Source: a virus. Taken from it: 31,870 bases of DNA. The stretch spans positions 1-31,870 of the IMG/VR virus record IMGVR_UViG_3300034374_000763. One strand, written 5' to 3'. The translations under genes and the position numbers were made by a program. How positions within the stretch are numbered: the stretch's first letter is position 1; each line of letters opens with the position of its first letter. Below the pieces are notes generated by a model. The model worked only from the letters and a program-made list of their open reading frames with translations. It had not been told where the DNA came from and made no database searches. Shown piece by piece: positions 1-31,870 of this stretch.

Positions 1-130
1 TGCATTCTTTTCTACATTGACTATATCCATAGCTAAGATGCTAAGATTGAATGTAAGAGTTTGTTCGCTTGAAGTAATTGAGTTAACTATTAAATGCCCC
101 AGAGGAAATATAGTTTGCTTATTTAAATCA
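1..130. repeat. Left copy of 130-bp terminal direct repeat
   Basis: Positions 1-130 match 31741-31870 with a single difference (a at 4, g at 31744); positions 5-130 are identical over 126 bases. A reading frame continues across the join, so the ends belong together and the unique genome is 31,740 bp. It may be an assembly overlap of a circular contig or sampling of a circularly permuted virion genome. Confidence 0.95.
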
Positions 131-240
131 ACATCTGATATATCTCCATAAGTAACTGTGTTAATGTATTCATCTGCTATAAGCAAATCCTCAACTAAAT
201 TTGTTACTACATAGAATCCTCTTGCTGCTGTGTTACTCAT
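1..240 (-). CDS. Tail-completion-like protein, N-terminal part (gene split by the window ends)
   Basis: This is the first 80 codons of a 156-residue protein; the frame stays open to base 1 and continues at 31740 down to 31510. The start ATG (240-238) overlaps the TGA (239-237) of the upstream frameshifted chaperone frame as ATGA, which supports this start through translational coupling. The residues begin MSNTAARGFYVV. It lies between the chaperone-like gene and an HK97-gp10-like gene, where siphoviruses usually carry small head-tail or tail completion proteins. I recognise no domain, so the role rests on position only. An internal Met (31770) would give a shorter 86-residue form, but the coupled start is better placed. 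Confidence 0.8.
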   Translation of the reverse strand, partial: MSNTAARGFYVVTNLVEDLLIADEYINTVTYGDISDVDLNKQTIFPLGHLIVNSITSSEQTLTFNLSILAMDIVNVEKNA

Positions 241-973
241 TTGAATTTATTTTTTATTTGTTTTGCCTCTATGTCTGATTTTTCTTTCAAAAATGTTAAT
301 GCGTATAATGCTGTGTGTACGTTCAGTTTAGTGATATCTTCATATTTTGTAATATCTCCTTGAGCGAGCTGGTAAATACATTGATACCATCCATATTTTG
401 TGTTGAATTGAGATATTGCTGTAAAGCTCTCTCCTCCTTGTGTTCCAAATAGTTCATCATAGTTGTTGACAAGTCGATTCCTAAATGATAAAAAAAAAGT
501 ACAGCACCTAAGGCAGCATCAAGTGGCATATCTTTCATAACACCAGTATCTATTGCTTTATACTCCTCTATTGAATATCTTTTGCCGTGTCTTAGTTTAA
601 CAGGTCTATACAATACTTCCATTGCTTTATCCATCATATCCCAATCGGATAAGTAGTTATCTAAATCTACATACTCCCCAAAAGAAATATCCTCTAAATT
701 AGGAATGAAGCCATACTCTTTACCATCTAAGATAAAATGCTTTTTAAGAGGAGGTTGCTCATTAAACATATCGACAAGAATACTGCAAATAGCATTTACA
801 TCCGATAGCTTTAATTTCATTACTTTGTCTAGGCTAATACCACAGAATATCTCAATCATTTTTATAGATAAGAATTTATCATCTGTACTATCCTTTTGTA
901 TTTTTAAATACTTCTGATATTGTCCAAGAGTAATCTCAGAAAGTTTATCAGGTACTGTAATATCTATCTTCAT
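237..973 (-). CDS. Frameshifted tail assembly chaperone (gpGT-like), -1 shift at T9
   Basis: The 216-codon frame contains the run CTT TTT TTT TAT (T9 at 498-490 on the minus strand) near codons 159-162. In the -1 frame after this run there are no stops for 84 codons, down to TGA at 239-237, giving a fusion of about 245 residues. The extension (for example KYGWYQCIYQLAQGDIT) reads as protein-like sequence and ends with an ATGA overlap onto the next start codon, so it is under translational coupling. Lambda-type siphoviruses make a gpG and a rarer gpGT by exactly this type of -1 slip. Slippage itself is inferred; the open frame and slippery run are seen directly. Confidence 0.7.
323..973 (-). 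CDS. Tail assembly chaperone-like protein (gpG-like)
   Basis: A 216-residue protein that is the first gene after the terminase-side terminator and the head of the tail transcription unit. Features such as YGFIPNLEDISFGEYVDLD (about residues 87-105) and LDAALGAVLFFY (151-162) look like a family I associate with tail chaperone genes in Flavobacteriia phages; this is recall, not a search. It would bind the tape measure protein during tail assembly. The start ATG is 3 nt from a conserved bipartite promoter-like motif. Unlike lambda, where G-T sits next to the tape measure, here the tape measure is nine genes downstream across the genome join. Confidence 0.65.
   Translation of the reverse strand: MKIDITVPDKLSEITLGQYQKYLKIQKDSTDDKFLSIKMIEIFCGISLDKVMKLKLSDVNAICSILVDMFNEQPPLKKHFILDGKEYGFIPNLEDISFGEYVDLDNYLSDWDMMDKAMEVLYRPVKLRHGKRYSIEEYKAIDTGVMKDMPLDAALGAVLFFYHLGIDLSTTMMNYLEHKEERALQQYLNSTQNMDGINVFTSSLKEILQNMKISLN
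490..498 (-). other. T9 slippery run, likely programmed -1 frameshift site
   Basis: Nine A on the plus strand give T9 in the mRNA sense, read as CTT TTT TTT TAT. A -1 slip keeps tRNA-Phe pairing on TTT perfectly. It is the only point needed to join the 216-codon frame to the 84-codon stop-free -1 frame. I did not identify a convincing downstream stimulatory hairpin by eye. Confidence 0.65.
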
Positions 974-1006
974 ATCTATATAACGTATTTTTCAATATTT
1001 TTTAAA
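974..1006 (-). promoter_or_regulatory. Late promoter-like motif, copy 1 (tail unit)
   Basis: On the minus strand: TTTAAA, 15 nt, CGTTATATA, GAT, then the ATG of the chaperone gene. Spacing is identical to three other copies at 18445, 20702 and 23071, but the upstream box is TTTAAA instead of TGCAAA. It lies directly downstream of a terminator whose T-run ends 4 nt away. Confidence 0.65.
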
Positions 1007-1009
1007 AAT

Positions 1010-1041
1010 AAAAAAAAGGGATAACATTTCTGCTACCCCTT
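1010..1041 (-). terminator. Intrinsic terminator closing the early/terminase block
   Basis: In minus-strand RNA, an 11-bp stem AAGGGGUAGCA / UGUUAUCCCUU (two G-U pairs) closes a GAAA tetraloop and is followed by U8. The loop and inner stem (GCAGAAAUGU) recur in the terminator at 18485-18514. Confidence 0.9.
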
Positions 1042-1065
1042 ATCGTAAACTAATAAAAACAAATC

Positions 1066-1182
1066 CTAGCTTATTCCCATAGCCCTGTCCGCTAGCTGAC
1101 ATAAATATAAGAAGGCTACAGTTCCTGTCAAAATTAAAACAAACTTAATCAATGAAAAAACGTAATTTCTAATTGTATTCAT
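1066..1182 (-). CDS. Small single-pass membrane protein, 38 aa
   Basis: A short frame starting MNTIRNYVFSLIKFVL with one hydrophobic segment (about residues 8-27) and ending MGIS. It fills most of the gap between the terminase large subunit and the terminator. The upstream 64 bases are A/T-rich with no clear host-type promoter. Function unknown; its size, single membrane span and position are typical of small phage membrane proteins, but a chance frame is possible. Confidence 0.5.
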   Translation of the reverse strand: MNTIRNYVFSLIKFVLILTGTVAFLYLCQLADRAMGIS

Positions 1183-1246
1183 AATACTTATTTTTAGCTA
1201 AGGTAATACTTTTTTATTAATTAACAAATTTTAATAAATATTTTTT

Positions 1247-2407
1247 TTATCTAATAGCATATTTTCCATAGTTAGGTCTTGATAGCACATTATATGTAGC
1301 ATACCTTAGACTATCAATAGTATGGTCATTTCCTTGTTTAGGCTTATTAAGCAGTTTTCCTGTCCTATCTTCCTCCCACTTGTAGTTACGCATCTCTCTT
1401 ATTAGATTGTCGCTCTGTGGGTCTAAAACTAGCTTGTATCGCTTTAATAAATCTATTCCTGCTCTAATACTGTCCTGTCCTTTTATTGTAGGTCTAACCA
1501 TATTGCCCATTCTCCTAAGCTCTTCTATTAATCTTGGCTCTGCTGAATCTATGTAGATGTATTCGTTTATCGTTTGTTGCTTTAAGAAGTTATGCAAATC
1601 AACAGTAGTCATCATAGTTCTATACAGAAGTTCTTTGCAATAAAGTGTGTAATCCTTTTTATAAACCTCAACTAAGCTACTTGGGTCTACAGAATATCCT
1701 ATGTCCATACCATATCCTACAAGCTCTGCATCTTCTGGTCTTTTGCCTTCTGTGAAAGTAAATATAGTTGCTTTGCTTATTCCTCTAAGTCCTAGTCCAT
1801 AGATTTGCCAGTACTGTTCGTCTGTGTATTGTAGCCTTTCAATTTCTTCTATAAGAAGAGGGTCTAAGAATGGGTTGTCTTTGTATGTGGTAACGTAGAA
1901 GTCACAATCCTCTCTATCTAATACTTTGTCATATATAAAGTGGAACTCATCTGATGGGTTAAAGTCTATTATAATCCTACCCTCTGTTCTAAATAGTAAT
2001 TGATTCCATTGCTCGTATGTTAGCTCGTTAGCCTCATTACAAAACAGCAAATCCCTTTTTCTACCTCTTACCTTTTGTGGGAAGTCTAAAGAAATGAACT
2101 CTACTAGGTTACCAAATAACCTGTACTCTGAATTTGTTTTGTTATGCTCTTCTTCTCTGTAAAGATTGTGCTTCTTTAATATCTCTAAGAAGTCACGCAT
2201 TACAGTAGCCCTAAGAGCTGGGAATGTATTTCTACATATTGTAATTACTTTATCTGTGTTGAGGTTGCAATACTCAAAGATAATCCAAAGAAGTATGTTG
2301 TAAGTCTTTCCACTTCTTGTTCCACCCTGATGCGCTATTATTTTCTTATTAGATTTTTGTAGCGAATGGAATACCTTATTAGTCCTTATCTTCAAACTTG
2401 TTGACAA
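1247..2407 (-). CDS. terL: Terminase large subunit
   Basis: ATP-driven DNA packaging motor and nuclease, 386 residues. Walker A is GGTRSGKT (28-35). A Walker B-like LLFCNEA (about 120-126) carries Asn before the catalytic Glu, where Asp is common. IIIDFNPS (about 146-153) fits the coupling motif, and the C-terminal part has a nuclease-type acidic segment MDIGYSVDPSS. Length is slightly short but in the normal range for terminase-3-type proteins. It overlaps the small subunit gene by 29 nt. It lies at the end of the early/middle block, ahead of the terminator, and not at the head of a packaging-capsid operon as in many siphoviruses. Confidence 0.95.
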   Translation of the reverse strand: MSTSLKIRTNKVFHSLQKSNKKIIAHQGGTRSGKTYNILLWIIFEYCNLNTDKVITICRNTFPALRATVMRDFLEILKKHNLYREEEHNKTNSEYRLFGNLVEFISLDFPQKVRGRKRDLLFCNEANELTYEQWNQLLFRTEGRIIIDFNPSDEFHFIYDKVLDREDCDFYVTTYKDNPFLDPLLIEEIERLQYTDEQYWQIYGLGLRGISKATIFTFTEGKRPEDAELVGYGMDIGYSVDPSSLVEVYKKDYTLYCKELLYRTMMTTVDLHNFLKQQTINEYIYIDSAEPRLIEELRRMGNMVRPTIKGQDSIRAGIDLLKRYKLVLDPQSDNLIREMRNYKWEEDRTGKLLNKPKQGNDHTIDSLRYATYNVLSRPNYGKYAIR

Positions 2408-2723
2408 TCTCTATCTCTATCTTATTAGGCATACCATCTGCTCCTGTTATTTCTTGTCGCTCTACATACCCTCTATACTTTCCTTTGGTTTTTAGGTAGA
2501 ATAGAATCTCATTTGTTTTGCCACTCTTAATATTCTCTAACAGTTTAGATTCTGCCAAGTCTATTAATCCTTCTTGGATTTCTTCTACTGCTTGCGCAAA
2601 GTCCTCATCACTATCCCTCCAGTTATAATATGTTTTTCTAGCTATCCCTGCTGCCAAGCAAGAGTCCTGTACGTTACCTAGATTGTTTGCAAAGACTTCT
2701 AAAAACTTTTCTTTATCCCTCAT
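2379..2723 (-). CDS. terS: Terminase small subunit
   Basis: A 114-residue protein with an N-terminal helix-turn-helix region (about residues 10-35: NLGNVQDSCLAAGIARKTYY, then NWRDSD) typical of small terminases that bind the packaging site. A helical middle and an acidic C-terminus (NKFEDKD) would contact the large subunit. It precedes and overlaps terL by 29 nt, the usual pairing. Start chosen at MRDKEKF; the upstream stretch is only 24 nt from the methyltransferase stop. Confidence 0.85.
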   Translation of the reverse strand: MRDKEKFLEVFANNLGNVQDSCLAAGIARKTYYNWRDSDEDFAQAVEEIQEGLIDLAESKLLENIKSGKTNEILFYLKTKGKYRGYVERQEITGADGMPNKIEIEIVNKFEDKD

Positions 2724-2747
2724 TTGTGTGTAATTTGTGTATTTTAT

Positions 2748-3371
2748 CTAAAACATTCTTATTTGAGATTGATGCTCTTTTATTCTTTTCATAGCTGCTT
2801 CATAGTAATCCTTATCTAATTCGCAAGCTGTTAAATCAAATCCTAAATTATGACAAGCAATTGCTATTGAACCACTACCTAAATGCGTGTCTAATATTTT
2901 GTCTCCCTCTTTAGCATAGTTTATTAATAGCCATTCATATAATGAAATAGGTTTTTGGCAAGGATGTATATCAAAATCTTTTTTATTTAATTCGTTATAT
3001 CTATCTGTATTACTCCAATCATATCTATAAAAATCTACTTTTTTAAGCCTACTATAACTTGCAATTTCACATTTGCTCATATTAGGATGTTTCACATCTT
3101 TATACCAAACAATAGCACCGCCTTTATCATTAAAACAATTATAATAGTTAGCACCCCAAACTATTTGCTCTTTGCTTACCCTTTGTAATTCTTTAAAATA
3201 ATCTATGTTTGGTGTTTTATTATTCCAATCATACTCCCACTTTTGTTTTTTATCTCCTACACCTTGACTAAAGTTTCCTATACCATAAGGTGGGTCAACT
3301 ATTGCAAGGTCAAAGTACTTGTCAGGATACCTAGCCATTAGCTCCATATTATCCTCATTAGTTATCTGCAC
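2748..3371 (-). CDS. Orphan DNA methyltransferase (DPPY, beta-type order)
   Basis: A 207-residue S-adenosylmethionine-dependent amino-methyltransferase (N6-adenine or N4-cytosine). The catalytic motif VDPPYG is at 25-30 and the AdoMet-binding motif is C-terminal (DTHLGSGS, 161-168; usual form is FxGxG), an order typical of beta-class enzymes. HPCQKPISLYEWLL (136-149) matches the conserved segment before motif I. The start is GTG at 3371; the next ATG (residue 9, MELMARYP) would shorten it slightly. No endonuclease partner is adjacent, so it probably protects phage DNA from host restriction or marks it. The recognition sequence cannot be read from the sequence. Confidence 0.9.
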   Translation of the reverse strand: MQITNEDNMELMARYPDKYFDLAIVDPPYGIGNFSQGVGDKKQKWEYDWNNKTPNIDYFKELQRVSKEQIVWGANYYNCFNDKGGAIVWYKDVKHPNMSKCEIASYSRLKKVDFYRYDWSNTDRYNELNKKDFDIHPCQKPISLYEWLLINYAKEGDKILDTHLGSGSIAIACHNLGFDLTACELDKDYYEAAMKRIKEHQSQIRMF

Positions 3372-3396
3372 AATTATAGCTTAATTAATTTTTTTT

Positions 3397-3813
3397 TTAC
3401 AATTTTTCTTCAATCCTATTTTGTTCTATCAATGATTCCTCATACATATCTCTTACTTTGTCGCTAAGTTTTATTACATCTTTCTCAGCTAAGTAATCTA
3501 CTTTTAGCCTTATATATTCTTTTCTCATTTCTATCTTATCATACCCTTGATTCATAAGCATCTCATAGAGGTATTTTTCTAGTTCTCTATTATAACTTAC
3601 ATATATATCAAAATTCTTTAAAGAGTGTAATATGGTAGCGTGATTAAGTCCTATAACTTTAGCTATGTGATAAGGTCTTTTCTTGTAATACTTATATAGC
3701 AAGTGAATGTATAAAGCTCTTGATTCTACTACTTCTCTTTTTCTAGTTCTAATAAAAGGGTCTATTCCTGATATTTTTTGTATTTCTCTTCTTACTCTTT
3801 GTTCTATAATCAT
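3397..3813 (-). CDS. DnaA domain IV-like DNA-binding protein
   Basis: 138 residues. Residues about 22-68 resemble the C-terminal DNA-binding domain of the bacterial initiator DnaA: the basic TRKREVVESRALYIHLLYK helix, then a helix-turn-helix ending GLNHATILHSLK, which corresponds to the DnaA signature GxxDHTTVxHA. There is no AAA+ ATPase domain. The remaining C-terminal half is helical and charged. By family, it should bind DNA at DnaA-box-like sites; it could recruit or titrate host replication factors or mark the phage origin. It sits 9 nt upstream of the exonuclease-like gene, in the replication block. Confidence 0.75.
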   Translation of the reverse strand: MIIEQRVRREIQKISGIDPFIRTRKREVVESRALYIHLLYKYYKKRPYHIAKVIGLNHATILHSLKNFDIYVSYNRELEKYLYEMLMNQGYDKIEMRKEYIRLKVDYLAEKDVIKLSDKVRDMYEESLIEQNRIEEKL

Positions 3814-3821
3814 ATCTTAAT

Positions 3822-4589
3822 CTATAAAATTCCTTCTATATAATATTGGTCTAAGTCTGCTGCTTGTAGAAAATATGTGTCGTATGTTTCTATTGCTTTT
3901 TCAGTCTTTTGTTTTCCATCTAAGTAAAACTCCTCTGAGCAATGATACACCGCTATATCTAAACTGCCTTTGTCTAGTGCTAAGAAAGTAAAGTCTTTGT
4001 AGTCTACCCCAAAGAGTTCACAATAAAGATAGCATTGTACGGAATATCCATATTTCATAGCTGAATACTTAAATGCTTTGATGTCAGTTGTAGTTTTTAA
4101 ATCTACGATTCCATTCTTACCTAGCACATCAGCTTTACCTCTAAAGGGCATACCCATCACTTCTCCTATCATTGGCACTTCAAATTCTGATTGCTGTATA
4201 AGTTGTAATGCTTTTTCGTTTCTTAGGAAAGCATCTGCTAATCTCTCAGCATCTTTTTTCTCAGTCATCGTAAATACTTTTCCGTGCTCTTCTTTAGCTA
4301 ATTTATAAGCCTTTGTATTCTTAGAAGCTACATCAACAAATACCTGCGCATTAAATACATCAGGTTCTAATATAGCTGTGTGAAATAGCCAGCCATCTCT
4401 TAGTGCTTGGCTTTCAGGATTACCATATTCTGTAACGTGCTTGTAAGTCTTAGGACTGCTTAGTAATAGTTTAAGAGAGGAACTGCTTAATGCAGCTTTA
4501 GACAAGTATCCATAATAGAACTCATCTTTTACCATTTCTTTAATCAAATCTTGCTTCTCCCATTGAGAGCCATCTAATAATGTTATCAT
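3822..4589 (-). CDS. PD-(D/E)XK exonuclease (RecE/RecB-like, DUF3799 type)
   Basis: 255 residues. Residues 35-80 (LSSSSLKLLLSSPKTYKH, then GWLFHTAILEPD) and the core GKADVLGKNGIVDLKTT (151-167) match phage PD-(D/E)XK exonucleases: His70, Asp154, Asp163 and Lys165 are the likely metal-site residues, with SVQCYLYCE (about 183-191) as the following Gln motif. Such enzymes resect double-stranded DNA ends for single-strand annealing recombination. The ATG overlaps the upstream stop as ATGA. No clear annealing partner is adjacent, though two ssDNA-binding-like proteins are encoded nearby. Confidence 0.85.
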   Translation of the reverse strand: MITLLDGSQWEKQDLIKEMVKDEFYYGYLSKAALSSSSLKLLLSSPKTYKHVTEYGNPESQALRDGWLFHTAILEPDVFNAQVFVDVASKNTKAYKLAKEEHGKVFTMTEKKDAERLADAFLRNEKALQLIQQSEFEVPMIGEVMGMPFRGKADVLGKNGIVDLKTTTDIKAFKYSAMKYGYSVQCYLYCELFGVDYKDFTFLALDKGSLDIAVYHCSEEFYLDGKQKTEKAIETYDTYFLQAADLDQYYIEGIL

Positions 4590-4882
4590 CTGTTGTATAG
4601 TTTTTCTTCTGCTTTTCTAGCACGTTCTACTGCTCTAATCTTATCTGACCTGTATTCTGAAACAACTTTTAACAAATCATCTCTTTCACGCTTTAGCTTT
4701 AAATTGTAAAAAGCCATCTCGTTCATACATCCCATAATTGTTTCTAGTTCTTGAGTCTTTCTAATCTTAGACCATTTTAGTAGAATAGAGCCTACTAAAT
4801 TGAAATTGCTGATATATTCAATATCCTGCAAGTTCTCCATTTTTAAATAAGTGCGCTCAATGTCGCTTTTAGTATCTATCAT
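4586..4882 (-). CDS. Hypothetical coiled-coil protein, 98 aa
   Basis: Charged, helical protein whose C-terminal half (KLKRERDDLLKVVSEYR onward to KAEEKLYNR) should form a coiled coil. No enzyme motif. It is the first gene after a host-type TTTG/TATATTTG promoter, and its stop overlaps the start of the exonuclease gene (ATGA), so the two are translated together. It might be an accessory factor of the exonuclease, but this is only from position. Confidence 0.7.
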   Translation of the reverse strand: MIDTKSDIERTYLKMENLQDIEYISNFNLVGSILLKWSKIRKTQELETIMGCMNEMAFYNLKLKRERDDLLKVVSEYRSDKIRAVERARKAEEKLYNR

Positions 4883-4898
4883 AATCTTGTATTTTTAA

Positions 4899-4929
4899 CA
4901 AATATAAATAACTTACTTTAAATAGCAAA
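4899..4929 (-). promoter_or_regulatory. Host-type (Bacteroidetes) promoter upstream of 4586-4882
   Basis: Minus strand reads TTTG (4929-4926), 19 nt, TATATTTG (4906-4899), matching the Bacteroidetes -33 TTTG / -7 TAnnTTTG consensus. The start codon follows 16 nt after the box, giving a short leader. A 20-nt core around the -7 box is repeated at the promoter at 8946-8974. Confidence 0.8.
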
Positions 4930-5070
4930 TTATTTTTTTCTGTATATGTTGTAGCAAACCGCTAATCTTTGATTCTCATCTTTAAACTCTTTTCTTACTT
5001 CAGGGTCAGTCATACATCTATCTATGAACTCTGTTTGCTTTTCTCCTGCTTTTGGTTTCGGTAATGGCAT
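4930..5070 (-). CDS. Small conserved-looking phage protein, 46 aa (MPLPKPKAGE...)
   Basis: Starts MPLPKPKAGEKQTEFIDRCM and contains a C-terminal NQRLAVCYNIYRK. This pattern (basic-proline start, FIxRCM, then QRxAVCY) is one I recall from phage proteins and from N-terminal extensions of phage head-region proteases; here it stands alone. It starts 3 nt after the stop of the next upstream small gene and ends next to the -33 box of the 4899 promoter. Role unknown. Confidence 0.65.
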   Translation of the reverse strand: MPLPKPKAGEKQTEFIDRCMTDPEVRKEFKDENQRLAVCYNIYRKK

Positions 5071-5073
5071 ATC

Positions 5074-5166
5074 TTATTTCTTATGTGATTCTTTAATAAT
5101 TCCTATCCCTATCAGCAGTATTCCTACTGACATAATAAATAATGAAGCTGTTATTATATAAGTCAT
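5074..5166 (-). CDS. Tiny membrane protein, 30 aa
   Basis: One hydrophobic segment (ITASLFIMSVGILLIGIGII, about residues 4-23) followed by a basic tail KESHKK. Spacing is 2 nt from the nuclease-like gene upstream and 3 nt to the small gene downstream, so it lies in a tight operon, which is the main support. Function unknown. Confidence 0.5.
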   Translation of the reverse strand: MTYIITASLFIMSVGILLIGIGIIKESHKK

Positions 5167-5168
5167 AT

Positions 5169-5564
5169 TTAAAATTTACATTTATTATTTTTCCATTTCT
5201 TGCCTAATTCATTTATAAATTCTTTTAGAGAATAATATTTTTTAGGTTTAGACCATTCGTTATTAAAGTAATAAGATTCTACATAGCAATCAACCAAAGG
5301 TATATCCGTATCGTCATCCTTGTGATTATGAACTACTTTTAAAGCTATAGAATTACCTTTCCAATTATCCACTAATCTTTCTAATACCAATCTTTGACCA
5401 GTAGGAATATTATTGCCTAATCTTTTTACTTCTCCTAATATCAATATATTATTATCAAATTCAAAAACAAAATCAATATCTGTAGGATGTATTTTATTAT
5501 TTTCTACACCAGTAAAATCTATTGACTGTCTTACTTGTTTAGAATTTCTAATTAAGCTATTCAT
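5169..5564 (-). CDS. PD-(D/E)XK nuclease-like protein A
   Basis: 131 residues. HPTDIDFVFEF (about 27-37) followed by ILILGEVKR (41-49) fits the D...(D/E)XK active-site pattern, with GQRLVLERLVDNW after it as in small resolvase/VRR-like nucleases. Probable DNA or RNA nuclease acting in phage DNA metabolism. It overlaps the next nuclease-like gene (5557-5970) by 8 nt. Assignment rests on motif spacing; distant nuclease folds are hard to confirm by eye. Confidence 0.6.
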   Translation of the reverse strand: MNSLIRNSKQVRQSIDFTGVENNKIHPTDIDFVFEFDNNILILGEVKRLGNNIPTGQRLVLERLVDNWKGNSIALKVVHNHKDDDTDIPLVDCYVESYYFNNEWSKPKKYYSLKEFINELGKKWKNNKCKF

Positions 5565-5970
5565 TCAAATTAATTATAGTCGCTTGTGATTCTTCTAATA
5601 GATAAACTTCTTTATTCTTTTTTTTCTTTGTCCATAGTGTTGTATCAGGACAATATAACTCTGTCACTTCTGGCATTGTGATTTCATTTAACCAAAAGAG
5701 ATAGTTAGACTTAGGGTCATTAACAAAATATAGCTTTACCATATCATAAGGCATATTCATTATTTGGTCATATTTATATTTCTCTAGCATCTTAGTTTCA
5801 TAGTAAGTTGTTCTAAACTTCATCTCAATAAGACACTCGTTCCCTTTAGGAGTTGCTCCTACCGCATCATAGTGGTCAAAACCGCCACCACACCATTGCA
5901 ATTCCCATCCATCAAAATTTAATAAACGAATTACAGCTTGTTCCCACTTATGTACCTCAGCTAGCGTCAT
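5557..5970 (-). CDS. PD-(D/E)XK nuclease-like protein B
   Basis: 137 residues. FDHYDAVGATPKGNECLIEMKFR spans about residues 31-53 in pieces: acidic residue in HYDAVG, then IEMKFR as the ExK motif, a layout typical of PD-(D/E)XK nucleases. The following KYKYDQIMNM helix and YFVNDP strand are consistent with that fold. Different in sequence from protein A next door, so not a recent duplication. Stop overlaps the start of protein A and its start overlaps the upstream small gene by 14 nt. Confidence 0.6.
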   Translation of the reverse strand: MTLAEVHKWEQAVIRLLNFDGWELQWCGGGFDHYDAVGATPKGNECLIEMKFRTTYYETKMLEKYKYDQIMNMPYDMVKLYFVNDPKSNYLFWLNEITMPEVTELYCPDTTLWTKKKKNKEVYLLEESQATIINLNE

Positions 5971-6166
5971 AAGGCAGAGAGTATATTTCGTTTAAATCTT
6001 CTATCCATCTATTTATAGTTTTAGGACTACAAGTACAAGGCTTGAAAAACTTATGATTCATATACTCCGAATGTAACTTACAAATCATTTCGAACTCGCT
6101 ATTGGTTAAAGAGTTACGTTTCTTTTCCCTAAAGTTTGACCACCACAATCTATCTTCTCCTACCAT
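5957..6166 (-). CDS. Hypothetical protein, 69 aa
   Basis: Begins MVGEDRLWWSNFREKKR and contains a Cys pair in KPCTCSPKTINRWIEDLNEI (about 42-61), a short helix-turn-helix-like segment. It is in the tight early operon, overlapping the genes on both sides. It might be a small DNA-binding protein, but no family is recognised. Confidence 0.65.
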   Translation of the reverse strand: MVGEDRLWWSNFREKKRNSLTNSEFEMICKLHSEYMNHKFFKPCTCSPKTINRWIEDLNEIYSLPYDAS

Positions 6167-6314
6167 TCTTTCTGTTTATTTTGATTCGATTTAGCATTTC
6201 TTTTCGATTCTCACAGCCACAATCTTCTATTCCAAATTGAGTGTTTATAAATTCTACTAGCCATTTGATGCCAGTATATTTAAAAATCGTTTCTAGTTTA
6301 TCTCCTAATCTCAT
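6150..6314 (-). CDS. Small hypothetical protein with CGCE motif, 54 aa
   Basis: Starts MRLGDKLETIFKYTGIKWLV and carries FGIEDCGCENRKEMLNRI, then a basic tail. The CGCE-xRKExLN pattern is one I recall from small Bacteroidetes phage proteins. Its start overlaps the sigma-like gene stop as ATGA, and its 3' end overlaps the next gene by 17 nt. Function unknown. Confidence 0.65.
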   Translation of the reverse strand: MRLGDKLETIFKYTGIKWLVEFINTQFGIEDCGCENRKEMLNRIKINRKNGRRR

Positions 6315-6823
6315 AAAAATTTATCTTTTAATAATTGTTTAACTTTCTTGTAAGTGTTGTACAAAGAATAGTAACTTATTCCTGTGTTTCTTGATAATTC
6401 AGATATGCTAATCTCTCCATCTAAAAGCTCAAACACTTTTCTGTCATACCAATATAATTCCTCAAGAGTTTCCATTAATTCTTTGTGTAGTTTTTTGTAA
6501 TCAAATTGTGTTGGGTATCCTGATTCAAATATTTCATTGCTTTGGTTAAGATTGTAATTGTGTAACATTTCATCATCTATAAAATTAACCCTAGCCTCTT
6601 TTCTTTTTAAATCTATAAACAGACTTCTAAGTATTTTGTAGATATAGAAATAATTAACGCTATTGTCGTATTTTAAATCAACACCTTTTTCAATTAAATA
6701 AACCAACTTGACATACATCTCTTGCACTAAATCCTCCGCTGTATCTTTATTGCAACCAAATTCTTGTACAATTTTGCACCACTCTTTATGATTCTTATAT
6801 GCTTCTATAACTAAATCCATCAA
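6311..6823 (-). CDS. Phage sigma-70-like (ECF-sized) transcription factor
   Basis: 170 residues with the two-domain layout of a small sigma factor. Region 2: DTAEDLVQEMYVKLV (about 27-41) and NYFYIYKILRSLFIDLKRK (about 57-75), the helices that bind RNA polymerase and the -10 element. Region 4: RKVFELLDGEISISELSRNTGISYYSLYNTYKKVKQLL (about 129-166, in pieces), a helix-turn-helix for the -35 element. No region 1 or 3. It would redirect host RNA polymerase to phage promoters. Four identical-geometry motifs at late-block starts are candidate targets. It lies in the early/middle block, overlapping both neighbours by 4 nt. Confidence 0.8.
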   Translation of the reverse strand: MMDLVIEAYKNHKEWCKIVQEFGCNKDTAEDLVQEMYVKLVYLIEKGVDLKYDNSVNYFYIYKILRSLFIDLKRKEARVNFIDDEMLHNYNLNQSNEIFESGYPTQFDYKKLHKELMETLEELYWYDRKVFELLDGEISISELSRNTGISYYSLYNTYKKVKQLLKDKFL

Positions 6824-7008
6824 ATAATTGTTATATGAATCCCAAAAAATAAAAACATTAGAGTAATCTGTTGGAAATATTCATCTTCTTCTACTGGCTC
6901 GCTATCAGGTTCTAAATTAGGGTCATAGTATAACAATCCTAAACTAAGTCCGTAAATAGGAATAAGCTGTATGCTGATTTGCTTATCGCCAAAGAAAAAG
7001 TGCATCAT
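6820..7008 (-). CDS. Small membrane-associated protein, 62 aa
   Basis: Starts MMHFFFGDKQISIQLIPIYG, has an acidic middle (DPNLEPDSEPVEEDEYF) and a hydrophobic C-terminus (LMFLFFGIHITII). It overlaps helicase (4 nt) and sigma-like (4 nt) genes, so it is coexpressed with both. I recall similar small proteins in Flavobacteriia phages; role unknown. Confidence 0.65.
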   Translation of the reverse strand: MMHFFFGDKQISIQLIPIYGLSLGLLYYDPNLEPDSEPVEEDEYFQQITLMFLFFGIHITII

Positions 7009-7904
7009 ATTTTACCTATTGCTTTGTGTAACATATTCTCTCCATTAATAGTAAACCCTACATTATTAATTACAGAGCGCATCCTAATTGGGCTATCTAT
7101 GCTTGTAGGTCTACCATTTACATCTATATCTTTTATTTTTCTAACGTGTATCATAGAATACATCCAATCAGTTGGGCTACTTGTATAACGATGGCATACT
7201 AAAAAAGAATCAGAGCGGTTAAGGTGCTTGCCCCCTCCTTCAGCATCACTACCCCAAGGGGCTATAGGATGTCCTGAATATTCGTGATTGGCAGGATGTA
7301 ACTTCCTAAGTGCTTCTGTAGCTGCGTGCATACATAACATAATTGTTACATCATTTGTTTTGCAGAACACTCTAAAAGCAGAAGATGCTTCATAGTCGTA
7401 ATCGTGTTTGCTGATTCCTTTAAGCTCTGATTTATCTATCATAAGCGAATTGTAAGGGTCTATCATAAAGCCTTGATAATCCCACGCTTTTTTTATATCC
7501 TGTCCTAATTTTAATAATTGCTTATAATTATATAACGAATTTGGGTCTATAATTTTAAAATGATTGTTTATCCATTCAGCTCTTTTGTTTAAATCTTCAT
7601 CATTTATTTTGTTAATTGGCAATCCTTCTAGGAACTCAATCAACTTTCTAATCAAGGTATGAGCTTCATTCTCGCTAGAATATATTAGCCATTTTATTTT
7701 ATGTTTAACAGAATATAAAAGCATTAAATATAAAATTGTCGTAGTCTTTCCTACGTTGCTATGCCCTAAGACAATATTGTATTGCCCTAAAGAAAGTTTA
7801 AAATATTCGTCAAAATCAGGAATACCTAGCGTATAGGCTTCTCTTATTTCTCCTTTTCTAATCTTATTAAGTTTCTCAATTTGGTCTTTAATGTTTAATA
7901 TCAT
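7005..7904 (-). CDS. RecA-fold ATPase / DnaB-like replicative helicase
   Basis: 299 residues. GQYNIVLGHSNVGKTT (40-55) is a Walker A of the DnaB/KaiC type; a hydrophobic strand ending GFMIDPYNSLM (about 140-150) fits Walker B, and VTIMLCMHA (about 191-199) fits the following sensor strand. There is no N-terminal primase or DnaB N-domain, so it is a helicase core only. No separate primase was recognised; the host may supply one. It starts 31 nt after a strong terminator. A weak host-type promoter (TTTG at 7937-7934, 17 nt, TAACTTAG at 7916-7909) may restart transcription. Confidence 0.85.
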   Translation of the reverse strand: MILNIKDQIEKLNKIRKGEIREAYTLGIPDFDEYFKLSLGQYNIVLGHSNVGKTTTILYLMLLYSVKHKIKWLIYSSENEAHTLIRKLIEFLEGLPINKINDEDLNKRAEWINNHFKIIDPNSLYNYKQLLKLGQDIKKAWDYQGFMIDPYNSLMIDKSELKGISKHDYDYEASSAFRVFCKTNDVTIMLCMHAATEALRKLHPANHEYSGHPIAPWGSDAEGGGKHLNRSDSFLVCHRYTSSPTDWMYSMIHVRKIKDIDVNGRPTSIDSPIRMRSVINNVGFTINGENMLHKAIGKI

Positions 7905-7934
7905 AATACTAAGTTATAAAAAAAATAATTATAC

Positions 7935-7959
7935 AAAAAAAAGGGGGCTATTGCCCCCC
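7935..7959 (-). terminator. Intrinsic terminator between ssDNA-binding genes and helicase
   Basis: Minus-strand RNA: perfect 6-bp GC stem GGGGGC / GCCCCC with AAUA loop followed by U8. It starts 4 nt after the stop of 7964-8260. Probably partial, to lower helicase expression relative to the ssDNA-binding proteins upstream. Confidence 0.9.
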
Positions 7960-7963
7960 AATC

Positions 7964-8260
7964 TTAGAATGGTAAATCTGCTTCCTGTCTGTCAGGAGAA
8001 TGTTCTGCTGATGTCACTTGCTTTTCTTTTTTCCAAGTATTTATTTCAGCATATAGTTTTCCTGAACTTCCTCTCTTGATATCAATATTTAATCTTCCTT
8101 CATTCTCTGCTGCTAACTCTTTGTTTTTAATTAAAGTCTTAGCAAACTCATCCACCTTAACTGATAATCTCATTGGTAACCAATCCTTTTCTGTGGGAAA
8201 TGCAAATAATCCATCTGCAAATAATTTTTCTGTCTTATCCATTGTATACGTAATTTTCAA
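7964..8260 (-). CDS. ssDNA-binding-like protein with SSB-type acidic tip
   Basis: 98 residues ending READLPF. This resembles the acidic DxDxPF tip by which bacterial SSB recruits repair and replication proteins. The body is beta-rich and basic (LNIDIKRGSSGKLYAEINTW), consistent with a small OB-fold-like DNA binder but not a canonical SSB. Its 5' end overlaps the upstream gene by 26 nt, and it precedes a strong terminator, as expected for an abundant protein. Function inferred from the tip and context. Confidence 0.6.
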   Translation of the reverse strand: MKITYTMDKTEKLFADGLFAFPTEKDWLPMRLSVKVDEFAKTLIKNKELAAENEGRLNIDIKRGSSGKLYAEINTWKKEKQVTSAEHSPDRQEADLPF

Positions 8261-8597
8261 AAATTCTAGCTGTTTCTATAATTTGTTGCTCATCCCAGTT
8301 GCCACCTCTTGAATATAAATCTGTGGCTCTGTTCAAGGAGCTTTGTCTAATAATGTAACGCTGTACATCATCTTTAGGCTGACCACCCTGTTGAGGTTGC
8401 TCATAAACTAGCTTACCTGTTTGGTATTGGTCGTTCTTTTCGTAGGTTACAACATCTCCTACTTTCTTTTTAAATTCTCCTGTTGCTAAAAAGCCAAGAG
8501 AATCTCCATTAGCAAAACTAACTTGATACTTGTTAAATGTTCGCTGTCCATTGTTCCACGTTCCTTTTGGCTCTATGTGGGTAATTTTACTCTGCAT
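8235..8597 (-). CDS. Putative ssDNA-binding (OB-fold-like) replication protein
   Basis: 120 residues. The N-terminal half (GTWNNGQRTFNKYQVSFANG, then VGDVVTYEKNDQY) looks like a small beta-barrel; the C-terminal half has a helical RQSSLNRATDLY motif and ETARIFENYVYNG. I associate the RQSSLNRA-type helical tail with phage ssDNA-binding proteins, from memory. It overlaps the preceding 39-aa gene by 11 nt and the next by 26 nt. Confidence 0.6.
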   Translation of the reverse strand: MQSKITHIEPKGTWNNGQRTFNKYQVSFANGDSLGFLATGEFKKKVGDVVTYEKNDQYQTGKLVYEQPQQGGQPKDDVQRYIIRQSSLNRATDLYSRGGNWDEQQIIETARIFENYVYNG

Positions 8598-8706
8598 AAT
8601 AATTGTTTTGATTAATTTCTAACTTTGCCTCTAGTTCGGCAACTTTGTTCTCTAGTGCTTCAATTCTAGTTACATAAAGTCTGAGCAAATCTTCAATGTA
8701 AGTCAT
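8587..8706 (-). CDS. Small coiled-coil protein, 39 aa
   Basis: MTYIEDLLRLYVTRIEALEN continues as KVAELEAKLEINQNN with Leu/Ile/Val at heptad positions, a short coiled coil that should oligomerise. Stop overlaps the start of the ssDNA-binding-like gene; it starts 6 nt after the upstream gene. Role unknown. Confidence 0.6.
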   Translation of the reverse strand: MTYIEDLLRLYVTRIEALENKVAELEAKLEINQNNYYAE

Positions 8707-8712
8707 TTCTAA

Positions 8713-8928
8713 CTATTTTAATCTTGATTTGTTAGACTCTGAATATTGGTTTATAAGAGTTTTAATCATAGGCGTAATAAGTTTTAAAGTCTCTTCTGTA
8801 GTTTGTTTAATAAACTCTTCATAACGTCTATCAAACTCTTCTTTACAAGCCTTACGATAAGCATCTAGTAATTCAGGATTTTGTACAGCATCCAGCAACT
8901 GTTCATTGGTGTAATATTTAATATCCAT
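8713..8928 (-). CDS. Hypothetical acidic-basic helical protein, 71 aa
   Basis: The start is set at MDIKYYTNEQLL because a host-type promoter (8946-8974) lies just upstream; a longer frame to 8973 would begin inside that promoter. The protein is mostly helical (RKACKEEFDRRYEEFIKQ). It is the first gene of the 8928-to-7964 unit that carries the ssDNA-binding-like genes. No domain recognised. Confidence 0.65.
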   Translation of the reverse strand: MDIKYYTNEQLLDAVQNPELLDAYRKACKEEFDRRYEEFIKQTTEETLKLITPMIKTLINQYSESNKSRLK

Positions 8929-8945
8929 AATACTATTATTTTTAA

Positions 8946-8974
8946 CAAATATAAATAAATATTTTAAAAACAAA
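8946..8974 (-). promoter_or_regulatory. Host-type (Bacteroidetes) promoter upstream of 8713-8928
   Basis: Minus strand: TTTG (8974-8971), 17 nt, TATATTTG (8953-8946), then 17 nt to the ATG at 8928. The -33 box merges with the T-run of the terminator just upstream. The stretch around the -7 box is the same as in the 4899-4929 promoter. Confidence 0.8.
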
Positions 8975-9011
8975 AAAAAAGAGGCAGAAATTTTTTAAAA
9001 CCTCCACCTCT
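8972..9011 (-). terminator. Intrinsic terminator after the NinG-like gene
   Basis: Minus-strand RNA stem AGAGGUGGAG pairing with UUCUGCCUCU (10 pairs, several G-U) around a U/A-rich loop, followed by U9. It ends the 9684-9054 unit. Confidence 0.75.
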
Positions 9012-9053
9012 CTTAACAAGTATTATGATATACAGGGCAAATATAGTCAATTC

Positions 9054-9443
9054 TTAGGACACTCCCATCTTTTTTAATTCTTTTTGGTAGTGTTCAATCA
9101 TTTCTTGTAAATCATCAACAGAGAACTTTACAATCTCTTTACTTAGCATATACATCTTTTCTGCTGTTTTTTTTCCTAAACGCTTGCCCATCTCATATTG
9201 CATCCCCTGCTTCATAATATTACAGCTATAGCATTGGGGTCGACAGTTATCTTCTTGCCATCTGGTACTCATATGCTTTCTTGACATAAAGTGCCCGTTC
9301 TGAATATTCTTAACAGGGTATACCCTATCACAAGTGAAGCACTTTACCATTCCTTGTTTGTTAGCGTACTTGTTTCTAATGTACTGAGAAAAAATAATAT
9401 CCAGCTTTTTAACAAGTTTAGATTTAATTGGCTTCTTCGACAC
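9054..9443 (-). CDS. ninG: NinG/Rap-like recombination endonuclease
   Basis: 129 residues. Zinc-type cysteines CFTC (35-38) and CRPQCYSC (67-74) flank NGHFMSRKHMSTRW (49-62), the HNH-like region of lambda NinG (Rap), a structure-specific nuclease that helps RecBCD-independent phage recombination. Lambda NinG is about 200 residues, so this is a short version keeping the core. It overlaps the upstream gene by 20 nt and is followed by a terminator. Confidence 0.8.
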   Translation of the reverse strand: MSKKPIKSKLVKKLDIIFSQYIRNKYANKQGMVKCFTCDRVYPVKNIQNGHFMSRKHMSTRWQEDNCRPQCYSCNIMKQGMQYEMGKRLGKKTAEKMYMLSKEIVKFSVDDLQEMIEHYQKELKKMGVS

Positions 9444-9684
9444 TTGTCATATCTTTTTCATTCATATGCGCCTCTAAAATATACCCATCTATTGGACTTA
9501 TGGAAGTTATAGCCTTGTATATTTTCTTGCTTATAGCTTTGACCTCAGCTTTTTCTTTTTTAGTTGAGTCGATTCCTAGATTCGTGTACATATAACTATC
9601 AATCATTAGCAGCTCATCTACTTTCTTTTTAATGCTCCAAGTCTTATAGCCTGATATCTTTCTAATTTTTTCTAGTATATCCAT
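9424..9684 (-). CDS. Hypothetical protein, first early gene, 86 aa
   Basis: Helical protein starting MDILEKIRKISGYKTWSIKK; no domain recognised. It is the first gene after the repeat-rich gap 9685-9941 and so may start the early transcription unit. Its upstream sequence contains TGCAAA then 15 nt then GTTATG, a partial match to the late motif in which the box merges with the start codon; this is probably not the same signal. It might be an early regulator, from position only. Confidence 0.65.
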   Translation of the reverse strand: MDILEKIRKISGYKTWSIKKKVDELLMIDSYMYTNLGIDSTKKEKAEVKAISKKIYKAITSISPIDGYILEAHMNEKDMTSVEEAN

Positions 9685-9747
9685 AACTTTTTTTCTTTTT
9701 TATTTGCAAGTTATAAATTTTTTTTTATTTTTTCTATATATAGCTAC

Positions 9748-9930
9748 TTCTTAGTAACATAGAGTAACATCTTAGAGTAACACTAAGAATAACTATAACT
9801 ATAAACTAGCTACTCTAAGAGTATATTCTAAGAATAGCTAGTCAATAATTAAAATAGAGCGATTTAAGAGGCTTTTATCAAGCTAGGTATATCTACATAC
9901 CATAAACAACTAAAAGTTGCTCTAAGAGTC
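9748..9930. repeat. Palindrome and direct-repeat cluster (operator or origin candidate)
   Basis: The 257-base gap 9685-9941 has no convincing gene. It contains two adjacent 13-base palindromes with the same core, TACTCTAAGAGTA (9811-9823) and TATTCTAAGAATA (9824-9836), a third partial copy CTCTAAGAG (9920-9928), a divergent TCTTAG/CTAAGA inverted pair (9770-9788), and three AGTAAC direct repeats at 9753, 9763 and 9776. The gap separates lysis genes from early genes. Such arrays bind repressors or replication initiators. Confidence 0.65.
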
Positions 9931-9941
9931 TAAAAAGTGGC

Positions 9942-10358
9942 TTATTTGTGATGTTTGTTGCCTATTATCTTCTCTGCACCTCTACTACCAAAATATCCTA
10001 TAAATACAATTTGAAGTAATTCTTTGACAGTTTCTAGCTCATCTAGCTGCATTGCCCAGCCCACTACAAAAGAAGCTGTAAGGAAAGCAAGTGTTAGTGG
10101 TCTAACGTTTTGTGCAAGCCAGCTCCCACTTCTTGAATCAGCTACCCATCTTTTAGTTATGCCATCTATTTCTGTTCGTTCTAGTTCTAGTTTAGCTAAT
10201 GCGATGTCTTTATCCTCAGCGGTCATATCTGAGTTGCCTATGATAGCTTCTATGACTGACCCTATAGGAGTATCTTCTGCTAATTTTCCTACTACTCTAG
10301 GAATTTTTTGCATTAAGAATTGTCCTACTTGAGTATCCTTAAACTTCTTTTTTTTCAT
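9942..10358 (-). CDS. Holin, 3-TM/GTA-type
   Basis: 138 residues. A charged N-terminal half (MTAEDKDIALAKLELERTE, about 65-83) is followed by SGSWLAQNVRPLTLAFLTA and hydrophobic segments (about 108-125 and 128-145 region, ending GYFGSRGAEKIIG), matching the 3TM holin family of gene-transfer-agent type. It would form the membrane lesion that releases the endolysin. Adjacent to and overlapping (20 nt) the peptidase gene, as in a lysis cassette. It is the last gene of the late transcription unit. Confidence 0.8.
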   Translation of the reverse strand: MKKKKFKDTQVGQFLMQKIPRVVGKLAEDTPIGSVIEAIIGNSDMTAEDKDIALAKLELERTEIDGITKRWVADSRSGSWLAQNVRPLTLAFLTASFVVGWAMQLDELETVKELLQIVFIGYFGSRGAEKIIGNKHHK

Positions 10359-10812
10359 AGGGTTGATAGTGCGTTTGATTGTTAATCTTAACTGCTCTTA
10401 AAACTCTTTGTCTGTTCTCTCTATCAGGATAGTAAGAAACGTGAACCCAATCTGGATTCTTGTCTGTGCCAAATTCCCATATCAAAGTGTCAAACTCTAA
10501 GTTGTCTTTGATGTAATGAAACATCTGAGCGTTTTTCTTTTTTCCTAGCGTGTCATCAAAATCTATAGCACTTCCATCCATATGCGCTGAATTTTTTGCT
10601 CCAAACACATTGTTCAAAGCTCTACTTCTAAAAAAGCTAGTAATCTTAATCGGAGCTGCTGCCCATTCTCTAAGTGGCTCAAATACATTCTCGGCTATAG
10701 CCTGCATATTGGCTAACTGAGATTCGTTTGGAATATTCTCAATATTTAAGCGTGTTGCAGTATTTGAATACGTTGCTTCTTTATAAGATATGTGTTCACT
10801 AATCTTCTTCAT
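10339..10812 (-). CDS. Endolysin, M15-type peptidase
   Basis: 157 residues. SAHMDGSAIDFD (75-86) and DWVHVSYY (121-128) give the zinc ligands His77, Asp84 and His124 of M15 D,D/L,D-peptidases; Glu113 in IWEFGT fits the catalytic base. No signal peptide and no separate cell-wall binding domain, so it should depend on the holin for export. It cuts peptide cross-links in peptidoglycan. Overlaps the holin and the next gene by about 14-20 nt. Confidence 0.85.
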   Translation of the reverse strand: MKKISEHISYKEATYSNTATRLNIENIPNESQLANMQAIAENVFEPLREWAAAPIKITSFFRSRALNNVFGAKNSAHMDGSAIDFDDTLGKKKNAQMFHYIKDNLEFDTLIWEFGTDKNPDWVHVSYYPDRENRQRVLRAVKINNQTHYQPYEKKEV

Positions 10813-11092
10813 TCTTTCTTCCTTTTCTTGCTTTTCCTGCTACAGCTTTAGGCACATCTCCTAATTGATTGCCCACTTCTTTAATAGCATTAGAAACGTC
10901 TTTAAGTTCTTCTCCTACTCTGTCAACTCTAAAAGCTACATCCTTTTTTAAGTTTTCAAATTTAGTTTCAAGAACATCAGGAATCATATTGTTATTCTTA
11001 TCTTCTGTCAATCCTTTTCTAGTTAACCATATTGCTGCTACATTAACAAAAAGTACCGCTAACACAACACCAAGTAAAATGTATAAAATCAT
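10799..11092 (-). CDS. Membrane-anchored coiled-coil protein, lysis block
   Basis: 97 residues. An N-terminal hydrophobic segment (ILYILLGVVLAVLFVNVAAI, residues 2-21) is followed by a helical domain (FENLKKDVAFRVDRVGEELK) and a basic C-terminus. Position beside the endolysin and the shape resemble an inner-membrane spanin-like or accessory holin protein, but no spanin family is recognised. Confidence 0.65.
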   Translation of the reverse strand: MILYILLGVVLAVLFVNVAAIWLTRKGLTEDKNNNMIPDVLETKFENLKKDVAFRVDRVGEELKDVSNAIKEVGNQLGDVPKAVAGKARKGRKNEED

Positions 11093-11117
11093 ATTTTTTA
11101 TTTAAAGTTACAAATTT

Positions 11118-11405
11118 CTATCTAATCTTATCCCTTTCTCTTTGAAGATACTCTATGTCCTTCATAAAAGCACGAGTTTCTATTTCTAATGTTTTAACTT
11201 GATTCTCTAAAGTTCTCTGAGCTTTCCAAGTATATTCTTTCTCATTGTACTTTAACTTAGTTATATCAGAACTGTTTGTTTCAATCTTTGCACTTAATGT
11301 ATAATAAGAACCCACTATTGAAGCGAACATAGCCAATAAGGTTATTATTTGAGGTAAACTAATAGAAAGGTCTGCTTTCTTATCTCCGTTTAAATCTATA
11401 TTCAT
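11118..11405 (-). CDS. Single-TM coiled-coil protein, lysis block
   Basis: 95 residues: N-terminal MNIDLNGDKKADLSISLPQI, one hydrophobic segment (about 19-38), then a long coiled coil ending YLQRERDKIR. ATGA overlap with the next upstream small gene. This architecture fits a holin accessory or i-spanin-like protein; the exact role is uncertain. Confidence 0.65.
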   Translation of the reverse strand: MNIDLNGDKKADLSISLPQIITLLAMFASIVGSYYTLSAKIETNSSDITKLKYNEKEYTWKAQRTLENQVKTLEIETRAFMKDIEYLQRERDKIR

Positions 11406-11542
11406 TTTAGTTTCTTACTTATTGAGATTACTGTGTACCCTATTGCTAAGACAAGGGAAATCGTCTGAAGATAGGGATTAATCTCTGTTATTGATAATGC
11501 TAATGCTATTGCGTTGAATCCGTATATCTTCAAATTTTCCAT
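11402..11542 (-). CDS. Small membrane protein, 46 aa
   Basis: MENLKIYGFNAIALALSITE followed by a second hydrophobic stretch (TISLVLAIGYTVISI) and a KKLK end: two short membrane segments. Its TGA overlaps the start of 11118-11405 as ATGA, and it starts 3 nt after the upstream gene's stop, so it fits the lysis operon. Possibly a second holin or antiholin. Confidence 0.65.
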   Translation of the reverse strand: MENLKIYGFNAIALALSITEINPYLQTISLVLAIGYTVISISKKLK

Positions 11543-11545
11543 AAT

Positions 11546-11755
11546 TTATTCTTCTATTTTTTCTAATGCTTCTTTTAAAGCCCTAACAAAAGCATCTTTA
11601 CCAAAAGCTAACTGCTGCAAGTTAAACTCACTAGACTGTATCTTACGTTGCAAGTCTGAGATATGATTAACTATAGTTTGTTGCTCTGCAGTTAAATCTT
11701 CATAGAAATACTCTTTGTCATCAATAGTAATTGGGGTCTTTTTTTCTTTTGCCAT
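11546..11755 (-). CDS. Small helical protein, 69 aa
   Basis: Begins MAKEKKTPITIDDKEYFYED, followed by a coiled-coil-like region (QQTIVNHISDLQRKIQSSEF). Located between the fibre-associated genes and lysis genes. Similar short proteins with a DKEY-x(3)-DL start and a helical hairpin are common in phage tail/lysis regions; no defined function. Confidence 0.6.
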   Translation of the reverse strand: MAKEKKTPITIDDKEYFYEDLTAEQQTIVNHISDLQRKIQSSEFNLQQLAFGKDAFVRALKEALEKIEE

Positions 11756-11780
11756 TTTACTTAAATTTAAAAATTAATAA

Positions 11781-12104
11781 TTATTCTGCGCCTATTGTTT
11801 TGGTAACCACACTAGGGTTTACCAGTTCAGCTATCTGCGCATCGATAGCATCTTTTTTAGCTTGTACTTCTTCTTCTCCCATTGCAGCTTCTACCCAACC
11901 ATTGATTTGCTCTTCGGTAATATCTGCAAAGGATGTGAAGCTAGAAAGGTCTGTAGTGTCTAAAGCAATAGTTCCATAGGTACTCCCTACGTTACCATCT
12001 GTGTCCTCTCCTGTTAATCTCCAATGTACATTAAAGATTACATCTGTGTTACCCTCTAGTGAAGGATAAGTGTCTACTGTTTTGTTGTTCCAAGTGTAAG
12101 TCAT
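11781..12104 (-). CDS. Small protein after the tail fibre, 107 aa
   Basis: N-terminal beta segment (MTYTWNNKTVDTYP, then VIFNVHWRLTGEDTDGN) and a helical C-terminus (EEQINGWVEAAMGEEEVQ). It starts 3 nt after the fibre stop in an (ATTT)n leader. The composition fits a small tail-fibre-associated or virion accessory protein; no confident family. Confidence 0.6.
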   Translation of the reverse strand: MTYTWNNKTVDTYPSLEGNTDVIFNVHWRLTGEDTDGNVGSTYGTIALDTTDLSSFTSFADITEEQINGWVEAAMGEEEVQAKKDAIDAQIAELVNPSVVTKTIGAE

Positions 12105-12107
12105 TAT

Positions 12108-15100
12108 TTATTTATTTATTTGTGATTTTAAAGTTTCTATTTCTGCTCGTAGTTCTTGAATTGCGCCAACTAACAAAGGTACTAATTTGCTTTGGTCAAT
12201 TCCTTGATAGATTGCGTTTCCTTCTTCATCTACTGCATCTTTTTCTCCACTAATAGCTTCAGGTACTACTTCGGCTACTTCGTGAGCAAGGAATCCATCT
12301 ACTGTTTTGTCAGCATCTGCAATAAAGTTAAAGCGACTTGGTTTTAGCGCATCTACTCTATCTAAAGCACCCTCCATAGGCACTACATTCTCTTTTAGTC
12401 TGTAGTCAGAAGAAGTGACGTATGATGTTGAAAAACCGCTTAATTGAATTGACCCAACATTTCCGTTAGGATTATAGAATCTTTGTACAGAAACTACATT
12501 AGTTGTAGATGTTGATTGAAATAATTGTCTAAGACCGCTACCGCCATCAATAAAAGCACTACCATAAACAGAACTACCAGGTGTGCCTGTAGTACCAAAC
12601 AAAACATTCCCCTCACTCGTTATGCGCATTCGTTCGTTTAAAGTAACAGTAGTATCGGCAGTACCAGCAACATTAGTATTATAAAATGCTATATCTCCAT
12701 TTGTATTACCAACATTTATTCTTGCGCCGTAAGCACCTGTATTTGCATATTTATATCCACCATCATAATAAACATTCGCCATTATGTCGGTTTCTCCTGC
12801 ATAACCAGTCCAAATAGAACTACCTTTTCTATAAACTGTAAATGCTTTTCCAACGCTCCAAGTATTGTTTACATTACCATCACCAATGCAAACATTACCA
12901 CTCGAATCTATACGCATTCGCTCGGTGTCAGAAGTATATAACCTTACATCTTTAGCTTCTAGGTTGTTAATTATAAAATCTCCATCTGAATCAATACCCA
13001 TAACGGTTCCATCGTTTGCGGTAGTTCCAGTTGTTCCGTTTGTAAATTGTTGGTAAACTGGGGTTAAAGTACTTGAATTAGATAAATTAAATCTATAATT
13101 AGAATTCGCAGTACCTATCCCTACGTTGCCACTTGAGTTTATAGTCATTCTTTGCCCTAAAGAACTGCCGTCGTCTGTCCAAAAAGATAATTGACTTTTC
13201 GCCCCAGCTCCTTCTCTGACACCTCTTATTCTAGAGATAAACCTGTCTGCTAAATCATTACTACTTGTTCTAAAGTCTATATCGTAACCGCCACCATCAT
13301 CTATATTTGCTGATTTAAATTGCAATAATGTTTTAGGTGCAGATGTAATTGAATCATCATCCACTGATAATTTATAGTTAGGACTCGAAGTTCCTATTCC
13401 CACTAGACCATTCGAGGTTATGCGTAGACGTTCGGTACTGTTAGTATCAAGAACAAGGTCGTGATTACTATAAGTACCTATGTGTGAATTAGTATCTTGA
13501 GAAAAAGCTAATAATGTGACGCCTTGTGTAGTATCTTTTATTCTTAAAACAGGCGAATTTGCACTTTCTAAATGTAATAAAGAAGCAGGATTCGTAGTAC
13601 CTATCCCCACTCGATTATTACTTGAATCAACGTATAAAGTGTTTGTGTCTATTGCGACGTTTCCTGTGGCTTGTGCTATCTCTATAACATCACCAAGACC
13701 ATCATCTGAAATAACAAAATTACCAGTTGATGAATCCCTACGAACATCCCAATATGAAGCTCCTGCATTAGTAGAATATCTACTTCGATAATTCATAATA
13801 GTGCCTTCCACTTGTAAATTAACTTGTGGGTCGAGTGTTCCAATTCCCACCCTATTGTCTGCACTATCAACGTATAAAGTGTTAGTATCTACTGTGAGGT
13901 CTCCTGAGATAACTCCTGAAGAAGCACTAAGACCTGCAACATCTAAATCTGCTAAAGAATATCCTGTGCCTGCTGTATCAACTGTAGTAGTAGGCTCTAC
14001 TTCTAAGCCTTTAAATAGCTTAAAGGTATCTGAATCACTTGCATCCTTAAACAACCCTGCAAACTTAGTAGTAACCCCTGCATCTAAAGAGTAGTTAGCA
14101 TAGAACCCTGTGTCTACTGTGTTGGCTGCATTGTCATTAGCCATCTCTATAAGTGGGTCTTTTACCGATAGCGTCTCTGTATTTACAGTTGTAGTAGTTC
14201 CGTTTACTGTTAAATCTCCTGCAATTACTACATCGTCAGGTAATCCTATTGTGAAGGTTTGGTCTACTAATCCTACTTCTACTTCATTAGTCGTACCTTG
14301 AATTGTCATTGTTTGAGAATCCAAATCTACTGCCGAAGTTGTAGTACCATCTGTAATATCTAAGTCTTGTGCAGTAACTTGAGAATCTACATAAGTCTTA
14401 ATGGCTTTTGCTGAAGCTAAAGTGTCATCACTTGCAGAAACAGTAGTAAGGTCTGTATCCAAAACACCAGCTTTAAGGTTATCCACCTCTAAGTTTGTTA
14501 CTGTATTGCTATCAGCATTTATAGTTTTGTTTGTGAGTTCTTGAGTACCTGTCAAAGTAACTACTGTGCTGTCTATTGCAATGCTCACATCTTGCCCACT
14601 CGCTGTAGTATCTATTCCTGTACCTCCTGATACTGTTAAACTTTGGCTATCTAAATCTACTGAACCTGTGCCTGTGTCAGCACCAAAGTCTAAATCTTGA
14701 GCAGTTACTTGTTCGTCTACATAGGTTTTAATTGCTTTAGCAGATGCTATAGTGTCATCTGAAGCTGATACTGTACTCAAGTCCGTATCTAAAACTCCTG
14801 CTTTTAAATTATCTACTTCTAGGTTTGAAATAGTATTGTTGTCAGCGTCTATTGTTTTATTGGTTAGTGTCTGAGTGCCTGTAAGGGTTGCTACTGTGCT
14901 ATCAATATTTACAGTAAGTGTTTGCCCTGAAGCTACTGTATCAATTCCTGTGCCTCCTGCAATATCTAAACTCTGAGAATCTAAATCAACACTTCCTGTT
15001 CCACTATCCCCTTGAAAGTCTAAGTCCTCTAAAGTAAGAACCGATTTAACAAAAGCAGTAGTAGCTATCTTTGTTGAGTCATCACTTGTCGCTTGAGTAG

Positions 15101-15686
15101 TTCCTGTAACACCATCCGCTAAAACAGAAGTACCAGTAACTGTACCTGTTAAATCCCCTGTTAAAGTACCCCCTGTTAAAGAAGCAGTTCCATCTGTAAT
15201 TGTTCCTGCTGTGATAGTACCTGAAACAGTAGGAGAATCTACTAAACCTACTGTAAGTGTTTGACCGCTTCCTGATGTTTCAATCTCATTAGCAGTACCA
15301 GAGATTGTAAATGTTTGACTATCTAAGTCTACAGAGCCTGTACCTGTATCTCCTGCAAAATCTAAATCCTCTAGCGTTATTTTAGCAGCAACATAATCAA
15401 CAACAGCAGCAGAAGTAGGAATAGAAGTATCATTATCGTTATTTGCAATGCCATCAGCTTCATCTACAAACTTTGTTATAGTAATAGCCTCTCCTGTATC
15501 TTTCAAAGAGCCAAACTCTAAAGTTCCTGTAGCTTTTAAATCTCCTTCAGTATTTAAACTAACACCTGAGCCATTACCATTACCATCAGTAATCTCTTGG
15601 AGCGTTGCTGCTAACTCTCCGTTATCATCTACTTTAAGTAATGATTTATAGGTGTCCTTTATTTGATTTCCTGTTAATGTTGCCAT
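12108..15686 (-). CDS. Tail fibre with C-terminal S74 self-cleaving chaperone
   Basis: 1192 residues. An N-terminal part with two 110-residue tandem repeats (221-330, 331-440; both begin DLDF) precedes a beta-rich Ser/Thr shaft with repeated NRVGIGT, LVGIGTSSP and NVGIGT turns (about 612-860), typical of trimeric fibre stalks. The end is a peptidase S74 intramolecular chaperone: TSSDYRLKENV (1091-1101) with the catalytic Ser1093-Lys1098 pair, then a coiled coil (LVGAIQELRAEIETLKSQ). After trimer folding it should cleave near Ser1093 and release about 100 residues. It probably makes host-receptor contacts. Located downstream of the portal and adaptor, not next to the tape measure. Confidence 0.9.
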   Translation of the reverse strand: MATLTGNQIKDTYKSLLKVDDNGELAATLQEITDGNGNGSGVSLNTEGDLKATGTLEFGSLKDTGEAITITKFVDEADGIANNDNDTSIPTSAAVVDYVAAKITLEDLDFAGDTGTGSVDLDSQTFTISGTANEIETSGSGQTLTVGLVDSPTVSGTITAGTITDGTASLTGGTLTGDLTGTVTGTSVLADGVTGTTQATSDDSTKIATTAFVKSVLTLEDLDFQGDSGTGSVDLDSQSLDIAGGTGIDTVASGQTLTVNIDSTVATLTGTQTLTNKTIDADNNTISNLEVDNLKAGVLDTDLSTVSASDDTIASAKAIKTYVDEQVTAQDLDFGADTGTGSVDLDSQSLTVSGGTGIDTTASGQDVSIAIDSTVVTLTGTQELTNKTINADSNTVTNLEVDNLKAGVLDTDLTTVSASDDTLASAKAIKTYVDSQVTAQDLDITDGTTTSAVDLDSQTMTIQGTTNEVEVGLVDQTFTIGLPDDVVIAGDLTVNGTTTTVNTETLSVKDPLIEMANDNAANTVDTGFYANYSLDAGVTTKFAGLFKDASDSDTFKLFKGLEVEPTTTVDTAGTGYSLADLDVAGLSASSGVISGDLTVDTNTLYVDSADNRVGIGTLDPQVNLQVEGTIMNYRSRYSTNAGASYWDVRRDSSTGNFVISDDGLGDVIEIAQATGNVAIDTNTLYVDSSNNRVGIGTTNPASLLHLESANSPVLRIKDTTQGVTLLAFSQDTNSHIGTYSNHDLVLDTNSTERLRITSNGLVGIGTSSPNYKLSVDDDSITSAPKTLLQFKSANIDDGGGYDIDFRTSSNDLADRFISRIRGVREGAGAKSQLSFWTDDGSSLGQRMTINSSGNVGIGTANSNYRFNLSNSSTLTPVYQQFTNGTTGTTANDGTVMGIDSDGDFIINNLEAKDVRLYTSDTERMRIDSSGNVCIGDGNVNNTWSVGKAFTVYRKGSSIWTGYAGETDIMANVYYDGGYKYANTGAYGARINVGNTNGDIAFYNTNVAGTADTTVTLNERMRITSEGNVLFGTTGTPGSSVYGSAFIDGGSGLRQLFQSTSTTNVVSVQRFYNPNGNVGSIQLSGFSTSYVTSSDYRLKENVVPMEGALDRVDALKPSRFNFIADADKTVDGFLAHEVAEVVPEAISGEKDAVDEEGNAIYQGIDQSKLVPLLVGAIQELRAEIETLKSQINK
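14367..15026 (-). repeat. Two 330-bp tandem repeats in the tail fibre
   Basis: Residues 221-330 and 331-440 align along their whole length: both have SGTGSVDLDSQSL or TGTGSVDLDSQSL, LTNKTI, NLEVDNLKAGVLDTDL and AKAIKTYVD. A third, degenerate unit starts at 441. Codons differ between units, so this is an older protein duplication, not an assembly artefact. Confidence 0.85.
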
Positions 15687-15750
15687 TTGTTATTTTATTT
15701 AAATATTGTTTCAGTTTAGTAACGTTTTTTTCTTTTGGTTTGTACTTCAT
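15646..15750 (-). CDS. Possible 34-aa basic peptide overlapping the fibre start
   Basis: Lys-rich frame (MKYKPKEKNVTKLKQYLNKI, then TNGNINRKSNKGHL). Its ATG overlaps the stop of 15747-16247 as ATGA, like many true starts here, but 41 bases overlap the fibre gene in another frame. It may be real, or may simply provide translational coupling to the fibre. Low confidence. Confidence 0.35.
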   Translation of the reverse strand: MKYKPKEKNVTKLKQYLNKITNGNINRKSNKGHL

Positions 15751-16247
15751 AGAACCCAGCCATTAAAATTAGCCTCATACGAAGGACTTATATCATCATT
15801 TGAATTAGAAGTATATTCAGGGAATAACGCTTGATTAAAAGCCATATAATCAATAAATCTGCGTGTGTAATACTCAGCTATATCTAATTCTTTTTGTACT
15901 AAGTAATCAACCTCTTCTTTGCTTACAGTTTCTGCTGTTTCGCTAACGTGCTTATATATCCCTCCATTCTTGATAGTATATGCTGCAAAAGGCAAGTAAT
16001 CTACCATAGCATAGTGTATAAGCATAGGTTGTACATAAGTGTTTACTAGTGTTAGATAGTTTCCTGTTAAATTATTAGCTAGGATGTCATTGCTAATCTT
16101 GTTGTATAAATCAGAGCCTAGATAGTTTCTAACGTGAATCTCTTGCGCTATCTTAATGAACTGAATAAACTTATCAGTATCTACATTACCATCTAAGATG
16201 CTATTTCTTACTAAATCTGTTCTTGTTATAAATAGTGCTGTAGCCAT
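15747..16247 (-). CDS. Head-tail adaptor-like protein (DUF6712 type)
   Basis: 166 residues, mostly helical: starts MATALFITRTDLVRNSI, with KFIQFIKIAQEIHVRNYLGS (27-46) and a C-terminal RRFIDYMAF region. Size, helical content and its position directly after the portal fit the head completion/adaptor proteins that extend the portal ring to the tail. Start overlaps the portal stop by 1 nt. Family name from memory. Confidence 0.65.
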   Translation of the reverse strand: MATALFITRTDLVRNSILDGNVDTDKFIQFIKIAQEIHVRNYLGSDLYNKISNDILANNLTGNYLTLVNTYVQPMLIHYAMVDYLPFAAYTIKNGGIYKHVSETAETVSKEEVDYLVQKELDIAEYYTRRFIDYMAFNQALFPEYTSNSNDDISPSYEANFNGWVL

Positions 16248-18028
16248 TATCCTCTAGGTTTTAAAAATCCTCTATTTTTCATATCTTTTGGTCTTTTAGC
16301 TACTTTAGGATTATTTACCTCAGGAGTAAAGCCTTCCTTCTTTGCTTTATTTACACTTATCTCAGCATTAGGATTAGTAGCATCAGGATTAACATCTTTT
16401 GCCATATAGGTTTTTCTAATCCAAAAGTGATGACAATCTCCTCCTCCTTTATATAGCCAAATATCATAAGTAGCAGCTCCATTAGGTCCCCATCCTGCAT
16501 TAACTGCTCTTTGACTCATAGCTTGAATGTCCTCTTTTCTATAAATTTTCTTAGCAGCTACCATCTTTTTACAAAACTCTCTGCTATTATCTGAGGTTGT
16601 TAGTGGTGCATATTGGTATCTTACTTTGAATCTTAGATTATTTTCTTCTCCATCTTGCACACTCTTTGCATTTGGTCTAGCAATTCCTGTAGAAGCTAAC
16701 CCTATCATTTTGTCTAAAGCCTCTTCTTGGTCGTAATCTACTTTTCTTTCATCAACAAGTACCCAGTTTTCTAAATCTTCTTCTTCTCCAAATTCATCTA
16801 ACAAGTCTGCAAGCCCCTCAGTTGCCTCAGGTTGTTGCTTACTCATCTTAACACCAGTTTCTTCTTCTCTTGTTTCTTGGTCTGTTACATTTTCTAAATC
16901 TGTAAACTCTAAAGGCTGTAACGTTTTGAAGTATAAATTAAGTGAAATACTATTATAAGCTAAGATTTGGTCAAAAGCATCTATCAATAAATTCTGAAAA
17001 GGTCTGATAACTGTGTTATCCATCAAAATAGAGGCTGTTTTAAGCTCTTCTGCGTTGTTTCCTAGCCCTGTGTTATCCTTGATGCCTAAAAGCATAGGAG
17101 AAACGATTCTATGGCTTACTAGGATTTTTCTTGAGCTTTCATCAGATAGGAATTGATATTGATTATGTGCATCAGATAACTGTACTGGCTCTATATTAGC
17201 CTGAGCATCTGCATTATCATTAAAGCTAAGGATAAACTTGCCTGCATTAGATGTGCCAGAAAACTTTTCATAGATTTTATTTTCTATTAATCTTCTTTGC
17301 TCTTCATTTGGCACTCCGTTATTGAAGTTGATTAACATAGATGGAGCTAGACCATTCATTATGTTGTTTAAGTGATAGTTGCTAATTTCTTCTTCTAGCT
17401 CACTATATTGCAAACCTCCTTGATAATCTACAGGCGAGTAGTAATAGAATCCTGCTCTGTAAGGCTTAACTACATATATCTCTATTGATTCTTTGCTATA
17501 ACCAAAGCAAGGTATTCTTTTTGGCTCATCACTTGTTTTAATATTAGCCCAGTCCTTAAAATAATAATAGGCTTCTATATCTCCTTCTTCATTACATTTT
17601 TCTGCTCTTAATGTTTCAATAGGAAAATGCTCTACTTGTGCTATTTTAGTTCTATCCTTAGAATAAATAACTTGCATTGCACAGCTTCCCATCAATTTTA
17701 AGTCATATACTAGTTTTCTAACGCAATCTTTTTTAAGCAATGTTATAGCTTGTGCATATTCATCTGGTTTTTTGCTAGAATCAGTAGCATCTAATCCTTT
17801 TCCATAAATCATTTCAGACAAACCATTGATAGCAGCGTTATTTGTAGGAGAGCCATTGTATCTATCTATCAAATATTGAAAGTAATTGTTATCCTCTCCA
17901 TAAGACACCCATTCTTTGCCTCTTACTTCTTTTATTTTAGGAGAAGTATATGTGCTGAGGTTTACCAGATGTACCTCAGATTTAGGTGCTGATTTTGGAG
18001 CAGTCCTGTAATTATTTACTTTTCTCAT
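16247..18028 (-). CDS. Portal protein with C-terminal extra domain
   Basis: 593 residues. Residues about 1-400 fit a dodecameric portal, through which DNA enters and leaves: EVHLVNLSTYTSPKIKEV, GEDNNYFQYLIDRYNGSPT, then PMLLGIKDNTGLGNNAEELK (about 308-327), a strongly portal-like segment. An acidic linker (EGLADLLDEFGEEEDLENW) leads to a domain (about 425-593) with GIARPNAKSVQDG, REFCKKMVAAKKIYRKEDI and YKGGGDCHHFWIRKTYM. I associate this extra domain with protease or head proteins of other Bacteroidetes phages, so it may be a fusion. It is encoded downstream of the capsid genes. Stop and start overlap the neighbours by 1-4 nt. Confidence 0.8.
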   Translation of the reverse strand: MRKVNNYRTAPKSAPKSEVHLVNLSTYTSPKIKEVRGKEWVSYGEDNNYFQYLIDRYNGSPTNNAAINGLSEMIYGKGLDATDSSKKPDEYAQAITLLKKDCVRKLVYDLKLMGSCAMQVIYSKDRTKIAQVEHFPIETLRAEKCNEEGDIEAYYYFKDWANIKTSDEPKRIPCFGYSKESIEIYVVKPYRAGFYYYSPVDYQGGLQYSELEEEISNYHLNNIMNGLAPSMLINFNNGVPNEEQRRLIENKIYEKFSGTSNAGKFILSFNDNADAQANIEPVQLSDAHNQYQFLSDESSRKILVSHRIVSPMLLGIKDNTGLGNNAEELKTASILMDNTVIRPFQNLLIDAFDQILAYNSISLNLYFKTLQPLEFTDLENVTDQETREEETGVKMSKQQPEATEGLADLLDEFGEEEDLENWVLVDERKVDYDQEEALDKMIGLASTGIARPNAKSVQDGEENNLRFKVRYQYAPLTTSDNSREFCKKMVAAKKIYRKEDIQAMSQRAVNAGWGPNGAATYDIWLYKGGGDCHHFWIRKTYMAKDVNPDATNPNAEISVNKAKKEGFTPEVNNPKVAKRPKDMKNRGFLKPRG

Positions 18029-18444
18029 ATTATTATGTAATCATTATCGTATGTATTCTCTGAAACATACACATTTTTATTTACGCTGTAATATTCATCC
18101 TCTGTTTGGTCAAGAGTTTGGTCAGTACAGAATATTTTATCTTTATAAAGGGATAAAGCTGCACCTTGTGATGCTTCCCAATTATCATAGTTCATATCCC
18201 AAGTTAAAGTGTTTTGTTCAAATAAATTAGGGTCTACAACAAAATTAAAATCATAGAATCTGCCTTCAATAAGATTAAAACTAGCTGTATATACTAGTTC
18301 ATCCCCATCTTGTACTAAACTAACTGTTTGATTAGTTACAACATTAGTGCTATCATCTCTTAAAAACAATGTTGCACTAGTAACATATTCTCTAGGTACA
18401 AATCTTAAAGTCTGAGCAGATGTGCTAGTCGTAAGTATCTTCAT
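18025..18444 (-). CDS. Conserved-looking virion protein, 139 aa
   Basis: Start placed at MKILTTSTSAQTL, 3 nt after the late motif; the longer frame (to 18486) would run through the motif. Beta-rich protein ending ENTYDNDYIII; I recall phage structural proteins with similar ends (YVSxNTYDNDYIII). It precedes the portal gene with ATGA overlap and is the first gene of its late unit. Possible head or neck protein; function unproven. Confidence 0.65.
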   Translation of the reverse strand: MKILTTSTSAQTLRFVPREYVTSATLFLRDDSTNVVTNQTVSLVQDGDELVYTASFNLIEGRFYDFNFVVDPNLFEQNTLTWDMNYDNWEASQGAALSLYKDKIFCTDQTLDQTEDEYYSVNKNVYVSENTYDNDYIII

Positions 18445-18477
18445 ACATATATAACGATAAAACTTAATTATTTTGCA
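18445..18477 (-). promoter_or_regulatory. Late promoter-like motif, copy 2 (portal/fibre/lysis unit)
   Basis: Minus strand: TGCAAA (18477-18472), 15 nt, CGTTATATA (18456-18448), TGT, then ATGAAGATA. Same geometry as the other three copies. It follows the terminator at 18485-18514 with a 7-nt gap and is followed by a run of genes down to the holin. Confidence 0.75.
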
Positions 18478-18484
18478 TAGGAGC

Positions 18485-18514
18485 AAAAAAAAAGGCTAAC
18501 ATTTCTGCTAGCCT
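18485..18514 (-). terminator. Intrinsic terminator after the tail-tube-like gene
   Basis: Minus-strand RNA stem AGGCUAGCA / UGUUAGCCU (9 pairs, one G-U) with GAAA loop followed by U9. The loop and inner stem are shared with the terminator at 1010-1041, including the downstream late motif. Confidence 0.9.
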
Positions 18515-18534
18515 CTTTCTCATCAAAACATCAA

Positions 18535-19062
18535 TTAAGCATCAGGGTCAATCTGAGTACCTGAAGCATCACTTGTAATTACTGTTGAAGTAACAAAGTA
18601 AGCTGGAGCTGTTTCCATAGCTTCAAGTGTCAAAGTGAATCCTGAGAGGTCAGCCATTGCTGCCCCGCTGACGATACTACCATTAGTAACCTCCGCTCCG
18701 TGCTCAAGTCCTACTAGGAAAAAGTTTCCATTGTAATCCTCAATAGCAACGTGAGGTCTAGCAGCAGCTAGTAATTTAATTTCTTCTTGAGTAGACTTAT
18801 CTAAATAAGTTAGAGTAAGATTCAAGGTCTGAGTATAAAAGGTAGTACCATTTTCTCTTGAGGAATTGATTGTAGTCTCTAAGCTAGAATTACCTTTGAT
18901 GTCATACTGATACCAAGTAGGTGTTCCTGCTAAGGCTGTAATCTCTCCTGCGGAAATGGTAGCCGTACCTAGTGTTCCATAATCAGCAAAGTAAACAGTT
19001 TTTAATCCGCCTACTGCTGACTTACAAGGTAGCGACCTTCCAGATGTTAGTGCACAAGCCAT
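18535..19062 (-). CDS. Major tail tube-like protein
   Basis: 175 residues, beta-rich. Starts MACALTSGRSLPCKSAVGGL, with TWYQYDIKGNSSLETTINSS (about 50-69) and GFTLTLEAMETAPAYF (about 142-157). I recall this as the tail tube or a major virion protein in Flavobacteriia phages. It lies between two strong terminators, just after the major capsid gene, which is usual for a highly expressed structural protein. A decoration protein is an alternative. Confidence 0.65.
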   Translation of the reverse strand: MACALTSGRSLPCKSAVGGLKTVYFADYGTLGTATISAGEITALAGTPTWYQYDIKGNSSLETTINSSRENGTTFYTQTLNLTLTYLDKSTQEEIKLLAAARPHVAIEDYNGNFFLVGLEHGAEVTNGSIVSGAAMADLSGFTLTLEAMETAPAYFVTSTVITSDASGTQIDPDA

Positions 19063-19076
19063 ATTTTTTTAGTATT

Positions 19077-19114
19077 AAAAAAGGGCAGGCAGGAATTGTC
19101 CTAACCCACCCTTT
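19077..19114 (-). terminator. Intrinsic terminator after the major capsid gene
   Basis: Minus-strand RNA: 11-pair stem AAAGGGUGGGU / GCCUGCCCUUU (several G-U), a bulged U, then AGGA/UCCU closing a CAAU loop, followed by a run of U. It lies between the capsid and tail-tube-like genes, so probably sets the ratio between them. Confidence 0.85.
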
Positions 19115-19137
19115 ATATTAGACAATTATTTTTTTTG

Positions 19138-20085
19138 TTATGCTAAAGTCAGCAAACTTAAATCGCTACCAATTCCGTACTGTACACCTGCAGTAAATCT
19201 CATCACTACTCTTACGTTTTGAGAACCATCTAAATCAGCCATATCTAACAATTTAACTTCTTGGTGGTCAGATAAAAGACCAGTACCAAAGTAAAGGTTA
19301 GATTTTTGACCTGCTACGATGTGGTCTGAAGGCATTCCAGGTGCAAGAATAACTTTAATTCCTTCAAAAGAAAGAGCGTTACCTTGATTGTACCATTGAG
19401 AACCTTTAGTATCTGTACCAGAAGCACCAACACCATTTGCTGCATATCCTCCTAAGTGGCGGATGTAAGATTGCCAAGCAGCTCTAGGAACATAAATACC
19501 TAAATCTTCTTTGCCATAAACAGCAGTTGGTAAAGCATCTACTACGTTAGAAAGCAAAGTTACGATGTTAGAAGATGAGAAAGCAGTTTCTCCTCCGTTA
19601 GCAGCATCATTTACATCAGCATCAGCAGCCATTAAAACTGTTAATCCATCAAATTCTCCAGCAGTACCTGTAACACCACCCCAAATGTTTTGCTCATTTT
19701 TTTCAGCTACTAACCCAGCAACGTGTGCAATTAAGAAATCACTAAATGCAGGAGGTAGGTTGTCAAATGCAGAATATCCCATTTGTACAGCTTCCCAATC
19801 TGAGTGAAAATCTTTCTTACAAAGCTCTAAGTTTACTTGGAATTCTTCTGGCTGAAGGATTCTTTCAGTTAGAGTGATTGTAGCTGTGTCAGTAAAGTCA
19901 CAAGTAGCATCTTTGATAACGTTTGAATCAGTAGCTACTTTTTTAATAACCTCTTTGTATTTTACATTAGGTTTAATTTCGATATTACCTTGCTCTAATG
20001 TTGGAGAAGATAATAGTGCAGCAGCGATATATTTCCCTGCAAATTCGCCAGCATAAGTACTGGTAATACTAGTTGTAGTTGCCAT
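19138..20085 (-). CDS. Major capsid protein (HK97-fold-like)
   Basis: 315 residues. N-terminal EFAGKYIAAALLSSPTLEQG, a central LPPAFSDFLIAHVAGLVAEK helix (about 109-128), ALPTAVYGKEDLGIYVPRAA (about 183-202, a capsid A-domain-like segment), and a C-terminal VRVVMRFTAGVQYGIGSDL. This matches the overall pattern of HK97-fold major capsid proteins of Bacteroidetes phages. The leader AAATAAAAAATAAAAAATG is very A-rich, fitting efficient translation in Bacteroidetes without a Shine-Dalgarno. Preceded 10 nt upstream by a scaffold-like gene and followed by a terminator. Confidence 0.85.
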   Translation of the reverse strand: MATTTSITSTYAGEFAGKYIAAALLSSPTLEQGNIEIKPNVKYKEVIKKVATDSNVIKDATCDFTDTATITLTERILQPEEFQVNLELCKKDFHSDWEAVQMGYSAFDNLPPAFSDFLIAHVAGLVAEKNEQNIWGGVTGTAGEFDGLTVLMAADADVNDAANGGETAFSSSNIVTLLSNVVDALPTAVYGKEDLGIYVPRAAWQSYIRHLGGYAANGVGASGTDTKGSQWYNQGNALSFEGIKVILAPGMPSDHIVAGQKSNLYFGTGLLSDHQEVKLLDMADLDGSQNVRVVMRFTAGVQYGIGSDLSLLTLA

Positions 20086-20095
20086 TTTTTATTTT

Positions 20096-20701
20096 TTATT
20101 TAAGGTTTGCGATTTTTTCAAATACTCTATCTCGAGTGCTTATAGCTCTTTTTTGGCTAAATAACACTTGAGGTTTTTTTGTTTCTGTTTCAGGATTGTG
20201 CTTCAATGGAGCAACAGCAGGAGCAGATAGTTCTTCTTTTAATTGTGCTTCTTCTTTTGCTTGTTCTTCAGCCATTTCCTTTTTTTCTTTAATCATAGCT
20301 GCTATTTCTTCAACCATTGAACGAATCTCAGCTAATTCTTCTTTTGTAGCATATTCAACAGCAGCTTCTACTTCTTCTTCAACTTCTGCTTCTTTGATTT
20401 CTGCTATCATTCCTTCCTCTGATACTACTAGGATTTTACCATCTTCCATTTGGTACTCTCCTACTGGTACGGGTACACGCTCATCTTCTGTAACGATGAA
20501 CACTTCATTTCCTGATTCAAAAGCCTCAGCTTCTAAAACTGTTCCGTTTTCTAGGCTCATTTGAGCTAATTTAGTTTCTTCAGTTGCTTCAGCACTAGCT
20601 TCTACTTGTTCAGTAGTAACTTCTTGCTCTTTAACTTCCTCAGAAAGCTCAATGCCTAGAAGGTTTTTAATTTCCTTTAGCATTTCTGTTGGATTTTTCA
20701 T
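20096..20701 (-). CDS. Scaffold-like acidic protein
   Basis: 201 residues, strongly Glu-rich and helical (for example EAEVEEEVEAAVEYATKEEL, about 101-120), with a basic C-terminus (QKRAISTRDRVFEKIANLK). Position just upstream of the major capsid gene and this composition are typical of capsid scaffolding proteins, whose basic tail binds the capsid protein. The start follows the late motif by 3 nt. No sequence family is certain. Confidence 0.6.
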   Translation of the reverse strand: MKNPTEMLKEIKNLLGIELSEEVKEQEVTTEQVEASAEATEETKLAQMSLENGTVLEAEAFESGNEVFIVTEDERVPVPVGEYQMEDGKILVVSEEGMIAEIKEAEVEEEVEAAVEYATKEELAEIRSMVEEIAAMIKEKKEMAEEQAKEEAQLKEELSAPAVAPLKHNPETETKKPQVLFSQKRAISTRDRVFEKIANLK

Positions 20702-20734
20702 ATTTATATAACGATTATTGATTTGTATTTTGCA
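20702..20734 (-). promoter_or_regulatory. Late promoter-like motif, copy 3 (scaffold/capsid unit)
   Basis: Minus strand: TGCAAA (20734-20729), 15 nt, CGTTATATA (20713-20705), AAT, ATG. Same geometry as the other copies; placed to drive the capsid genes. Confidence 0.75.
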
Positions 20735-20743
20735 TTTTCGCTA

Positions 20744-21097
20744 CTAGAACATAGCATATATCTTTTTGATATTAGATGAATATGAGGCTAATTCTTTTTG
20801 AATAGACTTTACACTATTAATCTTATTTTGCACTATAGTTGGAATATCTATTCCTAATTCTTTAAAAGAGGACTCTAGTTTTGCTGCTGTTTTTAAAGCA
20901 TTGCTTGCGTCTGCTTCTGCTTTTTTAAAACGAACCTCAGCTTTTCTTGCAGCATCAATTAAATCTAATCCTGCTTTTTCTTGAACATCTAGCAGTTGCT
21001 CAAATTGATTGGTAAAATCATCTACCAAAGCAAGCTCTATCTTCTCTTGTTTTAGCTCAGCCTTAAATAGCTTCTCTGCAATTTCTTTTTTAATCAT
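20744..21097 (-). CDS. Coiled-coil protein, 117 aa
   Basis: Helical, Lys/Glu/Ala-rich, starting MIKKEIAEKLFKAELKQEKI with AEVRFKKAEADASNALKTAA in the middle. Probably an elongated accessory head protein; it resembles 22026-22460 in style (both start with a Lys/Glu-rich helix followed by a coiled coil) but not clearly in sequence. Last gene of the protease unit. Confidence 0.6.
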   Translation of the reverse strand: MIKKEIAEKLFKAELKQEKIELALVDDFTNQFEQLLDVQEKAGLDLIDAARKAEVRFKKAEADASNALKTAAKLESSFKELGIDIPTIVQNKINSVKSIQKELASYSSNIKKIYAMF

Positions 21098-21107
21098 TTC
21101 TTAAATT

Positions 21108-21257
21108 TTAATTGTTACCATATATTTTTCCTATGCCTTGAGCCCATAAAGAGCCATCACAACATTTCTTAGAATAGGTGTTTGAGTCCTTACAAAGGCA
21201 ACCTCTACTACTTCCTTTTGGAGATGTTCTACTAGGTGTTTTGTGTTCTTTACGCAT
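21108..21257 (-). CDS. Small Cys-rich protein, 49 aa
   Basis: MRKEHKTPSRTSPKGSSRGC followed by LCKDSNTYSKKCCDGSLWAQ: four cysteines as CxC and CC, with a GIG end. I recall small proteins with this signature in Flavobacteriia phages. It overlaps the upstream gene by 8 nt. A small metal-binding or disulfide-stabilised virion protein is possible; unproven. Confidence 0.7.
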   Translation of the reverse strand: MRKEHKTPSRTSPKGSSRGCLCKDSNTYSKKCCDGSLWAQGIGKIYGNN

Positions 21258-21879
21258 AATTCTGTGTTTTTTGTATAAAGTATTCTATATCCCAAATAGT
21301 CGATGTACCTCCGTGAGAATTAATACCAACTGATGCGCCATTATCCAAGAAGTTTTGGTCTATATAATAATGGAATACATTATGGAAAAACTGTGGTGTT
21401 GAATTTCCCTTTATATATGCTAAAGCAATTTCAAGGTTTTGTATATTCCCACCACCATTCTCAATAGTTAAATCTAAATGCGTTTGATTAGCGTTTGGCG
21501 ATTGCGCTCTAAATTGCACAGTAAGTATATAAACATCATTAAGGTTGTCGCCTTTTATTTTTTGATTTGCATCATTCTCATAATAGTCAACAAAAGAATC
21601 GCTTGTTATTACATTGCCTTTATTATTTGGCAATATAGTTAAAGTGTCAGCAGCTAAAGAAAATGGACTTGCCTCTGTATACTCTGTGTCCATATATCTA
21701 CCCCATCCTAATCCACTATAAGCACCACCTTGAGGATAAATCTTTCTCCATTCTCCATTCCAAACAGTATAGACCCCTGTTGAGGTAGTAACATAAGCTC
21801 CCTCCTCTATCTGATACTGGTTTCTTATCTCATCAGTATCTACATCTGCTTGTACCTTGTATGAAGTGTTTTTTATCAT
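21250..21879 (-). CDS. Beta-rich virion protein (head fibre/decoration-like), 209 aa
   Basis: N-terminal YVTTSTGVYTVWNGEWRKIY, then GGAYSGLGWGRYMDTEYTEA, and a C-terminal IWDIEYFIQKTQNYA. The pattern (a short tip-type N-terminus and a jelly-roll-like C-terminal domain with FHNVFHYYIDQNFL) is typical of phage surface or decoration proteins. Sits between protease and capsid genes. Role inferred from position. Confidence 0.6.
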   Translation of the reverse strand: MIKNTSYKVQADVDTDEIRNQYQIEEGAYVTTSTGVYTVWNGEWRKIYPQGGAYSGLGWGRYMDTEYTEASPFSLAADTLTILPNNKGNVITSDSFVDYYENDANQKIKGDNLNDVYILTVQFRAQSPNANQTHLDLTIENGGGNIQNLEIALAYIKGNSTPQFFHNVFHYYIDQNFLDNGASVGINSHGGTSTIWDIEYFIQKTQNYA

Positions 21880-22010
21880 CTACCTTGCCCTCTGTATTTT
21901 TTCTTATAGTTCTTTGAAGATTTTAAGCTGCTCATCTTAGTTTTAGAATGAACACTAGGTCTGCTAACCTTTGGCTTTTTTCTATAGTTTGATATTTGAA
22001 TCTTAGCCAT
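21876..22010 (-). CDS. Small basic protein, 44 aa
   Basis: MAKIQISNYRKKPKVSRPSV then a Lys/Ser/Tyr-rich end KNYKKKYRGQGR. ATGA overlap with the next gene. The strong positive charge suggests nucleic-acid contact or a virion basic peptide; I recall very similar small proteins in this phage group. Function unknown. Confidence 0.65.
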   Translation of the reverse strand: MAKIQISNYRKKPKVSRPSVHSKTKMSSLKSSKNYKKKYRGQGR

Positions 22011-22025
22011 TAGCTTGCTGTGTTT

Positions 22026-22460
22026 TTAAAAAGGAAGTTCATTTAAGAAATTAAAATCTAATTTTTTAATTTCATTTTTTAAAATTTCTATTTTTCTTAA
22101 ATCTATGTCCTTATTTTCTATTCCTAAATCTTTCATTTTTGCGATTGTTGTTTTTGCATCTGATTCAGTTTTATTTAATTCCTTAGTTAATTCAGATAGT
22201 TTTTTCTTGATTTGAGGTATTATATTTTTATAAGGTTTTATTAATTTATCCTTTTTTGCTTGCAAACTAATTATTTCACTACTTAACTCAGCTACATCAT
22301 AATATGTTTTCTTAAAGGATTCATATAATCTTCCCTCTCCTTTAATTTCTGTTTCTAATTGATTTAAACTTTTTATAACTTCATTGATAGTAGCCAACTC
22401 CACTTTCTCAAGTTTCTCCTCTGATAGCTTTGTAAAGATTTTTTGTAGTTCTGGTTTCAT
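22026..22460 (-). CDS. Coiled-coil protein, 144 aa
   Basis: Almost fully helical, Lys/Glu/Leu-rich: starts MKPELQKIFTKLSEEKLEKV, with KKLSELTKELNKTESDAKTT in the C-terminal part. Directly follows the protease gene, in the place where scaffold or accessory head proteins occur. No motif. Confidence 0.6.
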   Translation of the reverse strand: MKPELQKIFTKLSEEKLEKVELATINEVIKSLNQLETEIKGEGRLYESFKKTYYDVAELSSEIISLQAKKDKLIKPYKNIIPQIKKKLSELTKELNKTESDAKTTIAKMKDLGIENKDIDLRKIEILKNEIKKLDFNFLNELPF

Positions 22461-22470
22461 CGTAAATTAT

Positions 22471-23070
22471 TTAATCTTTTAGTAAATCTGTGAGTTTATT
22501 AATAATATCTTGTGCTTCTAATTCTTCTTTGCTCATTCCTACAGCATCTTGAGGTCTTTCCATTTTATCAGCAAAATATCCCTCAATAGAAAAGCCTTTT
22601 ACCTTTCCTGTTTTAACATAGTTTTCCCAAACATCATCATTGTTTACCTTTACAGCACCCATCCAAGTTCCAATAGGCACTTCCATACCATATTTTCTGC
22701 TCTTATCGTGTACCTCATCTTCTACTATCCAAGATTCTACTAAGCTAAGTCCTGATAGTTCGTATTGGTGTTCTAATGTTGAGTTGTTTTGATTGCCCTT
22801 CATTAAATACATTTGAGAGGCTTTTAAGACAGTATCTTTTGAAAAGTATATATAGTACTCATCTTCTCCTGAACGTCTGTATATGGGCTTGTTAGGCACT
22901 AATAACGCACCCATAAGGATACGCTTTTCTTTATTTACCTCTGCTAGTTTTATTTCTTCTGCTTTTAAAGCAACAAAATCCTCTTCTATAGCTGGGTTTT
23001 CTACAACAGAGATAGCTTCGATTCCTGCTGCTTCTTGTTCTTCGTCTAAGATTAGTTCTACTATTCTCAT
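22471..23070 (-). CDS. XkdF-like prohead protease
   Basis: 199 residues. EKRILMGALLVPNKPIYRRS (48-67), EYYIYFSKDTVLKAS (71-85) and GNQNNSTLEHQYELSGLSLV with VESWIVED (92-118) match the phage serine protease XkdF group. Likely catalytic residues are His101 and Ser113. It would cut the scaffold and capsid protein during head maturation. It lies after the tape measure and well ahead of the capsid gene (with four helical or small genes between), and away from the portal. Start is 3 nt after the late motif. Confidence 0.85.
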   Translation of the reverse strand: MRIVELILDEEQEAAGIEAISVVENPAIEEDFVALKAEEIKLAEVNKEKRILMGALLVPNKPIYRRSGEDEYYIYFSKDTVLKASQMYLMKGNQNNSTLEHQYELSGLSLVESWIVEDEVHDKSRKYGMEVPIGTWMGAVKVNNDDVWENYVKTGKVKGFSIEGYFADKMERPQDAVGMSKEELEAQDIINKLTDLLKD

Positions 23071-23103
23071 AATTATATAACGTTTATCTTAAATTAATTT
23101 GCA
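23071..23103 (-). promoter_or_regulatory. Late promoter-like motif, copy 4 (protease unit)
   Basis: Minus strand: TGCAAA (23103-23098), 15 nt, CGTTATATA (23082-23074), ATT, ATG. Same geometry as the other copies. It occupies nearly the whole 35-nt gap after the tape measure stop. Confidence 0.75.
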
Positions 23104-23105
23104 TT

Positions 23106-24665
23106 TTAAATACTAGCACCCTCTACTATGTTTCTTTCTAGCCCTTGTGCTGTTGTAACATCGTTGCTTACTACATAGGCTCTTTGTGGTTTAGCTTGTT
23201 GCCCTGCTATGGCATCTGCTAACTGATTTGTACCCCCTACACCTACTACATTAAAGTCAGGTGCTTGTGCTTCAACTGTTGGAGGAGTAATACTAGCACC
23301 GCCTCCTGAATAAGATGCATAAGAAGGAGCTGCTGGGTCATCTGTTTGTGTGATTGCTCTTACATTCGCTAATCCTGAAGCTATTATACTAGCTGCGCCT
23401 ATAGCACCAAATATGCCTCCTTGCGCTAAGGCTTTGGATGCTCCAGCGTATGTATCTCTAATTGCATTTGCTATTGCTATTCCCTTAGCAAACTTAGAGT
23501 TTTCTCCCACTAGAGCTACTGCACCTGCTACTCCTTGTTGTATTGCTTCATTTTTAGCCTCTTGAGTCCACTCAAATACCTCTGCTTCTTCTACAGCATC
23601 TTCTTTAGTCATATCACTAAGCTCTCTTTGTAAAGACATTCTATTCATTAGTTGCTCAGAGCGAAAGCCTTCTATTTGAGCTTCTATTGCTGCTTGTTCA
23701 TTTAATGCTTCTTGATATTCTATTTGAGCATCTATATTCTCTTGATTCTTAGATAGTTCTAATTCTGCTGCTTTGATTCTAGCTTGTGCATTTTCAAGCA
23801 TCTTTTTTTCTTGCTCATCTAGCACCCTGCCTAATTTTTCATTAGCTTCTATTCTTTCTTGTATAGTATTAGCTTCATCGTCTCTTACTTGTCTTAGTTT
23901 CTCAGCTTGTCTATCGTATTTCTCAATCAATCCTTGATTTATTACTTCATTTAGCCTAGCTTGTTTGTTTAACTCGACCATAGAAGCAGCAGTATCAATA
24001 GTGCTTTTAACGTATTCTTTTATTCCTTGCACAGCACCTTTAACAGATTCTTTTATTTTTTCATAACCGCCATCTTCTCCTGTAACTACATCAAATAATT
24101 CCTTAGAAGCATCTTTAGCTGTTTGAAAAGCTCCAGCAAAATCTCCTGCAAAAAACTTAACCGCTGCACTACCAAACATTCCTAAAGCCTCTAATCCTTG
24201 TTTTAATCTAGCTACAATGCCATCATATATAGCAGAACTAAAATCTTTTATAGATTGTATAGGGTCATCAAATATTGCTTTAAAATAGCCACTAACTGCT
24301 CCAATGTTTCTTTGTAAGAAATTAAAGAAATCATTAAAGGTTAAGCTAAGAACCTCAAAAGTAGTATTAAAAAAGTCTGCTACTTTTTGGTTTTGATTAA
24401 ACACCTCTGTAAGTTTAGCAAATGCTGCAATAGCCAATCCAATACCTGCTGCTTTAATAGCATTGCCAATGCCTTTAATTCCTTTGGCTGCTGAACTTGA
24501 GGATTTCTCAATATTCTTAATGCTTTTAGAAGTAGCATTGTTTTGGTCTTGTACTTGCTTTTCTAGCTTAGTATATTCTTTTTGAAATTCATCTAAATTC
24601 TTAGTGGCTTCTTTGTAATCTAGCTTTAATTTAGTTACATATTCTGCTGAGTAGGTTCTTGCCAT
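23106..24665 (-). CDS. Tape measure protein
   Basis: 519 residues. N-terminal coiled coil (DEFQKEYTKLEKQVQDQ, about 25-41), hydrophobic segments (GIGNAIKAAGIGLAIAAFA, about 65-83), long helical middle (AQARIKAAELELSKNQENID) and a C-terminal hydrophobic FAKGIAIANAIRDTYAGASK, then ALAQGGIFGAIGAASIIASG. This combination of coiled coils and membrane-like segments is typical of siphovirus tape measures, which set tail length and help DNA entry. Short for the family, so a short tail (roughly 70-80 nm at about 1.5 Angstrom per residue). It overlaps the small 24635 gene by 31 nt. Confidence 0.85.
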   Translation of the reverse strand: MARTYSAEYVTKLKLDYKEATKNLDEFQKEYTKLEKQVQDQNNATSKSIKNIEKSSSSAAKGIKGIGNAIKAAGIGLAIAAFAKLTEVFNQNQKVADFFNTTFEVLSLTFNDFFNFLQRNIGAVSGYFKAIFDDPIQSIKDFSSAIYDGIVARLKQGLEALGMFGSAAVKFFAGDFAGAFQTAKDASKELFDVVTGEDGGYEKIKESVKGAVQGIKEYVKSTIDTAASMVELNKQARLNEVINQGLIEKYDRQAEKLRQVRDDEANTIQERIEANEKLGRVLDEQEKKMLENAQARIKAAELELSKNQENIDAQIEYQEALNEQAAIEAQIEGFRSEQLMNRMSLQRELSDMTKEDAVEEAEVFEWTQEAKNEAIQQGVAGAVALVGENSKFAKGIAIANAIRDTYAGASKALAQGGIFGAIGAASIIASGLANVRAITQTDDPAAPSYASYSGGGASITPPTVEAQAPDFNVVGVGGTNQLADAIAGQQAKPQRAYVVSNDVTTAQGLERNIVEGASI

Positions 24666-24796
24666 TTCATTTCTTTTTTAATTGTTTTAAATGCCTCCTT
24701 AAATGTGTCAGGCAAATGATATTTACCTTGAGCTATTCTAATATTCTCTGTTTCTCCTTTTGCTAGGCTAAGTGTTTGTAATATATTTTCTAACAT
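24635..24796 (-). CDS. Small tail protein before the tape measure, 53 aa
   Basis: MLENILQTLSLAKGETENIR with a C-terminal FKEAFKTIKKEMKW. It overlaps the second glycosyltransferase-like gene by 7 nt and the tape measure by 31 nt, so it is well embedded in the tail operon. Similar placement to the small tail genes between chaperones and tape measure. Role unknown. Confidence 0.6.
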   Translation of the reverse strand: MLENILQTLSLAKGETENIRIAQGKYHLPDTFKEAFKTIKKEMKWQEPTQQNM

Positions 24797-25599
24797 TTTG
24801 TAGCTATATGATATTTAAAATATTCTTCTCCTAGATTTACAAATAACTCTTTATCTCCATCAAACAGTCTATAACTGTTATGCAAAGTGTATTCATCTAT
24901 TTTATCTCCATTTATATATATAACGCTATTTTCTTTTGTTTTATAAAACTTATTATTTGTTTTTATATTTGAAACCCTATAATTCAAGTCGTGATTAAAC
25001 TTTTCTAAAGGAGGCTTGTCTAATACTGTTATGTTCTTATCTTGATACAAGTCATAAAAAAACCATTCTAAGTACTTTAAATTCTTCGCATAGTCATCAA
25101 TGCTATTTATTTCATTTAAGTTGCTTAGAAGCCTTTTATTGGCTAAAAAAATAGATGTGTAATAAGACTTGTCATCTGCATATTTAAAAAATACTCCATC
25201 TGTATCATATTCAAATAGATTATCTATGCTTCCTTTAATATGCCAATCATAGTTTAATACTAAGCACTTACTAGACTTTACTGCTTCTAATCCTTTTTTA
25301 ATTAGTTCTATAATAGCATACGCTGCAAAGGTTGTAACAGGATTCCAAACTTTATAGCCATTTACTATTTTTTCTGTTATGTGGTTTAGATTGTACTGGC
25401 TGTATTGCTCGGGTCTTAGAATAGGATTCTCGTAATTGTAAACATAAGCATCAGCAAGCTCATAGGCTTCTTTATTTATGAAGTGGTCTGTTACTATAAC
25501 TCTAAAACCTTGCTTCTTTAAAGCTGCTATGCAGTCAACAAGCATTTTGCTAGTCTTTTCATCTTCACTATGAGCTAATACTATACACTCTTTAACCAT
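24790..25599 (-). CDS. Putative glycosyltransferase B
   Basis: 269 residues. Alternating strand-helix start (MVKECIVLAHSEDEKTSKML, then LKKQGFRVIVTDHF), then FAAYAIIELIKKGLEAVKSS and KCLVLNYDWHIKGSIDNLF (about 111-129), in which NYD stands where GT-A glycosyltransferases have the DxD metal-site motif. I recall similar ORFs annotated as glycosyltransferase-like in marine viruses. Overlaps glycosyltransferase A by 19 nt. Its likely targets are the tail proteins of the same operon. Confidence moderate: no perfect DxD. Confidence 0.55.
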   Translation of the reverse strand: MVKECIVLAHSEDEKTSKMLVDCIAALKKQGFRVIVTDHFINKEAYELADAYVYNYENPILRPEQYSQYNLNHITEKIVNGYKVWNPVTTFAAYAIIELIKKGLEAVKSSKCLVLNYDWHIKGSIDNLFEYDTDGVFFKYADDKSYYTSIFLANKRLLSNLNEINSIDDYAKNLKYLEWFFYDLYQDKNITVLDKPPLEKFNHDLNYRVSNIKTNNKFYKTKENSVIYINGDKIDEYTLHNSYRLFDGDKELFVNLGEEYFKYHIATKC

Positions 25600-26405
25600 T
25601 TCTTAGCTTGATTGTAAAATTTGTTGTTAGGGAACTTTTCAGGCTCTAAGCCATTCATATTTCTTTTATCCATATAGCTATCACAACAGTAGTGTGCTAT
25701 GTGATGCTCATCTCTTAGTTTGTTTATATTAGGATAGTAGCAGTTTTTGCCATCAATCATTTTTATCTTATTATTATGACAAGCTACATTAAGTCCATAC
25801 ATTGCTTGCCACCAGCTATGATTGTTGCCTTTTTGTTCAAAACATATTCTAATACTTATTTCTATGATTTCATCTATTATAGCTTTCATTGTATCTACTC
25901 TTGCTATAACATTAAAGCCTCCATTCATATATTTAAAGTCGTTATGCTTCAAATACTTTCTTATAACATAAAAATTCTCGCTATTTCTAGTAGAGGTTTT
26001 TAAATGCCAGTCCTCATAAAAAGCATCTGCTATAACTTCATCATAACTTGGCTCTACCCCATCATATTTTTTTAAGTGTACTAAATCTGAATCTATTATT
26101 TCTACAATCTCATTATCAGGTAAGTCCTCTATGATTTGCTTTGCTGCTGTAAAAACATTCGTGGGAATTAGCCAATCCTTATCTAAACTATATAAATCCA
26201 AAATAGAGTCTACCATCTTGTAAGGTAGTTTTAGATTCCAATCTACATCTTCTTTTATTGATTCATTTATATAGTTCCTTTTGACTATAGGAATAATAGC
26301 TTTTTGCATAGCCTCTTTGCCATAGACTTCAAAGTGTTGGTACTGAAAAAAATCTATTTGCTTTTTAAACCAGTCGTTTGCTACAGCAACAGGAATAGTA
26401 ATCAT
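25581..26405 (-). CDS. Putative glycosyltransferase A (GT-A-like, DSD motif)
   Basis: 274 residues. LPYKMVDSILDLYSLDKDWL (60-79), then VEIIDSDLVHLKKYDG (101-116) with DSD at 105-107 where a DxD motif should bind a nucleotide-sugar metal, YMNGGFNVIARVDTM (159-173), NVACHNNKIKMIDG, and HHIAHYCCDSYMD. The motif order (xPY..V before the DxD-like site, GGFN after) reminds me of hydroxyproline O-arabinosyl/Ser-galactosyl transferases of eukaryotes, and of putative transferases in marine phages, but this is memory only. Overlaps the oxygenase gene by 4 nt (ATGA). Confidence 0.6.
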   Translation of the reverse strand: MITIPVAVANDWFKKQIDFFQYQHFEVYGKEAMQKAIIPIVKRNYINESIKEDVDWNLKLPYKMVDSILDLYSLDKDWLIPTNVFTAAKQIIEDLPDNEIVEIIDSDLVHLKKYDGVEPSYDEVIADAFYEDWHLKTSTRNSENFYVIRKYLKHNDFKYMNGGFNVIARVDTMKAIIDEIIEISIRICFEQKGNNHSWWQAMYGLNVACHNNKIKMIDGKNCYYPNINKLRDEHHIAHYCCDSYMDKRNMNGLEPEKFPNNKFYNQAKKWLKSV

Positions 26406-26986
26406 TCTTTAAATTTATAATGCACAAAGAAGTTGTTGAAATAAGTTCCTTCAAATGGTTCTGTCCTTCCGTGTTCACATATAGCAGATTCATACATAAT
26501 CATATCCCTAACCTCTGCATAAATCTTATGCCACTCTCCATCGTGTGTCTGAAAGTCTAAAGCCCAATCACTACCAAACTCTTTGTTTTGACAGCCACAT
26601 CTTAAATCCTTGTCAACAATTATTATGGAGGCTATGTGATGTGTAGTTACTATGTCTGTGTGATTTTTAAGGGTAGCTCCTCTTTTATAGCTTCTTATTC
26701 CATAAATGAAACTAGGCTCTATTTCTTTGCCACACCATTCTTGATGCATTGGCAATAGGTCATTGTGTATTCGTTTCTTAATCTGTGGCAACTGACCAAA
26801 GTCTAGCAAGTTAGTTTCTCCTCCTTGAATATAATAATCTTTGCCCTCAAACTTCTCCTCTTGCTCTGTTGGCTTTAGAAGCCTGTAAGCATCTATAATT
26901 AATTCCCAAGTATCTTGTGGGCATTTAACTATCTTAAATCCTTTTTCTGTTAGTCTAGGTATTTGTGATTTATCTGTGTATTGCAT
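26402..26986 (-). CDS. Prolyl-4-hydroxylase-like 2OG-Fe(II) oxygenase
   Basis: 194 residues. SFIYGIRSYKRGATLKNHTD (92-111) ends in the iron-binding HxD (His109, Asp111); the distal His172 is in ICEHGRTEPFEG (169-180), followed by NNFFVHYKF. RSYKRGATLKNH is the usual lead-in to HxD in prolyl-4-hydroxylase-like enzymes. It should bind Fe(II) and 2-oxoglutarate and hydroxylate a residue, probably proline. The usual basic 2-oxoglutarate-binding residue is not certain. It starts 1 nt after the stop of the Pro-Thr-rich tail protein and overlaps the glycosyltransferase-like gene by 4 nt, so that protein is the first candidate substrate. Confidence 0.75.
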   Translation of the reverse strand: MQYTDKSQIPRLTEKGFKIVKCPQDTWELIIDAYRLLKPTEQEEKFEGKDYYIQGGETNLLDFGQLPQIKKRIHNDLLPMHQEWCGKEIEPSFIYGIRSYKRGATLKNHTDIVTTHHIASIIIVDKDLRCGCQNKEFGSDWALDFQTHDGEWHKIYAEVRDMIMYESAICEHGRTEPFEGTYFNNFFVHYKFKE

Positions 26987-26987
26987 A

Positions 26988-29900
26988 TTATGGGCATCCT
27001 GTTTGTCCTGTAGATGTTATTGCATATAAGAAGCCTCCCGGGTCAGATAATAATTCAGCTGTGATTACTGCTGTTATTCCGCCAATCATCGTCACTCTCT
27101 CATTGATTGCAAAATCTCCTTGAGTATATTGTTGAGAATAGATTGTTGAACTATCAGAACAGTCGGTCATTTGATACCAAACTGAAACAGGTGTTGGTGT
27201 CGGAGTAGGTGTTGGGGTAGGAGTTGGCGCAGGACATCCTCCAGGCAATACTGTAGAAATAGTAACACTAGCATCTATAGTTCCTGTAAACGCATCATCT
27301 ATAATTTCCCAATTTACACCTGTATATGGTGATGTGCTAGTAGTTAATGCCTGTCCTGTTGTTAATCCTGTTGTATTAACTGTAAATCCATAAGTAGGAG
27401 ATGTAGTTCCGCACTCTCTAACTTGTATGTTTTGCGTAGCAGGAGGAGTTGGAACTGGCACAGGGGTTGGTGCAGGACAGCCTGATTGACCACTAACAAT
27501 TTGAATACTTCCGCCACAAGGATTGCCTTGATTTCCAATTACTCCAGCAGTATTATCATAAACATAATATTCGCTAGTAGTAGCATCAATATATCTTTGA
27601 GAAGTCAATACTGGCGTAATGCTAGTATAACATTGTCCTGTTGCTGGACTACAAGCATCTAATTTGTAATATAAAATATCTCCTAATGCTGTATCTGTAC
27701 ATTGTATCACATTACCACTATTTGAACAAGAACCTCCAACTGTTATATTAGCTGTATAAGTATTTGTTCCTGATTGATATGTAGATGGCGATATGCTATT
27801 TACAGTAAATCCTGAAGCAACAGTATAATCAGAAGATGTAATTGTAGCGCCTACAACTCCATTGTATAAACTAAATTGAGCATCATTACAATCACAAATT
27901 GGAGTAGGTGGTGTTGGTATTGGGGTTGGAGTAGGTGCTGTAGGAACAGGAGTAGGAGTAGGCGTAGGGGTTGGAACTGGTGTAGGTGTAGGAACTGGAG
28001 TTGGAATTGGTGTGGGGGTAGGAGTGGGTGTAGGTGTAGGTGTAGGCACAACTATTGAACTCACTATGTTTAATAACTCCAAATTACTCTCTCCAGTTTC
28101 TAAGTTACTCTCTATGCTGTTAATTTTATAAATTCTATCTAGGATTTGAACTTTGTCTGCTAATGTGTAATTAAGCAAGAAGTTAATAGGTAAATACGCT
28201 TTTACTTTTGTAAGCCTTAGCTTAGTATTAAATATTTCTTCTATGTATGTTTTGTAATAATCCTCAAATAAAGTTCCTACAAAAGAAGTATCTAGTGTGT
28301 ATTCGTTTACTTCTAAGTTGAAGTTTATGTTTGAATCATCTGTTGCTGAGTTAACAGTAGCACTATTAGATGGAATAAAATATGTGCTGATATCATTGAA
28401 GCTACCTAGGTTATTATTTTTAAACCTAATATTATCTCCTATAATTGATATAGGATAAAACAATAAAGGCTTGCCAAAGTAAGGGTCATTGTTATCATCT
28501 ACAAACCATCCTACTTGAGCTGTTTTTAAAGAGCCTCCTGAACCATCTATAAGTCTTTCATATTTTAAATGCTCGAATGGTGCTTTAACACTATAGACAC
28601 CTCCTCCTGCATCATAATTATCATCTCCTTGATATTCTACTGTGCCCCACTCTACATTATTAGCTTGTTGATGTTGTAAGGCTAGTTTAGTTCCTAGACC
28701 TTCATATCCAAAATCTACTTCTTTAAAAGGAAGCGCTAAATCTACATTACTATCCCCTACCGCTACATATTTCGTGATATCTCTTGTAGTAGTAGAACTT
28801 GCATAATAACTATCTAGTGTTTTAACTACTATAGTGTCATCATCATAATAAGCAGTAAGATTAAACATCTTAAAAAGTCCTGTAAGAAAGTCTATTACTT
28901 TCATCTTAGGGATTTGCTCAGTTATGATAAAGTTTTGTGATGTAGATACTAATAAGCCTGATGTTTGACTATACGTTTTGCTCTCTCCTGTAAAACCATT
29001 TGATACCGCTAAAGAAAATCCTGAGAAGTTGGTACTACCTGCTGCATATATAAAAATCTGATATCCTGTGCTAGAATTTGTTAGATAACCAGTAAAATTA
29101 TAAGCGCCTGTAGTTGTTACATTTTCTTGTCTATATATTTGACCATCCTTTTTGATTATTATAGAATAATTGTTAGATGTTGTTTGAGTAGCAGTAAAGG
29201 TATATGCCATTTGTGTAGAACTTGTCAATCCATACACATAGAAGTTAGAACCATTCCCATAAATACCTGTAACTGCTGGAGGAACTGTATCAGCAGGAAA
29301 GCCTTCTATTAAAGTTGTAACTAACGCATCCTCATCAAAAGCACTACCCTTTTTTCTATGAAGCCACATATACAGCTTCTGATAAACATCATTTGTATTT
29401 ACAAAGAAATCATCTGAAAAATTTATTCCATAAGACCGCTCTATTGCTTTAACAATAATATGCACAGGAATAGCATACTTTAACTGGTCAAAAAGAACTC
29501 CATTGCCTGTGGCTGGATTTAAATTACCATCGCCTGTAGTAGCAGAATCGTAATATAGTCTTGTAGTGTGGGAAATAAGAGGAGCTACTAAGGCGTCAGT
29601 AAATGTTGTTGATACGCTATCTACATCAAAAGTTATATCTATTCCATTCTGCAAGGCATCTAAAACTTCTGTTGCATTATATTCGTGGCTAAAGTTATCT
29701 AGCCAGTCTAAAGAGCTTAACGTATCTTCTCCTAGTAAGTCTTTTAAATCTACTGTGTTTCCGTAAAAAGTAACTTTGTAAGTATGTGGCTTATTGTTTT
29801 TAAGAACAACACCATCTAGCTTTATCTTTCCTTTTCTAAATGCTTTGTTGTTTAGTTCTAATCTTGCTGTCTTTTTCTTTCTAGCATCGTAGCCACCATC

Positions 29901-30092
29901 TATGTCATAGTTGTAGTAATGCTTAAATATTTTATTATTGCGCTTAGAAGCAGGAAGGTTAAAAGTCTTAGAAAAGTCTGTAAATACTTTAGAAATATCT
30001 TTAACATTTTGAATAGTTTGTGTGATTGTTACTGACTCGTCTTTAAATAAGTCTACTCTTTCTCCTTCTATGTACAACTGCACTACTTGCAT
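26988..30092 (-). CDS. Large tail protein with Pro-Thr linkers and Cys modules
   Basis: 1034 residues. The N-terminal part (about 1-670) looks like a tail-tip or baseplate-type protein (MQVVQLYIEGERVDLFKDES, KVFTDFSKTFNLPASKRNNK). At about 682-733 it has a nearly pure Pro-Thr/Val stretch (PTPTPTPT...), followed by Cys-bearing beta modules (CDCNDAQFSLYN; VRECGTTSPTYGFTV; WYQMTDCSDSSTIYS), with two shorter PT linkers near 872-886 and 955-970. Such linkers join exposed domains in surface proteins. Likely a receptor-contacting tail-tip protein. The PT stretches are candidate sites for hydroxylation and O-glycosylation by the next three genes. Confidence 0.75.
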   Translation of the reverse strand: MQVVQLYIEGERVDLFKDESVTITQTIQNVKDISKVFTDFSKTFNLPASKRNNKIFKHYYNYDIDGGYDARKKKTARLELNNKAFRKGKIKLDGVVLKNNKPHTYKVTFYGNTVDLKDLLGEDTLSSLDWLDNFSHEYNATEVLDALQNGIDITFDVDSVSTTFTDALVAPLISHTTRLYYDSATTGDGNLNPATGNGVLFDQLKYAIPVHIIVKAIERSYGINFSDDFFVNTNDVYQKLYMWLHRKKGSAFDEDALVTTLIEGFPADTVPPAVTGIYGNGSNFYVYGLTSSTQMAYTFTATQTTSNNYSIIIKKDGQIYRQENVTTTGAYNFTGYLTNSSTGYQIFIYAAGSTNFSGFSLAVSNGFTGESKTYSQTSGLLVSTSQNFIITEQIPKMKVIDFLTGLFKMFNLTAYYDDDTIVVKTLDSYYASSTTTRDITKYVAVGDSNVDLALPFKEVDFGYEGLGTKLALQHQQANNVEWGTVEYQGDDNYDAGGGVYSVKAPFEHLKYERLIDGSGGSLKTAQVGWFVDDNNDPYFGKPLLFYPISIIGDNIRFKNNNLGSFNDISTYFIPSNSATVNSATDDSNINFNLEVNEYTLDTSFVGTLFEDYYKTYIEEIFNTKLRLTKVKAYLPINFLLNYTLADKVQILDRIYKINSIESNLETGESNLELLNIVSSIVVPTPTPTPTPTPTPIPTPVPTPTPVPTPTPTPTPVPTAPTPTPIPTPPTPICDCNDAQFSLYNGVVGATITSSDYTVASGFTVNSISPSTYQSGTNTYTANITVGGSCSNSGNVIQCTDTALGDILYYKLDACSPATGQCYTSITPVLTSQRYIDATTSEYYVYDNTAGVIGNQGNPCGGSIQIVSGQSGCPAPTPVPVPTPPATQNIQVRECGTTSPTYGFTVNTTGLTTGQALTTSTSPYTGVNWEIIDDAFTGTIDASVTISTVLPGGCPAPTPTPTPTPTPTPVSVWYQMTDCSDSSTIYSQQYTQGDFAINERVTMIGGITAVITAELLSDPGGFLYAITSTGQTGCP
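27900..28050 (-). repeat. Low-complexity (Pro-Thr)n coding tract
   Basis: The coding strand is built from CCTACACCTACA-type units, encoding about 50 residues of Pro, Thr, Val and Ile with no other type but single Ala. Shorter copies occur at about 27188-27232 and 27450-27475. The repeats are imperfect at DNA level. Confidence 0.9.
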
Positions 30093-31007
30093 CTATCTTA
30101 GGTCGTTTATAACGTTAAAAGCATATTCTATATTGATAGTATAATTTACTAGCCTATCATTTACGCTTGTCTTATAAGTTAGCTGTGTTGTGGTTATGTC
30201 TACAGGAATAACATCAGTTCCTATTGTTGCCCATACTTGTTCGGATAATAGCATCTCTTCAAATGCTGGATTCATAGCATCTGACACAAATCCTGTATTC
30301 AAGCTAAGACTAGTAGTGCCTTGTGTATTTAGCACTCTTTTAGAATGTGTATTGATGTCATAAGTTCCTGTGCTGCTTACTAACGAGCGCTTGTAGCTTT
30401 CTTTTGTTACATTTACGCTTTCAACAGACTTCTTAAAAAAGTACATATCCTGTAAAGCACCAAACTTGTTTACAAAAGTCATCTTGATTGGTGTGTACTT
30501 AGGCTCACATACTCTTACTATAGTTACTGTTTCTCCTCCTGTTGAAGCTGATATTGCTGTGCTTCCAAATGCATCATAGTTAATTGCTCCTGCGCTTTCT
30601 TCTGCAATTCTACCAGCAGTATTCTCTGGCATATAAATAATAGTGTTGCTTTGAAGCAAAGAACCTGAAGTTATTGTAGGGCTTGCTCCATCCATAAATT
30701 CTCCATAGCCATCAAAGCCTTTGTGTGAAATAGGATAAGGAATACCTACTTGCACATCACTAGAATCATAAAATGTTATATTTCCTGTAATATCTAAAAC
30801 TTGAGAAGTATATGTGCCACTAAAAGTTATATCTAAGTAATCTCTTGCTAATTCACTAATTTCGAACAAAACTCCTTCATCCGCATCTACGTCTTTTGAT
30901 AGAGTGTATCTCAAAGTGCCATCAATAGATAACTCTAAAATAGCATAGCTTGAGCCTGCTTCGGATTCGTATTCAAAGTGAGGGGAGCGTAGTAGTATAT
31001 TTGCCAT
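30093..31007 (-). CDS. Tail protein, 304 aa
   Basis: Beta-rich protein starting MANILLRSPHFEYESEAGSS, with VRVCEPKYTPIKMTFVNKFG and ALQDMYFFKKSVESVNV (about 163-200) and a C-terminal TINIEYAFNVINDLR. I associate this family with tail structural proteins in Flavobacteriia phages, between the HK97-gp10-like gene and the large tail protein. Start and stop abut neighbours (1-nt overlap upstream, adjacent downstream). Possibly a distal tail or tail-tip base protein. Confidence 0.65.
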   Translation of the reverse strand: MANILLRSPHFEYESEAGSSYAILELSIDGTLRYTLSKDVDADEGVLFEISELARDYLDITFSGTYTSQVLDITGNITFYDSSDVQVGIPYPISHKGFDGYGEFMDGASPTITSGSLLQSNTIIYMPENTAGRIAEESAGAINYDAFGSTAISASTGGETVTIVRVCEPKYTPIKMTFVNKFGALQDMYFFKKSVESVNVTKESYKRSLVSSTGTYDINTHSKRVLNTQGTTSLSLNTGFVSDAMNPAFEEMLLSEQVWATIGTDVIPVDITTTQLTYKTSVNDRLVNYTINIEYAFNVINDLR

Positions 31008-31510
31008 TATGTTGTAAAATCTAATAAGTCGTCTAAATCTAAATTGAACCTGTCTATAAGGTCTACTGGTAATCTTTCAAAGGCTTTTTCAAAAGGCTTA
31101 GTAAAAAACAAAGAAGGCTTAATACCTTTTTCTTTAATAGACCTTGCTAAAACAAATCCTATGCTTTTGTAGTTTCCTTTCTTGTATCTTCCTTTTTCAT
31201 CTCTTAGCCTAATATTTCTAGCCTTTGCCCAGTTAGCTAAAGCCTTTGTAGGTGGCTGCTTGTTTGAGTAGCTAAATATTGTATTGTATTTTTTTTTAGT
31301 ACCTGAAACACCTTGGTCTACATAAGCACCATAAGGAAGCATATAAAACTCCAAAGAAAAACTATTAGCATCAACATTTAAGTCATATCCTAAAGAGCCA
31401 TACAAATCACTAGATACATTTTTATTTTGCTTAGATAAATTAGTTCTAGCTTGCTGAATAACATACTTAGCAAACCTATTCAACTCCTCTTTGGTGTTTC
31501 TTAATTGCAT
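31007..31510 (-). CDS. HK97-gp10-like tail completion protein
   Basis: 167 residues. AKYVIQQARTNLSKQNKNVS then LEFYMLPYGAYVDQGVSGTK (54-73) with a YGAYVDQG core that resembles HK97-gp10-like/neck proteins (YAxxxExG-type), and NYKSIGFVLARSIKEKGIKP with PFEKAFERLP at the end. These proteins join heads and tails. Overlaps both neighbours by 1 nt. Confidence 0.75.
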   Translation of the reverse strand: MQLRNTKEELNRFAKYVIQQARTNLSKQNKNVSSDLYGSLGYDLNVDANSFSLEFYMLPYGAYVDQGVSGTKKKYNTIFSYSNKQPPTKALANWAKARNIRLRDEKGRYKKGNYKSIGFVLARSIKEKGIKPSLFFTKPFEKAFERLPVDLIDRFNLDLDDLLDFTT

Positions 31511-31870
31511 TAGCAGACAGATTGGTCGTTATTAATCATTATATCAAATGTTGCTGCCCATCCTGCAAGCAAGTTCTCAAATCTATCTGTAAAAGGCTCA
31601 AAGGATACATCCCCTATAATTTGATAACCTTCTCTATATAAGCTACCTATTCTTATTTTTTGTAGTAGTTTGTTTAGAACCTTGAATTGAGCATTAAGAA
31701 CATCTTGCTCGTTTGTGTTCCCTCTAAACCAATTTGTTGTTGCGTTCTTTTCTACATTGACTATATCCATAGCTAAGATGCTAAGATTGAATGTAAGAGT
31801 TTGTTCGCTTGAAGTAATTGAGTTAACTATTAAATGCCCCAGAGGAAATATAGTTTGCTTATTTAAATCA
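31510..31870 (-). CDS. Tail-completion-like protein, main part (gene split by the window ends)
   Basis: C-terminal part of the 156-residue gene that begins at 240 and runs through the join. The frame stays open to the window end. Residues include NLSILAMDIVNVEKNATTNW and GYQIIGDVSFEPFTDRFENL, ending NNDQSVC. Size and place next to the HK97-gp10-like gene fit a tail terminator or neck protein. The base difference between the two repeat copies falls on an Asn codon (AAT/AAC), so is silent. Confidence 0.8.
   Translation of the reverse strand, partial: DLNKQTIFPLGHLIVNSITSSEQTLTFNLSILAMDIVNVEKNATTNWFRGNTNEQDVLNAQFKVLNKLLQKIRIGSLYREGYQIIGDVSFEPFTDRFENLLAGWAATFDIMINNDQSVC
31741..31870. repeat. Right copy of 130-bp terminal direct repeat
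   Basis: Same sequence as 1-130 except g instead of a at 31744. See the left copy. Confidence 0.95.

Follow-up and report, generated by a model that had tools for sequence, protein, structure and literature searches.

A conserved frame change at a T9 run in a putative tail assembly chaperone gene of Flavobacteria siphophages, probably made by RNA polymerase slippage

The window, a stretch of 31,870 nucleotides of viral DNA, carries on its minus strand a gene with two predicted products, which, on the best reading, belongs to a lineage of Flavobacteria siphophages and codes for a tail assembly chaperone made in two forms. Ordinary expression would give a short form of 216 aa. On part of the transcripts, RNA polymerase would slip at a run of at least nine Ts and add one U (U10), and ordinary translation of the U10 transcript would then enter the other frame and yield a long form of 245 aa. 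As in lambda G/GT, the assembly of the tail tube on the tape measure protein would be guided by a set proportion of the two forms. For this whole explanation, a two-product tail chaperone with polymerase slippage at the T-run, a probability of about 0.6 is estimated. The frame change, the selection on both products and the homology of the domains emerge from the comparison of homologues; from these we infer a probable chaperone function, the polymerase rather than the ribosome as the likely agent, and the proposed ratio.

The short form is encoded in frame 0 at 973-323 (minus strand) and consists of an N-terminal domain (residues 1-161) followed by a 55-residue frame-0 tail. The T9 run (U9 in the mRNA) is located at 498-490 and is read in the frame of the gene as CTT (499-497) TTT TTT TAT, with the in-frame heptamer T_TTT_TTT at 497-491. 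The -1 frame extension, which constitutes the C-terminal domain of the 245-aa long form, covers 84 codons at 491-240 (minus strand) and ends with a TGA at 239-237 that overlaps the ATG of the next gene (240-238) as ATGA. The earlier note had described the run, the open -1 frame of 84 codons, its coupling to the next gene and the product sizes of 216 aa and 245 aa, all of which proved right. One additional nucleotide in the run (U10) leads to the same 245-aa protein as a ribosomal -1 shift, while U8 or U11 transcripts would meet a stop after 163-164 aa. The extension of the window contains neither ATG nor GTG, and the part of the -1 frame that is open ahead of it also lacks ATG. As had been pointed out before, gene callers miss the extension, since it has no start codon of its own; the annotation of the Nonlabens phage P12024S has it as an ORF of its own, labelled "hypothetical".

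From 490 to 323 (minus strand) the frame-0 tail and the -1 extension overlap, and both are conserved. Random synonymous recoding of the 0-frame protein left the -1 frame open over the overlap in about 0.9% of cases, and the reverse recoding, with the -1 protein fixed, left frame 0 open in 0.6%; the openness of the -1 frame over the overlap is thus more than chance. The T9 run by itself is not rare in this AT-rich genome, where six A/T runs of at least 9 were counted against 3.7 expected; it is significant because it is conserved, not because it is rare. Another such run, an A9 at 31289-31297 on the coding (minus) strand, encodes KKK in a 167-aa gene (phrog_29822); KTK or KMK occurs at this place in some relatives, which makes a conserved slippage site improbable.

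Homologues were searched for with the N-terminal domain, the extension and a downstream DNA motif, which resulted in several hundred loci. The search patterns demanded no T-run at the slip site, and the Phe codons were sought in both spellings. The junction set obtained comprised 300 distinct homologous junctions, equal to 202 clusters at 90% identity. T_TTT_TTT was found in frame in all 300 junctions, and at each of the 168 loci where the C-terminal domain was located it lay in the -1 frame with T_TTT_TTT in phase. Both Phe codons of the slip site were TTT in 87 of 87 distinct close homologues, compared with a share of TTC of 12-59% at five other conserved Phe columns of the same proteins. 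The extension was 49-75% identical to that of the window in a diverse set and mostly 81-88 codons long. The earlier note had expected a conserved -1 extension and slippery run in homologues and had named stops in their -1 frame as evidence against its claim; the former was borne out by these counts and the latter was not encountered. Judged by sequence comparison, there is practically no doubt that the frame change is programmed.

Two explanations do without a programmed frame change. According to the first, the indel-prone T9 reflects phase variation, a sequencing error or decay, and the true form of the gene is a single ORF, in one of its states. Homopolymers are indeed error-prone and single-ORF relatives exist, but the -1 position of the C-terminal domain at 168 of 168 loci, the absence of any in-frame fusion from the family of the window, the same T9 and -1 frame in the isolate phages P12024S and P12024L, and the selection on both frames of the overlap make this explanation very improbable. 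According to the second, there are two separate proteins, with translation of the -1 extension started independently, through re-initiation or coupling, and no fusion. Such a start is implied by the annotation of P12024S_39 in the Nonlabens phage as an ORF of its own from an internal ATG. Among the 87 homologues, however, no ATG was found among the first 30 codons of the extension or in the open -1 region before it, and GTG in at most two; this also answers the possibility, raised by the earlier note, of a separately started extension gene. With the T-run invariant and the extension present as a C-terminal domain in single-ORF relatives, the production of two unfused proteins is hardly credible.

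These single-ORF relatives, which are distant ones, comprise 43 loci of one type (L111-type) and the locus L113, in which the chaperone is encoded in one uninterrupted ORF. A profile of the extension matches their C-terminus (hhalign E 1.2e-13 and 6e-10), a profile of the N-terminal domain matches L113 (E 8e-10), and both domains are joined at the same point as in the family of the window. In L113 a short gene at 1818-2390 (190 aa, resembling the N-terminal domain alone) lies directly upstream of a long gene at 2377-3135 (252 aa). The 190-aa gene matched the N-domain profile with E 3.5e-5, and the BLASTP comparison of the short with the long protein was weaker (E 0.07). The L113 pair is a two-gene alternative to the frame change, which supports the view that a short form and a long form are both required; no further relatives of the pair were found. 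An arrangement of a short plus a long gene has been reported for the chaperones of T4-like phages (PMC10885494). As in the family of the window, T4-like chaperones have a short form and a long form made of the short form plus an extension, and L113 has such a tandem pair; the family of the window differs from them in using a frame change, and no similarity to T4 gp26/gp51 was detected when these were compared as single sequences.

The drop in synonymous rate that the earlier note had proposed as a check was observed when the analysis was run over the 165-nt (55-codon) overlap, where the third-position difference of the fused frame fell from 0.427 upstream to 0.204. Where the amino acid was the same, codon identity rose from 0.60 to 0.82 in the overlap in both frames. 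Synonymous recoding of the -1 frame predicted 3.5 stops per sequence in the frame-0 tail, compared with none observed in 45 diverse sequences, and the frame-0 identity was 0.63 as observed versus 0.35 after recoding. As far as comparative data of this kind go, both frames of the overlap are under selection, and the lack of stops together with a frame-0 identity above that of recoded sequences indicates that the frame-0 tail is a real product. The tail after the slip is thus itself conserved, forming a 55-codon dual-coding overlap that was absent from the earlier note. It is only 25 codons long in Nonlabens P12024S and 16 codons in L163, and a tree of the N-terminal domain gave no verdict on whether the short tail of these two is ancestral or a loss. 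Because the -1 domain is common to the single-ORF relatives, the frame-0 tail was probably added later, by overprinting.

A ribosomal -1 shift needs T_TTT_TTT, that is, seven Ts. Over the 300 distinct junctions the T-run had a length of 9 (261 junctions), 10 (38 junctions) or 12 (one junction) and never of 7 or 8. A flanking T was missing from five junctions in four clusters, namely L275 (AAT before the run), L352 (AGT before the run) and L336, L360 and L405 (CTG after the run), and all five were longer on the other side, so that the run stayed at 9 or more. With independently varying flanks, the chance of this compensation is p 5e-5 to 2e-4 depending on the clustering, a value that rests on four independent events only. 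The flanking residues of these junctions are N or S ahead of the run or S behind it, and such residues do not require the compensation. A pattern scan of IMG/VR for T7 or T8 forms of one sub-family revealed none, and a motif scan blind to run length returned at least 113 sampled sites with a run of 9 or more, plus one off-target match. That the run never falls below nine, the compensation and the lack of T7/T8 forms together favour polymerase slippage over a ribosomal shift. The earlier note had assumed a translational -1 frameshift; the change of frame into a real -1 extension was upheld, but not its level, as a T-run of at least 9 exceeds the ribosomal need and points to RNA polymerase.

In the ribosomal alternative, which has lambda G/GT as its model, the same two-product chaperone would arise when the P- and A-site tRNA-Phe slip in tandem by -1 on U_UUU_UUU. 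The T_TTT_TTT present in frame in every homologue is a canonical site for this, conforming to X_XXY_YYZ, and ribosomal frameshifting is the documented mechanism of most phage tail chaperones, which counts against the polymerase. The additional flanking Ts are mostly explicable by hydrophobic residues in both frames (V/L/I/F before the run, L/F after it). The argument from run length assumes that the flanks vary independently and has four independent exceptions as its basis. Against the ribosome stand the run that never shrinks to 7 or 8 and the compensated losses of flanking Ts, and further the codon choice: T_TTT_TTC, mostly synonymous in both frames, is never used at the slip site, though TTC makes up 26% of the upstream Phe codons (UUC may slip less well). 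A downstream stimulator, which is usual but not obligatory for ribosomal -1 shifts, was not found; RNAalifold on 41 sequences predicted 0 conserved pairs (pseudoknots being outside the model), and single-sequence RNA folds were no better than those of shuffled sequences. This lack of a stimulator is weak evidence against the ribosome. On balance, the ribosomal alternative is considered a serious but lesser candidate.

For polymerase slippage, a homopolymer of at least 9 A/T is present within the coding sequence, and the run length itself appears to be selected, as indicated by the four independent events. In a substantial fraction of bacterial genomes, A/T runs are selected against from a length of 9 (PMC1088944), and runs of nine As or Ts slip in bacteria (PMC5009743). 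The E. coli polymerase favours T runs and insertions and can slip from seven Ts (PMC6260861), so nine is not an absolute requirement. Citrobacter tssM is an example of slippage setting a ratio of products that a phage-tail-like machine requires (PMC4256274). Transcriptional slippage is accordingly the mechanism we would favour over ribosomal -1 frameshifting, and both may contribute. The more specific proposition, that in a large Flavobacteria phage lineage the short:long ratio of the chaperone is set not on the ribosome but by the polymerase, slipping at a T-run kept by selection at nine or more, with a short form whose overprinted tail has 165 nt in common with the C-terminal domain of the long form, is given slightly better than even odds.

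Like lambda G/GT and HK97 gp13/gp14, the window gene has a slippery heptamer, belongs to a siphophage with a tape measure protein and would yield, from a single gene, a short product and, in minor amount, a long one with a -1 extension. It differs from lambda G/GT, to which no sequence homology was detected, in its overlap of 165 nt (lambda G and T as annotated overlap by 19 nt), in its position just after the terminase instead of directly before the tape measure gene, and in the level of the frame change, which is ribosomal in lambda and for which polymerase slippage is favoured here. With Shigella mxiE (T9) and spa13, Thermus dnaX (A9), Citrobacter tssM (A11) and IS elements it shares a coding homopolymer of at least 9 A/T and two products from one gene; these are bacterial or IS genes, whereas the gene of the window, with predicted slippage, is a tail gene of a phage and has a dual-coding overlap of 55 codons. 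The closest cultured counterparts are ORFs 38/39 (PHROG 32199) of the Nonlabens phages P12024S and P12024L, with the identical T9, a -1 extension and the same synteny; unlike in the window, their frame-0 tail has 25 codons and is not conserved, and the two ORFs are annotated as unrelated. In P12024S (L114), P12024S_38 and P12024S_39 at 15995-16689 constitute one frame-changed gene that is annotated as two hypothetical proteins.

A tail assembly chaperone, the role assigned in the earlier note, is still the best reading of the protein and is held to be quite likely. It is suggested by the synteny next to TerL, the presence of a tape measure protein, the architecture of a short and a long form and a weak match to the fold of HK97 gp13. 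As in G/GT systems, one gene is predicted to give a short and a frame-changed long form with a common N-terminus, and its tail module includes a probable tape measure protein (519 aa, 24665-23106); the usual, though not obligatory, position directly upstream of the tape measure gene is not occupied, as the gene sits after the terminase. AlphaFold2 gave a pLDDT of 76 for the 216-aa protein of the window, with the N-terminal domain confident and the tail residues 169-216 mostly below 50, and of 77 for the single-ORF family. The top re-aligned PDB chain for the single-ORF model was the HK97 tail assembly chaperone 2ob9, a weak match (Z 3.4, 74 residues, rmsd 3.9). A fold search of the PDB with the window model gave no match at E < 0.001, and VIA values of Z <= 3.3 fell on unrelated chains. 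Pfam and NCBIfam contained no relevant family for the chaperone gene, and a sequence search of the PDB with profiles retrieved nothing. A weak match of the gene to phrog_166 ("tail protein") was obtained, while lambda G/T and T4 gp26/51 fall in other PHROGs. Homology to T4 gp26/gp51 was rejected, as a comparison of profile against single sequence revealed no similarity.

The frame change could also be real and the protein a different tail or neck assembly factor, not a chaperone of the G/GT type, a possibility that cuts across the question of polymerase or ribosome. The missing chaperone match in Pfam and NCBIfam, the separation from the tape measure gene and the lack of a match to T4 gp26/gp51 are in line with this, but the short/long architecture, the HK97 gp13 fold match of relatives, the short and long gene pair of L113 and the weak phrog_166 match speak against it, and we regard it as unlikely. 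Since the gene does not adjoin the tape measure gene and the fold match is weak, it is described as working like a G/GT chaperone and is not filed as a proven member.

The ends of the window, 1-130 and 31741-31870, are identical in 129 of 130 bases; this terminal overlap shows that the record is circular with about 31.74 kb, though catalogued as an ordinary contig. ATGA-coupled to the chaperone gene is phrog_30964 (156 aa, minus strand), the next gene, which is split over the circular junction into 1-240 (first 80 codons) and 31510-31869, and it is intact in a relative (L002). Upstream of the chaperone gene lies the terminase large subunit gene (TerL; 1247-2407, minus strand; phrog_2, E 3.8e-44), with a 38-aa ORF in between. 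The order on the circle is TerS, TerL, the 38-aa ORF, the chaperone, the 156-aa gene (phrog_30964) and the 167-aa gene (phrog_29822), followed by genes of 304, 1034, 194, 274 and 269 aa and then the 519-aa probable tape measure protein (24665-23106, minus strand), for which weak matches to tape-measure PHROGs, a helical character and a hydrophobic core were found. The earlier note had placed the chaperone gene far from the tape measure. The two do not adjoin, with seven genes between them, but the tape measure gene lies about 7.3 kb downstream on the circle, and the distance of about 22 kb is an artefact of linearisation.

A frame change in tail chaperone genes is textbook conserved recoding, for which the reviews consulted describe a ribosomal mechanism; no report of a polymerase-level case in a tail assembly chaperone was found in the open-access literature. 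If the polymerase sets the ratio, at least three routes have led to the two-form design, namely the ribosome, the polymerase and separate genes. The chaperone family is unnamed in Pfam and NCBIfam, and its long form is missing from annotations. Homologues sit on contigs that binning assigns to Flavobacteriaceae, Winogradskyella and Bacteroidetes, and the relatives in culture are the Nonlabens phages P12024S and P12024L; the hosts are probably marine Flavobacteria/Flavobacteriaceae, and the family is abundant in marine viromes. The two cultured phages make the polymerase question testable at one RNA site. Between the tail genes of the window, the gene at 25581-26405 has a weak Pfam match to a hydroxyproline O-arabinosyltransferase family (E 2.6e-4, below the cut-off).

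Follow-up and report, generated by a model that had tools for sequence, protein, structure and literature searches.

The phage carried by the DNA analysed here (the window, a 31,870-base virus record from IMG/VR whose genes lie nearly all on the minus strand), probably a marine Bacteroidota phage, very probably encodes an ECF-type sigma factor that directs the host core RNA polymerase to four leaderless late promoters, each opening an operon of virion or lysis genes. In the mechanism that we propose, the sigma factor would be made early from host sigmaA-type promoters, would bind the host core RNA polymerase and would bring the core to the four late promoters. Each late promoter would consist of TnCAAAA at about -33 to -27, a 14-nt spacer, CGTTATATA at -12 to -4, a T at -1 and an A at +1; the first transcribed base would be the A of the ATG, and the late mRNAs would be leaderless. 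We infer core binding, promoter recognition by the phage sigma, the exact start and the early and late timing from the sequence. The original prediction had already attributed the four sites to the sigma-like protein, and this attribution is supported by the conservation of the sites, their co-occurrence with the sigma gene and the way in which the box changes along with the sigma clade. What that prediction missed is that the 3-nt gap between box and ATG predicts a leaderless mRNA.

Predicted late promoters and genome layout

The motif that was originally described, TGCAAA-N15-CGTTATATA-N3-ATG, is exact at 23070, 20701 and 18444, and a version with TTTAAA as the first box (two mismatches) occurs at 973 (Table 1). 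The geometry of that description stands, but its wording does not, because the third N is always T and the -35 box is better written as TnCAAAA. The four sites directly adjoin the ORFs that they open (199, 201, 139 and 216 aa, from 23070 down to 973) and score 26-31 bits with a weight matrix, and dinucleotide shuffles gave 0.08 matches to the window motif at up to three mismatches, with a maximum of 1. On the coding strand of the window, CGTTA-Nk-ATG occurs four times with k=7, three times with k=6 and zero or one time with the other gaps tried; CGTTA-N7-ATG on the opposite strand has zero occurrences. No copy of the motif is found at the start codons of early genes, as had been claimed, and the coding DNA of the window holds none of equal quality. 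The only other match within three mismatches (7523-7558) is coding, ends in ATA and scores 18.0 bits, and the -10 box has another coding copy at 24913, which scores 21.5 bits. We rejected the copies at 7525 and 24913 as promoters because they are coding and lower-scoring and open no ORF.

These two minus-strand copies of CGTTATATA recur in the relatives G097, G100 and G102, which is probably a matter of protein-level conservation. The copy at 7525 lies inside a helicase-like gene, approximately 700 nt upstream of the sigma gene, and an alternative reading is that it may serve autoregulation of sigma.

A -10 element at -12 to -4 places the expected start on the A of the ATG, which predicts a leaderless mRNA. 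This prediction rests on the fixed spacing together with the T at -1 and the A at +1, and the true +1 may lie one or two nucleotides away.

According to the original prediction, the four sites divide the late genes into four units that together cover all virion and lysis genes, one of them running through the join of the window ends. The join is supported, since the interval equivalent to 973-23070 is contiguous (9.5 kb) in the relative G097, but the terminase lies outside all four units. The proteins of 22471-23070 and 20096-20701 match the first and second halves of phrog_24921, and the protease-scaffold protein appears to be split into two genes with others between them, each with its own late promoter. 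Both of the host-type promoters that had been placed in the early half were recovered as TATATTTG boxes with TTG, at 8953 and 4906 on the minus strand. In addition, TAACTTGC at 9690-9720 (minus strand), before the early gene 9424-9684, resembles the flavobacterial SM5 box TAnnTTGY (PMC9723704). The protein of 3397-3813 has a weak match to a DnaA C-terminal HTH and is possibly a replication or regulatory DNA-binding protein.

Table 1. Promoters, terminator and sigma gene of the window; the strength of each assignment is given in the text
Feature	Position	Strand	Context
Late promoter, TTTAAA variant of -35 box	971..1006	-	Before gene 323-973 (phrog_32199, tail-related); kept in all tail-gene orthologs
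Intrinsic terminator, 11-bp stem and T-tract	1016..1041	-	Between terminase and the 973 late promoter
Host sigmaA-type promoter, TTG-N19-TATATTTG	4899..4928	-	Upstream of early gene 4586-4882
Predicted ECF-type sigma factor (169 aa), with a flexible linker between sigma2 and sigma4	6311..6820	-	ATG at 6820
Host sigmaA-type promoter, TTG-N17-TATATTTG	8946..8973	-	Upstream of early genes and the sigma gene
Late promoter	18442..18477	-	Before 139-aa gene 18025-18444, first of the portal / tail fibre / lysis unit
Late promoter	20699..20734	-	Before gene 20096-20701, scaffold-like, second half of phrog_24921
Late promoter	23068..23103	-	Before gene 22471-23070, head maturation protease

The sigma factor

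The start of the sigma gene, first placed at TTG 6823, is corrected to ATG 6820. The earlier description of its product as an ECF-sized sigma-like protein is borne out, and HMM searches and fold comparison back its assignment to the ECF type, as does the CGT -10 box reported for ECF-type promoters in Flavobacterium psychrophilum (PMC9723704). The protein matches Pfam Sigma70_r2 with 24.6 bits against a cut-off of 24 and NCBIfam TIGR02937 (sigma70-ECF) with E 8.9e-10 over positions 14-164 of 165, although the score of the latter match, 38.4 bits, falls just below the curated cut-off of 42.9. The AlphaFold model (pLDDT 80.6, pTM 0.44) has two helical domains and a disordered linker at 89-105. 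In a Foldseek search against the PDB, the top matches are ECF sigma subunits, namely the mycobacterial SigH and SigL complexes and E. coli SigE (E 1e-4 to 3e-3, TM approximately 0.38, with the relative placement of the domains unsure); a profile search with sigma against PDB sequences gave no match. Two features of the ECF group were found, sigma2 and sigma4 as the only domains, with a short linker, and a bipartite promoter with a CGT-type -10. Sequence and model thus support a phage-encoded two-domain ECF-type sigma factor, for which core binding is predicted.

Relatives of this sigma number more than 570 in viral contigs. In bacterial genomes no relative was confirmed, so no prophage form was found and no host is assigned to the window. 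A search of INPHARED gave one weak match only at E<0.01, and the gut phage MT835475, a weak sigma match, shows no promoter family of this type over the 40 kb that we looked at.

Conservation of the promoter among related contigs

We trained a weight matrix without the ATG and without the three preceding bases and scanned 32 contigs. The scan found 116 coding-strand sites versus 2 antisense, which speaks against random copies of equal quality. The leader length is 0 at 79 of the 116 sites, that is, they stand exactly at the ATG, and 17 sites have leaders of 1-4 nt. Among the 37 sites that are not leaderless, +1 is A in 34 and -1 is T in 26. The pattern CGTTATATA-N3-ATG is present in 46 of 50 contigs, on a single strand in each and with an N3 that always ends in T; the reversed control pattern has zero matches in all 50.

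When contigs were selected by sigma, 25 of 29 had an exact CGTTATATA-N3-ATG, and the four exceptions carry variants: CGTTATATA with a 12-nt leader, CGTTATATA before a TerS-like gene, CGTTATACT and CGTTAAATA in a third contig, and in the fourth a sigma clade whose box has changed to TATTATATA. This set addresses the objection that relatives might keep sigma and lose the motif; some very distant carriers of sigma do show different arrangements. Orthologs of the four first genes, identified by HMM and blind to the motif, lead to a similar picture. With box variants included, the promoter precedes 58 of 58 tail-gene orthologs from sigma-bearing contigs, and it precedes nearly all orthologs of the protease and 139-aa genes and most of those of the scaffold gene.

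At G091:17884, G064:6940, G121:13971 and G118:15117, a small-terminase-like gene (MDKRKNNGG...) is preceded by a further CGTTATATA promoter at a distance of approximately 22-29 nt. This promoter has a real leader, and the TerS gene of the window is without such a site.

The reciprocal test used contigs of at least 20 kb picked solely by AAA-N15-CGTTATATA-NNT-ATG. The correlation of motif and sigma gene that had been proposed as a check was observed: 15 of 17 such contigs encode sigma, compared with 7 of 22 contigs picked by a shifted-gap control pattern (Fisher p 0.0008), although this control is not neutral: among its matches is a clade whose promoters have short leaders. The control contigs with sigma that we inspected have this type of promoter too, followed by a short leader. 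The motif occurs without a sigma match in one contig, G090, which is 25 kb long and probably partial. Relatives without sigma were seldom found, with only G122 (a 28-kb contig, maybe incomplete) having neither a sigma match nor the motif.

A further set comprised 73 loci selected by portal, chosen by neither sigma nor motif. CGTT stands exactly at -12 of the gene preceding the portal in 43 of the 73 loci (25 of 48 distinct sequences), and the box endings are lineage-specific. Among far relatives, L559/G137 and L528/G131 have kept sigma and have other boxes and short leaders. In L528 (G131), a repeated GTTTTAAAATAAAA element occurs 3-10 nt before the start codons of many genes and is possibly another lineage-specific promoter code.

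Covariation of sigma clade and -10 box

The sigma clade around L058 has 'FLQLKKK' instead of 'xDLKRK' in region 2.4 and TATTATATA at the tail gene. In another clade, 'YLNIHKKE' goes with TTATATATA, and the remaining sigmas go with CGTTATATA or near variants of it. In the box-variant clades, the distance to the ATG and the T at -1 are unchanged. At the level of residues, D70/R73 prevails in the CG class, against D70Q/R73K in the TA class and D70N/R73K in the TT class. On the sigma tree, the box labels require three changes, which is the minimum. These patterns support the view that box and sigma clade change in step, as coevolution of a reader and its sites would give. However, the tree groups TA and TT as sister clades with weak support (80), so the box changed independently only once or twice, and common descent by itself could be enough to explain the pattern. 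A strict residue rule is loose as well, because the distant sigmas G080 (N70, R73) and G065 (D70, K73) retain CG.

Alternative explanations

It could be argued that the sites are promoters read by a host ECF sigma and that the phage sigma has another role. The original prediction had compared the CGTT of the downstream box with ECF -10 elements, and a CGT -10 box is indeed reported for ECF-type promoters of F. psychrophilum, where motif SM6 is attributed to ECF sigmas (PMC9723704). However, we consider this reading quite unlikely, since the distribution of box variants agrees exactly with the phage sigma tree (three changes, the minimum), motif-selected contigs nearly always encode the phage sigma, and the full motif has just 10 scattered matches in 257 Gb of bacterial genomes, which we treat as chance.

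The boxes might instead be operators at which a different phage regulator works together with host sigmaA; at the start codon, TAnnTATG would then stand in for the sigmaA -7 box TAnnTTTG. Inspection of the sites shows that the two sequences agree at 7 of 8 positions. Under this arrangement, transcription would start inside the gene, which led us to reject the host-sigmaA reading of TAnnTATG, and no TTG stands at the right distance upstream. Moreover, the sites that bear leaders retain CGTTATATA and the +1 A and lose the ATG, and the spacing of -35 and -10 is rigid, as for a sigma; we therefore hold this arrangement to be very improbable. A third idea is that the sequence is a translation-initiation signal, an AT-rich context before the ATG. 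That the sites nearly always adjoin start codons and that flavobacteria lack Shine-Dalgarno sites (PMC6847099) would agree with such a signal, but a second box near -30, a GC-containing CGTT core, the restriction of the sites to operon starts and an ATG that lies 1-29 nt further downstream at some sites make it extremely hard to credit. Recognition of the four sites by the phage sigma is the reading that we retain.

Comparison with known systems

Leaderless mRNAs represent 5.5% of transcripts in F. psychrophilum (PMC9723704), most transcripts of F. johnsoniae have leaders longer than 10 nt (PMC6847099), and approximately 3.7% of the 5' UTRs of B. thetaiotaomicron are shorter than 10 nt (PMC7366714). 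On these figures, a late programme of mostly leaderless mRNA would be unusual, and the promoters predict systematic leaderless translation in hosts where such mRNAs are rare. We can also imagine, with considerable doubt, a large clade of marine Bacteroidota phages with a self-contained late programme, in which each fast-evolving sigma and its promoters evolve together as a private code and almost every late mRNA lacks a leader. If this were true, leaderless late mRNA may divert host ribosomes to a kind of mRNA seldom made by the host, and transcriptional and translational takeover would be combined.

Transcription control in marine Bacteroidota phages appears to be little studied, and our search of openly readable papers found none on this promoter or sigma. 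Phage ECF sigmas for late genes are already known; the type of sigma and promoter in the window is new and widespread. With it, the late-promoter code of many metagenomic phages becomes readable, and late genes and operon starts can be annotated at base resolution. It also provides natural matched sets of sigma and promoter (CG, TA, TT and CGTTAATA) for studying how ECF sigmas read the -10 element.

In phiEco32 and Kuravirus-type phages, an ECF-type sigma directs the middle and late genes (PMC4331800, PMC7881722). The phiEco32 sigma, gp36, resembles that of the window in serving a phage-specific promoter while the early genes depend on host sigma70 (PMC4331800, PMC7881722). However, the phiEco32 consensus, tAATGTATA, is unlike that of the window, and the host phylum is different. 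With gp36, hmmsearch gave no match to our A1 sigma profile, and blastp was at chance level (E above 0.6). T4 gp55 is a more distant analogue than the phiEco32-type sigmas; it is likewise a sigma-family subunit that gives the host core late-promoter specificity, but its activation involves gp33 and the sliding clamp gp45, and it is not an ECF sigma (PMC2988020). The SM6 promoters of Flavobacterium share the CGT core in the -10 region with the window, but they are host-encoded and chromosomal, in a host with few leaderless transcripts (PMC9723704).

The closest isolates by portal are the Nonlabens phages P12024S and P12024L (Inhavirus), at 38.7%. Their gp33/gp35 are annotated with Sigma-70 region 2, and gp33 of P12024S is matched by the A1 profile with E 8e-9. 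P12024S has seven CGTTA-N7-ATG sites, six of which lie directly upstream of annotated genes with CGTTA exactly 12 nt before the start, and AAAACAAA stands near -34 at most of them. The cultured pair of P12024S and Persicivirga sp. IMCC12024 makes the pairing of promoter and sigma directly testable. These phages thus resemble the window in a homologous portal, a distant sigma and a CGTTA box at -12 from the ATG, and they differ from it in having AAAACAAA as the -35 and CGTTAATA as the -10 element of a late promoter motif that is unannotated in their record.
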